From contig OY987243.1 of NCBI GenBank assembly GCA_963920765.1, forward strand, positions 20,269,419 through 20,333,418: 64,000 bases of DNA, read 5' to 3'. The first letter of the stretch is position 1. Every line of letters begins with the position of its first letter. A program made the translations under genes and the position numbers. Positions 1-64,000 of the stretch are shown in pieces. This stretch comes from Ulota crispa. Its lineage: Eukaryota; Streptophyta; Bryopsida; Orthotrichales; Orthotrichaceae. Under the pieces are notes generated by a model. That model was not told the DNA's origin. It searched no databases and worked only from the letters and a program-made list of their open reading frames with translations.

Positions 1-656
1 CTATTTCTATTTTTTGACGTATTTTTTGCTTTAAATGTTTCAAAAGTCCTATATTTTTAGTTTCAAATTTAAACACCTCCAATTTTTTTGAATATAGCAT
101 TAGAATGATAAAGGTGAAACAAGTCCTTCTATCCAAATTTTAGAAATCAACATCAAATTCTCATATTTCATGCTCAAAGGACACCTTAGGGTGTGGCGTT
201 AGCAATTTTGGGTGTGACTTTAGCATTTCCTTTTATATATATATATATATATATATATGTAGCATGAATGATTACCTCATGGTACAATATTTGGGTAGGT
301 CAAAAATAAATAATATTTTTATGCGTGAGAAAACAATGATGTTCCTTTTATTGTGTGGGTAAAAATCTATGTGGATATAAAGCAAAAAATGCTTCAATGC
401 AAGGAATGTTTGTTAAACAAAAACAAATATTTTACTGCATGGGTAAAGTTTGAAATTAGAGTGCGCGGATAAAAAGTATGAATTATACTCTTAAGGAGGA
501 AATGTTTTGTATAATTGGGCTTGAAATGATTTTGTGTTCAATCAGACCGACAAGGGCCTATGACTATTGTCAAACATTCAAAATATATTGTGGTGAGACT
601 CATTTTCTTATTCATATGTCCAGTGTCAAAAGGCCTTGGGAAAGAGATTTAAGCAT
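1..656. other. AT-rich intergenic DNA, no gene
   Basis: I see no coding region here. The stretch is AT-rich and contains a short (TA)n microsatellite at about 234-258. The only open frame (478-660) is 60 codons with no recognisable motif and overlaps the left end of the element that starts at 661. Confidence 0.6.
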
Positions 657-660
657 TTAA

Positions 661-1560
661 CCCCTAAAGGACCAAGGAGCCCACTTTAGGCTTTATGAGA
701 ACTTGGGCAAGCTCTCTTGACTTCATAATTTGGAAAATTTTCATGAATTTTTTAGGATAGATGCTATTCATCATAATCTACATGTGAAGCTTTATTTCAT
801 GTCATTCTGATAAGTAATGCAAAAGTTAGAAGGATTTTTCAATTTCAATGTCAAATTGGGCAGCAAAAAATATGTTCTAAATTTATTTTATTTTTTTTTT
901 ATAGAATTTTATAGATTGATACCTACTCAAAAAAATTCCAAATAATGAGGTAAGAGTCAAAAGGAATTTATTTTGCAGGCAATGAAGGTAGGAAGAGGGT
1001 AGGAAAACACATATAAAGTTATCTTTTACTCTCAATTTTGAAAATTTTCAAATGAAAATGAAAATGAAAGTTACTAATTGTCTCTTAGAGCATTCTCACC
1101 ATTGGGATCAACAATTTACAAATTCTTCCAAAACTTATTAGCATATTAGTTATATCTTTCATTCATCAATACCTTTCATGTTACAATTTTTGTAAAAATG
1201 AATCCAAAGTTCTTTTGGTTAATTTTTTTGTGTGTAAGCTTTCAACACATTTTCCAACATATTGCCAAAATTGCATAAGAAATACTACATATGTGTTTTT
1301 TTCTAAAAAGTTTGAAAAACAAAACTTCACCTTTTGGAAGGATTAGAAAAACCTACATTTTGAAGTTTAGGCACATTGATCTTGCAATTGGTGGGGATGT
1401 TCATTCTGAAATTTTGGGACAATGTACTTGTGCAAGTCAACCAAAGGATCCTATGGTTGGATTTGTTAAAAAGTAAGTTTCAATGAAAATTTAGACCTTG
1501 CTTTGGGGACTAGTATTTTGAAGCAGTTTTGGGCCTCTAAACACAAAAGAATTTTAGGGG
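661..1560. mobile_element. TTAA-flanked miniature element, copy 1
   Basis: TTAA at 657-660 is followed by CCCCTAAAGGACCAAGG. The other end reads TTTTAGGGG before TTAA at 1561-1564. The ends are inverted and the target is TTAA, as in the other copies of this family. There is no transposase; the 61-codon frame at 1291 has no support. It belongs to the 0.9-kb size class. The inner match of the two ends is weaker than in other copies, so the right boundary is less sure. Confidence 0.55.
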
Positions 1561-1564
1561 TTAA

Positions 1565-2490
1565 TGGATTATTTTCCGAAGTGTGTCCATAGAACACACA
1601 AGTTATACAAGTAAGGTGTAAAAAAACATGTACTTCAAATGTAAGGGATTATTCAGGATACAAGTAAAGAATGGTGAAGCAATGAAAACAAGGGCCAATT
1701 TAACCCTAAGAGAGGATGCCATCCAAATTTAGGGGCTTTCAAACCTAAATTCTAGTTCATATAGCCCAAAAAAACTTCAAGAGCTCATTTTGATATGAGT
1801 TAAAAGGGGACCTTTTTTCTAAAATGTAGAGACCTTAAAGCCAAAAAGTTAAGGTAAGAACTACAAGCCTTGAAAAAGGAAAGTAATGAAGAAAGAGACC
1901 GATAGTACAGTTGTTGACATTTTAATTCCATGAAATACGTTATTATTATTGAAATAATTGTATTTAATATGTTTTTGACAACAAACCCAAACAAACAAAA
2001 TGGTTTCCTGTTCTTGATTAAACCAATTTTTGAAATTGCTCTACTGTAAAATATTGTCTTTTGAACATTAAGTATTCTATAAAAAAAATTAAACCAAACT
2101 CTTGAGTAAAAGAGGCTAATTTCAATGATGCAACCAATGAAAGGCAAGCAAGGACGGGAATCTTCATTAATTCCAAAATAAACTTCTAAAAAATATATAA
2201 GTTGTTTTTGTTCAATTCTAAGTTAATTATATTATAGGACTTCCTTGTTAGCACCACTTCAAGAAACAAGCAAACATGTCTTGTGCATTGTGCATTAGCA
2301 AAGTGGTTCATAGTAACTTAGGTTCATCAATCATATTATGTACCACATTATTTAAGTACTATCTCAAATTGTGTAACTCAATTGGCCAAAATTCTAAAGA
2401 GATTTTGCAAGTACACATTTTAAGTAGATAATGTATGGGGATGCTCCATTATGGCAATTGGGCCTCCTAGTTGTGGCCAAGACCCTCCGT
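1565..2490. other. AT-rich intergenic DNA, no gene
   Basis: I see no coding region or repeat with clear ends. The minus-strand frame at 1800-2147 (115 codons) is rich in F, L, I, S and Y, as expected of AT-rich noncoding DNA. Confidence 0.5.
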
Positions 2491-2499
2491 TTAGAACAA

Positions 2500-3417
2500 G
2501 GGAAATTTCATGGACACCCTTGAAGTTTGCAATAATTTCATAGATACCTGTGCTTTTTCAGAAATTTCACAAATATCCTTGGACCTTGGGGAGGTCACTC
2601 TATGTATATTTTGAGTACCCAGTGTGGCAAGGGGTTTTTTTTGGAGGGGCTATTTATCTCATAGGCAAGAATTAAAGGATCCTTATAATTACTTATAGTT
2701 GGCAAAATGGCTTATTTGATGGAACTCTATCCTTACTTATACTTTTTTTTAATGTAATTTATTCTAGGCTATTTTCTATATAAGGAAAAACCTAGAATTG
2801 AAACAAATTGAAAGGAGAAAAATTAGACAAAAAAGTACAACCTTTTTGTTCTTCCTAAAGCCTTGAAGCTACCCATTGTAATTTGAAGAAATTAGGCATT
2901 TAATTGCCAAAAAAAAAGTTTGACCCAATTGTGCACCTAACTGTACACACATGTTATACTAAATTTGATTTAGAGGATCCAATATATAATAGACTAAATT
3001 ATATGTACAAAATACTAATGACCCACATTTGAAGGCTACCAAAATTACTTATAAATGCTTTTTGGCTTTTCATGTTCGTTATCTTATTTTTAAGCTTTTT
3101 ATAAATTTTACCCGAAAAGAATAAAAGGCTATCTATATTCTGCAGCATATTGTTTCTAAAATGCAATAAGTTACCTCCTCAAGCCTTGGATTGAAATTTT
3201 CAAGTGTTTTTTTTGTTGTGCATGTAACTTCCCTTCTCCTTTTGTGCGCACAATACTTATTTCTTGTTATGTATGCACACAAAGAAAGAAGGGAAGTGAC
3301 ATGCACAACAAAAAAACACCTAATTTTTTTGGTCTAAGGGTATTTGTGAAATTTCTAAAAAAGCAAGGGTACATATGAAATTATTACAAACTTTAGGTTT
3401 ATCCATGAAATTTTCTC
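2500..3417. mobile_element. Mutator-like foldback element with 9-bp duplication
   Basis: Perfect 9-bp direct repeats TTAGAACAA flank the element (2491-2499 and 3418-3426). Its arms are inverted: GGGAAATTTCATGG at the left and CCATGAAATTTTCTC at the right. The inner arms share phrases such as 'ttcagaaatttcacaaat' with the copies at 5497 and 62697. About 590 bp of unrelated AT-rich sequence (about 2590-3180) lies between the arms. A 9-bp target duplication with long inverted repeats is typical of Mutator-like elements. No transposase is encoded. Confidence 0.75.
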
Positions 3418-3426
3418 TTAGAACAA

Positions 3427-4001
3427 TCATACTACTAAAATCGCAGTCTATTTAACAACCTATGGAATATTTTGTTTTGCATTCTATCTAGCATATAAAA
3501 ATTCTAATATAATTCTAATGATGAATGTGTAGCGTAGCAAGCGCCAACTGCTAATCATTCTACCAAAATAAAAATATCTTCTATAATATGACATCTTAAC
3601 CTTTGCAATATCACAACTCTAATCTCTGTGATACTATCACATAAATACAATTTGATAACTGAAATTTTTACTTCGCATTCTACCTAACAAATGGAAATCC
3701 TAATGCATAGTGTAGCAAGCACATATTGCTATTCATTGGACTAAAGAAGCAATCATTGGACTAAAGAAGCGTCTCACATCTTTACAGTAATTACACATAA
3801 TTCACCCTGTGACTAGGTCCCACATCGCCAAATCTCGCACTCCTGAGAACAACTTGTATGGTGTAAAAGAACCCTATCAAATATGAAAAAAAATGTTTGA
3901 TGAAGTAACTTATAATAAGAGTTATGAATAAGAATTAAAAATAGTGATAAGCGCTTACACATAAATTGTTTATCCAGGAACGCTACAATTAAATAATACA
4001 T
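3427..4001. other. AT-rich intergenic DNA, no gene
   Basis: No gene is seen. A short direct duplication of 'caatcattggactaaagaag' type sequence occurs near 3733-3770. Confidence 0.45.
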
Positions 4002-4004
4002 TTA

Positions 4005-4557
4005 GGTTGCCTTAACAATTAGGTTGCTTTATTCTAGAAAGTTACCTCATGTCTAAAGTGTAGGTGCATGCAACTCTCTTGATGTTAAAATTATATTAAA
4101 ATTTTACATGCTGTATAGCATGGACAATGCTAGTTTATTTTTTTGCAATGTCATTGTTGTTAGAACTTATTTTTTGTAGTATTATTGATATAATTTATTG
4201 TAACATAAGTAAGTACTTATATATAGTAAAATGTCAAAAAATCATAGGCCATCCTAAATGCACTATTTAGTGTACACTAAAAATTGAGTTTACGTTGTCC
4301 CACACAAATTTCTTGACCCTTTCACACTATATAAATATTTACTCCTATTATAGCAATTTTCATCAAAATCATTGCAACAAACAAATTTTAAAGGATATGA
4401 CAACAACATCAAAGCGGAGAAAGACAAACTAGTTGCGTCCAAGTTGTAAAACATGTGAAACCCAATTGTTTAAAGAGATGCATGCCCCTCCAAGTGGCTA
4501 AGTGATGAGTCAAGGGGTAGCTCACCAAAGTAAGGCAATATAATTGTCAAGGCAACC
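4005..4557. mobile_element. Inverted-repeat miniature element with TTA/TAA flanks
   Basis: The left end GGTTGCCTTAACAAT (after TTA at 4002-4004) mirrors the right end ATTGTCAAGGCAACC (before TAA at 4558-4560). A terminal repeat of about 15 bp with a TWA trinucleotide flank suggests a PIF/Harbinger-related (Tourist-like) element. No coding capacity is seen. Confidence 0.5.
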
Positions 4558-4572
4558 TAAATGCACTATTTA

Positions 4573-5104
4573 GGACCGCTTCACACTATGGCCAAAGGTC
4601 AAGAGGCTGTTGATTTCCACCAAGAAACCAAGAGTTGAGCCTCTCAACCCTTCACACTAGAGGTCAAAGTCCAAAGTCTCTCACCCCCCATGACATCATC
4701 CTTTCATCCAAAATGACGGCAACTCAAGAAAAGTTTGGGTCAAGCAAAAATGGAGACCCAAACTATGGTTGAGAGGCCATCACTTTCTTTTCAAATAATA
4801 ATCAAAAGCCAACAAAATATTGGTCATTAGATTTGGAAGGCCTAATGAATACTATAATTTTGGACTTTGGGTTTGGCCTTTAGAAGCTTCACACTATGAC
4901 CATTCAAATTGAGAGGCTGTAGAAACTTATTACCAAAAATTTGACATTTGGACTTGGCCTTTAAAAACTTCACACTAAGAATGGCTGAAGATGTCAAAAA
5001 CAATATTTTATTACCTATTTTCAGCCCATTTCTTTGACCTTTCAACAAAGTTTAGCCACTCAATCCCACTGCCTCTCGACTTGGTCGGCCGTGTGAAGCG
5101 GCCC
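4573..5104. mobile_element. Tourist-like (PIF/Harbinger) miniature element
   Basis: TTA occurs on both sides (4570-4572 and 5105-5107). The terminal inverted repeat is GGACCGCTTCACAC at the left and GTGTGAAGCGGCCC at the right. Subterminal copies of a 'cttcacacta' phrase recur inside (about 4567, 4890, 4970). The TTA duplication and GG-starting termini are those of the PIF/Harbinger group. The minus frame at 4842-5048 is inside it and is not a gene. Confidence 0.7.
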
Positions 5105-5107
5105 TTA

Positions 5108-5487
5108 GTGCACTGTAGATGAATTCATAGAATTCCGAAAGGGAATTTTTGAAAGCACCTTGAACAACTCCTTAGTATGATCCCTTACCTTTTTGGGAGA
5201 CAAAGGATCTTCGAGACATCGAAGAAACACATGGAACACAGAAAATTGAATGTAAAATATCTCTTTCACTCGAGGCACATCATCCATAACAGACAGAGTG
5301 ACGGACATGAAACATCCATTTTCAGAAGAAATTTCAAGGGTAATAACGGCTGAAGAGTTGTTAAACCTTTAGAATCGATTCCTCTCAAAGTCGTTGAAAT
5401 TTCTTGTAAATGCCTAGGATCGTCTCATCATGGACACACCATTTCCAAAACACTAAGGTCAATAAAAACACATGAGTGCACAATCAA
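5108..5487. other. Intergenic DNA, no gene
   Basis: No supported gene. The 67-codon minus frame at 5105-5308 has no recognisable domain, although its composition is less AT-biased than its surroundings. Confidence 0.4.
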
Positions 5488-5496
5488 TTTAATAAT

Positions 5497-5836
5497 GGGA
5501 AAATTTCATGGGTACCCCTGAAATTTACAATATTTTCATAGATACCCCTGCATTTTCAGAAATATCACAAATACCTTCGGACCAAGAAATTTAGGCTTTT
5601 GCTTTGTTGTGCATGCCATTTTCCTTCTTCCATTGTGCACAAACATAGCAAGAAAGAAGCAATGTGCACACAAAGGAAGAAGGAAGTGACATGCATAACA
5701 AAACAAATACCTAATTTTTTTTGGTACAAGGGTATTTGCGATATTTCTGAAAAAGCAAGAGTATCTATGAAAATATTGCAAACTTCAGGGGTAGCCATGA
5801 AATTTTCAACTTCAGGGGTAGCCATGAAATTTTCCC
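5497..5836. mobile_element. Mutator-like foldback miniature element
   Basis: Perfect 9-bp duplications TTTAATAAT flank it (5488-5496 and 5837-5845). Almost the whole 340 bp folds on itself: GGGAAAATTTCATGGG begins the element and CCATGAAATTTTCCC ends it. The inner arms carry 'ccttcttcc' / 'ggaagaagg' blocks. A 26-bp piece of the right arm ('aacttcaggggtagccatga') is duplicated at 5780-5830. Same family as 2500-3417 and 62697-63000. Open frames inside it are by-products of the hairpin. Confidence 0.8.
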
Positions 5837-6379
5837 TTTAATAATTAGCACACACTACTCGCATGCAGCGAGCTCAACGAAGATCTCAACCATGTCCGGC
5901 CAAGGCAGTGTGAGCAACCTCATTTAAGCTTTATGGTTTGATAAATTTCCACAGGCAACGATATTCGCAATTCAACAGCGAGAATGCGACAGAACCAAAA
6001 CGAGACAGAGTATCGTCGTTTGTTAGCAACCAATACACGAAAAAACATACTTGAAACGATGAAAATAGTTATTTACTGCACAAAAAGAGAGTCTACCTTG
6101 GGGAATGACGTGATCAATTGTCCCAAGGAGTATGTACAATCGTTTGAAAAAAAGACTATATCTACAAGCAGGTGCCTGTCAATGGCACGTGCGTTTTCAT
6201 GTCTCAACTTCCAGACATGGCGACCTTGCGGTCCTATCTCCAAATTCCGCATACAAATGAAGAGGATAGAGCATGTGATTTGACTGGATCAGCAATGTTG
6301 TCGTTCACACTAACAATTGCTCAAGAAATCTTGAGCTGTCTAAAGAAAACTCTTGAGAGGAGCAATACCAAATTCTTTC

Positions 6380-6823
6380 CTAATACTGATATGCTCGGGT
6401 GTAACTTCTGTTGCGCCCGGCTTTAGAGTAATACTTCAAGTTACTGTAATAACTTGAATAATCCTCCCGAAACAAGGATCCCGTCCTAAGACCGCCGTCC
6501 TGTTCCGAATCAGTCTCCTCGCAATCATCGCATCGCTGGCACTGGTCACAATGAGCCATGAGAGACTCGTACGCCCTGTTCACTTCCCTAAAATCAACGC
6601 CGCATTCATCGTCGTTGCAAACATCCGGATGATACCGCAACGCCAATTTGCGAAACGCCGTCTTCACCTCACATTTGGAAGCGTTCGGTCGAACGCCAAG
6701 AACTCGCCTGTAATCCACTGCCGTTGACACGGACGATGATGTTCCAATTGAAGCTCGCACGACATGAGCTGTCCTCGGCGATTGCACACTCGCACCAAAA
6801 TTGTGGCAATGCGAGACCACCAT
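6380..6823 (-). CDS. Small J-domain (DnaJ-type) protein, probably plastid
   Basis: An intronless gene for a 147-residue protein. Residues 37-95 form a J domain starting DYRRVLGV, with the catalytic HPD tripeptide at residues 65-67 within RYHPDV, so it should stimulate the ATPase of an Hsp70. Neither the Gly/Phe region nor the zinc-finger repeats of full DnaJ are present. The C-terminus has a short Cys-rich patch (CDQCQRCDDC, 92-101) and a Tyr/Ser/Arg-rich tail. Size and layout match the plant 'DnaJ 11, chloroplastic' group. The first 35 residues are rich in Ser, Ala, Val and Arg and poor in acid, as in a transit peptide; plastid location is inferred. I chose the ATG at 6823 because it sits in CGCCATGG, a good plant context. 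An in-frame ATG at 6889 would add 22 residues. The GC content is clearly above that of the surroundings. Confidence 0.85.
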   Translation of the reverse strand: MVVSHCHNFGASVQSPRTAHVVRASIGTSSSVSTAVDYRRVLGVRPNASKCEVKTAFRKLALRYHPDVCNDDECGVDFREVNRAYESLMAHCDQCQRCDDCEETDSEQDGGLRTGSLFREDYSSYYSNLKYYSKAGRNRSYTRAYQY

Positions 6824-6829
6824 GGCGAA

Positions 6830-7120
6830 AGAAACGAAACAATAAACTGAAAACTCGAACCTATTTACTTGCAAACAAGAAATGCGCAAAAAGACTCAGC
6901 GAGATACGAGATCGCTGCACCGATGCAGCGATCTAAGCATTCGTTGCGATCTTCGCAATAAGCAAAACGCAGACGAGTATTGCGACGACATCGCAATCGC
7001 AACTGCAAATAACTGGCGAGGTCTGCAACGCATTTGGTGCGTCCCGCGACTTCGGCAAAAGCTCGGCCAGTAAAAAGCCCTTCCAAGTATTTTAATGCCA
7101 CGTCCTCGTACATCTGTCAA
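6830..7120 (-). promoter_or_regulatory. 5' leader/promoter region of the DnaJ gene with hairpins
   Basis: GC-richer sequence upstream of the DnaJ start holds three close inverted repeats. At 6910-6933 there is GATCGCTGCA, a CCGA loop and TGCAGCGATC. At 6944-6958 there is TTGCGA-TCT-TCGCAA. At 6979-6997 there is ATTGCGA-CGACA-TCGCAAT. They could form RNA hairpins in the leader or be binding sites. I cannot place the transcription start. Confidence 0.35.
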
Positions 7121-7741
7121 AACCCTGTGTATGTCAAATCACAGCTCCAATTAGGGCACTTTAAGACCGCCTTTATTCCTTTTCTTTCCAGCCATTTCTG
7201 ACCAACAGCAATTTTTTCTCCACCGATATTTAAAAAATAAACAAAAAAACTTAAACATCTACCCAAATATTCTCATAATTATGTAATTTCAGCAAATTCT
7301 GCAAAATCTGCAAAGTCCACATGTTGGATGAATGTTTGTGTGTTTGGATGAATAAATGGTGTTTGATTTTGTAAAACTGCGTATTGGTGGATGTAAATTA
7401 GTTTCCATCTTTCGTTGTGAGTTGTTCTACATTGAAACAAAAAGATTCAAGTGAAAGTTTTTGGAAGAAAATTCAAGTCTTTGTAGATTGTGGAGACTTG
7501 TTGGAATTGTTTGGTGTAAAATGGTGGCTACGTGGCAGTTTTTCACTCAGTCAGAGAAAGAGTGCCTGAGTTGGTCAAGGTTGCCAAGTTTCACTTATGG
7601 TCCTCTTCATTATACCTTAGGCGGCTTCAAAGTTTGAGAATATGCTGAATCCCAAAAAATACTTACGGATGTGTTCACATTTGGTATTATGGGACATGTT
7701 GGCAAAGTGTATATAAGTGTAGGAACACTCAATATACTTAA

Positions 7742-8312
7742 CCCCTAAATGTACAAGGCACCATATTTTGGTGTCGACAATATTTTGAAGTTTAATAATA
7801 CTTAACTAAGCTGCTATGTTTAGTATTTAGTATTTTAAATTTTTTTTTTTTGAAGTATAGTTTTAGTATCAAAAACCTAATTCTAAAAATTATTGATTGT
7901 GAATTTTGTATTCAAGATTTTGTGCAAGGGTGTCCATTGCAATCTTGACCTTTTTAGTGTTGAGGGCTCATGAAAATGAGCCTCAAATACACTAGGTCTT
8001 GGAGAAAAATTTGCACTAGAAATTCATTTAAAAAATTTGTATAGGAGATTTTGAAAAGCCGTAAATGGATTGGAGTTATGTATGTTATGTCCTTTAACCT
8101 CATATTTTTTTGGCAACCAACATTTTAGATTTGACATGTGAAAAGAGGATTGAAAGACTTGAAGTCATTTTTGCAATTTTAACACCCTCTTGATCAAACA
8201 TTATAATCTTTCAAGTGATATTGTTGTGTTTTCTTTTCCTACGTGATGTCTAACATATCTAGTTTGAATTTGTATGGTTGCAATTTCAAAAAAGGCCTTG
8301 GGCATTTAGGGG
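7742..8312. mobile_element. TTAA-flanked miniature element, copy 2
   Basis: TTAA at 7738-7741 and 8313-8316. The left end reads CCCCTAAATGTACAAGGC, and the right end, complemented, reads CCCCTAAATGCCCAAGGCC. The interior is clearly homologous to the copy at 53462-54104 (shared phrase 'gcaagggtgtccattgcaa'). Confidence 0.8.
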
Positions 8313-8316
8313 TTAA

Positions 8317-10112
8317 TAGTGTCACTTTCTACACAAGGTGTTCATTCTAAAACTTAAATTTAGGTGAGTCATAGATAGCTTATCATTTTTGTCAAAACAA
8401 TGAGCTATCTATAACTCCTAGATTTAATTTCTAAGAAGATCACTTCATGGAAAGAGTAACACTATTAGATACACTGTTGATATTTGGTGCTCCTACTTTA
8501 TTCCATTGGTGTATTTAAACTTTTGGGGAGGCTCTCCTATTTTCCATTTTGAAAATTCAATTATATCATATTAAACTATTTATGAATTATCTAAATCTAC
8601 AAGTAACAATCTAGAAATTGCATTGATTTGCAAAATATAAAAAGTACTCCTAAAATATTAAAGAATGCTTACAAAAGATTGAGAGATACTTGCAAAACAT
8701 TTAAAGGCATATTTCAAAACAAAACAAAAACATTTACAAAACATCTAAAGATTTACATTAAACATCAAGGAAATATTTCAATGTTTAGGGACATAAAACG
8801 TCTATGGTTTTTTTAATAGACCATGGTTAGTTAAATACGTCATAAGTGAGAACTCCTTAACATCATTGAGCAAGAAAATAAACTCTAATTGGGTGGATCC
8901 TTGTGTTCGCAAGTGGTTTTTTTATTTTGCCCAAACGTCATTCTTAACTTCTTTTGGTTTTTATTTTATTTTAACTATGTGATTTTGGCTGAATGACTAC
9001 CTACCAAAATTGAAATATAAATGACTGTGGTCATGAGATGTAGTGAGGTTGAAATATAAGAATCTAAAGTAATCACCATCACTTATTAACTTATGATTAC
9101 CCTAATATTCAGTCGGAGAGTTGCAGTGATCTGTACGGTGGTAGCGGCTGTGATTTGTGGATTACCATCCATAGCCAATTGTACTTGAGTTTGAAGTTCC
9201 AGCCCATATGCCATGAAGAATGCGTTTGTTTTGACAAGAGTTTAATTGGGTTTTTTTCTCTTGTAGCTAAGGGTTTTAGGTACGTCTTGAAAAAACTTAA
9301 AGAAAAAGAATGAAGAAGGAGACCAAGTACGGCTAATGAGGTTTTGAATCGTTTGGTGTTGATTCTTCAAATTTAAAATTTTTATCAAAAAATGATTGTG
9401 CTTTTATAGAAATTGGACAATTCTTCCATGGCAATAAATTGGTCTTCCATATTCAATAAACATAAGTATGGGAGTTGGGGCTTTGTAAGACCTTGTTCTA
9501 TGATTATCAACATACGTTCTGTAAAGGTTTTGGAATTGATTTCATAAAATCAACCTATAGAGCCAAGGATTATGGCCTTCTTGGGATGTAAGACAGCCTC
9601 AACTTCTACTATCAAGCAATTCTTAAAATGTTTTTTTAACATAGTAGTACAAACTGGAGGTTTTCGCTTTTTTAACATAAATGAAAAAACAATCATTTCA
9701 TGGAATAAAATGCACAATCATAGCCAAAAACGTCTTGGGGAAAAGAAGACAAGATTAAAACTTGACAACAACAAAAACAAGAGAAATATAAATCCAAAAG
9801 CCAACCACCAACTCAATTAACATTAACAACAACAAGAAATGCATAAATACATACTTCAGTTTTGAGTGTACATACGATGTACAAAACTCTTTCAGAGTTG
9901 TATGTGATTTCAACTTTGATTTTTTTGGAATTATTCCAACAAGTTCAACAACACAAACTAAAGTGTTTATTTGTGTATTTCACCTCTCTTCCCAAACTCT
10001 CGAGATTTGTAGCCCCTTCAAAGGTACACCTTTTTGGCATCACCATTTTTGAAGTCAACTGAGCATAGAAATTTTCACTACATGGTGAGTAAATCGTCCT
10101 AAATACCAAAGA
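8317..10112. other. AT-rich intergenic DNA, no gene
   Basis: No gene is recognised. Short frames at 8628-8816, 9572-9820 and 9862-10062 are low-complexity translations of AT-rich sequence. A phrase GGTGCTCCTACTTTA at about 8490-8504 resembles the right end of the TA-flanked AGGTAG family found further right, so a broken copy may be present. Confidence 0.45.
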
Positions 10113-10115
10113 CTA

Positions 10116-10957
10116 CACTGATAATGGTATTTAGTGTTATGGTACCAATAGTGTTATTTGTACTTTAACTTCACTCCTTCTAAACTTCAACTAGTTTGCA
10201 TTTAGAGTTGTCTTCTTTTTGTGCACACCACATTTTGTTGCTTCCTCCAAATTATGGGAACTTTGAGAACGTCATGTGGGAATTTTAAAAATGTCATGTG
10301 GGAACTTTGGGAACATCACGTGGAACTTTGGAAATGTCATATGAGAAATTTGGGAACTTCATTGGGAACTTTATGAACATCAAATAGGAACCTAGGAAAC
10401 ATCAATGGGAACATTGGGAACATCATGTGGGAACTTTGGGAACTTCATTGGGACTTTGGGAACATCATATGGGAACTTTTGGGAACTTGTTTGGGAGCTT
10501 TGGGAACATCATATTATAACATTAAATGAAGAATTAACTTTTTTTTGAACAAAAAAAGTTATGACATTGTTCAAGAAACTATAACAATTTTTGTTTTTTT
10601 TGTTTTGTTTTTTGTTTTTTTGGATTTTTTGGATTATTTTTATCATTTTTCATCAATGAACAATGATAATGATTTTAATCTAATGGACAAACTCAATCCG
10701 GCCCAAGTTGCTAGTTTGCGCCAAATACTTGTTTAGATATTAACTCATGAATGTAATTTAGATTTTTTTATTGTAATAAAAATGAACTAATTTCTAACAC
10801 TAAATGTAAACTTGTAAAAAAAATTACTCCCAAAAATTACAATAGTTGACAAATAGTGTATAGGTTGACATTTAGTGTTGGTAACATTAAGAGGATTGTT
10901 GACGTTAATGTTGGGGTTCATAGTTAGTGTTGCCAACACTAAATACCATTATTAGTG
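10116..10957. mobile_element. Inverted-repeat element (CACTA-like ends) with minisatellite
   Basis: The left end CACTGATAATGGTATTTAG mirrors the right end, which complements to CACTAATAATGGTATTTAG. Flanking dinucleotides are TA on both sides (10114-10115 and 10958-10959); as trinucleotides they differ (CTA/TAA). The termini look CACTA-like, but the TA flank would also suit a mariner-type element. Inside lies a minisatellite (10255-10515). No transposase is seen; the 63-codon frame at 10545 is Phe-rich and unsupported. Confidence 0.55.
10255..10515. repeat. Minisatellite of 'gggaactttgggaacatcat' units
   Basis: About ten imperfect copies of a 20-28 bp unit built from 'gggaactttgggaac' plus 'atcatgt' or 'ttcatt'. 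Unit length varies by a few bases. It lies wholly inside the inverted-repeat element 10116-10957. Confidence 0.75.
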
Positions 10958-11115
10958 TAATTAGATGCTTTTCAGTACTTCTATACTAATGACCAGCACC
11001 GCTATTCTTCAATACCTCTATCCCACTATCAACATTGAAAATTCACATACCCTTATTTTCTTGAGCGCACATATTGTCATCATAACTTCCTTCTCTTGAC
11101 TCTTGATGAGTTTAA

Positions 11116-12063
11116 CCCCTCAAGGACCAAGGGTGTTTTTTGAGAAAAAAATCTCAGAAACTATCAATTTTTAGTGCAGTGTCCAAAAATGAGAATAAAA
11201 GCTTTTTTGGAATTTCAACTGTAAAAAAGTGTGTTAAGCAAATAAGCCAATGTGTGCAGAAAATTCACCCCATTTAACTGCGCCGATTGTATAATTATAA
11301 TGTGTGAAGTGAGAGAAACGATTTTGTTTGTTCTTGCAAAACAAGGCCAGTAAACTTTGAGCCCTCTTGGAGTAATTTTTTTGCTTTACTCAAAAATGAG
11401 TTTTTTGGTCATTCATAAGTATATGATGTGAGGTCAACTCATGAAAATTTTGAGAAGTAAATGTAGAATCTAGCTTATTATAAATCATTGAGCAATGCAA
11501 GGAGGTTAAGTGAATTGGTGATACACTAGTCATTTTTTTGCGATTTATTGTGCAATGAGGAAGTTTTTTATTTGAAGTCTAAATGGGAAAAAGTTAGAGA
11601 CAAACATCTAGTATATGTGAAAAAAAATTAGGGGCATTGAATATAAAATAGAAAGACAATAGGGTGTGAAATTGGAAGAAAATAATTTTTTTTGAAACTG
11701 CCTGAACATAGTCAACAAAGTTTGACTTTGCTTAAAATGCAAATTGAGATTATTATTATTATTATTATTGACAATTGTATACTATATTTCATGAGTTACG
11801 TACATGCCAAATTTCAAAAGTTGGTGAGAGTTTTAGCATCAGATTCTCCAAAAATGCTCAAACTACTTGAACTACATAAAATCTTTTGAGTAGCATAACT
11901 TTTGAATTGAGCATTTGATTGGGGACAAAATTACATTTCCATTTAGGAGACACATATTTACACCTTACATAACAATTTTGAGAACATCTAACAAAAATTA
12001 ACTTTGTATGACCCTACCCAAGTTCTCAAGTGTTTGTTAAACGGACAATTGGTCCTTTAGGGG
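11116..12063. mobile_element. TTAA-flanked miniature element, copy 3
   Basis: TTAA at 11112-11115 and 12064-12067. Left end CCCCTCAAGGACCAAGGG; right end complements to CCCCTAAAGGACCAATTG. It belongs to the 0.9-kb class. The two small plus-strand frames inside are not supported as genes. Confidence 0.8.
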
Positions 12064-12204
12064 TTAATTATGGATCAATGCAGTTTCTTATTTTGAAATG
12101 GCACAAACAACAATCTTGTTGGAATTATGTGAGTAATGCTCCACCAACCAGCTTTTTGACAATTCATTGGGTATTGCGTGCCTCTTGCAGGAGGTTCACA
12201 CTAA

Positions 12205-12528
12205 GAGCATCCGCACTTACACACACTCAAGGACTCGCTCATGCAATAAATGGTTGATAAATGCTCATGACCCCTAAAAATGTTCTCTTGGCACTCAAAT
12301 TGGGGGTGTCAAACAATGGCCCTGACAATCAATATTCGTTCTTAGTTTTATGAGCTCTGTCTTCTACTCCACTTGATGAGTGGTCAATTGACTATATGTG
12401 GGGTTGATTGATTGTTTGTGGAGCATGCTTGAAGAGCAAGGGTGGGGGACAAAAAATTTGAGGCTCTCCAAAAGTAAATGGAAACACGTGGCAAGTCACA
12501 TCTATTGCATGCAAGGGTGCGGATGCTC
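12205..12528. mobile_element. Tourist-like miniature element
   Basis: TAA on both sides (12202-12204 and 12529-12531). The terminal repeats GAGCATCCGCAC and GTGCGGATGCTC match exactly. The GAGCATC-type terminus with a TWA duplication is common among plant PIF/Harbinger miniature elements. The copy at 46079-46497 has related ends. Confidence 0.75.
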
Positions 12529-12648
12529 TAACATTAGGAAAAATATGGGGCCCCAATAAGGCCCTAAGTTTGGGGAGGTCCCTAGCCATGAGAACTCAAT
12601 TCCCAATAAAATCATGCTCAGGCTGACGTGGTATCATTGATGCCACGT

Positions 12649-14808
12649 TGTCCTGATGGACTTCCCTCCATCATGTAAATAGCTGTTATTTCTTTATGTT
12701 TGTGTTGATTTCAATAAATCAACAGTTGAGGCAAAAGGGGTGGTCGTGGTGAGGACCACGGTTTGGTGACAGCGCAGCGGCCATAGATTCCAATGCGCTG
12801 CGCCGTCTTGTCACATGCACAGCTCAGGGGGGTAGGTAGCGGGTTGGCTGGGCCAATTTCCTGCCTCACTAGCTGCCAAGCCGTGAGCCGCCATCACCGC
12901 TCGACGAGTTCGATGGGATTCGAACCCGGACCGGCGGGCGGCCAGAGACGACCGCTTTTCCAGCCAACCAAGTCCACGACTTGGCAACTGAAGACAAGCG
13001 TTTGACGCTATTATATGCTCGCAAGAGCACGTGGCCATTTTACGATGGTGTTTATTTTGTAATTTAATCATTTTCATATGTTTATCTAGAGATTTTGGAA
13101 GGCTCATATATTTTGCCTTTGTTTGAATAAAAATACTAAGGATTTAGAAGTCAATGGGAAAGGTGTGAAAGGAAAAGGGTTTTGGCATCTATGGTGGGGT
13201 TAGGATAAGGAGGAGCATGGGCTGATGTGCCCCACCTCCCTACCTTAGATAGGGTCGAAATTGTGGAGGAAAGATCTTTTAGTTGTTGGAAGTTAGTGTA
13301 TGAGTGTTGGTGGGAAGAAAGGGAAAAATCCCGAAACTTTGAGAGGAGATTTTTTTCTGTGTATACATGATTTTGAATTGAAATTTGAGGAGGTTGTTCC
13401 TTGTGTGATTACCTTTCCAAAATGAGTTTGCAAGTTTGATTTGGAGTTGTGATGCAAAAGTTATGAGTGTTTGAATTTTGGAGTCAAAAAGCCAAACTAT
13501 GAAGAAAGGCTGAGACTTCGACAAGCCATAACTTATGATCTGTATATCATTTTGCAACAAGATTTGGAGAGAGTGTTTATCTTGTTATTGGCTTTCTAGA
13601 AAGTCTTTAAACTTGAAGTTTGAAGCTTGGACGAGAAAGTTATGGAAGTGTGAAGGTTTGGAGGTGGCTGCCCTTTTGTTAGGAGAAAGCCGAGATTTTG
13701 AAGAGCTACAACTTTTGGACAGTATGAGATTTTCTTCTCAAAATTTTAGGAGTGATAGTTTGTTGTCATAGCTTTTCAAATTGTCTTTAATCATTTCATT
13801 TGGAGTTTTATTGAAGAAGTTATAGTGGGTAGAAGTTGCGGGTTTGGGTGCTCTCTAAAAAATTGAGACCCACACTTTGATTGACTAGAGCTTTCGGACA
13901 AAGTTTTGTTTTGAAGTGCAAATTTTATGGATTGAAGCCAGTGATATCATCTTTCTAAATTGATATCACGTTTCTATGGGTGATGTATAGAACAAAAGTT
14001 ATAGAGGTTTTTAGAGGCAGTGTTTAGTTTGTAAAGAGGAAGAAGAGCCTCTACTTTGAACTTGCATAACTTTTGGACAGTATCTTAGATTGAGTTGAAA
14101 TTTAGAGGGATGTTAGAAGGTTAGGAGAGCTTTTCAAATTGCTATTACACTTAGCATTTGAATCTTTGAGCCATCTGTGGCATTAGATAGAAGGTTGCTG
14201 CCTTTTCTAGGACTTGTTATTTGTGATTTTCCCCATTGTTTTTATTAAAACATGAAGACTTGAAGACTTGAAGACATGAAGATTTGAAGATCTGAAGATA
14301 TGAAGATTTCAAGAGGAATGTTTTGGGTTTATTTTTTATGTATGTGTGGGATGTGGCTTTGTTATTCCTAGCCGGTTTTGGAGGCTCGTTTGTCAATTCA
14401 TTTCCATTCTGTTTTGTAAACCTTGTTGCGGGCAGTTTGGGTTAAACCAAACTTAACCCCATTTATTGTCGTGGTGACGAAGTGGGATTGATCACCCACA
14501 TGGTCGAGACTTGCTCTGTTCTCACGATCTGGAGTTTTGGCCAGCAGATCGTGAATTTGATTTTAGGATCCCGTCATACGGACGGCAGCTCGTGTCTGCT
14601 GTCCCGATCTACCCGTCCCGTATCCAGTGGGCTCTTATCCCTACCTTGACCCTTATACCCTTAGAGCCAGCCACAGGATAGGCCAACGGAAGACTGAAGA
14701 CTAAAGATTTGAAGAGAAGATCAAGATTGACAACGTTTTCAGTCGGCAACGCACGATCGCAGCAAGACACCCTGCGTGTTCCCAAGGCGCGCTCCTCTCA
14801 ACCCGACA
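12649..14808 (+). repeat. 5' LTR of the gypsy element
   Basis: This LTR repeats at 21060-23219 with a constant offset of 8,411 bp, and I saw no difference in the segments compared. It begins TGTCCTGATGG and ends AACCCGACA. It contains an antisense tRNA-like block (12905-12990), a purine-rich tract of 'gaagactt' units (about 14250-14312) and a GC-richer end. An AATAAA-like 'caataaatc' occurs at 12713-12721. The small frames at 12793, 12811, 13279 and 13535 recur in the other LTR simply because the LTRs are copies. Confidence 0.95.
12905..12990 (-). repeat. tRNA-like block inside the 5' LTR (antisense)
   Basis: On the minus strand a T-arm-like GGGTTCGAATCCC (12915-12927) contains GGTTCGAATCC, an exact match to the polymerase III B-box consensus. 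About 40-50 bp upstream on that strand is a D-arm/A-box-like stretch with TTGGTTGGCTGG. This looks like a captured tRNA or a tRNA-derived SINE head. It is not an intact tRNA: I cannot pair a full acceptor stem. Confidence 0.6.
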
Positions 14809-14810
14809 TT

Positions 14811-14828
14811 TGGTGCTTCCACTGAGAG
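14811..14828 (+). promoter_or_regulatory. Primer binding site of the gypsy element
   Basis: TGGTGCTTCCACTGAGAG starts two bases after the end of the 5' LTR. TGG pairs with the CCA end of a tRNA, as expected for a minus-strand primer site. I do not assign the tRNA species. Confidence 0.7.
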
Positions 14829-14858
14829 AGCTTTGGGGCGATTATTGCGTTTGTTGAT

Positions 14859-17447
14859 ATGGGAGACAGTAACGAGGCTTTCGGCGCCAATACCGGTGGT
14901 GCCAGTGGAGCTGATTTGCCTCGAGAGGTTCCAAGCGCCACTACCAGAGGTGTTGGTGGACCTCAGATGCCAATGGAGGATCTCCTAGGAGCATTGGCCA
15001 TATTCATGGAGCAACATCGAGCCAACCAGGGTGGTCAAGTAGCCACCGAGGCATTGAAAGCTGTTGTTGTGAAGACTGGTAGATTTGACGGCAAGAACAT
15101 AACGAAGTTTTTGCGAGCCTATGTTTGCGAGATGGAGGTGCATCAAGTTGATGAAAATCGAATGATGGCTACCTTCGACATGGCAGTTGTGCCTGACATT
15201 CGTGACCGTGTGCGAGAGATCCGCGAAGGAGTTCACACTTGGATTGCCTTTGCTGAGCGTCTACGTGACGAGTACTTTGACGAGGACACGGAAAGGATGA
15301 CCAGAAGATCTTTTCTAGAATGGGTGGAGCAGCGGCCAGGAGACAACATGGGTGCTCATGAGCTGCTGAAGGCCTTTGAGAAGAAGTTTTCTCAGTTACC
15401 CATGATTGAGAGACGCCTCCTCAACACCAGGAAGGCAGAGCTTTTCCTTCAAGCAGCTGATGCTGCATTGGAGGATAGACTTCTTCTACTTCTTGGAGAT
15501 CGTACCACAGAAGGTGGTTTTACCACCGATTGGAGAAGGGTGGAAGAGACCGTGACCTTGTTGGCCAAACAACAACGTGTGAGGTCAAGAGGATTTGGAG
15601 CAGGAGTAGACACTAATCCAATTTTAGTTCCAAAAAGTCCCAAAGTATCTTTTGCACCATCATCATCAACAACTCCAGGGTCTATCTTGAAGACCACCAA
15701 AACCAACGAAGGTAATGCTCTTGAAGAACTCATCAAGAGTTTTAAAGAGCTGAAGGTGGAGTTTATTGAGTTGAGGAAGTCTCAGGCATCAGGCTCTTCT
15801 TCATCGTCGCAGCCATCTGATGGAGGGAGGACACTCCCTTGGAGATGTATATGGTGTGACAAGAGCGAACAAGATGGCAAGCATCGCCTTCGAGACTGTA
15901 CAGAGTGCGACGAGGCCTTGAAAGATGGCATCGTTGAATTTATTGACGGCAAGCTTCATGATTCATCCACAAAGACACCATTGAAGACCAACTTTGGCAG
16001 AGGAGGGATGAAGAAACTTATGGAGGGAAAGATGGGACGATCTAGTTCCATACATGTACGTGAAGCTGATTCATACCACATTGAAGTGGAGCAGCACTCA
16101 ATTGGAGCTTCACCCACTCAGAGAGCCACACTAATGAAACGAGGAGCTCAAGCCATCAGAAATGTAACTGGATGGGAAGACCCGGTTGATGCAAGCAGCA
16201 TCAAAGCATTTTTGGAGAGAGATCAAGCCAATGTTGATCACTATGAGGCTTCAGTTGAAGAGAAGCGTGGGAGAGTTGAAGCCGAAGATGGTGAAGAGCC
16301 TTCATCAAAGAAGAGGGCTCAAGCGCAGAAAGATTCTGCAAATGAGTCGAGGCGCAGAGTACAAACGCGCTCGAAGACACAAAGTCCAAGCTTTGTGCAC
16401 CCTGAGGATGATTTGCTTCCTGATAGAGACTGGGGGCAGTCTAGCGGCAGCGGAAGAGGCCATGAGAAAGAAGACTCTAGCAAGCCAAAGGGGAAGAGCC
16501 CTGCTTATAAGCTCCAGTCCGACATTGAGACCTCCATTGATATGAAGGGAATATTGGAAGAGAGGATCTTGGATGCCAAGATCGAGTTCACATTGAGGGA
16601 AGCACTTGGCATAGCCAAGAAAGACTTCCATGAGCTGATCATCGACATCATCAAGCGAAAGAGACAGATGACAGCAGAGACTGTAATGGTGAGTGCTTTG
16701 GACACTCACATGACCATCGATGAAGAGATTGAGATTGGCGAAGTTTTTGCCATGATGGGAGACCATGAGGCTCACTGCAGTGAAATTACACTCACGGAGA
16801 TAACAAGAAAAGAGCCAGAGAGGGTGCAGCGCTCAAATGGAAAGGCTAATGAGGCAAAAGTTCAGACAATTGATGATGAAGTATCAAAAGTTGAAGCTAA
16901 GATTTTTGAGTTCAGTTGTGATCATTCTACTGATAGACCTCATGATGTCGAGACTGAGTTTCAGCAACCGTATTGGGCTAGAGCCACCACTGAAACAAGA
17001 GTGAAGCTTGGTGGAATGGATGAATCTGTTTTGGCCCTTGTAGATCATGGTTCAGAGATCAACATCATATCTCGCAAGACCTATGAGAAGGGCAAATGGC
17101 CAATTGACACAGAACATGGCTGGGTGATGAGAGCAGCTAACAATGGGCGCAGTTCATTGTATGGAGCTTGCCCTTCAGTGCCAGCAAAGATTGGAGATGT
17201 GGAGGTTGAGCAGAATTTCTTTGTTCAAAATACTGGGGCATATCCAGTGCTTCTGGGCCAACCTTTCATCACTGCTTCACGCATGGAAACCAAAGTGTTG
17301 GATGATGGATCTCACTATGCTCGAATTCGAAGTATAGATGGGAAGAAGTCAGTGCAGTTCTTAACTGTGAGAGCTGACAATGAGAGGCATCGAATGCAAC
17401 TCAGAGAAGTATCTTTGCCGACTTCTCTGAACTTTCCGGATTTCTAG
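14859..17447 (+). CDS. Gag-protease polyprotein of the gypsy element
   Basis: 862 residues. The N-terminal half is a capsid-like Gag region. A zinc-knuckle-like motif C-x2-C-x8-H-x4-C lies near residue 330 (CIWC...H...C); its C-to-H spacing is longer than the usual four. A Lys/Glu/Ser-rich linker follows (about 470-570). A retropepsin-type aspartic protease lies near residues 710-800, with active site VDHGS at about 727. Most gypsy proteases have D[ST]G[SA], so His at the second position is unusual. The ATG lies 50 bp after the LTR. The ORF ends TAG, and pol lies in the -1 frame. Confidence 0.9.
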   Translation: MGDSNEAFGANTGGASGADLPREVPSATTRGVGGPQMPMEDLLGALAIFMEQHRANQGGQVATEALKAVVVKTGRFDGKNITKFLRAYVCEMEVHQVDENRMMATFDMAVVPDIRDRVREIREGVHTWIAFAERLRDEYFDEDTERMTRRSFLEWVEQRPGDNMGAHELLKAFEKKFSQLPMIERRLLNTRKAELFLQAADAALEDRLLLLLGDRTTEGGFTTDWRRVEETVTLLAKQQRVRSRGFGAGVDTNPILVPKSPKVSFAPSSSTTPGSILKTTKTNEGNALEELIKSFKELKVEFIELRKSQASGSSSSSQPSDGGRTLPWRCIWCDKSEQDGKHRLRDCTECDEALKDGIVEFIDGKLHDSSTKTPLKTNFGRGGMKKLMEGKMGRSSSIHVREADSYHIEVEQHSIGASPTQRATLMKRGAQAIRNVTGWEDPVDASSIKAFLERDQANVDHYEASVEEKRGRVEAEDGEEPSSKKRAQAQKDSANESRRRVQTRSKTQSPSFVHPEDDLLPDRDWGQSSGSGRGHEKEDSSKPKGKSPAYKLQSDIETSIDMKGILEERILDAKIEFTLREALGIAKKDFHELIIDIIKRKRQMTAETVMVSALDTHMTIDEEIEIGEVFAMMGDHEAHCSEITLTEITRKEPERVQRSNGKANEAKVQTIDDEVSKVEAKIFEFSCDHSTDRPHDVETEFQQPYWARATTETRVKLGGMDESVLALVDHGSEINIISRKTYEKGKWPIDTEHGWVMRAANNGRSSLYGACPSVPAKIGDVEVEQNFFVQNTGAYPVLLGQPFITASRMETKVLDDGSHYARIRSIDGKKSVQFLTVRADNERHRMQLREVSLPTSLNFPDF

Positions 17448-20400
17448 AGGGCACACGTGGGATGTGGGGATCCACGGGTGCCAAGGATATCAATACTAGA
17501 GAATTCCCCAATATACATACTGCTATCAAGTGTGGATTTTTGAGCGTGACAAAGTGTGGATTTGCGAGTTTCATGGATGCCAAAGATTTGGACCATGTAC
17601 ATAGAAGATTTATCAAAAAGAAGGAGAAAAACCTAAAAAAAATGAAGGTTCTTGAAGAAGATGAGAGCATTACTGGTGTGTATGAAGAAAGTGGCATGCC
17701 AGATGATATCTTGCATACTCTGCAAGATTTGAAGACAAATGAGGATGCAGAGCCGACTACTCATTGTCTTATTGATGTCCATACAGCTGCAATGCATCAT
17801 GAGATTTACACAGCAATGGCAAAGCTGTGTTCTTCTAATATCGATGAATATAGACCTGAAGCTGCAGTACATACCAAGTACAAGACTGTGAACAAGAAGG
17901 TGAAGCCAGTGGCTACTCAGCTACCATTTGACACTGATGATCACATCAAACAAGCTGAAAAAGAGCCAAGTTTGAGAGAGTCAAGGAGAATTGGACACAA
18001 ATTCACCGAAGAGACTCTAGCTAACCTCAAGATTGGAGGAGATGGTTTCCTGACTAAGCCAGAGAAAAAGAAATTTCAAGACATGCTTTTGATGCATGGA
18101 AAGGCTTTTGCTTCTTCTTCAGATGAGATTGGGTGTGTGCAGCCAAGTGTTGTAGCACCAATGGTCATATTCACAGTACCACATATACCATGGGATTTGA
18201 AGCCTATTCCAGTGCCTAGAGCTCTACTGCCAAAATTAGTGGAGTTGCTCAAAGAAAAGACGCGCATGGGCATACTAGAGCCTTCAATGGCTCCATATTC
18301 AAACCGTTGGTTTACTGTGCCAAAGAAGTCAGGAGCATTGAGGTTCATCCAAGATATGCAGCCTGCAAACAAAGTTACAATCAGAAACAAAGGATCAGGC
18401 CCTGTTGTTGACGAAGTGGCGGAGGCATTTGCTGGACATGCAATCTATTCCATTGGAGATCTATACTCTGGTTATGATCAATTCCAACTTGCTGCTCAAA
18501 GCAGGGATTTGACGACCATGAAGACTCCTCTTGGATTGGTGCGTATGTGCACATTGCCTCAAGGCGCTACTAATTCAGTGGCACATATGCAAAGCGCTAT
18601 GAATCAAATTCTAAGAGACTTTGTGCCAGAGAAAACCATACCTTTTGTGGATGATATCCCAATAAAAGGATGCGAGGAAAATCAAAGAGACTTGACAGTT
18701 CAGAGTGATGGTTGCCGAGCCTTTGTAAGCAACCATATCCATGACGTGGCTCAAATCTTGGGCAGACTTGAGGAGGTGAATTTGACTCTATCCATTGATA
18801 AGTCAAAGTTTGGGGTGAATGAAATTCTGGTGGTTGGGCACTTATGTGGCTCTTATGGAAGAAAACCTAATCCTGAAAAGATTGATGCTATTGGAAGAAT
18901 GAAAGCCTGTAGCAATATCACCGAAGTAAGGAGGTTTCTTGGAGCTTGTGTCTTCTACCACATATGGATTCCCCATTTTGCTCATATATCAGAGCCTCTC
19001 TACAAATTATTGCGTAAGAGGACCAAATTCATTTGGGAAAATGAGCAAAACTTGGCTATGGAAGAGTTGAAGAGGATTTTGGAGTCGCCACTAGTTCTCA
19101 AGCAAGTGAACTATGATTGCAAGAGGCCGGTGATCGTGACTGTTGACACAAGTCCAATTGCCATAGGTTGGGCTATTGGACAAGATGATGAGGAAGGCAA
19201 AAGATTTGCTATTCGATTTGGAGCAAGGATTTTGACAGAGCGTCAGAGAGCATATCCACAAGTGAAAAGAGAACTATGGGGTGCTCTTACAGCTCTGAAG
19301 GCGGACAGAAACTACCTTATTGGAGCAGAGGTGGTACTGGAGACTGATTGCTTACCTTTGCTGGGGATGATAGCAAATTGTTCTTCACCAGACATTGCAA
19401 TGCTTCGATGGATCGCCTACATCAAATCTATGAATCCGGTTCTAGTACACATTGAAGGCAAAAAAAATTCTGTTGCCGATATGTTGTCTAGAGCAAGGTA
19501 TTCTAATGAAGATGAGATGATGGGCTACGAAGATGTCGAAGATTTATTGCATGGAGGCTATGTGGTGACGATAGATGCTGAGAGCTCATCGATCGATGCT
19601 TTGCCATTCAAAGCTGAGCTTTATGAAGAAAAATTGAGAGACATTGGGCTATATTTAAGCACAATGAAGCTGCAAGAAGGATGGACAGACAAAACATTCA
19701 AAGACATCAGGCATCAATCCTATAGATATCTTTTGAGAGAAGGATTTCTATGGAAGAGGGGAAAAAGAGCTGATGAAGTACCATTGAGAGTGGTGGGGGA
19801 CTCTAAGACCAAAGTTGAAGTTCTCAAGGAGTTCCATGATACTCTTTGGGCAGGTCACAGAGGTGTATGGGCCACTTATACAAAAATCAAGGAGAGGTAC
19901 TGGTGGAAAGGACTTTACAAAGACGTTGAAGAGTTTGTAGTTTCTTGTGTGGTGTGTCAACTGCAATCCAAGGTGCGCCACAGAGATGAATTACATCCTA
20001 CTTACCCTCTAGCGATCCATTTTCAGTGGATGATAGATTTGGTAGCCATGCCAAATGCTATGTGGGGAATGAAGTACCTTGTTTTGGCACGAGAGGAGCT
20101 CTCAAACTTCGTTGAGGGCAGAGCCTTGAGGACTAAGGCTACCGAAAATGTATGCCGATTTATACTCGAAGACATCTTCAGTCGTTATGGCAGCATTGGC
20201 CGAATGAGAGCTGACAGAGGAGAACTAAATGCCACTGAGGCCAAAGAGTTCTTCAAACGTTATGGTGTGCAGTTGAAGCTGACGACAGCTTACAACCCTG
20301 AGGCTAATGGCAAAATTGAGAGAGGGCATCCTCCGATCATTCATGCTTTGGTTAAAGCTTGTAAAGGCAAACCAAATATGTGGCCAAAGCTATTACCATT

Positions 20401-21049
20401 TGCTTTGTGGGCTGACAGAACTACGCACAGTACAGTTACTGGTTACATGCCTATCGAACTTGTGTATGGGCAGAAACCTATTATGCCGGCGGAAGAGGAT
20501 ATTCCCACATGGGTGTTTCTTTCATGGGAGGACGGTATAAGCAGAGAAAGATTGTTGGAACTTCGGATTCAGCAGCTTGGAAGGTTGTCAAGTGACCTTG
20601 ATATTGCATTGGAGAAGATGAAGACAGCGAGGCTCAGCAATAAAGAGCGATTTGACAAAACACACAGATTAAGAACCAAGCAGATCAGAGAGGGTGATTG
20701 GGTCCTTGTATTTGACAGTACATTGGAGCATCAGCATAGTACAGTGCGCAAATTTGCTAAGAGATGGTTTGGACCCTATATTGTGATGAAAGTGCACACC
20801 AACGGCACTTATTCACTTAGGGAATTGGATGGGACTTCTCTGCGCGTGCCTGTTGCTGGTAAACGAATCAAAGCTTTTCGAAGGAGTGGAAAATTTCATC
20901 ATGAAAACCTTGAGGAGATTTTTAACCCTCAAGAGATGGAAAGCCACGAAAGAGCTGAAGATAAAGATGAAGATTCAGAAGATGCAGAAGACAACCAAGA
21001 TATTCATGACGAGCAAACTTGGCACATACCGGAGGATGTGCAGGTTTAG
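17384..21049 (+). CDS. Pol polyprotein: RT, RNase H, integrase
   Basis: The frame is open from 17384; its first ATG is at 17462, giving 1,195 residues. From that ATG, RT covers about 240-450, with VPKKSGALRFIQD near 285, SIGDLYSGYDQF near 330, and FVDD replacing the usual Y[VI]DD near 394. RNase H covers about 555-680 (VTVDTSP, ELWGAL, LETD). The integrase zinc finger H-x3-H...C-x2-C lies at about 791-830. The catalytic core has D in WMIDLVA (about 857), D in RADRGE (about 917) and E in GKIERG, with 34 residues between the last two rather than 35. The C-terminus has a GPY-type module (GPYIVMKV) and then an acidic tail, not a chromodomain. It overlaps gag-pro by 64 nt in the -1 frame. Expression is by -1 frameshift or by restart at 17462, 14 nt past the gag stop. 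Confidence 0.93.
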   Translation, partial: EASNATQRSIFADFSELSGFLEGTRGMWGSTGAKDINTREFPNIHTAIKCGFLSVTKCGFASFMDAKDLDHVHRRFIKKKEKNLKKMKVLEEDESITGVYEESGMPDDILHTLQDLKTNEDAEPTTHCLIDVHTAAMHHEIYTAMAKLCSSNIDEYRPEAAVHTKYKTVNKKVKPVATQLPFDTDDHIKQAEKEPSLRESRRIGHKFTEETLANLKIGGDGFLTKPEKKKFQDMLLMHGKAFASSSDEIGCVQPSVVAPMVIFTVPHIPWDLKPIPVPRALLPKLVELLKEKTRMGILEPSMAPYSNRWFTVPKKSGALRFIQDMQPANKVTIRNKGSGPVVDEVAEAFAGHAIYSIGDLYSGYDQFQLAAQSRDLTTMKTPLGLVRMCTLPQGATNSVAHMQSAMNQILRDFVPEKTIPFVDDIPIKGCEENQRDLTVQSDGCRAFVSNHIHDVAQILGRLEEVNLTLSIDKSKFGVNEILVVGHLCGSYGRKPNPEKIDAIGRMKACSNITEVRRFLGACVFYHIWIPHFAHISEPLYKLLRKRTKFIWENEQNLAMEELKRILESPLVLKQVNYDCKRPVIVTVDTSPIAIGWAIGQDDEEGKRFAIRFGARILTERQRAYPQVKRELWGALTALKADRNYLIGAEVVLETDCLPLLGMIANCSSPDIAMLRWIAYIKSMNPVLVHIEGKKNSVADMLSRARYSNEDEMMGYEDVEDLLHGGYVVTIDAESSSIDALPFKAELYEEKLRDIGLYLSTMKLQEGWTDKTFKDIRHQSYRYLLREGFLWKRGKRADEVPLRVVGDSKTKVEVLKEFHDTLWAGHRGVWATYTKIKERYWWKGLYKDVEEFVVSCVVCQLQSKVRHRDELHPTYPLAIHFQWMIDLVAMPNAMWGMKYLVLAREELSNFVEGRALRTKATENVCRFILEDIFSRYGSIGRMRADRGELNATEAKEFFKRYGVQLKLTTAYNPEANGKIERGHPPIIHALVKACKGKPNMWPKLLPFALWADRTTHSTVTGYMPIELVYGQKPIMPAEEDIPTWVFLSWEDGISRERLLELRIQQLGRLSSDLDIALEKMKTARLSNKERFDKTHRLRTKQIREGDWVLVFDSTLEHQHSTVRKFAKRWFGPYIVMKVHTNGTYSLRELDGTSLRVPVAGKRIKAFRRSGKFHHENLEEIFNPQEMESHERAEDKDEDSEDAEDNQDIHDEQTWHIPEDVQV

Positions 21050-21059
21050 AGAGGGTGCA
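21048..21059 (+). promoter_or_regulatory. Polypurine tract of the gypsy element
   Basis: AGAGAGGG followed by TGCA lies directly before the 3' LTR and overlaps the pol stop codon (21047-21049). It is the expected start site for plus-strand DNA. Confidence 0.65.
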
Positions 21060-23219
21060 TGTCCTGATGGACTTCCCTCCATCATGTAAATAGCTGTTAT
21101 TTCTTTATGTTTGTGTTGATTTCAATAAATCAACAGTTGAGGCAAAAGGGGTGGTCGTGGTGAGGACCACGGTTTGGTGACAGCGCAGCGGCCATAGATT
21201 CCAATGCGCTGCGCCGTCTTGTCACATGCACAGCTCAGGGGGGTAGGTAGCGGGTTGGCTGGGCCAATTTCCTGCCTCACTAGCTGCCAAGCCGTGAGCC
21301 GCCATCACCGCTCGACGAGTTCGATGGGATTCGAACCCGGACCGGCGGGCGGCCAGAGACGACCGCTTTTCCAGCCAACCAAGTCCACGACTTGGCAACT
21401 GAAGACAAGCGTTTGACGCTATTATATGCTCGCAAGAGCACGTGGCCATTTTACGATGGTGTTTATTTTGTAATTTAATCATTTTCATATGTTTATCTAG
21501 AGATTTTGGAAGGCTCATATATTTTGCCTTTGTTTGAATAAAAATACTAAGGATTTAGAAGTCAATGGGAAAGGTGTGAAAGGAAAAGGGTTTTGGCATC
21601 TATGGTGGGGTTAGGATAAGGAGGAGCATGGGCTGATGTGCCCCACCTCCCTACCTTAGATAGGGTCGAAATTGTGGAGGAAAGATCTTTTAGTTGTTGG
21701 AAGTTAGTGTATGAGTGTTGGTGGGAAGAAAGGGAAAAATCCCGAAACTTTGAGAGGAGATTTTTTTCTGTGTATACATGATTTTGAATTGAAATTTGAG
21801 GAGGTTGTTCCTTGTGTGATTACCTTTCCAAAATGAGTTTGCAAGTTTGATTTGGAGTTGTGATGCAAAAGTTATGAGTGTTTGAATTTTGGAGTCAAAA
21901 AGCCAAACTATGAAGAAAGGCTGAGACTTCGACAAGCCATAACTTATGATCTGTATATCATTTTGCAACAAGATTTGGAGAGAGTGTTTATCTTGTTATT
22001 GGCTTTCTAGAAAGTCTTTAAACTTGAAGTTTGAAGCTTGGACGAGAAAGTTATGGAAGTGTGAAGGTTTGGAGGTGGCTGCCCTTTTGTTAGGAGAAAG
22101 CCGAGATTTTGAAGAGCTACAACTTTTGGACAGTATGAGATTTTCTTCTCAAAATTTTAGGAGTGATAGTTTGTTGTCATAGCTTTTCAAATTGTCTTTA
22201 ATCATTTCATTTGGAGTTTTATTGAAGAAGTTATAGTGGGTAGAAGTTGCGGGTTTGGGTGCTCTCTAAAAAATTGAGACCCACACTTTGATTGACTAGA
22301 GCTTTCGGACAAAGTTTTGTTTTGAAGTGCAAATTTTATGGATTGAAGCCAGTGATATCATCTTTCTAAATTGATATCACGTTTCTATGGGTGATGTATA
22401 GAACAAAAGTTATAGAGGTTTTTAGAGGCAGTGTTTAGTTTGTAAAGAGGAAGAAGAGCCTCTACTTTGAACTTGCATAACTTTTGGACAGTATCTTAGA
22501 TTGAGTTGAAATTTAGAGGGATGTTAGAAGGTTAGGAGAGCTTTTCAAATTGCTATTACACTTAGCATTTGAATCTTTGAGCCATCTGTGGCATTAGATA
22601 GAAGGTTGCTGCCTTTTCTAGGACTTGTTATTTGTGATTTTCCCCATTGTTTTTATTAAAACATGAAGACTTGAAGACTTGAAGACATGAAGATTTGAAG
22701 ATCTGAAGATATGAAGATTTCAAGAGGAATGTTTTGGGTTTATTTTTTATGTATGTGTGGGATGTGGCTTTGTTATTCCTAGCCGGTTTTGGAGGCTCGT
22801 TTGTCAATTCATTTCCATTCTGTTTTGTAAACCTTGTTGCGGGCAGTTTGGGTTAAACCAAACTTAACCCCATTTATTGTCGTGGTGACGAAGTGGGATT
22901 GATCACCCACATGGTCGAGACTTGCTCTGTTCTCACGATCTGGAGTTTTGGCCAGCAGATCGTGAATTTGATTTTAGGATCCCGTCATACGGACGGCAGC
23001 TCGTGTCTGCTGTCCCGATCTACCCGTCCCGTATCCAGTGGGCTCTTATCCCTACCTTGACCCTTATACCCTTAGAGCCAGCCACAGGATAGGCCAACGG
23101 AAGACTGAAGACTAAAGATTTGAAGAGAAGATCAAGATTGACAACGTTTTCAGTCGGCAACGCACGATCGCAGCAAGACACCCTGCGTGTTCCCAAGGCG
23201 CGCTCCTCTCAACCCGACA
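21060..23219 (+). repeat. 3' LTR of the gypsy element
   Basis: Copy of 12649-14808 at an offset of 8,411 bp, with the same ends and the same internal open frames. It is followed by the ACGT duplication. Confidence 0.95.
21316..21401 (-). repeat. tRNA-like block inside the 3' LTR (antisense)
   Basis: Same sequence as at 12905-12990. B-box GGTTCGAATCC on the minus strand. Confidence 0.6.
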
Positions 23220-23920
23220 ACGTCAACTTCTTTAATTTTTTTATTAAATTAAAAAAAAATCAAAAATCAAATCAAATCAAATCAAATCAAAAATAAAAAA
23301 AGTTTCTTAATTTTTTCTAAGACTTTTTTTTTTTTATATTTTGATTTTATTTTTTGAATATTTTTAATTAATTTTTTCTGGCCATTAGCAAGGGCTGGTT
23401 CCCTACATTGAGAACCAAAAAAATGGAGGGCTAAAATCATTTAGCCTTCTTGAGGCCTCATATTTTTCCTAATGGTCATGCGTTCCATGCATCTATGCAA
23501 GTTCCACTTCAATGCAAGATTTTGGCTTCTTTAGGTTATGAACCCTTTAACGTTGAGGTTGTTTCCCAATGTATTAAAAAAAGGTCAAATTTCAGCCCTT
23601 GGCCGTTGAGGAGTTAAGGGAAAAAATGAGTACTACAAAAATCATTAAATATTTCATACATTTATATTGGTGGAACTTGGGCTAGAAGTTGGATTTGGTA
23701 AAATGGTTGATCCAAACCTTGAGCAAATTCTCACCTGTGAATGTCAAAATTTCTAAAAAGTATTGCCATGTAGGCCAAATGTAATGAACCAAAATGTGGG
23801 GATTGGGACATACTATGAATTGCCAAATCCAGAATTCTCACTCTCCACCAATCATACTCTCGGATTTTAGGGGATTTGGAACATATTGTGAACCACCCTT
23901 TACTAGCTTGTAGAATGGGC
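23220..23920. other. AT-rich DNA with the far arm of a foldback element
   Basis: The part 23380-23485 is inverted relative to 12532-12648, left of the retrotransposon: 'ccatattttt...ggccc' phrases match in opposite orientation. The gypsy element therefore appears to have split an older inverted-repeat element. No gene is seen. Confidence 0.4.
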
Positions 23921-24201
23921 AAGTTCACACTATGTCCCAAGTCCCAGGTCCCAAGTCCCACTAAAATCTAAGAATTTGATTGGTATAAAGTCAAAAGTTG
24001 GGACTTGGCGCTTCCTACTATGTTCCAAGTCCCGGTTGCTTTCATGGCAACACTTCTTGAAAGTTTTGGCGTTAAAGGAGGTGGGACTTAACTTATGGTT
24101 TGTGATGACCATTTTGCTAGACCCAACTTTCAATCTAAGTGGCACCAATATGTTTGCATAAAGGATTCATGACTTTCTTTAGTGCTCCTTTCCGCCCTTA
24201 A

Positions 24202-24433
24202 CCTTGAATGACCGAGTTACTATAATACATACTATGTACACGAATGTATAACTAGCATTTGCTACCAACAAAAAGTTCTAATTTGGGATCTTGACTACCT
24301 CACTAGAATAGCATTGATCTATATTCTAACTTCTTTGTTGATCTCAAATGTAATATAGGTGTGGATGCACTCCAAATACAAGAAAAATACTCCCTATTGT
24401 ACTGGTCGTAAAGGGTTGCTCAGTCGTTCAAGG
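24202..24433. mobile_element. TTAA-flanked miniature element, copy 4 (short class)
   Basis: TTAA at 24198-24201 and 24434-24437. Left end CCTTGAATGACCGAG; right end complements to CCTTGAACGACTGAGC. The interior is the reverse complement of the copy at 36896-37120 (shared 'acaagaaaaatac' and 'gtgtggatgcactcc'-type phrases). Confidence 0.75.
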
Positions 24434-24826
24434 TTAATAACCTAATGAAATTGGGATCTAGCTTTGAGATGGGACTTGCATAAATGAGACGTGGGACGTA
24501 ATGTGAACACTTGTGTGTGAACATCCCCTAAGATTCATTGGGTTTTAGGACTTGGAGACATAGTACAAATGGCCTCTTGCAAGCTTAGTATTTTTTTGCT
24601 TTGTATTTGTATAAATTTAGCCATTTTAGACATATTTCGGCCAGTAAAATACCTTCCCTCCAAATATTCTCCAATGTGAGAAAGACAGCAAAGTGCTTAC
24701 TGTTCTATGGAAAAAACACTGCAGCGGGAATATGAAGATTTTTCAAAATCTGAAGCATCTGTTCAAGAGCAAATCCCCGCTGAAAAATTAACCCCAATTT
24801 TCTATTAAGCTTAGAACATCATATTA

Positions 24827-25053
24827 GGTAAATTGGGTGAAAGAGTACATTTTGGGACTTCTGAAGGTTTGGGGTGATCACCCCAAACCAAGCTTCAATG
24901 TTTTTTTTGTACACATGTCCTTACCTCAGAGGAGGAATTTGTGAGGGAAAAAATCTTAGTAGATCAGACTGAATCTGATACTTTTGAATTTGGTTTGAGG
25001 TAAATTTTTGGGTGTGGAGTACAAAATGGTACTTTTGTTTTTCCCAATTTACC
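24827..25053. mobile_element. Short inverted-repeat element with TA/TTA flanks
   Basis: The ends read TTAGGTAAATTGGG and CCCAATTTACCTAA, continued by a looser match (GTACATTTTG / CAAAATGGTAC). A perfect 24-bp palindrome sits inside at 24866-24889. The flank can be read as TA or as TTA/TAA, so the superfamily is uncertain. Confidence 0.6.
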
Positions 25054-25068
25054 TAATACAATGTTTTA

Positions 25069-25380
25069 GGCCTGGTTCAAACTAGCGATCCGCCAAAAAA
25101 AAATTGAATGTGATTGGTTGAAATTTGGGTTTCGATTGCTGCAGGGTTTAGATTGAGGGTTTGTTTAGTACTTTTACATCCATCTTCACAAACCAATATA
25201 GACACGTCAACGGCCAAGATAGTGAAGTTTTGGGGCTTGCTCCAAGGGTGGTACCAAACTTGTCCGGCATAGGCACACTCTTGGATGACACAAGTTCATA
25301 TGGAAAAGTTTTGATCGAGTGAAACACTAGACATAGTGCCAATTTCAGTGTCTCAGCCGGTGGCTAGTTTGAACCGGGCC
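25069..25380. mobile_element. Tourist-like miniature element, first of a tandem pair
   Basis: TTA precedes (25066-25068) and TAA follows (25381-25383). The ends are GGCCTGGTTCAAACTAGC and GCTAGTTTGAACCGGGCC. It is about 85% identical by eye to the next element, in the same orientation. The minus-strand frame at 25148 recurs in both copies only because they are repeats. Confidence 0.8.
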
Positions 25381-25383
25381 TAA

Positions 25384-25696
25384 GGCCCAATTCAGACTAG
25401 CAACCGGTCAAAAAAATTCTTGAACATGATTGGTTGAAATCTAGGTTTCAACAGTTGCAGGGTTCAAATTGAGGGTTTGTTTGATACTTTTACATCCATC
25501 TTCACCAACCAATATAGCCACATCAACGGACAAGATAGTGAAGTTTTGGAACTTGCTCCAAGGGTGGTACCAAACTTGTCCGATAGAAGCATACTCTTGG
25601 ATGACACACGATTATACGAAAAAGTTTCTATTGGGCAAAACACTAGATACGGTGCCATTTTCAGTGTCTCACTCGGTTGCTAGTTGTAATCGGGCC
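25384..25696. mobile_element. Tourist-like miniature element, second of a tandem pair
   Basis: It shares the TAA at 25381-25383 with the previous copy and is followed by TTA at 25697-25699. The ends are GGCCCAATTCAGACTAGC and GCTAGTTGTAATCGGGCC. Confidence 0.8.
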
Positions 25697-25699
25697 TTA

Positions 25700-26518
25700 C
25701 AAGGGGTAACCATATCATGGTCCACACTCTAGAGGCAAATTTTGTATGCATGTACGTATCACAGAAAAATATTTTTCACAATAAGATACATATCACAGTG
25801 GACTACGTATCTTGCTAGTGGGTACTTGGGTGTAGACTAGCGTTCCCTGGGGGATTTTATGGCATTTTGTGAAAAGGCTATACATGCGTCCTATAAGGAG
25901 CAAAAAATTCTATATTTGGGGTTTAGGGTCCAAAACTTAGTTGATAAATGGCAGGAGAAAAAGGAGCATTTTGGATATATAATTTTTTTAATATAACAAA
26001 AATTGCTTCTTGGGAAATTTTCTGGAGTGCAATGGTTGCTATTTTTGCTTATTGCATGTCTTGTCATTGCTAAGTGGAAGAGGAGAATGTGGCAAATGTA
26101 ATTGGCAAATGCTCATGATTTGGAGTTTTTTAAGGTTGCATCAACTTGCATGCCACTAACATGGGAATTGAATCCATCTTGCTAGAAGCAAGAGTGCCCA
26201 ATATGCAATGTTAGTGTTCTGTACACATGACAAACAAATCACACAACTTACCGGATGTTAGTATTTGTTGAAGTTGCATGCTCCTCTAGCTCTTCACTCC
26301 ACGCTCCACACTCCAGCTCCGCACTCCATGCTTGAACTCTTTGAACTCCTAGCTCCAGCTTTTGCAAGTTGAAGTCACTTCAAGTTTGTGGGACTTGAAA
26401 GTCAAAGAGGTGCAAACATGCTTGACCTCATGGAAACTAAAGAGAATTATGGAAATTGGGGAAGTAAAGAAGAAAGGAATAAACAACAAGGACTTTAGGA
26501 TACTGATGTGCCTCAACA
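25700..26518. other. Intergenic DNA, no gene
   Basis: No gene or element with clear ends. A run of 'ctccacgctccacactccagctcc'-like short CT-rich repeats lies at about 26280-26365. Confidence 0.45.
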
Positions 26519-27114
26519 TCAAACATCTCCATTTTGGCCACCCTTTATGGCACTTCTCCAGGAGCCAATGGCTTCCTTGTAAGGAAAAGTATTGAGGTTG
26601 TAATACTTTTGACCGAACATCTTCATAGCCAAAGGTAGGTGCTTGCCAAGCCTATTCCTTTGGCAGGACTTCAAAATTTTTAATGTTGAGAAATACCCCT
26701 CGTCCTCTACAGACCCCAAAACCAGGCAACAACTGCTGTCCGCCACTTTGAAATACTCGAAAATCAAGTTGGTTAAATGCTGAGACTAGGACAAACTCTT
26801 CCATAATTTGATCACTGGATTTATGTCAAAGAGAGCGGCACACACGGCTTCACAATTTGCTGCCATCGCCCTTTTGAACAAACCTTATTGGTTGTCCAAA
26901 TGGGTTACACTCAACATCTTTGGGACTACGTAGGAGCCGTCTTTTAAAGCGGTGGCGTGGCAATAAAAAGCTTTCAACACCTCCAAATGTCCAGGAAAGG
27001 AGGCTTCGGCTCCTTTTTGCCTCTAATATTAGAGGTATATGATACCAAAGGCGTCAAGAAGGTCTTGCTAGAGAAATCTACAGCTCAGCTCATCTAAGAT
27101 GTGTTGAGTAATGT
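26519..27114 (-). pseudogene. hAT-type transposase, C-terminal exon (decayed)
   Basis: The last exon of the broken hAT gene. It opens at a good acceptor, TTTTATGTTTGCAG|ACATT (27115-27128 holds the intron end). The frame joins in phase with the exon ending at 29407. It reads through ITQHILDELSCRF and HLEVLKAFYCHATALKDGSY, then the hAT C-terminal dimerisation region VLGSVEDEGYFSTLKILK...NRLGKHLPLAMKMFGQKY, and ends at 26519. Five in-frame stops interrupt it (27068, 27029, 27023, 26885, 26786), all TAG or TAA, with no frameshift. It cannot encode a working product as read here. Confidence 0.75.
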
Positions 27115-27519
27115 CTGCAAACATAAAATGAACAAAAACAATAGTAAATAGAAAACTAATGATTACAAATACAGCAAGAACAAGAAAGACAACTTTGGCA
27201 TTTTCAGATTCTAAAACACAGATTACGCGGCAAGGAGGCAAGTATACTTACAAAAATTCACAAATGCATACAAACGACAAAAGCAGAGTTTTTTGAATTT
27301 AGGAATTGGGAAAACAAACAGGCAGAGGAATTAACCTGGTAATGCCACGAGACCAAAAACCGCGAGAATATCAGCCAGAAATCGCCATATCATCAACAAG
27401 AAATCGCGAGAATATCAGCCAAGAACCGCGAGAACATCAGTCAGAAACCACAAACTATCATTTAAAAATCACAAAAACATGAGCTCTCAATTCACATGTT
27501 TAGCCATATAAAAGACAGT

Positions 27520-29258
27520 TGTCCTGATGGAGCTGTCTCTATCATGTAGATACTTGTTATTTATTTATGTTTGTCTTGATTTTTATAAATCAACAGTTGT
27601 AGCAAAAAGGGTGGTCGTGGTGAGGACCACGGTTTGGTAACAGCGCAGCGGTCATAGATTCTAGTGCACTATGCCGTCTTGTCACATGCATAGTTTAGGG
27701 GGATTGGTAGCGGGTTAGCTAGGCTAATTTTCTGCCTCACTAGCTGCTAAGCTGTGGGCTGCCATCGCCGCTTGACAAGTCTAATGGAGTTTGAATCCGG
27801 ACCGGTGGGCGGCCAGAGACGACCGCTTCTCCAGTCAACCAAGTTCACGACTTGGTGACTGAAGACAAGCGTTTGATGCTATTATATATCCGCAAAAGCA
27901 CGTGGCCATTTTATACTGGTGTTTATTTTGTAATTTAATCATTTTTATATATTTGTCTAGATGTTTTGGAAGGCTTATATATATTTTTTTGTTTGAGTAA
28001 AAAAAATACTAAAGATTTAGAAGTGAATGAGAAAGATATGAAAAGAAAAGGGTTTTGGCATCTATGGTGAAATTAGGATAGAGAGGAACATGGGCTAATG
28101 TGCCCCACGTCTCTACCTTGGATAGGGTTGAAATTATGAAAAAAAAATTCTTTAATTGTTAGAAGTTAGTGTATGACTGTTGGTGAGAAGACGAAAGAAA
28201 TCCCGAAACTTTTATGTTAGAGAATTTTTTGTGTGTACATAAATTTGAACTGAAATTTGGAGGAATTATTTTTCCTTGTGTGATTACCTTTTCAAAATAA
28301 GTTTACAAGTTTAATTTGAAATTGTGATGCAAAAGTTATGAGTGTTTGAATTTTAGAGTCAAAAAGCCAAACTTTGAAGAAAGGCTGAGACTTTGAGAAG
28401 CCATAGCTTATGAGTTGTATATCATTTTGCAATAAGATTTATAGAAATTATTCATCTTAGTTTTCGTTTTTTAAAGAGTTTTTAAACTTGAGATTTAGAA
28501 CTTGAAAGAGAAAGTTATGGAGGTGTAAAGGATGGAGGTGGCTGCTCTTTTGTTATGAGAAAGCCGAAACTTTGAAAAGCTACAACTTTTGAACGATATA
28601 AAATTTTCTTTTAAAATTTTTAGAAATGATAGTTTGTTGTCATAGCTTTTTGAATTGTCTTCAATTATTCTATTTGAAGTCTTATTGAAGAAGTTATAGT
28701 ATATAGGAGTTGGGGGTTTGGGTGCTCTTTAAAAAATTAAGACCCACACTTTGATTGACTAGGATTTTTGGACAGAGTTTTATTTTGAAATGAGAATTTT
28801 ACAAATTTTAGCCAGTGGTATTTTCTTTTCAAATTAATATCACGTTTCTATGAGTGATGTGTAAAACAAAAGTTATAGAGGTTTATAGACGCAGTGTTTA
28901 GTTTGCAAGGAGGAAGAAGAGCCTTTACTTTGAACCCGCATAACTTTTGGACAACAATTTAGATTGAGTTGAAATTTAAAGGAATGTTAGAGAGTTAAAA
29001 AAGCTTTTCAAATTGCTATTATATTTAGCATTTGGATCTCTGAGCCATCTGTGGCACTAGATAAAAAGTCGCAACCTTTTTAAGACTTGTTATTTGTAAT
29101 TTTTCTTATTATTTTTATTAAAACATGAAGACCTGAAGACATGAAGACTTGAAGACATGAAGACTGAGGATGAAGACCAAAGACAATTTTAGTCAGCAAC
29201 GCACAATCGCAGCGAGACACCTTGCGTGTTCCCAAGACGCGCTCCTCTCAACCCAACA
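27520..29258 (+). repeat. Solo LTR of the same gypsy family (old)
   Basis: It starts TGTCCTGATGG, ends AACCCAACA and aligns throughout with the LTRs at 12649 and 21060, with many differences. Many look like C-to-T or G-to-A changes at former CG sites (for example 'gcgctgcgcc' to 'gcactatgcc'). About 420 bp matching roughly 14310-14735 is missing, between GAAGA-rich repeats. Flanks are CAGT and CTGT, an imperfect 4-bp duplication. No internal region is present, as after LTR-LTR recombination. It lies in an intron of the hAT relic (27115-29406). A degraded antisense tRNA-like block is at about 27775-27860. Confidence 0.85.
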
Positions 29259-29406
29259 CTGTAAACACAAGAGAGCTTGACACATGTTTTGGGTGCAAAT
29301 ACCGATCTACAGAACGAAGACCATACTAGAATTCAACTCAAATAACATGGAATTAAAAGCATAAAACTTACAATTAACTTTAGAAAGAAAAAAGTGAGGT
29401 ACATAC

Positions 29407-30187
29407 CTGCAAACTGCTGCTCGATGCTAGTCCTGACGCACTCGTATATAGTTCTCTTCATAAAGAAATGCTGCCCAAACTGCTTATCATAGCAACAAGT
29501 AAAGACTTCAGAAGAGCCAAAGTTGAAAATGAGATGTGCTATTCTACTATTTCCAATTGAGTACTTCCATTCCAAGGGAATGTCCTTGGATTTCAAGATT
29601 ACTACAACATTGTAGATTTTGAACTCTACGCTGCTGAAAGCTGTGCATCTATCAATGAAGAGCCTTGCAAGCTCATCTTGGCATAGCTTAACAGCTTGCA
29701 CAAAATCACAAACAAAAACATCCTGTAACTGTGAAAGCTTGATTAAAGAATGCATCGCATTCAGTTAAGGAATGAAACATGCCAAAGACAGTAAAACTTC
29801 TATGTCAACAAGATAATCAAAGATCTAGACTGCCCCAGCAACGCTCTTCAAACCAAGGCCTCCCGTCATGTCCATGACGACCTTCACCAACAATGTTTGG
29901 TACTCTTCCATTACCCTTTGGGCGGGACTTTGCATTGAAATCCAATGCGTCTCCACATTACGCACCATATTATTACCTTTAATTTCCATGAGATCAGCAA
30001 GTTTTTCAAACTCCATATGCCGATTGTTACTTCGACAGAAGTATGTGTATACTATCTGAAAGAGACCTTCAAGACGGGAAACCAGCGGATACAGAGAAAG
30101 TGTCTCTACAACCAAGTTTGCCTTGTGGGATGCACATGAGGCTTTCAAAGTAAATGGTGCCCACTTTTTGCGATCTGGGTGGTAACA
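29407..30187 (-). pseudogene. hAT-type transposase, middle exons
   Basis: Two exons, 29831-30187 and 29407-29728, separated by a 102-bp intron (29729-29830; donor GCA|GTCTAG, acceptor TTTCACAG|TTACAG, phase 0). The next donor is GCAG|GTATGTACC at 29406. The protein has hAT core motifs such as CASHKANLVVETLS and a VETHW-type block typical of the hAT catalytic region, followed by LQDVFVCDFVQAVKLCQ. This part has no stop. The upper boundary is the CACTA insertion at 30188, across which the frame continues. Confidence 0.8.
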
Positions 30188-30444
30188 CACTAATAGAAAA
30201 TGTAGCACAAAATCAACAGAATTTCAACCAAAAACTGTTGATTTTATTCTGTGGATTTGGTCAAGTTGATTTGGATACTTTTCAACAAGAGTATGTTGAT
30301 TTTTTGTTGATAATGTGCTGTTTTCTATAAATTTTCTATTGATTTTCTGTTAAATTTCACTTATTTTATGTTGTTCAATTCAATTTTTTTTAAATTATTA
30401 TTTTTTTCATAGAATTTCATTTTTTTATTAAAAAGTGAAAATTT

Positions 30445-30600
30445 TTAAGGCCTATGCAGCTGCCGGCATCACCGGGCAGTTGTCCGTATCTCCGGGCACG
30501 GCTGTTGGCAGTGGGGTTTGAACCCCTCACCTCTAGGCTCACACTCCACAACTCTACCACATTGCTCACAACCACTAGCACACGTGCACCCACACATGTG
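30445..30600 (-). repeat. SINE-like tRNA-derived element
   Basis: On the minus strand an A-box-like TGGTAGAGTTGTGG (30550-30563) is followed about 30 bp on by GGGGTTCAAACCCC (30513-30526), a B-box with a perfect T-stem. A GC-rich body with two 'ccgggca' repeats follows, then an A/T-rich tail at about 30418-30448. This is the order of a SINE transcribed leftward. Its ends are approximate. Confidence 0.7.
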
Positions 30601-31099
30601 TACAACAGAATCATAATTCTATTTGTACATTAAATGTTCATGTTTTTAGTAAGCCAGTAGACTTTGGAGGCTATTTCGGCCCATTAAAAGACTTTTTTTC
30701 AAAAAACTTAGAACTAAGAAAAGTTGGTAAATGTATTTTACTTTCACCTCTAACAATTTTTTTTGGGTTTCAATCTTTTTATCAAAAGTTATGAGCTAAA
30801 ATCAGAGAAGGTGTTTAGAAATTTTTAAAAAATTGTTTATTTCCATCCTTTTTATTTTTTTTATAAATTTTTATTAGAATTCACAAATCTCATAAAGATT
30901 GTTGCAGGCAAAGGTTGGATTCATTAATAATAATTATTTAGTCCTAGTTTTTTTGTAAACGGAACTTCATTCTGTTAAAATAGCCTCCATAGTTTGATAG
31001 CTTTAAATAACATGAAATCATGAAAAGTTACAGAATTAAAACCTTGCAATTATAAAATCCAAATTCTATAGACTTTTGAATAGTTTTGGATATTTTTTA

Positions 31100-31510
31100 A
31101 AGGCATTAATATGTGAACCACACCCTTTGAACTACTGTACCGCACCCCTGCAATAAATTTTAGATTTCTATCATCAAAAATTTGAGTTTGAGAATTTTGA
31201 ATTCAAATTTGGACTTAGAGACCATAATATTGTTTAGGACCATAAAAAAAAGTTGCAATTCAACAACATCCAATGAAAAAGCTTATCTTTTTTTACAAAC
31301 AAAAGTAAAATTAACAATTTTCTCCCTAACTAAACTTTTTCATTGGGTGTTGTTGAATTGCAACTTTTTTTATGGTTCTAGACAACACCATGGGCTCTAA
31401 GTCCAAATTTGAATTCAAAATTTCCAAATTCAGCTTTTTGATGCTGAAATCTAAAATTTACCCCGTGGTGTGGTATAGTAATTGGAAAGGTGTAGTACAC
31501 ATATCAATTT
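31100..31510. repeat. Long imperfect palindrome inside the CACTA element
   Basis: Arms of roughly 180-200 bp are inverted around a loop near 31284-31332. Nearest the loop, 31240-31283 and 31333-31376 share 'gttgcaattcaacaacat' and its complement. Further out, 'ttcaaatttggacttagag' at about 31204-31222 pairs with 31394-31412. It may be a foldback element nested in the CACTA element. Confidence 0.7.
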
Positions 31511-32439
31511 CCATCTTTTAAAGTTTATAAAAGTATTTTATAAGATTGTTTTTTTTTTAATTCATTTGGTTAGTAATAGAAGGAAAAATACTAAAAATAC
31601 CCTTTAAGTCTTTCAAAATATCAAGTTTATGCCAAAAATATTTGAAACATAAAAAATATTCCTTATTTTTAGTAGGAATATCAATTATACTCCTAATATT
31701 TTGGAAAAATAATATAAAAGCTCTTCTATTTTTAAATGTTAAATATATCCTTGTGTTATTTGAAATGTAAAAATCACCTGTGGTTTCTTGTAAGAATTTG
31801 CATTAAACTATACACTTGGTTATCATATAACACAAAAATATTAATAATATAAAACAGTTGAGGAGCATTTTTAATATTTTCCCAATATATTAGAAGCATT
31901 GTTGATATTTATACAAAAAGGAAAGATATTTTTGGTACTTTTACTCCTTGAGGGACATATATGATTTCTTCAAAGAATTGAGGAGCATCTTTTATATTTG
32001 TTTGTAAAGAAATTTTGATATTTAAAACAACAAAATGTTGTACTTTTTATATAAACTTTTGTTGAATTAGTGAAGTTGTATCCAAAAGTGTCTAGATCAA
32101 CAGAAAATTGTTGATTTTTTTGTTATTATGGTCATGTTTTTACTTGACTTTAAAGGTTGCTAATTTTAAATCTAACCAATTTGTGAAAAGTAAAGAAAAT
32201 AAAACCAGTCAATATGCACTCAAACTTCTAAAAGATTCTATTTTTTTTGAAGACTTCTTTTATTTTTTAAAGCTTCAAAACATTTTAATGAGGTCCAAAA
32301 AGATTTTAGAAAGATTTCAAAAACAAACCTAAACTATTGTGATAGTTTTTTTATTAAAAATATTTTAAAGTATTTTGATGAGTTACAAAAAGATTCCTAA
32401 AGGACTCTAATTTAGTCTAAGAGATTCTATTTCTATAAA

Positions 32440-33005
32440 TATTTTGAAGTACTTTAACAAATTTCATAAAGATTTAAAAAGATTCTCAAAGATTCCAAAA
32501 AGGTTCTTGAAAATTCTTAGAGATTTTCAAAAAAATTTTGAATTTCCAAAAAGATTCTCAAAAGATTCCCAAAGATTCTTAAAGATTCTTGAAGCTTCTC
32601 AAAGCTTCCAAGAAGATTCCAAGAAGATTCTTAAAGATTTTCAAAAATTCTCAAAAAATTCAAAATTCCTAGAACATTTCCAAAGATTCTCTAATATTCT
32701 AAACTATTCTCAAAAATTCTCAAGGATTCTCAAATATTCCTAAAAGATTCTCAAAGATTCTAAAAAGATTTTGAAAGATTTTTGAAAATTCTCAAACATT
32801 CTCAAAGATTCCAAAAAACTTGAAAAGATTTCCAAAGATTTCCAAAGATTCTCAAAGATTCTACGAAGATTTCAAAGATTCTAAAATCTTGAAAAGATTT
32901 TTAAATATTCTTAAAAAACCTGAAAAGATTCTCAATGATTTCCAAAAGATTCTTAAAGATTCGCAAAAAATTTCCAAAAGATTTCCAAAAGATTCCAAAA
33001 TTTTT
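32440..33005. repeat. Degenerate 'aagattctcaaagattcc' minisatellite
   Basis: Roughly 50 variants of a 10-11 bp unit based on 'aagattctca' or 'aagattccaa' run without a break. The open frames at 32444 and 32820 (FSKILK-type peptide repeats) are translations of this array. Confidence 0.8.
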
Positions 33006-33156
33006 GTTGATTTAAATAATGGTGTCCAAATCAATAGAATGTATTTAGTTTTTTACAGAATTCTGTTAAATTAGTCAATTAGCGTGGGCAAGTGCCCAAA
33101 TCAATAAGAAATTGTTGGTTTTCTGTTGTTTTGGACGGAGTTTTCTACTAGTGACA

Positions 33157-34000
33157 CCAAACTTGGATCCTTGGAACGTTCTGACTCCATTAGCCCCAAA
33201 ACAAACAAGCGTAGCTGCAACTTCCTGCCAAGTTAGTCCTCCCTCCCTCATCAACGAGTTCATGATAACAGCAGTCAAGTGGTCTGCGGTGCCACTCTCA
33301 CTAAGGCAAGACAAGTGCAACAAATGTGGAATCCTTTTCTAGTTATGCATGGCATAAACGTGGACACCTATCCACAAGGTGTTGTCAATGGCTGTTACCT
33401 TGTCTGTGCTGATGGAGATGACTAAAGTTGACTACACAATAGACTTCAACCTCAATAAAACAGACTCATGCAGGTGCTCTGCCATCTCCCATCCCAATGT
33501 CTCCGACCAGTGTTTCAAAGGTAAGTTTTTACCTTTAGGTGCCAAAGAAGCTGCTCCTGGGGTGTGAATTCACACATAGGGCAACCATGCCACAGAACTT
33601 GCAAGAGCGTGGAGAACTGCACGGCCTTTCTTCTAGATTCACCCTCCAAGCCGGCAACCACTTGGTCAACCACGGTGCCATACTGATTCCGGCTTGCCCA
33701 AACCTTGCACAATTGCAAGTGTTTGCAAGTCTGATCCATGAAGGACTCCTTCTTCAAGTGCAGAAGTGGCACCCCATCATCTCGGCAAACCCTCTTGCCT
33801 TCATGTTTCTTGAGGTTGTCCAGTTTCACCACCAACACCTTCTTCACTCCCGTCACCGATGTACAACTCCGACAAATGACGCGAGTAACCTCCCTTTTAT
33901 CGTTGTATTCCCCCTCCGTCCATGAAAATCGACAGGCCCATACCTCCTGCCACCTCTTTGTTGTGGAGGTGGCTGACACCTTCTTTCTCTTCCTGGACAA
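33157..34000 (-). pseudogene. hAT-type transposase, N-terminal part (decayed)
   Basis: It starts at an ATG at 34000. A BED-type zinc-finger-like region follows: W-x-C-x-F-x-W, then ICRSC and a KKHEGKR block (residues about 20-70). After a likely single-base frame break near 33520, a second frame gives LGWEMAEHLHES, then a DKVTAIDNTLWIGVHVY block and LVCFGANGV-x-TFQG, motifs of the hAT core. In-frame TAG stops lie at 33432-33434 and 33339-33341. The exon is cut by the CACTA element at 33153. A further frame upstream (34022-34375, 117 codons) may be part of the original N-terminus. Confidence 0.7.
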
Positions 34001-34375
34001 ATCCAGAGTGGTCTGCCCCTTCTACTTCTCCATGGCCTCCCCCAAATGTGCTCCCCTCCTTTCCTTCTCCTTTTGCACAGTCTGGTCGTCGCTCACCGCA
34101 TCATCTGCAAGGATTAGTGAGTCACCCAATTCCACAGTAGCATTTGAATTTGGGCTGGGGCGGGAGGTTGGCTGCAAGAGGGACTCGTAGATTTGAGTCT
34201 CAGAGACATGGATACTCTCCTTAGAAGGCAAAACATATCTCCCCAATCCATTGTCATTTTGAGTAGAAGCAAAGGCCCTCATCCGAAAGTTATTTGGCTG
34301 CGTCAATTGACAAGGTGCCATGACAGCAATGACTTGCCTACTCCCAAAAACACCGATACAATAAGAATCCCCCAA

Positions 34376-35669
34376 GTCCCTAAAACCCTAAACTAAGAAC
34401 CCTCCTTCTCGCAAGCAACATCTACGGAGCAAGCAATGAAAAGCACATGAATTCACTAAGCCTACATCTCACACTCAACATACAACAAACCCTAAACACA
34501 TCATAAATAGCCCTTAACCAACATTGCCCCATCCAAAAATTAAAAAAAATAAAAAAAAAGCAGAATACTTACAATACACAGCCTACCAAAGAGGTCGCAA
34601 CTTCAGAATCCCAAGAGCACAAGACAAAGCTTGAGCACAGCAACACAACAGCAATTGGCAGCACATGCAAAAATTACGCGAGCACAACAAAATTGCAAGA
34701 ATTCAGTGTGGAGCGTAGCTTCATTAGTTGTGTTTATATTGTGCAATAGTCTTCCAAAGCAGTGCTCTTGCAGCAACCTCTTTTCCACGCAAACCTTACA
34801 ATCCGCTCGGAATTGAACGCAAACCTTACAATCCGCTCGGAATTGAACGCACACCCACCATCTCCAAGAAATTTTTGAAAAAACCTTTGATACACTAAAT
34901 GCAGCGCAATTGCAAATCTTCTAAATGCAATGAATGCGCACTTCAAAAACATGGTGATTGCCAAACATCGATGGAAATGGAAGGATTCTAAACTTGGGTG
35001 CGCGAGCGCATACGCATATGGCGGCACAAAGTAATCCAAACTAAATCTGCGCCATCTAAGCAGGCACTGCCTGTTGCAATGAACAAGTTGCAGCGCTCTG
35101 CAGCTTGCAAAGAAGTGCAATCCATAATTGCAGTGTCTGTCTGCGCTCTGCACACTAACCCCTAATTAACCCTTACTAATACTAACCGCTTGCACTCTTA
35201 CTAATCTTGTGGTTTCTGATTACACTGTACATGCTAAATGGGCGGTCGAGATGCAGTTGGCAGGGCGATCATTGGACGGGTGAGGTCGCTCGACAACAAA
35301 AGATCAACATCCGGCGGAGTTGACCGATGCAACCCGCACTGGTAGCGGGTATCGGGCAATGCAATACGGCAATGATCAAGTAAGATATTTTGCAATTTTA
35401 AAAAAAAAAACCAAGATTTCTAAAATGTACATTTAGTGTACAATTCTGATTGGTAGATTTTGTGCAAAAATTTGCCAGTTCCATGAACATTGGTGTGGAC
35501 ACCCACATGCCACTCCAAAAATAGTTGATTTCTAGTTGTTCTACAATCTTTTCTAGGTGCCGCGCCATAAGTATAATAACTATTTCAAGTTATTATTGTA
35601 GGCTAACCGCAAGTTAGAAAAAAGTGAAACCAAACAAGTGTGAAAATATTCTGTGACTTTTCTTTTGCA
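34376..35669. other. Intergenic DNA, some GC-richer patches, no gene
   Basis: No gene is recognised. It contains a perfect tandem duplication of 30 bp (34789-34818 and 34819-34848). The patch 35225-35350 is GC-richer ('gcgggtatcgggc') without an open frame. 'aaaccctaaa' phrases at 34380 and 34490 are too few to be telomeric. Confidence 0.4.
34789..34848. repeat. Perfect tandem duplication, two 30-bp units
   Basis: The unit starts 'gcaaaccttacaatccgctc' and is repeated exactly once with no spacer. 30 bp is ten codons, so the minus frame through it repeats a ten-residue peptide; I do not take that frame as a gene. Confidence 0.85.
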
Positions 35670-35673
35670 TTAA

Positions 35674-36564
35674 CTCCTAAACTACCAAGGCCATTTTCTG
35701 CCAAAAACCACTCAAAACTGCTCCTATTGCTGCGTTCATCAAAAATTACACCAAAATGATTTTCTTGGAAATCTAACCATAGGATCTTATAATGCACTTG
35801 TAGAAGAAGAAGTGCTGAAAATTTTGTGACATTTGACTGTACAGATTGAAAGTTATGAGCGTTTGAAGATTGTTATTATTATTTTTTTCATGGTGCATGA
35901 AAATTTCAGATGGCTTTGACCGCCATTTGCAAATTTTTTTTGCACTACAAACCTTGAAGCTATAATTTTACCTTATAGGTAATCAAGTAAGACAAATGTA
36001 AACCAATTTTCAAGGCAATCAAAGACACATAACATATCCTAAAAAATACTGCAATGCCATTATGTAACAAGTTTTGCCAATACACTATGACATTTTTGAG
36101 TGAAGTTTTCCACCTCATATTTTTAGATATGGAAAATCCAAACAATAAGTATAAAGATAAACATGTACTTCAAATGTTAGAGGAAAAAAAAGTTAAAAAA
36201 CTCAAAATCTCTAAAATTTACAAGCTCCCAAAGCCTAATATGACCTCCTAATTGGAAATGAAAGGGGGTAATGACAAAATAATGGGGACCACCAAAGCAA
36301 CATGTGGCAACCACTCCTTGCTCCCCTCCCTCCAAAGTCAACATTTTCTCCCTTGCCCAAGTTGCCCCTCAAACTGCTTTTGGCCAAAAAATGCCCATAA
36401 CTTGTGAACCATGTGACATAATCACATGATTTTTTGCATCCCACAAACCTTATGCATTCCTACACACTCATAAAAAGTATCAAAAAATTGTGTAAAAATT
36501 TGAGGTCACACAAGCCTACCCAAAATCCTAAAAGTCCCCCGCAAGGACTTTGGTCCTTTAGGGG
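35674..36564. mobile_element. TTAA-flanked miniature element, copy 5
   Basis: TTAA at 35670-35673 and 36565-36568. Left end CTCCTAAACTACCAAGGCC; right end complements to CCCCTAAAGGACCAAAG. 0.9-kb class. Confidence 0.75.
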
Positions 36565-36567
36565 TTA

Positions 36568-36892
36568 AGGTAGGAGGCTCATAAATGGATCATCTAAGGG
36601 CTGAAACTGAACCTTGGGGAGGTGAAACTTCTTGAAATAATTTTCAATAAATTTTCTTTCAAAGCAAGAGGAACTGGCATATGACTCAAGTTGTTCCATA
36701 TCTTTTGGAGTTTTCTGGAATTAGTTATGAAATTTTGAAATTAAAATGGCATAGGGCTCGAAAATGGATCACCTCCTCAAATGTAAATTGTTTGGACATT
36801 GTTGGAGTCTATGAAAAACAACATGTACAACAATAATAAATTTGAGTAGGTCATTCATTTTTGAGCATGATCCGAGTTAGTGCCTCCTACTT
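36568..36892. mobile_element. TA-flanked AGGTAG miniature element, copy a
   Basis: TA at 36566-36567 and 36893-36894. Ends AGGTAGGAGGCTCATAAATG and CTCCTACTT. The interior matches copies b, c and d ('ggaattagttatgaaatttt'). Both TA dinucleotides lie inside TTAA sites of the neighbouring CCCC-type elements. Confidence 0.65.
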
Positions 36893-36895
36893 TAA

Positions 36896-37120
36896 CCCCT
36901 AAACGTCCGAGCTTGCCGCTCCAACCAATACAATATGGGGTATTTTTCTTGTATTTGGAATGGATCCACACCTCTACTATAGTTGAGACCAACAAAAAAG
37001 TTGAAGAATAGATCAATGCGGTTTTACAAAGCTACTTGAGATCCCAAATTAAAAAATTTATTGGTAGCAAATGACAATTATACGTCAGCATATAATCTAT
37101 GCCCTATGGACGTTTAAGGT
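36896..37120. mobile_element. TTAA-flanked miniature element, copy 6 (short class)
   Basis: TTAA at 36892-36895 and 37121-37124. Left end CCCCTAAACGTCCGAGC; right end complements to ACCTTAAACGTCCATAGG. It is related to copy 4 in opposite orientation. Confidence 0.75.
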
Positions 37121-37391
37121 TTAATCAAAGTTTTGTTTATAAGAGGAAAAGGTAAAATGATTTTAAAGAAAATTAAAAATGATAAACTTGAATGTTTTTG
37201 AAATCGTTGATTCTTTGTCTTGGTATGTGATGAAGTCGTTGTTCACCTATGATATATAGCAAGTCAAAATGTTTTGCACAACAAATGTCTAAAAATTGTA
37301 TGTTTTAAAAACACAAGGCTTTTAACCTTGATCGTTTGAAACTGATAGGCTAAATTTTGTAAGTCATGAAAAAAGACTTTTTGTTCATATA

Positions 37392-37694
37392 AGGTAGGAA
37401 GCTCAATAAGCGTCACTTTAAGAGCTGATTGCATTTGGGAAGAAGTTTAACTCCTTGAAACAATTTTTAGTAAATTTTGGTAGGAAGAACAATGGAATTG
37501 GCATCTAACTCAAGTCGTTTCATACTTTTTGAACCTTTGTGGAATTAGTTATGAAATTTTCAAGTTGAAACCCAGTGGTCACTAAAAGCGACCCCCTCCT
37601 GGAATGTACATCCCAAGTATATTGGAAAAAACAAAATGTACCTCTGTTTTAGAGGTTGCTTTTAGAACTAGGTCGCTTTTAGAGCACCCAACCT
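37392..37694. mobile_element. TA-flanked AGGTAG miniature element, copy b
   Basis: TA at 37390-37391 and 37695-37696. Left end AGGTAGGAAGCTCAATAAGC, right end ending CCAACCT. The interior aligns with copy a. Confidence 0.6.
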
Positions 37695-37846
37695 TACATG
37701 AATGATGTTATGGTTGGATGTCACATAAAAACTTAGAAATTAGCAATTTAGGAATTGCATATAAATCTAACAATCTTGCAGGCTTGATAATTTGAGAATG
37801 AAAAATTTGCCATATTTATTTGAGTTTTGAGGTTATAGTGATTGTA

Positions 37847-38744
37847 CAGTACCCGGAAGTAAACATACGTATTGCCCTCTTCTGGTAGTGAAAAACTTGC
37901 CTAAAACTTGCATGACATAAAGTATAATTGACACTTTGTTTGTTGTGCATCACAATTTTGTAATTCTTATGTAATCCCAAACAAGCATATTTTAGTTTCA
38001 AAAAACCTAAACTCCATTTTTAATGAACTTTTTTGTATCAACTTCATGATTTGTACATGATAATTGATTGAAAAACATTGGTGATGAATTTTTGAGATTT
38101 GATTGCATGGGTGTATAGGTAACATCCGTATGCACATCCTCCATGCTAAAAAGAAGCCTCTTAAGCAACAAAAATGTGATCTTCAAAGGATTTAGTGTGA
38201 CTTGTAATATGTCCAAAATTTTGTAAAACAGATATTTCTATATGATAATCAATTTTGCTATTTGACTCATATATTGTGACTAAGTTTGTGGTTTTGAACA
38301 TGATATTATGTTTACTTGGTGAGAAAAAAGTTCAAAAATAAAAATAACTATTTTACAAAATTTTGAACATATCACAAGTCACACTAAAATTGACTAAATC
38401 CTTTGAAGATCACATTTTTGTTGCTTAAGAGGCTTCTTTTTAGCATGGAGGATGTGCATACAAATGTTACCTATACACCCATGCAATCAAATCTCAAATA
38501 TTCATCACCAATGTTTTTCAATCAATTATCATGTACAAACCATGAAGTTGATACAAAAAAGTTCATTAAAAATAGAGTTTAGGTTTTCTGAAACTAAAAC
38601 TTAATATGCTTGTTTGAAATTACATAAGAATTACAAAATTATGATGCACAAAAAAAATGTCAATTATACTATATGTCATGCTATTTTTTAGCAAGTTTTT
38701 CACTACCAGAAGAGGGTAGTACGTATGTTTACTTCCGAGTACTG
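37847..38744. mobile_element. Foldback element, mariner/pogo-like ends
   Basis: It is flanked by TA (37845-37846 and 38745-38746). The left end CAGTACCCGGAAGTAAACAT mirrors the right end, which complements to CAGTACTCGGAAGTAAACAT. The two arms (about 37847-38235 and 38345-38744) are near-perfect inverted copies around a loop of about 110 bp. CAGT termini with a TA target suit the Tc1/mariner-pogo group. Frames at 37816 and 38007 are by-products. Confidence 0.8.
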
Positions 38745-38746
38745 TA

Positions 38747-39499
38747 CAGTGGTCAATTGATGGATATATAAAAACACATTGAGATGTATCATAAGGATGG
38801 GTTTACAATAGCAATGGAAAAATGTCATGATTCTAAATAATCCATGACACAAATAGAATCTTAATGATTATCTACAATCGACCATTATAAAACAAATGTA
38901 CCACCATTATGCTAATGTTGGCACGAACTAATAGAAGTTTAGTTCTTGCTAATTTAGCCATTGTTTAGTTTGGTGGATCTTGAGGCGAGGTATTGGATAA
39001 GAAAAATATTTGTTTAAAAAATTAAAGAAATCACACAAAATGATTTTTTCTTTTTAATCATACAAGGTACAAAATTTCTATAAAATTTCTTCTTCAACTT
39101 TGAGAAGTTACACTCCATCACAACAAGAACCGTCTCAATAAAACCAAATAAAACTTTAGCATGTAACGCATTAATTTTCCTTCATGCCACCTATAAATGC
39201 AAATCATTCAAAACAATCTAGCAACCATGCATAAATAATCGATATACCAATGATTGACACTCATTGAACATAAAAAAATTGTTTTCTATAATTATAAGCT
39301 ATTTTAACATTATCAATTGTATATTTTTGTCAAATCACTTGGAGACTACACCTTGTAACATAGGAATACAACCCCATTTTGCATCATTATTATCATTTGT
39401 TCTTTGCTTTCTCACCTACAATAGAAATGCTTAACAAATTTCCTATACCATGCAAATGTGATTTTGATTAACAATGATAGCAAGAATTCTGTACCTCTA
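38747..39499. other. AT-rich intergenic DNA, no gene
   Basis: I see no gene or element with definable ends here. Confidence 0.45.
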
Positions 39500-39660
39500 A
39501 GGTAGGTAGCTTGAAAAGCAACACTTTAAGGGTTGATCTACTTTTTAATGGCCTTTCTAAGACATGAAGAGCTTTTGTCTAATTTTCAAACAAAGAGAAA
39601 TGGATGCTAAATGCAATGCAATTTTTTTCATATTTCTTAAAGCATTATTAAATTGTTGAT
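39500..39660. mobile_element. TA-flanked AGGTAG element, left-end fragment
   Basis: TA at 39498-39499, then AGGTAGGTAGCTTGAAAAGC and the family's inner sequence ('ctttaagggttgat'). I found no matching right end, so it is probably truncated. Confidence 0.4.
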
Positions 39661-39837
39661 GAATTCCAATTTTTTTTGTAATAGACACCTATTTGTAACT
39701 CTAGGTCTCCTAAAATCCGTATGCTTGCAACTAATAAAGAGACAGGTGAAAAAAAAAAAGGCTCTTGCAAAAGAATATGCCTTTTTTCTGTCCACTCAAT
39801 GGTTATAAAGGGTCCATTTAACTGTTGGCACATTTAA

Positions 39838-40607
39838 CCCTTAAAGGACCATTGGGTGGCCGTAGCTTGTCCACTTTGTAGCTTCAACAATATTAATATT
39901 GTAGCTTCAAAAGTATTTATATTGTAGCTTCAACAGTGATTTGGTTGATGAACACCAATAGTATTGCTTCTAAAAGTTTCTAAAGTCAATAGTGCATGCC
40001 AACCTCATGAAAATTGCAATAAGGGCAGCTTGGGACCCAGCACTATGATTTAGAATTCTCTTACAATTTGGGTTACGTAAAAATATAAGTATATTTGATA
40101 AGATTGTTCTTGCCTTCTATGATGGATCATGTGTTTACAATCACTTTGGAAAAAAACCGATGAAAAGCAACTTTTTTTGTTGTTGTTGTACTTCTTTTTT
40201 TTTGGGCCAAAGGACAAAAAAAGTCCTCATGGGCGCTTAGGGGTCAACAACAATTTTAACCTCTAAACGTCGGCACGGACAAAAAACGTTCATTGCCTCC
40301 AAAAAAAAACTTTGTATCCCAAAAAAAGACCAACTTTGATCTGATTTTTTTCAAAAGTGATCATAAAAGTGTAGTGCATCATGGAAGGAAACAATTTACC
40401 TTTTGAGATACATTCATTTTGTTTTGTAACCCAAATTGTGATACATGGTGTTAGCTCCCGAGCTGCCCTTCTTACAATTTTCATGAGGGCACCATGCATT
40501 GTTAACTTTTCCAACTTTTTGAAGCAATACTACTGGTGCCCATGTGCAAAACACTGTAAAATGCTAAAGACAGAGCAAGCCACGATAATCCATCCGTCCT
40601 TTAAGGG
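39838..40607. mobile_element. TTAA-flanked miniature element, copy 7 (composite)
   Basis: TTAA at 39834-39837 and 40608-40611, with outer ends CCCTTAAAGGACCATTGGG and, complemented, CCCTTAAAGGACGGATGG. Inside, a right-type end CGCTTAGGGG|TCAA (near 40236-40249) is followed at once by a left-type end TTAA|CCTCTAAACGTC (40256-40271). It is therefore either two adjacent copies (39838-40245 and 40260-40607) or one rearranged copy. Confidence 0.65.
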
Positions 40608-41044
40608 TTAAGCCACTTGAGCTGGCTGTGATGATCTCATTTGGGATCACTGCTTCTGGGAGAGATTTTCCCAAATCCAGGAATAATATCATCGGAACTT
40701 GCTCTAGAACGTTCCCATAATATAATGGGCATCCACAATAGTTGTAAAGCCCAAGTCGACGTCATACGTGAGCTAATATGCATGGGCAGATTTTTACTCA
40801 AATCTTACCTCATTTTGATACTGGTTATCTCGCCAAATGAATTGGGTTAGACCGGGGATGAAAGCAGCGGTAATAAATCTGGCTAAATTTAGCAAAATTT
40901 ATATCTTAAAATTGTGCTAAAATTGTATTGTAAAAATAAAGAGGAAAATTAAAAAAAGTAGTCAAAATCTCAAGACACAAAATTATTTTTGAGGTGAGGT
41001 GCTATTTGACGTGCTGCCATGTTGCTGATGGGACCTTAAATTAA

Positions 41045-41979
41045 CCCCTAAAGGCCCAAACAGTGTTTTTTGGCAACATAGCGATTTTGGGTAGCTCATT
41101 ACAAATGGATTTTTCTTTTTTTTTCTTTGAAATTTTCACACATGATGTGTCCAAGGAGTGGCTTTTAGGCCCAACAAATTTCATAGCTTTTGACTTCATG
41201 GTTCAAAAGTTATTGCATGATATGTAGTTTTCTTTGTTTGGGAGGTAGCCCGGGTAGCTCAAAAAACTTCTTTAAAAATTACAATTTTTGAATTTTGTTT
41301 TTTGAAGTTGGTTCTTTAGATATATATATCCTTGGGAAGCTTTGAATCATTCAATTTCCATCAATGAGATGAAAGTTATGAGGAGATTCTGTTTGCAAGC
41401 AGTTATGGATTCCCTACTCTAAAATAAACTTTTAAGTCCTATGCTTTACTCAATTTTTAATATTTTGGAAAAAAAAGTAAAGCCAAAGTATGTAGATTGT
41501 TTATTACAACATTTCAACCATTGGGATTGGAATTTTTGTTTTTCATAATTAAATTCTTAACAATTTTGTGTTTTGTATCATTCTCTACTTCTTTTTACTT
41601 ACTATTTTTTTCCTATGTGTTATACATTTCCATATGATTTGAAAATTTTCAAGTGTGTACCTGACTTGCCTTGAAGAATGAATACAAAAAATTACAACCA
41701 TTTTGAAACTTTTTTCATACAAATATGACCTTGTGAAGTGCAGCTGCTCGGATTTTTGCAGGGACAAAAAACAACTTTTTGTCAGTTCAAACTCAATCAC
41801 CTAACAATCCACAAGGCAAAAAAATTTGAATTTTTTCTACATCTTTGGATACTAGTGTACTACAAGATCTTATGGTTAGATGTGTCCAAAAATAAGTTTT
41901 ATTTAAAATTTGATACTTGCACTACAAATGGCAGTTCTAGGGCAATTTTGATGAAAACATAGTCAAAAGCCTTTAGGGG
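41045..41979. mobile_element. TTAA-flanked miniature element, copy 8
   Basis: TTAA at 41041-41044 and 41980-41983. Left end CCCCTAAAGGCCCAAACAG; right end complements to CCCCTAAAGGCTTTTGAC. The interior is homologous to copies 11 (inverted) and 13. Confidence 0.85.
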
Positions 41980-41983
41980 TTAA

Positions 41984-42864
41984 GACAATTTGAGTAGCCA
42001 TTAATCATATTTGATTCCCCCCACTTAATTATAATGCAAAGTGTAAATGCGCTTTTTATTCACCTCCCCTCCCTCACACAACTCCTTGTTATTGCGTCAT
42101 GGCAGGGCTTGGCGCTTGTACAAACATACTAAATAGTTTTTTAGCAGCTTTTTGATAAAATTATTGGTGTACACTTTGCAAATGTCCAAGTTTAGCATTA
42201 CAACTAATAAAACAATACAACTTCTGAAGATTGATGTTACACATTACCACTTCACAAAATTCAAGAATATATGAACTAAACTTAAAATTGCCATTTATAA
42301 CCTAATGAAGTTCCCATTTGTGTAGCTAAAAGTTCTTAGGCAAGAAAAAATCTATAAACAAAATAATAAACTAAATGAGAAAGTAATGCAACCTGCCCAC
42401 TACTAAAATTCAAAGTGGGTTGCAAAAATTCAACCTACGACCCACGTTTTTGGCAAGTAAAGATACAAATAAAAAATGAAATTAATAGGGCTGGATGAAA
42501 GGCTTAAATTCCATCAAGAAACTTGCCCAATTTTTGGATGAAATTTTCTTCACAGTTGATTTACGGATGAAAATTACTCACATAGATGATTTTGTCTAAT
42601 TTTCCTTCTACCTGCATGCATGTTGGGGTGGGCCGGTGGGGGTGGTCAGGGTGAATTGACCTCATCGTTACCGCAATGCCGCCCCGCTTGGATGAATAAG
42701 GCCGCCAGGTTCTATTTACTGCACATCCATGTTACTAGACTAGGGTGAAAATGCTCCGCATAATTATAAACACAGATAAAAATACTAATCTGCTCCCTAA
42801 TTTGACATTGTTCAGTGATATCCTCCTCGTTGTCTCTGCAGAAGAGTAAAGCATGGTTAACTTT
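41984..42864. other. Intergenic DNA, no gene
   Basis: No gene is recognised. A GC-richer patch (42620-42710) has no open frame. Confidence 0.45.
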
Positions 42865-42868
42865 TTAA

Positions 42869-43109
42869 CCCCTAAGCGCTCCACAGGCCAGAATGTGGCC
42901 TCTTCATATTTGATGGTTTGTTGTTTTTGACCGTTATAATCTTTTGATTCATGCTATGAAAACTTACCAAAATTTTCATATCTATGCGGGCCTTAAGCCT
43001 CGTGCAATATCAACGGCTAACTCTTCCAAATGTTGCTTTTGAACTTGTGGTGCCAAATTGTTTGCAATGAGGTATAACACTTCACAAATTTGGTATGGGC
43101 ACTCAGGGG
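42869..43109. mobile_element. TTAA-flanked miniature element, copy 9 (short class)
   Basis: TTAA at 42865-42868 and 43110-43113. Left end CCCCTAAGCGCTCCACAGG; right end complements to CCCCTGAGTGCCCATACC. Confidence 0.75.
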
Positions 43110-43355
43110 TTAACGACCACGCCCATTTTCACAAAATCCACTGAAAACAAAGGTTGTAAGCTTAAATTTGGAATTGACTCAAATATGGACCCATTTTCAA
43201 TAATCCAACCGTACAAATCGGAAGTACATCTTGTTTACTTTAAAGCACCAAAATTTAAGCTAGATCTACCGTTGGAGGTGAAATATTATAATGATTGAGT
43301 GAGCCGTATGTGGAAAATCTTTAGTGTTTCATTCATGTTTAGTTTTGAATTTTAA

Positions 43356-44013
43356 CCTTTCATGCAAGCTTTGATTGAGAAGAGCCTTACATTTCTAAAA
43401 AGCAGGGTTTCCCACCTTTCCAACAAGACTAGTTTCACACAAAATAGACAAAAATAGCAATCACAAGGTGTAGCTAAGTGGACAAAAGGGTCAAAAAACC
43501 CACTTTCTTTGCTACCCTAAAACGGTTCTACAAGATATTTGATAATTATTCTGGAAAATCCAATTGGTGAAAACAATCAAGAATTGGCCTTAAATATAGG
43601 ATGACAAGTTTTAAAAATGAAATGACAACACCATTTCAATAGATCTTCAAATACTACAATTATACTACTACTGTATATGAAAACAATACAAGCGTATTTC
43701 TTAAGCAATTTGAAATTTTTTGGAATTGTGCAATTGAAAGTTGACATTCTTCTTGCATACTTGATGTATTGTGTTGTTGCTTTGATCCATCTTTGACAAA
43801 AATTGGATATGTATTTTAAAGCCATGCCGTATAAACACCATTATTTGTCAAGTCACATACCCAATTGCATTGTTATTTTTTTTTAGATGGATGCAAAATT
43901 CTTGTGATCATATGCGTACTTCAAGACCAAATTCCAAATTATTGAGCAATTTCAACCTACAGGCCAAAAACCACTCCCAGTGACCAAAATATGGTCGCAT
44001 GGTCCTTAAAGGG
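43356..44013. mobile_element. Possible TTAA-flanked element, copy 10
   Basis: The right end is clear: GGTCCTTAAAGGG before TTAA at 44014-44017. The left end (TTAA at 43352-43355, then CCTTTCATGCAAGC) matches poorly. It may be degraded, or the true left end may be elsewhere. Confidence 0.4.
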
Positions 44014-44035
44014 TTAAGAAGTCCAATTGCGAGTA

Positions 44036-44368
44036 AGGTAGTCTGCTCATAAATAGTCCAGTAATTAAAATCTTCTATCTTCTCAAATGTTCCCTTGCTA
44101 TACATGCTTTTTTTCATAAGTTTTCAAAATGTACAAGGTGAGTACAGTTGAGGAGGTGGGCGGTTATAGAGACCTATGGCCTTTCCACTTCAAAATTTCA
44201 CACCTAATTCCACAAAGCTCCAAAAAATATGAAATAACTTGGATTAGATGTCAATTTTTCTTGTCTTTCAAGGATAATTTACTGAAAAATAGTCCAAGAA
44301 GTTTCACATCTCCAAATTTCAAATTTCAGTTTCAGCGCTTAGATGGACGGTTTATGAGCACACTACCT
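44036..44368. mobile_element. TA-flanked AGGTAG miniature element, copy c
   Basis: TA at 44034-44035 and 44369-44370. Left end AGGTAGTCTGCTCATAAATA; right end complements to AGGTAGTGTGCTCATAAACC. It aligns closely with copy d at 48127. Confidence 0.8.
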
Positions 44369-44370
44369 TA

Positions 44371-44776
44371 CAAAATTTCTAAACTCGATTTTCCTGATGG
44401 TACATTTCCAAACTCTTACAATCTTAGAAATGTGAGAGAACGGAACTCTCTCACCCTGACGGCCTGAGTGCCTGACCCCATACACTCGTAAAGCAGTTGA
44501 CCGATCTCCCGACCCATTCATCCAGGCAGGGCTGCAGGAGTGCAGGGGGCAATGAGGGGTCAAGTAACTAAATTGACCATGGCCGTTGAAGGTGCATGTC
44601 ACCAGATTAATGGGGATACACAAAGATTTCCTGCCGTACACCATCTATATTAAACTATTCATCAAGCACTACGACAACTTGGCAGGGAGGGGATTCTCAT
44701 CATGATATTCCAATGGTGGTGGAGGCGAGGCTCCTCCCCCTTGCAGCTTCCTCATTGTCCACCATTTCAATTTTTA
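44371..44776. other. GC-richer intergenic DNA, no gene
   Basis: The part 44440-44760 is richer in GC than its surroundings, but short frames on both strands show no known motif. It could be an exon relic. Confidence 0.35.
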
Positions 44777-44780
44777 TTAA

Positions 44781-45706
44781 CCCCTGAAGGACTGAACCAC
44801 TTTTTCAGTGAAAATCACTCAAAACTGCCACTTTTGGGGGTTAGTAAGAAAGTAATTTTTTTTGAAAATTTGGGAAATTCAACCGTAGGATCTTGCCCTA
44901 GATTGGATTAGGTACTTGTGAAAAAAAATCAGGTCATTCCAGATGGAGATGAGTGAGATATTTACATCTAAAGTGAAAAGAAAAGTTTTTTTCATGCTGC
45001 CCCAAAATTTCAGAAGCCTTTGACCATTCTTACATGAAAATAATTGCTCTATGCAACTTTGCGCTTTATTTTTTCCATGTGAGAGACCAAGTTAGCTATA
45101 TGTGGGAGAATTTTCAAATCATTTGGAACTACACAACACATGGGAAAAATCAGTGAGTAAAAAGAAGTAGAGAATGAGTCAAATCACTAAATTGTTAAGA
45201 ATTTAACTATTAAAATGAAAATTGCAAATCCTAATGGTCAAAATGTTGTGATAAACAATCTACTTCCTTTGGTTTAATTATTTTTCCAAAATATTGAAAA
45301 TTAAGTAAAATAAAGGACTTCAAAGTTTATTTTAGAGTAGAGAATCCATAACGGCCTGCAAACAAAAACTCCTCATATCTTTGATCTCATTGATTGAAAT
45401 TGAATGATTCAAAGCTTCTCATTTATAAAAAAAATCTAAAGAACCAATTTCAAATTTTGATTTAAAAATAAATAAAATTTAAAGAAGTTTTTGGGTTGCC
45501 CATGCGGGCAGCCCTCCCCAACTTTTCAGAAATTCTTGCGTAACTTCTTCAATAATTGTTGGAATGAGGAAAAAATTAGATGCCCGCGTAGATCTTTGAA
45601 TTCCCCACCTTCAATAAAAGTTTTAGAAATCACACAAAGTAGCTTATCCAAAGGTACATGCCCAAACTCTCACTTGTCCCCCAAAGGGACAACAGTCCTT
45701 TAGGGG
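44781..45706. mobile_element. TTAA-flanked miniature element, copy 11
   Basis: TTAA at 44777-44780 and 45707-45710. Left end CCCCTGAAGGACTG; right end complements to CCCCTAAAGGACTGTTG. The interior is inverted relative to copies 8 and 13 ('agagtagagaatccataac'). Confidence 0.85.
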
Positions 45707-45745
45707 TTAAGAAGTTTTGATAGTTTCATACTGTAAAAATAAGAA

Positions 45746-45747
<2 letters not shown>

Positions 45748-45830
<83 letters not shown>
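45748..45830. repeat. (TA)n microsatellite
   Basis: About 41 uninterrupted TA units. Shorter (TA)n runs are at 234-258, 54580-54621 and 55932-55964. Confidence 0.95.
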
Positions 45831-45832
<2 letters not shown>

Positions 45833-46078
45833 AAATAAATAAGACATTCATTGGAGCATCTCTAGTGTTGCACTTCAAAACTTGACATTTTAAGAGATTA
45901 TATTTATGTTGAAAGAGCCTTCAAAATTCTTGTTCTTCACTCTTGCACTTCAAATGTGCCCCATAAATATTTATTTGACCATTCAATAAGGGGAATATGT
46001 GATAGAGCTCATTAATCTTAAAATGAATAATGTTTTGAAGGACCATTGCTTGACACCATTAGGATGGAGTGCCCTTAA

Positions 46079-46497
46079 GAGCATCTTCACCGATTTGACA
46101 AAAATGGGCATTGAGCGAAGCCGGAGGTTTCTGGTTCTCTAGTCGAACCCCATCGCAGGCACTGGGAGGCCGTATATTTGACAAGCCATGGTGAACAAGC
46201 CTCCGGGGACATTCACCTGCCGGGATCCTAACGTTGTTGAGCAGCTTGTTTTTAGGAAATTTGTTTTGTCTCATTGTTAAAAGAGGGTTGTTGTGTTGTG
46301 TTATGAAGCTTATAGGCTCCATATAGATTTGCGTGGCATGCTCGGCATGCTTCAACCTCTTGTATTTAACATTTGGCGGGTTGATTTACTTGTGCTCCGG
46401 TGGACTTTGCCATCCTTGCAGGCCCACTTTGGCCAAGAAGTGCCCCTCCAAAGTGTCTCTGGTCGGCCTGCTCTCGAGAGAACCGGTGGAGATGCTC
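46079..46497. mobile_element. Tourist-like miniature element
   Basis: The ends GAGCATCTTCACCG and CGGTGGAGATGCTC are inverted. Flanks are TAA (46076-46078) and TGA (46498-46500), one base apart. The interior is unusually GC-rich for the region. Ends resemble those of 12205-12528. Confidence 0.65.
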
Positions 46498-46500
46498 TGA

Positions 46501-47084
46501 AGAATTTTGAATGACCATGAACACTTATCATCCAATCTTGAAGTATGTTAGACCCTATGAGGGCTGCTGCTCTCGTGCATAATATTATCAACCATTTGTG
46601 ATTGGGGATCTTTGATGAATAGTACTTACATAAATAGTGCAACAACTTCACAAAATGATACATATAAAGGAGTGGAAATAGTCACAACCTATATCAGCCA
46701 ATTGTTTCACCCCCAAAACGAACTACACTTGCAATTACTATGGCTTACATTAGCATGTACATCATGTTTTGTACATCGGACTTTTTTATTTTAGTTTTCA
46801 AGAACTAATGCAAACATGACTTTGCACTAACTCATGTTGTTCTCAAATAGTTTAAACAAGATACTTCCAATTCAAACATATACCTCGAAATAAAATAAAA
46901 CTAGTAGAATAAATTTGACTGTGTGATGTAAGGATTTGACCCCGTGAGGCCAACTTGTACATATTGAGCTATAAAACAAATCTCCAACATCTCATTGTGA
47001 ACACAAGCATGTAGTTTGCTTTTTCTTGTTTTTGCTGGTAACTTCTTTGTGCCAAAATGCCAAGATCTACGACGTGTTAATTGT
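46501..47084. other. Intergenic DNA, no gene
   Basis: No gene or element with clear ends is seen. Confidence 0.45.
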
Positions 47085-47086
47085 TA

Positions 47087-47506
47087 CTCCCTCTGTCCCT
47101 CTAAAAGCGTCCAAAAAGCTTCCTTGCAAAGGATTGACCGTGTCTTTAGTTTTTGTGCTAGTGACACATGCATTCTAGAATCATCATATCGTCTATCAGA
47201 TGTATGCAAAATCTTCAATTTTGATGTTGTTGTTTGGGCACCCAAATTTCATGCAAAAAGTACTATATTTGTGCATGTTGCCAGCTCCTTGTTATTGATG
47301 ATTTAAGGATTAGTAGCAACAATGGTACCTCATATGGACAAAGCCAAGCTTGCTAGGAGAGGAATGCTCTCTAATTGCTTAGCTTGCCCCCATGAGATCA
47401 CTCAACATCGCAAATGCTTTCTCACCATTTGAGATCAACAAAAGGGAACTTTTTAGTGGTACAAGAAATGTGTTTGATTTGAACGTTTTTTGAAGGACAG
47501 AGGGAG
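47087..47506. mobile_element. Stowaway-like miniature element
   Basis: TA at 47085-47086 and 47507-47508. Ends CTCCCTCTGTCC and GGACAGAGGGAG are exact inverted repeats and match the plant Stowaway terminus (CTCCCTCCGT type) of the Tc1/mariner superfamily. The 96-codon frame at 47016 runs into it and is not supported. Confidence 0.85.
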
Positions 47507-47685
47507 TATTTCTCATTTGTCAAGGCTCCTCAAGGTTATACTAGGAGTCATAGCTCCAAACCCACAATATGCTATTAATTTTTTTAAATCCGCAAAGTAT
47601 ATGGAGGTGGCAAACTGTCAAGTGTCATTGTTGCTATAGCAAAATAGATAGGACTATTCCTCTTGGAAAACGGCTTCTAGTATGA

Positions 47686-47904
47686 CTAAAGCTTATGCGT
47701 TCTTGCTAGAAACATGAATTGCTTTCCAAATGGCAATTCCTCCATGTAGTGTTGCAACCTAAGCATCATAGAGAGCTTTTTCCTTGCTGATTGGATTGTC
47801 AATAAAAGCTCTACTTCATCCTTCCATCCAAAAATACTAAATGATAAAGCATCTAGGGAGATCCTAGGGGAGGTAGGAGTTGGTATACTTGGTGATCTTT
47901 TCAA
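47686..47904 (-). pseudogene. Possible LINE reverse-transcriptase relic
   Basis: The minus strand gives a frame with PRISLDALSFS and, in a shifted frame, ATLHGGIAIWKAIHVSSK. These recall the segment after the RT domain in plant LINEs ('W..L..K..GG.G'). A frameshift separates the two pieces. The assignment rests on short similarity recalled by eye and is weak. Confidence 0.25.
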
Positions 47905-48126
47905 AGCAATTTATTTCAAAATTCCCTAGGGTGAGGGTTTCTTCCTAGTTAGGACCAACTTCCATGCTACATTAGAATTGGACACGTAGATCAACATTTT
48001 TCACTGTTGAATAACTTATATCCCAAAATTCCCATGCTTCTCACAAAAAGCTTACTAGAATACTATTTTTAGTGTGATTTTCCAACACGCTGTCATGTAT
48101 GGCTTAGTACTCATAACTTGTAACTA

Positions 48127-48429
48127 AGGTAGTCTGTTCATAAACCGTTCAGGCATTAAAATCACCCACCTTCTCAAATATATCCTTGTTGTACATGTTT
48201 TTTTTCATAGGTTTTCAAAATGTACAAGGCATGTACATTTGAGGAGGTGGACAAATTTAGAGACCTATGACCTTTCCACTTCAAAATTTCATAACTAATT
48301 CCACAAAGCTTCAAAAAATATGAAATGACTTGAGTTAGATGTCAATTTAGTGAAAAATACTTCAAGAAGTTTCACCTCCCCAAAATTCAGTTTCAGCCCT
48401 TACATGGACGGTTTATGAGAACACTACCT
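48127..48429. mobile_element. TA-flanked AGGTAG miniature element, copy d
   Basis: TA at 48125-48126 and 48430-48431. Left end AGGTAGTCTGTTCATAAACC; right end complements to AGGTAGTGTTCTCATAAACC. It lacks about 30 bp present in copy c. Confidence 0.8.
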
Positions 48430-48439
48430 TATGAACTCG

Positions 48440-49276
48440 TAACTCGTAGCTCGTGACTCGTGGGTTGTCTTTTCCTTGCTTTACGAAATCGGGACCACCG
48501 TGGACGTCGACCCTTGGTCCCGCCATGTCCTTTCTTCGCTTTTGCCACTTGATTGTAAGCTCTCGATACCTCCTTCGGTAATTCACACTCGCAGAACAGG
48601 CGAGCTAACTTATGCTTTTCATCATTTCTCATCGCATGCCGTGTTTTCCCAGAGCACTTCAATTTGCTCTTAATTTTTTATATCAACGGCAATCGCGGGT
48701 GCCATGCCAGCAGCATGTCCTACTTCCGCCTGGCTGCTCGGGAAAGAATTAAGAAAAGAGCCAAATCCAGGATGTAGGAGGAGTGGCAATTGGCTGCCGT
48801 GGTGGTATGATACTATTGTATGATGGTTGTCCCGGTCAGGATGCCTGCCATTGTTCTTTTTTGGTTGTGGCAATGCAGGTCTTGGCGCTAGTGGCGCCGG
48901 GGTTTCGGCCGTCCTGTCGCGACGGGAATACTACTGTTTCCGGGAATACACTTGCAAGTTCCGATGCCACGACAGAGAATCGCCTATCATTGGTTGGCGT
49001 TCTGCAATCGCGGCTTGTGTGCCAGCATCTTTTCAGATTTCGCTGTAAGGAAGCATCGATCCCGTTTTTAGCCTTTTTTCTTTTTTGATGGCTGGATTGT
49101 GCTTGAATCATGTTGATTCTTGATCCTAGGTTTTTATAGCGTGCTTTGTTGTTGAGGGAGAGTGTGTTCGAGGGGAGAATGGCACGCATGCCTGCGGATG
49201 CATGAGTGTTGGGAAGCGGGGCCGAAGCGGAGAATTAGATCTGTTGTATGTGAGTAATTAGTGAGGTTGGGAGAAA
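48440..49276 (+). promoter_or_regulatory. Upstream region of the P450 gene
   Basis: GC-richer sequence before the P450 start. A TATA-like 'tttttatag' lies at 49131-49139, about 140 bp before the ATG. Overlapping frames on both strands (for example 48783-49088) show no conserved motif, so I treat this as promoter and leader, not a gene. Confidence 0.35.
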
Positions 49277-51837
49277 ATGGGAGCGTTCGAATGCTCTGGC
49301 GCTAAATGCAACGTTGCGGCTTGGATAGATGGATTCGTGGCCAACTGGGGGAAGGTCGCGTTAACCGTCGTTTTCGCTGCCTTGTTCGCGAAGTATTTGA
49401 TCGGCGCGACCGTGGGACGTAGAAAGCTCCCTCCAGGGCCGACACCATGGCCAATCCTTGGCAATATTGCCTCCCTCAGTGGCCTTCCGCACCGATCCCT
49501 GGAGAAATTGTCTCTCCAATACGGAGGCCTTATGTATCTTCGCCTCGGGTAATTAATCTCTGTTGCTTGATGTGGATTAAGCTTATCTTCACTTCTAAGA
49601 CGGTTCACTTTTGCATCTGCTGCTGTTGTAAGAGATTGAGGCACTTGGAAGTCTATTTGCAAATGAACGTGCGTGTTGTTGGAGATCAGTATTTTTTGAA
49701 ACATTCTACTCTTCGTTACTGGACAATGAAATATTCTCGTTCTTTAAAATTTTCGATTGCGTTTTTTATTTTCTCGTACTGTGTTTACTTTAATATCGTT
49801 TTTAATGATTATGTTCTTCCGACGTAAGAACTCATTCAAGAAGTGAAATCATCAAAAACTTGCAAATTGATTCTGAATTTGCAAACCAGATACCTTCTTC
49901 CTGAAATGCAGATTCCGTCTAGAGATTTTAGTTATTTTGAAACAATCACTGTTTGAAGCAAGCTCATAAGATTCTTAGTTGTTCGTTATGACCACAGATC
50001 TGTTCCTTGCATCGTGATTTCGAGTGCGGAAGTCGCCCGAGAGTTGTTCAAGACAGTGGATGTCATCATTTCGAATCGTCCAAGCGGTTGTTTTTTTGAG
50101 AACATGACAAGGTGCAGGAATGTGACAGCAGCTCGTTATGGTCCACATTGGCGCAAATTGAGAATGATAGCCGCTTCTGAGTTGTTCACGCAGAAGCGAT
50201 TGGATTCGTTCAAAGAAGCACGGCTTGCAGAGATCGGCATCTCTATCAAGGAGCTCTTCGTTCAGTCGGAAACACAAGGTCCAGTTGACCTTCATATGTG
50301 GCTGCACAGATTGCTATCAAACAACCTTTCGCGCGTTATTATTAATGAAAGGTATAGTGGATCTTACTCGATGCTCTATCTCTTCTTAAAGGGCCCGACG
50401 TCGATTGGCGAGGTAGTTATATGCACTAATATCTTCACCTTTTTCAAAATCTCGGCCTAGAATTTTGGAGCGAACAGATCCTTCGATATTAATGATCCAA
50501 TCCGTAATCTGAATGGATATCAGAAATCTTAAAAGAACAAAGGAAATGAATTTGTAGATTTTAGAGATGAATTCTTATCGCGACTCACCAAATTCTCTGA
50601 AACATCTTTGAAGCAGACTTTTGTTCCCGACTTACACTTCAGAGATGCTGCTCTATCAATCTGTACAGGTACTTTGGAACGGATGAAAAAGGTATGGCGG
50701 ATGCACTCGAGTTCAACAACAACACTGCTTTGATGTTTGCGCAGGGAGGTGAAGTCGTTGTAAGCGACTTCATTCCCTGGTTTAAACCGCTCACGATATT
50801 ACAAGGCAAAGGCGATATGTACCGCAAGACAGGGGTGGCTTCAATGGAAATAATGAGGAAGATGACCAAATTTGATGAGCGAAAGAAACTCCACGATGAA
50901 GCTCGAAGCACTGGTAGGCCGGAGGATTTCGTGGATGTGTTGCTGTCGTCGACCATGGCAGATGGCGTCACCCCTATGGACGAGGAAATGATTCTTTTGA
51001 CGTTGATGGTAAGATCCTCTTTGCTGAAACAAATACTCCCAGGATGTTTTCTTTGATTCCGTCTGGCAATTCTTACGTCGTAATCCACTCACTGGTATGC
51101 TAACCTACCATTTCTGTATCGGATGGTATTCCTTCAGCTATAAGAATGCTAACACAGAATGATTCTGAATGCTTGGTACTTAAATGTTCTGTTCTTGGGG
51201 TTCTGTACAGGACATTCTTGTTGCTGGAACTGATACAAGTGCGACCACGATTGAATGGACAATCACAGAGCTCCTTCGCCATCCCGAATGTATGAAAAGA
51301 GTACGCGAAGAATTGGACTCTGTTGTTGGTAACAGACTTGTCAAGGAAGAAGACCTTGGCAACCTGCCCTACCTGAACGCAGTGCTGAAGGAATCCTTCC
51401 GCCTTCACCCTGCAACTCCATTGGGACTCCCTCGCGAGGCAAGCCAACCTTTCCAGTTGCAAGGATATACTTTCCCAGTCGGTACGCGTCTGTTTATCAA
51501 TCAATGGTCAATCCACCACGACCCTGCCATTTACCCAGATCCTTACAAATTCAAGCCCGAGAGGTTTTTGGAAGGAGCAGAGATCAAGTTTGTTGGCGAG
51601 TCACAGTATCAGTTGATTCCATTCGGATTAGGAAGAAGAAACTGTTTAGGAATGCCTATGGCAATGCTAGTCATCCCTCTACTGCTGTGCCATTGCCTCC
51701 ACACCGTGGATTTCTCATTGCCTGAGGGTCTAGACCCGGAAGAGTTAGACATGTCCGAGTCATTTGGTGTGTCTGCTCCGAAAACACAGCCATTGATGAT
51801 ATACGCAAAACCCAGGGCTTCCGCCGCTTTGTATTGA
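49277..51837 (+). CDS. Cytochrome P450, A-type (CYP71 clan)
   Basis: Four exons, 49277-49548, 49998-50351, 50669-51008 and 51211-51837, give 530 residues. All introns (449, 317, 202 bp) are GT-AG and every junction keeps the frame. An N-terminal membrane anchor (about residues 24-45) is followed by the proline hinge PPGP (52-55). The oxygen-binding I-helix motif AGTDTS is at 327-332, ExxR in KESFRLHP (383-386), PERF at 438-441, and the haem loop FGLGRRNCLG with its cysteine ligand at 467. It should be an ER-bound haem monooxygenase fed by P450 reductase. The clan and general chemistry are known for such proteins; the substrate and CYP family are not evident. Length is normal. The ATG lies in a fair context (aaaATGGG). 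No interruption is seen, so it is probably functional. Confidence 0.92.
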
Positions 51838-52465
51838 CTCGTATGGATCTCATCTGGCCTTTGTAATGATTGCAGTAATCAAAATTCGGAGCATATCGAC
51901 ACCGGAGCAAGATGTGAGCTGTGAGTTCTGGAAGCCAAGGGAATTCTCTGTGATTATCGATCAAGGGTTTTTGCAATTTTTTAAAAATGCAGTGTGTATT
52001 GAAACAAAGTTGTTTACCGTTCGCAGTAAGTTTCTATCAGTGCTCGCCCCCCTCAGCAGTCAGCACTTCAACTCCTGAGAGAGCCTGAGACCCACTAGGT
52101 GGAAGATTATTTTATTTCAAACCACAGTACGAGCTGTATGAAAAGCTCTCCCTTGGAAGTTCCATTTACACCGAGTTCTAAATCTTAATGAAGCAAAAAG
52201 AACCCAAGAAATGAGTCTCCTGAACCGACCCTTTCCAAGGCCTTCATGGAACAGCATTGAGCTTGATCTCACTCAAGCTACAGAACAGTCTACTACTTGC
52301 AGAAAACATGTATTGTAGTAGTTCACAACAACTGCACAACAATCGACTACAAGTTGAGTCCATTTTGTAGTGGTCCAGTTGTTGTGCTGTGCAGTTGTTG
52401 AGTGCAATGGTTGTGAACTAGTAGTGGACAGCCGTTTATCCCTATTTTTATACTATAATTCTATT
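51838..52465. other. P450 downstream region with a short inverted repeat
   Basis: The first 250 bp or so is probably 3' UTR. An inverted repeat lies at about 52285-52430: 'gttcacaacaactgcacaac' is mirrored by 'gttgtgctgtgcagttgttg' with extra bases. It may be a small foldback element. Confidence 0.4.
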
Positions 52466-53457
52466 TACTTACAATTTATTTTCCATGTGTTTTACAGTTC
52501 CAAATGATTTGAAACTTTTATGACATGCAAATTGCTTAGGTGGAATAAAGAATCTAGAGAAGCACCACTCACATAATCTTTTTTCTTTATGAATTTCACC
52601 TTCTAAAGGGTAGCTGCTCAGTTTTTCACAAGACTCAAAAAATTGTTTTCGCATACTCAAACCTATTATCTTTCAATCCACGTTGTGGAAAATTTTGAAA
52701 ATTTCTCCACATTTTCCAAAACTACTCTACAACAAGATCCTATAATTACATAAGCATAAAAATGTTTTTGTTTTCAAATTTGATATTAGATTTGAACAAC
52801 AAACTTTTTTTGGATTTTTATTTTTTGGTCTCATAATGACACCACAAATCCAAGTGTGGAAATTATGTTTTTTAATAGTAAAAATTTGAGAATGTAAATT
52901 AAAAAATTCGTCCAAAAAGTTGGATGAACAAAATTCAAAGTGAACGTAAGAATATTTTCATCCAAAAGTTTCAATGAATAAAATTCAATTTGGATGAAAG
53001 TAGATGAATGTTAAAGCGCATTCAATGAGACATTTTGATGTTTTATTTAGTCTCTTTGAAACTAATGAGGCTCTTAAAGTGAATCAAATTTGTTACTTTG
53101 ACCCTGAAGAAAGTAATAGCAAGCTATTCTCTATTTGATTCAATGGATATTCACTTGCACAACAAGCACAAATGCATGCAATTGTTGAGGACATCAAAGA
53201 TGACAAGACTAATATTGAAACTATGTTATACATCCAAAGCAAATGATTTTTTTTATATAATGAATTTATGGCCCATGATAAAAAAAATTGTCTATTTAGC
53301 TTGAAATAAGTGTTTGTATTCATTCACTACTATTATTGACGATTTGTAATAGACCAAGTTTATTTAAACACTGTATGGCAAATGCACGGTAATTAAACCA
53401 AGCGTATTTAGACAATTTACTATTTAAGTATGTACTTTAGTTTTTAACTAATGGTTG
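52466..53457. other. AT-rich DNA with a fragment of the TTAA family
   Basis: The part 52480-52800 resembles the interior of the 0.9-kb TTAA-flanked elements ('ccatgtgttttacagttccaa'-type phrase), but no CCCC ends are found. No gene is seen. Confidence 0.4.
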
Positions 53458-53461
53458 TTAA

Positions 53462-54104
53462 CCCCTCAACGCCCAAGGGGCGTTTATTTTGCCTCTCTAA
53501 ATTTTGTTCAGGGATACCAAAAGTTTTTTGAAGATTTTTTATGTGGTTATTATTATATCTAAATTGTTGTTGACGTCTAGTTTCAGCATCAAAAGTCTCA
53601 TCTTGAAAATGAATTAACATGATTTGTCTATTCAAGTTTGTGCAAGGGTGTCCATTGCAAATCTTCACTTTGTAGTGTTGAAGGCTCTTGCAAATGAGCC
53701 TCAAGTACACTAGAACTTGGAGAAAAATTGCATTAAAAATTCACTTAAAAAAATTGTAGAATAGATTTTGAGAAGCCGTAAATTGATTGGGGTTATGCAT
53801 GTTGTACTTTACATACTCATATTTTTTTGGTACCCTCAATTTTAGGTTTGAGATGCAAAAAGAGGACTGAAAGACTTCAAATCACTTTTGCAGTTTTAAC
53901 ACCCTCATGATCAAACCTTATAATCTCTCAATCCATAAGTGATATAGTTGTGATTTCTTTTTGTATGCAATCTATAACATGTCTACTTTGAATTTGTACG
54001 GTTACATTTCAAATTTTTTTGATAAGATTGATCAAAATGCCAGCATTTTGTTCACTTTCAAGCAAATTTTGAAATACTCCAAAATTCCAGGGGCGGTGAG
54101 GGGT
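53462..54104. mobile_element. TTAA-flanked miniature element, copy 12
   Basis: TTAA at 53458-53461 and 54105-54108. Left end CCCCTCAACGCCCAAGGGG; right end complements to CCCCTCACCGCCCCTGG. The interior is homologous to copy 2. Confidence 0.85.
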
Positions 54105-54108
54105 TAAG

Positions 54109-54575
54109 GCACAACCAATCTTTATAAAAAAAATTCATCCAATATGAATACCAAGGGATTTAGATTAATTTGCCAATATATTGTATAATTGCTTTGTAAT
54201 AAACATCTTTTCTACAATATACTTGGCAAACTTTAAGCTTTAAATTTGAAAAATAATTTAATAAATTTGCATTCGAGATTGACATCACATTGTTTGTGTC
54301 TGTTTCCATATGCAATATTTTAACTGTTTATTCATTTTCTACTATTTCTTGGAGTTTTTTAGTTTTATTTACATTTTAATCAACTTTGAAGTTTGAATTT
54401 ACAAGCTTGCCATAATAAAAATGCAATTTGATCTCAAATTGTACATTTTTAGTTGAAATCAAAATATCTAAAAAACTAGTTTTTTTTTAGAGATTTTAGA
54501 AAAAAAAACAAATGTTGAAGAGCGCTATTCGGAATTAAATAGCCCCCTTCAACACTTTATTATTATTATTATTAT

Positions 54576-54623
<48 letters not shown>

Positions 54624-54650
54624 CCGATTGAAAAAGTGCTTGTCAAGGGC
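54109..54650. other. AT-rich DNA with (ATT)n and (TA)n, no gene
   Basis: (ATT)n at 54557-54576 and (TA)n at 54580-54621. The TA run is framed by 'gcgctattcggaattaaa' and 'aaaaagtgcttgtcaaggg', a module that recurs at 55900-56100. Confidence 0.5.
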
Positions 54651-54939
54651 TAAGGTAGAAGCACCCATAAGTGCTAGTGTCCCCATAACTGTCACCTCTA
54701 AAATCTTGGAAAATCTGTGGAAATGAATAGCTGTAATTATAAGAATGTACAACATGTGAACATGAAACCTTAGTGTTGGTTATGGGTGCAATGATAGTTT
54801 GCTCTTTAAAAATTCAAAACTTATTTTCATAGTATCCAAACAATACATTTGAATGTGCAAACTCATTATTTTTTGTTCCTAATAGAATCCTATAATTTGC
54901 TAGTTATTTATTAACATTCATCATGTTCAAAACCCTTAA

Positions 54940-55858
54940 CCCCTAAAGGACCATTGTCAGTTTGGCTGACATTTGTGATTTTGGGCATATTCCTATGGCT
55001 AAACTACTTTTGTGTAATTTTTGAAACTTTTATTGAAGTTAAGAAATTCATAGCTCTACGCAGGAATGTAATTTTTTCTTCATTTTGACATTTATTGAAG
55101 AAGTTATGCATGAAAATCTAGAAAATGCTACTCCTCATGCAGCCAAAAATTCTTTAAAAATTTCATTTTTTTCAAATAAAAACCTGAAGTAGGTTCTTTA
55201 GACTTATATAGAAGCGAGGAGCTTTGAATCATTCAATTTTGATAAATGAGATGAAAGTTATGAGGTGTTTTTGTTTACGGGTAGTTTTAGATTCTCTACT
55301 CTAAAATAAACTTTGAAGTCCTTTATTTTACTTAATTTTCATTATTTTGGAAAAAAAACAAAATCAAAGGATGTAGATTGTTTATCACAACACTATGACT
55401 GTTGGGATTTGCATTTTTCATTTTAATTATTAATTTCTCAACAATTTAGTGTTTTGACTTTTTTTTTTTTTTTTTACTTACTATTTTTTCCCATGTGTTG
55501 TATAGTTCCAATTGATTTGAAAATTCTCCCACACATACCTAACTTGGTGTACTACATGGGAAAAATAAAGCACAACTTTGTGTAGAGTAATTTTTTTGCT
55601 CTAAGAGTGGTCAAAGCCTTCTAAAATTTTTTGGCAATAGCAAAAGAAACTTTTTTTTTGCAATTTAGATGTAAATATCTTACTCATTTTTGGGTAGATT
55701 GAGCTGAATTTTTTACCATGTATACCTCTTACAATCTACTATAAGATCTTACAATTGAATTTTTGTAAAAAACTCTTTTTCTTACCATTGTACTTGCTTC
55801 CCCAAAAGTGGCAGTTTTCTGTGTTTTTTGCAAAAAAAATGGCTTGGTCCTTTAGGGT
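54940..55858. mobile_element. TTAA-flanked miniature element, copy 13
   Basis: TTAA at 54936-54939 and 55859-55862. Left end CCCCTAAAGGACCATTGTC; right end complements to ACCCTAAAGGACCAAGCC. It seems to sit inside a TA-flanked AGGTAG-type element: AGGTAGAAGCACC at about 54651 on the left and GGTGCTCCTACTT at about 55881 on the right. Confidence 0.85.
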
Positions 55859-55899
55859 TTAACTAAAGTGATGCTTCTAGGTGCTCCTACTTTCTTCAA

Positions 55900-55928
55900 A
55901 TAGAATAGTCCTCTTCAACACTTTTTTT

Positions 55929-55966
<38 letters not shown>

Positions 55967-56105
55967 TAATTAAAAGAGTGCTTGTCAAGGGCAATTTGAT
56001 ATCGAATAGCACTCTTCAACACCTTTTTAGATTTTTTAGATTTTTTTTAAATTTATTTTTTATTTAATTGAAAAAGTGCTTGTCAAAGGCTATTCAATAT
56101 CAATT
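55900..56105. repeat. Short inverted-repeat modules around AT-rich cores
   Basis: Two modules have edges like 'gaatagcactcttcaacac' and 'aaaaagtgcttgtcaaggg'. They surround a (TA)n run (55932-55964) and a T-rich core (56025-56080). They share the 'ttgatatcgaatagcac' junction seen in the 139-bp array. Confidence 0.5.
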
Positions 56106-56239
56106 AGCTTCTAGGAAGCCATTTTTTGAAGATGACATAGTGACTCAAATTGTAGGTTTTCAATTTTGTTCACAATTTAATGAAGTTTAAAATCTCAAAT
56201 ACAAAGACTGTTTACCTTATGTGCTATTTAACATTGAGT

Positions 56240-56323
56240 AGTTTATAGCAAACTCTTTCTGAAGATAATCTCATCTTGAGCAGTTTATAGCAAACTCTTT
56301 CTGAAGATAATCTCATCTTGAGC
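56240..56323. repeat. Perfect 42-bp tandem duplication
   Basis: The unit beginning 'agtttatagcaaactctttc' occurs at 56240-56281 and again at 56282-56323 with no spacer. Confidence 0.9.
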
Positions 56324-56384
56324 CAAAGTTTCTTAAATTTATTTACATTTTGATCAGCTTTGAGGTCCCATCTACTAAAACCTT

Positions 56385-56735
56385 TGGTTGAAGGTGCTAA
56401 TACATCTCCAAAAATGGCTTGTTGAAGTGCTATTTGATATCGAATAGCACTTCAACAAGCCACTATTGGAGATATATTTGCAATTTTAAAACTTATTAGA
56501 TTGTAAACAAAATTGTGAATCTCAAATTTGAGGTGCTAATTCATCTCCAAAAATGGCTTGCTCAAGTGCTGTTTGATATCAAATAGCACCTCAACAAGCC
56601 AAAATGGTCTTAGTATTTGTGATTTTAAAACTCATTAGATTGTAAATAACATTATAGATCTCTAATTTGAGGTACTAGTCCATCTTCAAAAATGGCTTGT
56701 TGAAGTGCTATTTGATATTGAATAGCACTTTTACA
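56385..56735. repeat. 139-bp tandem array, each unit with a hairpin
   Basis: Three units have hairpins starting at 56416, 56555 and 56694, exactly 139 bp apart. In the first, GGCTTGTTGAAGTGCTATT and AATAGCACTTCAACAAGCC are perfect inverted arms around TTGATATCG. The second has a few changes and the third lacks the end of its right arm. Confidence 0.8.
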
Positions 56736-56859
56736 ATAAACAAAGTACGTATAATAGAATATTATTTTTGAAAAAAATATAAAATATAAAAGGGCTATTT
56801 GGAATTCAAATAGTCCTCTACAAACCCAATAAAATTGCAAAATGTGCTATCCAAAATTA

Positions 56860-57509
56860 AATATGACCTTAGGACAAAATGAAATAAAATAACATAAAAT
56901 AAAATATTGTTTAAATGGATTATTTAAGGATCTAAATAGCCTTCTATGAGCCACTAGGATAACAAAAAATGCTACTTAAAATCTAATAAACTCTTTTAAC
57001 CAAAACAGAAAACCTCAAAAATTAAAAATTAAAAATTTGATTTTATTTATTTAAAAAAAAAATTGGTCAAAGAAGCTTTTCTAAACTCTAAGATAGCTCA
57101 TGAAAGAGCTATTTTGGAATCAAGGAAGTTTCTTGTGGTTTTACAATGGCTTGTGGTGCCAGTAAGTCCCAAATGGATCACTTAACGCATTTTAGAATTG
57201 ATGTGTGGCATAATATAGCAAAAAATTTATTCATTGGAGGTAAAAATTAAAACTAACTTACAAATAAAGAAGAGAACATTCCAAGTGCTAAATCTAATAT
57301 AAATAATATAAGTACACTACAAATTTAAGGCATCGATTTTTCTACAACTAATGTAGAGCACAAGATTTAGAGTTATGATATGCACAAGATTATATCTAGT
57401 GTGGATTTGTATAGGTAGTTAGGTATTTGAGGGGCTAAGTTGTATTGAATAAAGCATAAAAGCAAAAGTGAATTAGAAAAAATAATAGGAAGTGAAAAAA
57501 ACTCTAAAT
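56860..57509. other. AT-rich intergenic DNA, no gene
   Basis: I see nothing definable beyond A/T-rich low complexity. Confidence 0.45.
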
Positions 57510-57513
57510 TTAA

Positions 57514-58048
57514 CCCTTAAGTGCCCAATTGATCATTTTTTGATCGCTGCCTGTTTTTTTTGGGTTGCTTAAGACAAAAAAAACTTTAGAAAAAAACACT
57601 GATTTTTGCAATAGAAAATCAAATCTACTTTCCAACTTAACTTGAATCATATCAATCCAAGTTAAACTCTACCAAGGAGAATTTTTCAAAGACAAACACT
57701 ACAATATTTGCTAGTGTTGTAAAATTTACTATTTCAAGAAACTAATGATGTTCTCTCCTTTCAAAAAATTACATTTTTGAAGTTTAGATAGAATGTTTAT
57801 TTTTAACCAATCCTATCAAATTTTGAAATCTATGAGTAAAATTTGTAATTTTGGTGAATATTAAATGATAAATGTTTCTAAATTCATTATATAAAAATCC
57901 AAAACTTTTTTTGAGTGTTTGACCATATAGATAATTACTAAAAATTATGATTTTATTTTCTCTTTTGAAGCATACTTCATTAAAATTACAAAAGTATCAT
58001 TTTATAACACATTTATATTTTGGCCTTAACCCCTTGGGCCTTTAGAGG
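57514..58048. mobile_element. TTAA-flanked miniature element, copy 14
   Basis: TTAA at 57510-57513 and 58049-58052. Left end CCCTTAAGTGCCCAATTG; right end complements to CCTCTAAAGGCCCAAGGGG. A second TTAACCCC lies at 58026, just inside the right end. Confidence 0.7.
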
Positions 58049-58052
58049 TTAA

Positions 58053-58484
58053 AACCAATCAAAGTATCATAGCCTATTTCATAGCAAAAAACATAGTGTT
58101 AAAATCAAATATAAATTTAAGCCTACATAAAGTGTTTAACAAAAAAAAAAAGTGAAATAAATATAATTTTTTTTGTATAAATAAAGGTGCCATAACTGTG
58201 GTCCAAATTAAAAAAGCAGGTTGTGAAAAAAATGCAAATTCTAATACTAATTCGGGAGCTAACCAAAATGTCTTAAAAAAATGGTATATAAAATAAAACT
58301 AATTTTTTTACAATATTGAACTCCAACCATCTAATATTCACATGTTTTTTTTATACCTCATACCTAAAATCTTTTAATGTCACCTTGTTTGATAATTCAA
58401 TTTTTTAATAAAGAAAATAGCATGAGAAAAAATAGAATCCCCTAAGTCGTATAAGTAATTATAGAGCGTTGTAAAATAAGCCAT
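58053..58484. other. AT-rich intergenic DNA, no gene
   Basis: No gene or element with clear ends is seen. Confidence 0.45.
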
Positions 58485-58488
58485 TTTA

Positions 58489-59241
58489 TCAAATTATATA
58501 ATTATAGAGGCCTATTAATTTTTGCATATGACTCTCTTCAACCCTCAAATCACCTCCACCTCTAGCTTTTGCAATATGCATAAAGATAATTTTGCACTTT
58601 GCTATGAAATTTTGGACACCACAAGTGCGCCGATGATTTTTCTCACGATACTTTGAGTTCACCGCAACCATCAATTTCAATCAAAATACTTGCATAACTT
58701 TGGAGTCTACCCAATCATCCACCACTTTTTTTAACATTTATTCCATTCTTCAAAATTTGGAAACCTTCTAAATCAACTATCTTATCTGCAAAAAATTTCC
58801 TACTATTTGCTTCATCTAACATCTTTTGTATGATCGCAGTTTGTACTTCTACACATTCTTTCACAGACTTGGCTATAAAACCGCGCTATCCCCCTCAACC
58901 ATATAGTGAATCTTCTAAATCCTCAATTTAGAGAACTCAACCTTACATTGAATCTTCTAAATTCCTAATGAAAAGGTAATAGCACTAAATTCTATAATGT
59001 TTTTCTGGTGAGGAGATATCCTAAATATTTTCTCCACTGTTGCTATGGTTGTAGGTGATGGAATTTTGAGAGATACCAACTCTGCTAAAGATAAAGGATG
59101 TTTTGGTTTTTGTTTTAGTTTCTTAGAGATATGAGGTTTTCTCATTGGTTTATACAAGACCAATTTCTCCATTACAGCTCTTGCTACTTCCACATCTTTA
59201 GCTTTTGCTGCCTGAACAATGTGTGAGCTCCTTCTCAACAA
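58489..59241 (-). pseudogene. Possible decayed gene of unknown function
   Basis: The minus strand yields successive stretches of protein-like sequence in changing frames. The first is a 94-residue frame from 59241 (Lys-rich, KQKPKHPLSLAELVSLKIPS). The second is about 50 residues around 58740-58880 (SVKECVEVQTAIIQKMLDEA, then FFADKIVDLEGFQILKNG). The third is a frame from about 58700 down to 58489 (VDDWVDSKVM, then HRRTCGVQNFIAKCK). The amino-acid mix is unlike the F/L/I/Y-rich translations of nearby noncoding DNA. I recognise no family. It may be a broken gene with two or more frame breaks. Confidence 0.35.
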
Positions 59242-59705
59242 ATCCTACTTCATTGAAAATGAAACTTATAAAAACAAACAAGTGAAGGAGTTTGGTTCAT
59301 TGAACCAAGTTTGAACGTTATTAAACACACAACTCTTTAATATCACATGATTATCAAAATCATCCATTACATTTTCAAAACACACGAAGCTTTAAAGGAA
59401 TAGCATCTGACGTTGAGATATTTTAGTCATATTGTTGCCCATAATGAAAATCTCAAAATTGAGAAAAACAAAATAGAAAATAAAAGCAAATTACAATATC
59501 ATGTGAAAAGTAATAGGTTCTTATAAGCAAGTTTGTGAACCATATCAAATTGTAGTGAGCAAAAATTCTTGAGAATTTGGAAGTTGAGAATGATAATTTA
59601 ATTAACTTCATACAATTATAAATATGCAAAAATGGTCATTACGTGAATTTTTTTTGATGTTGCGTGAAAATCATCCATTGAAAAGAACAAATGCAAAATT
59701 ATACT

Positions 59706-59885
59706 AAATGAATGAAAAATTAAATAGACAAATGAAAAATTAAATAGATGAATCATAAATTAAATAGATGAATGAGAAATTAAATAGATGAATGAAAAAT
59801 TAAATAAATGAATGAAAAATTAAATAGATGAATGAAAATTAAATAAATGAATGAAAAATTAAATAGATGAATGAACAATGAAAAG
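59706..59885. repeat. 20-bp tandem array
   Basis: About nine imperfect copies of 'gaaaaattaaatagatgaat'. Flanking DNA (59245-59705) is AT-rich with no gene. Confidence 0.85.
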
Positions 59886-60039
59886 GATGACTAATGTAGA
59901 TAAAGGAGGACAACAAATAAGATGCTTATGCATTTATAATGATACACTATAATAAATTATCTAGGCAGAGTACTCGAAAACTAGAAAATGCAAAATTTTA
60001 TAGACATCTACTTTTTCAAAGAAAGAAGATCAAATACAA

Positions 60040-60790
60040 GAATGTTCCACCTTCTCATATTTTAAATAAGGCAGCACAAATCCACATTGCAATTATAATA
60101 TTATAAGAGATTCTATCAAATGCTTGAATATTGAATTTACATTTTTTCCCATGTGCATTTTTTACATTCTCAGATTCTAAAAAAATCAGCTCAAGATCAC
60201 GTTGCAATTATAATATTACAAGAGATTGTATCAAATGCTTGAATATTGAATTTACATTTATTACATATGCATTTTTTACATTCCCAGATTCTAAATAAAT
60301 CAACTCAAGTCCACATTACAATTTGTAGTATAACAAAGGGCATTGTCAAATGTTTTAAAATAAAGTTCATATTTCTTCAATAGTGCAAGTTCAACCTTTC
60401 CAAGTTCCAAATATGACAACTCAAGCTCACAGTGCAACTTGTAATATTGCAAATGGCATTGTCAAATGCTTTAAAATAATATGTACATTTATTTAATTGT
60501 GCATGTTCTACCTTCCCAAGTTCCAAATAGAGTAGCTAAAGCCCACATCTTAACTTGTAGTATCTTGAGGAACATTGTCAAATGCTTTAAAATAAGATTA
60601 CATTTCTTCAATGGTGCATGCTCTACTAAACTAGCCAACTAGGTTCCAAATATGGTAGCTCAAGCTTACATTGCAAATTGTAATATTGCAAAGAATTGTT
60701 AAGTATTTTCAAATAAGATTTACAGATTTTGACATGTGCAAGGTCTACCTTTTGAGATTCCAAACAAAGTAGCATAAACACAACAAATCA
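60040..60790. repeat. Tandem array of about 117-bp units
   Basis: Six diverged units share 'cacattgcaattataata'-type and 'attgtcaaatgctttaaaat'-type phrases. The first phrase recurs near 60080, 60198, 60312, 60429, 60545 and 60667. Identity falls towards the right. Confidence 0.75.
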
Positions 60791-61280
60791 TTTAAAGCAA
60801 ATCTGTGTTCGTTAGATTTGAATTGCTTAACTCAACGTACTTTTCAAATTAATTTAGTAGCAAAATGGTAAGTTTGGCAATTTTCTCTATGAAATGTCAA
60901 TTTAATTGATTTTTAGCAAAAACAACTAAGTTTTTTATTTAAAACCTTAACATAACATTCAGTAGCGCTACCAGGCAGCCCCTTCCTTCGGATGAAATGG
61001 TATGGAATATTCCACACCCATCTTTAGCTATGGGGACACTTAGCTTAATTTGTCAGAGAGTTTATGAAAAAGAGGCTCAGTTTAGTGCACATATGTTGAT
61101 GTGGGGGCCAGACATGTCAAAAAAATTTAATTTAATTAATTTTTTTTTTGTCAAACTGAAGTTTGTGGATGATACCTAAAGGGAGGGAAAGACAGCCTCT
61201 CTTCAGGCTACTGAATGTTATGAAATTTTGTTGAGATTTCTTATATTGTGCAATTTTAATAAATTTTGTGTCTCTTTTAC
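60791..61280. other. AT-rich intergenic DNA, no gene
   Basis: No gene is seen; the 60-codon frame at 60997 has no motif. Confidence 0.45.
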
Positions 61281-61289
61281 AAAACACAC

Positions 61290-62060
61290 TAGGAGTACAA
61301 CAGTGCCTCCTAGGTTCCAAGGAGGGTCATAAGACAAGAAGAAGTACTTGTAAAAACAAAAAATAACAAAAAAAATTGAGAAAAAAAAAGTTTGGATTTT
61401 TTTTTTTTTTTTTTTAATTTAGTTATTTTAAGAGGGCTCCTTGGATTCTGAGGAGCACTTTGCAAAACCCATAATGGGCCCAAAATGACTTCCTCAATTC
61501 CAAAGAGGGTCCTAACTCCTAAGACAAGAAGAGGTTACTTGCAAAAACAAAAAATAACAAAAAGAAATTGAGAAAAAAATCTTTTTGAATTTTTTTTTTT
61601 TGTAGGAGGGTTCCTTGGATTCCAAGGAGCACTTTGCAAAACCTATAATGGGCCCAAAATGACTTCTTTGATTCCAAGGAGGGTTTTAAGACAAGAATTC
61701 GTAACTTGCAAAAAAAAAACACACAATTTTTTTTTTGGAAAAATAAAAATTAGAAAAATAAAAAGAAATAAATAAATGAATTGTAGGAGGGCTCCTCGGA
61801 TTCTGAGTAGCACTTTGTGAAACCTATAATGGGCCCAAGATGACTTCTTTGGTTTTGAGGAGGGCTCTAAGACAAGAAGCGGTAACTTGCAAAAACTAAA
61901 AATACTAAAAACTAAATTAGGAAGAAAAAATAAATTGAAGTAAAATAAATAGATAAATAAATAAATCAGGAGGGCTCCTTGGATTCCGAGGAGCACTTTG
62001 CAAAACCCATAGTAGGGCCAAGATGTCCTCCTTGGTTCCAAGGAGGGTCCTAGGCCCCCC
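61290..62060. repeat. Tandem array of about 178-bp units
   Basis: Four to five units are built from a GC-richer block ('ccttggattccaaggagcac', 'aacccataatgggcccaa') and an A/T-rich block. Units start near 61290, 61432, 61608, 61790 and 61973. On the minus strand the GC-richer block can be read as a repeated peptide (YRFCKVLLGIQGALL), but the A/T block between repeats is low complexity. Confidence 0.75.
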
Positions 62061-62696
62061 TCTCTATTTGGTCCAAAGAGGGGGTTTCTAGAGTGCAAGT
62101 GAACTTGTAAAAGTTAATATATCATAGCTTGAAGCTTCTTTGAAATCTGAGGTTTTTTTAATGTCCTATTTATGCACGCCTATTCATTAGGTATCCAAAA
62201 CTCACATCATAATCTCATTCATTGGATGATAATTGGATGGATGATTGGATGAATGTTTTTGATCATGGATGACTAATATTCATTCTTCATCCATTTCAAA
62301 TTTCCTTTCATGTGCATAAACTAGAATTTCTACCATTTTTGCCTTTACTACCATTATTTGGACAATGCATGAATTTATCACAGCTCTCTTCCTCCAAGTT
62401 ATTTGATGATCTTTTCATTTTTAATAGTTGTTCTATTACTATTTTATGGGCTAACTTCATTTTTTATTATTCAAAGACAAATATTTTTTAGTATAATGTG
62501 AACAGTCACTGCTCAAATCTAATTGCTCACTGCTCACCACTCTCTGCTCACACTTTAGTTGTGCTCAAATGTCACACAAACCAATTTTGAGAATGTGCAC
62601 CACCTCAACATTTGAATTCACCAGACACGGCCAACACAAGCATGTACAGAAATTGCTCTTCTAGCACAAAGCAAGGTCATTGATTGAAGATAAAAG
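62061..62696. other. AT-rich intergenic DNA, no gene
   Basis: Short 'gctcactgctcaccactctctgctc' type repeats occur at about 62505-62550. No gene is seen. Confidence 0.45.
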
Positions 62697-63000
62697 GGGA
62701 AACTTGATGGAAATCCCTAAAGTTATTTACAAATGCCCTTGGGTTTTTCAGAAATTGCAGAAATACCCTTGGATCATAAACTTCAAAGGTTTGTTTTATT
62801 GTGCACTGTTACTTCCTTCTCCCTGTGTGCACACACATAACAAGAAAGAAGTAGTGTGCACACAAAGGGAGAAGGAAGTGGTGTGCACAACAAATTAAAC
62901 CCTTGAAATTTATGGTCTAAGGGTATTTGGGCAATTTGTAAAAATCCAGGGGCATTTGTACAGATGTTGCAAAATTCAAGGGTACCCATCAAATTTTCCC
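62697..63000. mobile_element. Mutator-like foldback miniature element
   Basis: Third member of the family at 2500 and 5497. It begins GGGAAACTTGATGG and ends CCATCAAATTTTCCC. Flanks are AAGATAAAA and AACATAATA, a 9-bp duplication with two mismatches (the exact start is shifted by up to one base). The arms fold around 'cttccttctccc' / 'gggagaaggaag'. Confidence 0.7.
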
Positions 63001-64000
63001 AACATAATAATATAGCAACATCGCATTTCAAGCATCGAACTGCCATAACAGTTTCATGAAAAAGTTTTGATTTAATAGCAATACTGCTTCCACTATGAAG
63101 CGCTGACACATGCACGATGGCTCCTATATCGTAGCACAATCAAAGACAAAATATTTCTTAAACCTAACAAAAGGGAAAAATCTTAGACACTACCTGATAA
63201 ATCGTGAAGTGAGCATCGGAATTATTCACAGCACAAACAGTAAAGAGTAATTGCAACCCCCTTACAGAGGGAAAATCCTAAACAGTAAGAGTAACAATCA
63301 CGGCTAATCTATTACAATTAAACTCAGTACGGGTGGGGGAAAACATTATTGCAAAGAGAAATAAAATCATCCGTTTGAATCTAAACATCAATTCCTAGCA
63401 AAAGCTCCTCCAAATCACGTAGCTGATTCCAGAGATTCCACATGAATTAATGTCTACTACTAGGGTAAAACAGAGAGCTCCAGGAAGACCATCAGCCAGA
63501 CAAAGGGAACTCAGGAGTTGTATATGATGAGCAGCATTCGTCAGACATTTAATTGTATTAGAACATCTACAACTAGTGCAAGCGTCCTCAGATTTTAGGT
63601 CAAAATTTTGAACCCTTCCACGTTCTACGTGAAGTATCCAAAACATAATTTCTCTGGTGCATTGAAATCTTTGTTGATGTTCCTAATTGCAATAGGGAAA
63701 CAGTGGAAACAAGGAAAAACATGGGAAACAGGGCAAAGGCAGCAACGCACATGAGGTACCGACTGGAGCAGTGGCTGGGGCAAACTCTGCCAAATTGAGA
63801 ATGCACGACTTTGACTTAACTCAAAAGCACCAGGCGCAATCTGCAATATATGCAGCTTTGATGATTTCAGCTTTTGTGACTAATTTTTTTTTGATAAATC
63901 CACAAACTTTGCTTTTACTGTTCTTGTAGTTGGAGATCTTGGTTGAGTGTGTGAATGCAACTTATGTTCTTACCACATCATCTTTTTCTAAATAAACTCG
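63001..64000. other. Window end, no gene recognised
   Basis: Slightly GC-richer than the flanks. Minus-strand frames at 63395-63846 are 68-83 codons and show no known motif. The 3' end or UTR of a gene lying outside the window is possible. Confidence 0.35.

Follow-up and report, generated by a model that had tools for sequence, protein, structure and literature searches.

Miniature TTAA-CCCC elements of a plant genome, very likely internally deleted derivatives of piggyBac transposons

The window, the whole stretch of 64,000 nucleotides analysed here, had been predicted to hold at least 13 segments with paired ends of the TTAA-CCCC type. All 13 were present; each predicted start was the base following a TTAA, and each copy had an inward-facing partner end of the TTAA-CC type. 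Together they amount to 8,839 bp or 13.8% of the window, compared with the sixth or so originally estimated. The copies are given below with the basis of each assignment and, where assigned, the strand; E38 and the z scores belong to the long elements and the subterminal test described further on.

657..1564, miniature element of 908 bp with TTAA at both ends (paired ends; no subterminal match at z ≥ 5)
7738..8316, miniature element of 579 bp (paired ends; subterminal matches below z 5)
11112..12067, miniature element of 956 bp (paired ends; z below 5 with every long element)
24198..24437, miniature element of 240 bp with divergent ends TTAACCTTGAATGACC (interior like that of 36892..37124)
35670..36568, miniature element of 899 bp, derived by internal deletion from an E38-like piggyBac (paired ends and E38 alignment)
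36892..37124, miniature element of 233 bp (paired ends)
39834..40611, fold-back of 778 bp (ends; self-inverted match of 65.9% over 646 columns)
41041..41983, miniature element of 943 bp, E38-like at one end (paired ends; one end z 10.1)
42865..43113, miniature element of 249 bp (paired ends)
44777..45710, minus strand, miniature element of 934 bp from the main family (~930 bp), both ends E38-like (paired ends; z 8.0 and 12.1)
53458..54107, miniature element of 650 bp (paired ends; below z 5)
54936..55862, plus strand, miniature element of 927 bp from the main family (~930 bp), both ends E38-like (paired ends; z 8.1 and 9.9)
57510..58052, miniature element of 543 bp (paired ends; below z 5)

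Homologous interiors within each size class, as originally proposed, were found for part of the set. The copies starting at 44777 and 54936 are 78% identical from end to end, those at 7738 and 53458 share 80% identity over 457 columns, those at 24198 and 36892 79.5% across 161 columns, and the copy at 41041 has approximately 390 columns in common with 44777 and 54936 (79-83%). The proposal did not hold for the copies at 657, 11112, 35670, 39834, 42865 and 57510, which gave short matches or none to the remaining listed copies; the last of these is tied to the main ~930-bp family through BLAST linkage. The fold-back at 39834..40611, which contains a weaker end pair at 40247 and 40256, may be a single element whose inverted arms are long, or two neighbouring elements in opposite orientation that meet near these positions. 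Additional unpaired ends occur in the window, the best being 44017(-) with two mismatches and 23617(-) with four. No DNA transposase was detected by Pfam among the ten open reading frames scanned (of 36 with at least 110 codons), five of which had no match at all.

The 17-base end motif TTAACCCCTAAAGGACC gave 19 matches in the window at up to three mismatches, versus a mean of 0.23 (largest value 2) in 100 dinucleotide shuffles of the same DNA. Genome-wide, the exact 17-mer occurred 8,154 times and its degenerate form 31,318 times, versus 0 and 9 occurrences, respectively, of the reversed controls. All 15 window matches to CCCCTAAAGGACC (≤2 mismatches) were preceded by TTAA. When window and fetched loci were pooled and doubled loci dropped, TTAA stood before 105 of 125 end matches and other bases before the other 20; the loci L009-L028 had been picked around exact end matches, and density and end conservation are therefore biased upward there. 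The miniature elements terminate in CCCC...GGGG, i.e., in short inverted ends of the CCC type (YYY...RRR); CCC is given as typical for the first three bases of piggyBac inverted repeats in an excerpt of PMC10813416. Palindromic back-to-back junctions GGGGTTAACCC were seen in 5 of 56 end pairs (doubled loci removed) and had suggested dimers like those of KolobokP. This idea was dropped because their number is roughly that expected, by an uncomputed estimate, from insertion into any TTAA at such a density of ends.

The target was analysed by joining the flanks across the insert and aligning them to relatives without it, which yielded 32 spanning alignments at 10 sites from 122 joins. A single intact TTAA was found at the empty site in 3 of the 32 alignments, representing three of the ten insertion sites: L020:5379-6317, whose empty site gave the most similar alignment (244 columns at 91.4% identity), L021:4154-5074 (aligned to L018) and L022:4931-5476 (aligned to L019), each without a gap inside the TTAA. 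The L022 site sits within another element of the same kind. In the other 29 alignments the target slot was changed or gapped, with TTAG or CTAG recurring in several relatives; the slot held exactly four bases in 27 of the 32. Given that the relatives are mostly 70-83% identical, the altered slots are likely due to decay. The search for empty sites with one TTAA, which the original prediction had called for, thus supports, at few sites, a four-base target that reads TTAA where intact, in line with the TTAA duplication of piggyBac.

Longer elements with the same ends and a transposase had likewise been called for, and the genome contains them, mostly in a decayed state. The piggyBac transposase domain PF13843 gave at least 120 matches (best E value 1.3e-73), versus none in 14 control genomes, and 110 of the 120 listed matches contain stop codons, for which reason the amplification may be past. 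Pieces of the transposases matched the solved structures of piggyBat (9c0f; 1.7e-16 and 5.8e-17) and piggyBac (6x67; 3e-13 and 4.1e-20). Among nine transposase stretches examined, four were enclosed in segments of ~5-8 kb with like TTAACCC ends, although an inward-facing end a few kb from a transposase could arise by chance, ends being so frequent:

E31, C5:10867266-10873011, both ends TTAACCCCTAAATGCCT with a transposase inside
E32, C3:13130262-13135288, like ends around a transposase domain
E38, C7:11814404-11822436, like ends around a transposase domain
E39, C2:24506994-24512223, like ends around a transposase domain

A clear pair of like ends was absent at the five other stretches within the fetched DNA, where E29 had a candidate pair that matched poorly, a single end was seen at E41, and none at E30, E40 and E42. 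PF13843 was matched by eight of ten scanned reading frames; E31 holds a further frame of 430 codons without a Pfam match. A pattern search for the DDD motifs DE, DNFF and VDxxDQ found all three in five of the nine stretches (L030, L031, L032, L038, L041) and a Cys-rich C-terminal pattern in four (L030, L031, L032, L042), the motifs being those of the T. ni enzyme; in the alignment, L029 has N at the third D position.

The relationship between miniature and long elements was evaluated in a subterminal test, in which 36 copies of 500-999 bp were compared, with the terminal 17 bases omitted, to E29, E31, E32, E38 and E39 at a cut-off of z ≥ 5. The set included nine window copies, all those of this size except 39834; doubled loci (L002 and L003, equal to L015; L005 and L006, equal to L016) were dropped, and both copies of an identical inverted pair in L012 were counted. 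Most copies (26/36) matched at least one end of E38 or E31, and about a third (11/36; ten E38, one E31) matched two opposite ends. No copy reached z 5 against E29, E32 or E39. In the window, the copies at 44777 and 54936 passed at both ends and those at 35670 and 41041 at one. The alignment of 35670..36568 to E38 covers both of its extremities, bases 1-545 corresponding to E38 8033-7489 (62.4%) and bases 791-899 to E38 107-1 (65.8%), with z 22.9 at one end and below 5 at the other. L010:5485-6392 resembled E31 at each end (75% over 560 columns and 69% over 114; z 37.7 and 9.9). The remaining ten copies reached z 5 at neither end, including five of the nine window copies tested (657, 7738, 11112, 53458 and 57510), for which a piggyBac parent is suggested by the ends. 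Two of these five have further likenesses: 7738..8316 weakly resembles the ends of E31 (67% over 122 columns at one, 29 bp at the other), and 11112..12067 is 68.6% identical over 963 columns to a miniature element nested in E38. The E38 matches could in principle also mean that E38 is itself a miniature element carrying a large insertion, but the only ends that otherwise enclose the transposase inside E38 are the TTAACC ends of the nested copy and one poor match.

The original prediction had left the choice between piggyBac and Kolobok, and the PF13843 elements with like ends, the subterminal sharing and the four-base target together identify the former. MITEs mobilised by a Kolobok DDE transposase would also show TTAA duplication, but Kolobok termini are described as 5'-RR...YY-3' (excerpt of PMC9587614, for duplication and termini alike), which differs from the CCCC...GGGG found here, and the transposase located between like ends is PF13843; this origin is extremely improbable. 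The list of Kolobok hosts in the same excerpt includes chlorophytes and rhodophytes and does not name land plants (PMC9587614). Neither a TTAA that is not duplicated nor an autonomous parent of another superfamily, the two contrary findings named in advance, was encountered.

Stowaway (Tc1/mariner) and Tourist (PIF/Harbinger) elements are common MITEs of plants and are likewise short, non-coding, AT-rich and present in high copy number with inverted ends, but they differ in their TA or 3-bp target duplication, their ends and their transposases. TTAA could be part of the inverted repeat of such elements, as TA is contained within it and as so few of the alignments at related empty sites have TTAA intact. 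The window matches to CCCCTAAAGGACC, however, all keep TTAA, and the predominant four-base slot does not agree with a TA-only duplication; a 3-bp duplication of TTA or TAA could not yield TTAA at both palindromic ends; TA or TTA alone is seen at none of the three intact empty sites; and the transposase located between like ends is, again, PF13843. An origin from either kind is thus very unlikely. A mixture, in which the ~930-bp family derives from E38-like piggyBac and the ~230-250-bp classes owe their mobility to a different, unsampled transposase that also uses TTAA and has similar ends, is less implausible but still unlikely. It would fit the interiors of the short copies compared with the five sampled long elements: these gave either no match or matches of no more than a few dozen bases, apart from the 280-bp copy L009_3476, which is similar to one end of E38. 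It would also fit the fact that the sampled long elements are unlike one another at the DNA level. The short classes nevertheless have the same TTAA-CC-type ends, and with piggyBac matches so numerous in this genome, another piggyBac is the simplest unsampled parent.

The repeats are therefore very likely non-autonomous, MITE-like piggyBac derivatives that have undergone internal deletion. Full-length piggyBac elements of the same genome would encode a DDD transposase that recognises short CCCC-type ends, inserts at TTAA and duplicates it. Through internal deletion, such elements would have been reduced to their two ends and subterminal regions, in size families of about 230-250, 500-670 and 880-960 bp. 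These families would then have been moved in trans, presumably by a cut-and-paste mechanism that excises seamlessly, and have reached copy numbers of many thousands; classes that lack a matched parent would have followed the same route. The piggyBac superfamily, including T. ni piggyBac, M. lucifugus piggyBat and their MITEs, likewise has the TTAA target, CCC-type ends, a PF13843 DDD transposase and internal-deletion derivatives, and some copies here share its Cys-rich C-terminal pattern. The differences lie in the host, here a plant with more than 31,000 ends, and in size: the bounded full elements (n = 4) measure 5.0-8.0 kb versus ~2.5 kb for a well-defined piggyBac (excerpt of PMC10813416).

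The elements thus represent a known type, found in an unusual host. That the DNA is from a plant, as originally stated, agrees with the presence of LEAFY in the genome, and as its residues appear to be of the moss type, the host is probably a moss. In the open-access literature searched, no account of a native moss piggyBac was found, and the accessible papers say little about native members in land plants; piggyBac is nearly absent from the fern Ceratopteris (1,230 fragments, 122 kb in all; excerpt of PMC6890710) and from the grass Stipa (one 75-bp fragment; excerpt of PMC8319324). It is possible, if somewhat doubtful, that mosses harbour an old piggyBac radiation of many lineages that differ slightly in their TTAA-CCCC ends and have separate miniature families; together these would occupy several per cent of the genome (~7%, by extrapolation beyond the window), along with a few stop-free transposase genes that have no detected end pair and are maybe kept by the host. 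If so, a superfamily usually deemed animal would have a stronghold among plants in the mosses, reached through old inheritance or transfer from animals or fungi. piggyBac is a widely used genetic tool in animals, and a plant genome with such numbers of ends and transposase matches would alter the picture of where it thrives, offering a natural case in which to study how a single family of transposases sustains several families of miniature elements.

The 17-base end TTAACCCCTAAAGGACC matched at 19 sites in the window with at most three mismatches, against 0.23 expected from shuffled sequences. All 13 start positions of the original prediction proved genuine, each being the base after a TTAA and each having an inward-facing partner end; the share of the window, put there at about a sixth, amounted to 8,839 of 64,000 bases (13.8%) for these 13 elements. 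TTAA directly preceded 15 of 15 window matches to CCCCTAAAGGACC (≤2 mismatches) and 105 of 125 such matches when loci fetched from the same genome, many of them chosen around exact end matches, were included. The bases flanking TTAA on the outer side showed no conservation in a sample that required TTAA and held some loci twice. The element end CCCCTAAAGG includes CCCTAAA, the plant telomere repeat unit, which is probably a coincidence.

Other features of the window
52450-52785: probable truncated copy of a 41041-like element (named by its start), as judged from 68% identity over 340 columns to part of that element; outside every listed end pair
14826-21049: Ty3/Gypsy-type retroelement; DUF4100, RVT_1, RNaseH and integrase-type domains, and two long frames that stay open for 873 and 1,221 codons from stop to stop
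49957-51837 and 6380-6895: cytochrome P450 gene pieces and a DnaJ-domain ORF

In the genome containing the window (G000; 274.8 Mb, 157 contigs), the exact 17-mer end occurred 4,072 + 4,082 times (reversed control, 0) and the degenerate end TTAACCCYTNANNGNCC 15,685 + 15,633 times (control, 4 + 5). The window held 14 occurrences of TTAACCCYTNANNGNCC, approximately 1.9 times the mean genome density, and 13 of these were among the 26 ends of the 13 elements. Scaling from the window by simple proportion suggests, as an extrapolation, about 30,000 elements occupying about 7% of the genome. After removal of doubled loci, 51 end pairs of more than 4 bp were obtained from the window and the fetched loci, 27 of them spanning 881-963 bp. 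Thirteen deduplicated copies of the main family, the miniature class of about 930 bp, were 72-80% identical to their own majority consensus, a divergence that suggests either an old family or more than one subfamily. Two 928-bp copies (L012:1911-2838 and L012:8795-9722) were letter-identical and inverted relative to each other, probably owing to a recent inverted segmental duplication. Five of 56 end pairs were back-to-back elements with one common TTAA.

Back-to-back elements (GGGGTTAACCC palindromes) in fetched loci
L009:1414
L010:7086
L017:3209
L018:8024
L021:2863

To analyze the target site, the left and right flanks of every candidate were bridged by a single TTAA, and the 122 resulting joins were searched against sampled DNA of the genome. 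Many matches were the element's own locus or other element copies, and 32 join-spanning alignments from ten insertion sites were inspected. A single intact, ungapped TTAA was retained in three: L020:5379-6317 versus L020:2198-1958 (at 91.4% over 244 columns the most similar pair among the 32), L021:4154-5074 versus L018 (77.7% identity), and L022:4931-5476 versus L019 (83.2%), the last site lying within another such element. The slot had altered or gapped bases in the other 29, often TTAG or CTAG, and exactly four bases in 27 of 32. These few sites fit a four-base target, TTAA where undecayed.

A search with the piggyBac domain PF13843, in which 116 of 528 candidates were scored, gave at least 120 genome matches (best E value 1.3e-73); the 14 control genomes gave none. 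In line with the original prediction that the window has no transposase, none of the listed matches fell there. Stops were present in 110 of 120 listed matches. The domain was confirmed on eight of ten ORFs scanned, the transposase pieces matched the solved piggyBat and piggyBac transposases, and all three acidic motifs were present by pattern in five of nine stretches. The search for a longer, same-ended element encoding a transposase, proposed with the original prediction, was successful: four of the nine PF13843 stretches examined lay within segments bounded by like ends.

Long elements enclosing a PF13843 stretch (candidate parents)
E31: 5,746 bp, TTAACCCCTAAATGCCT at both ends
E32: 5,027 bp, ends TTAACCCCTCATCGCCA and TTAACCCTTCATTGCCA
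E39: 5,230 bp, ends TTAACCCCTTGAGGGCT and TTAACCCCTTGAGGACT
E38: 8,033 bp, ends TTAACCCCTAAAAGCCC and TTAACCCCTAAAGGCCC; contains a nested 926-bp miniature copy and a microsatellite

In E31, E32 and E39, the two ends of each element carried its own common variant, which argues against chance pairing. Within the fetched DNA, E29 had a weak candidate end pair only, E41 one end only, and E30, E40 and E42 no bounding ends. Long additional frames lay beside the transposase at L031:4002-5291 (430 codons, inside E31) and L029:429-1490 (354 codons); neither had a Pfam match. Three of the piggyBac transposase matches with stop-free matched stretches are listed below.

Stop-free matched stretches
L030: contig C2, 34594948-34595949
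L041: contig C1, 1180709-1181995
L042: contig C8, 19570986-19572215

No element-like end pair was found around these in the 6-10 kb fetched, L041 having one end downstream; they may be host-kept genes or copies with unlike ends.

Sequence matches linked many of the miniature copies to long elements. A 908-bp copy (L010:5485-6392) aligned to both E31 ends (560 columns at 75%, 114 at 69%). For 36 copies of 500-999 bp, including the two identical inverted ones, bases 18-180 of each side, leaving out the shared 17-base end, were scored against both termini of the five long elements E29, E31, E32, E38 and E39, using 60 dinucleotide shuffles each and a threshold of z ≥ 5. An E38 or E31 end was matched by 26 of 36 copies: 11 matched two opposite ends in the expected order (10 E38, 1 E31), in two, both sides matched a single E38 end, as expected of fold-backs, and 13 had a one-sided match. 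The remaining ten did not reach z 5 on either side against any of the five, and the control elements E29, E32 and E39 were matched by none of the 36. Four of nine window copies tested matched E38, 44777 and 54936 at both ends and 35670 and 41041 at one; 657, 7738, 11112, 53458 and 57510 stayed below z 5. Positions 1-207 and 505-928 of the main-family consensus, which predates duplicate removal, aligned to the two termini of E38, over its first 207 bases (65%) and its last 425 bases (61%), respectively. Apart from a single poor match and the ends of the nested copy, the E38 interior contained no second piggyBac end set around the transposase. In the simplest reading, the miniature copies would arise by internal deletion of longer piggyBac elements.

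The genome contains LEAFY, a gene confined to land plants and related algae (PF01698, E value 1.2e-27; PF17538, E value 8.4e-51; each in 0 of 14 control genomes). The stretches KPKMRDYVHC and GAWCQACY of the LEAFY DNA-binding domain have D and C at the positions that mark moss LEAFY in published work, and the host is therefore most likely a moss.

No report of native piggyBac elements in mosses was found among the open-access literature matches listed; in a moss genome paper (PMC10619864), the word is used in the sense of 'expression piggybacking'. The occurrence of piggyBac-like elements in plants is stated in passing in two papers (PMC8086355, PMC10813416), the former drawing on Bouallegue et al. 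among other work. PiggyBac also appears in a review's list of plant superfamilies (PMC10794571), and repeat tables give tiny amounts for Ceratopteris (PMC6890710) and Stipa (PMC8319324). As plant piggyBac is thus already stated in the literature, no claim of a first in land plants is made. PF13843 between like ends, together with the subterminal matches to miniature copies, bears out piggyBac, the interpretation named first in the original prediction. The mechanism is ordinary for the piggyBac superfamily; the unusual aspects are the abundance of the elements and their host.
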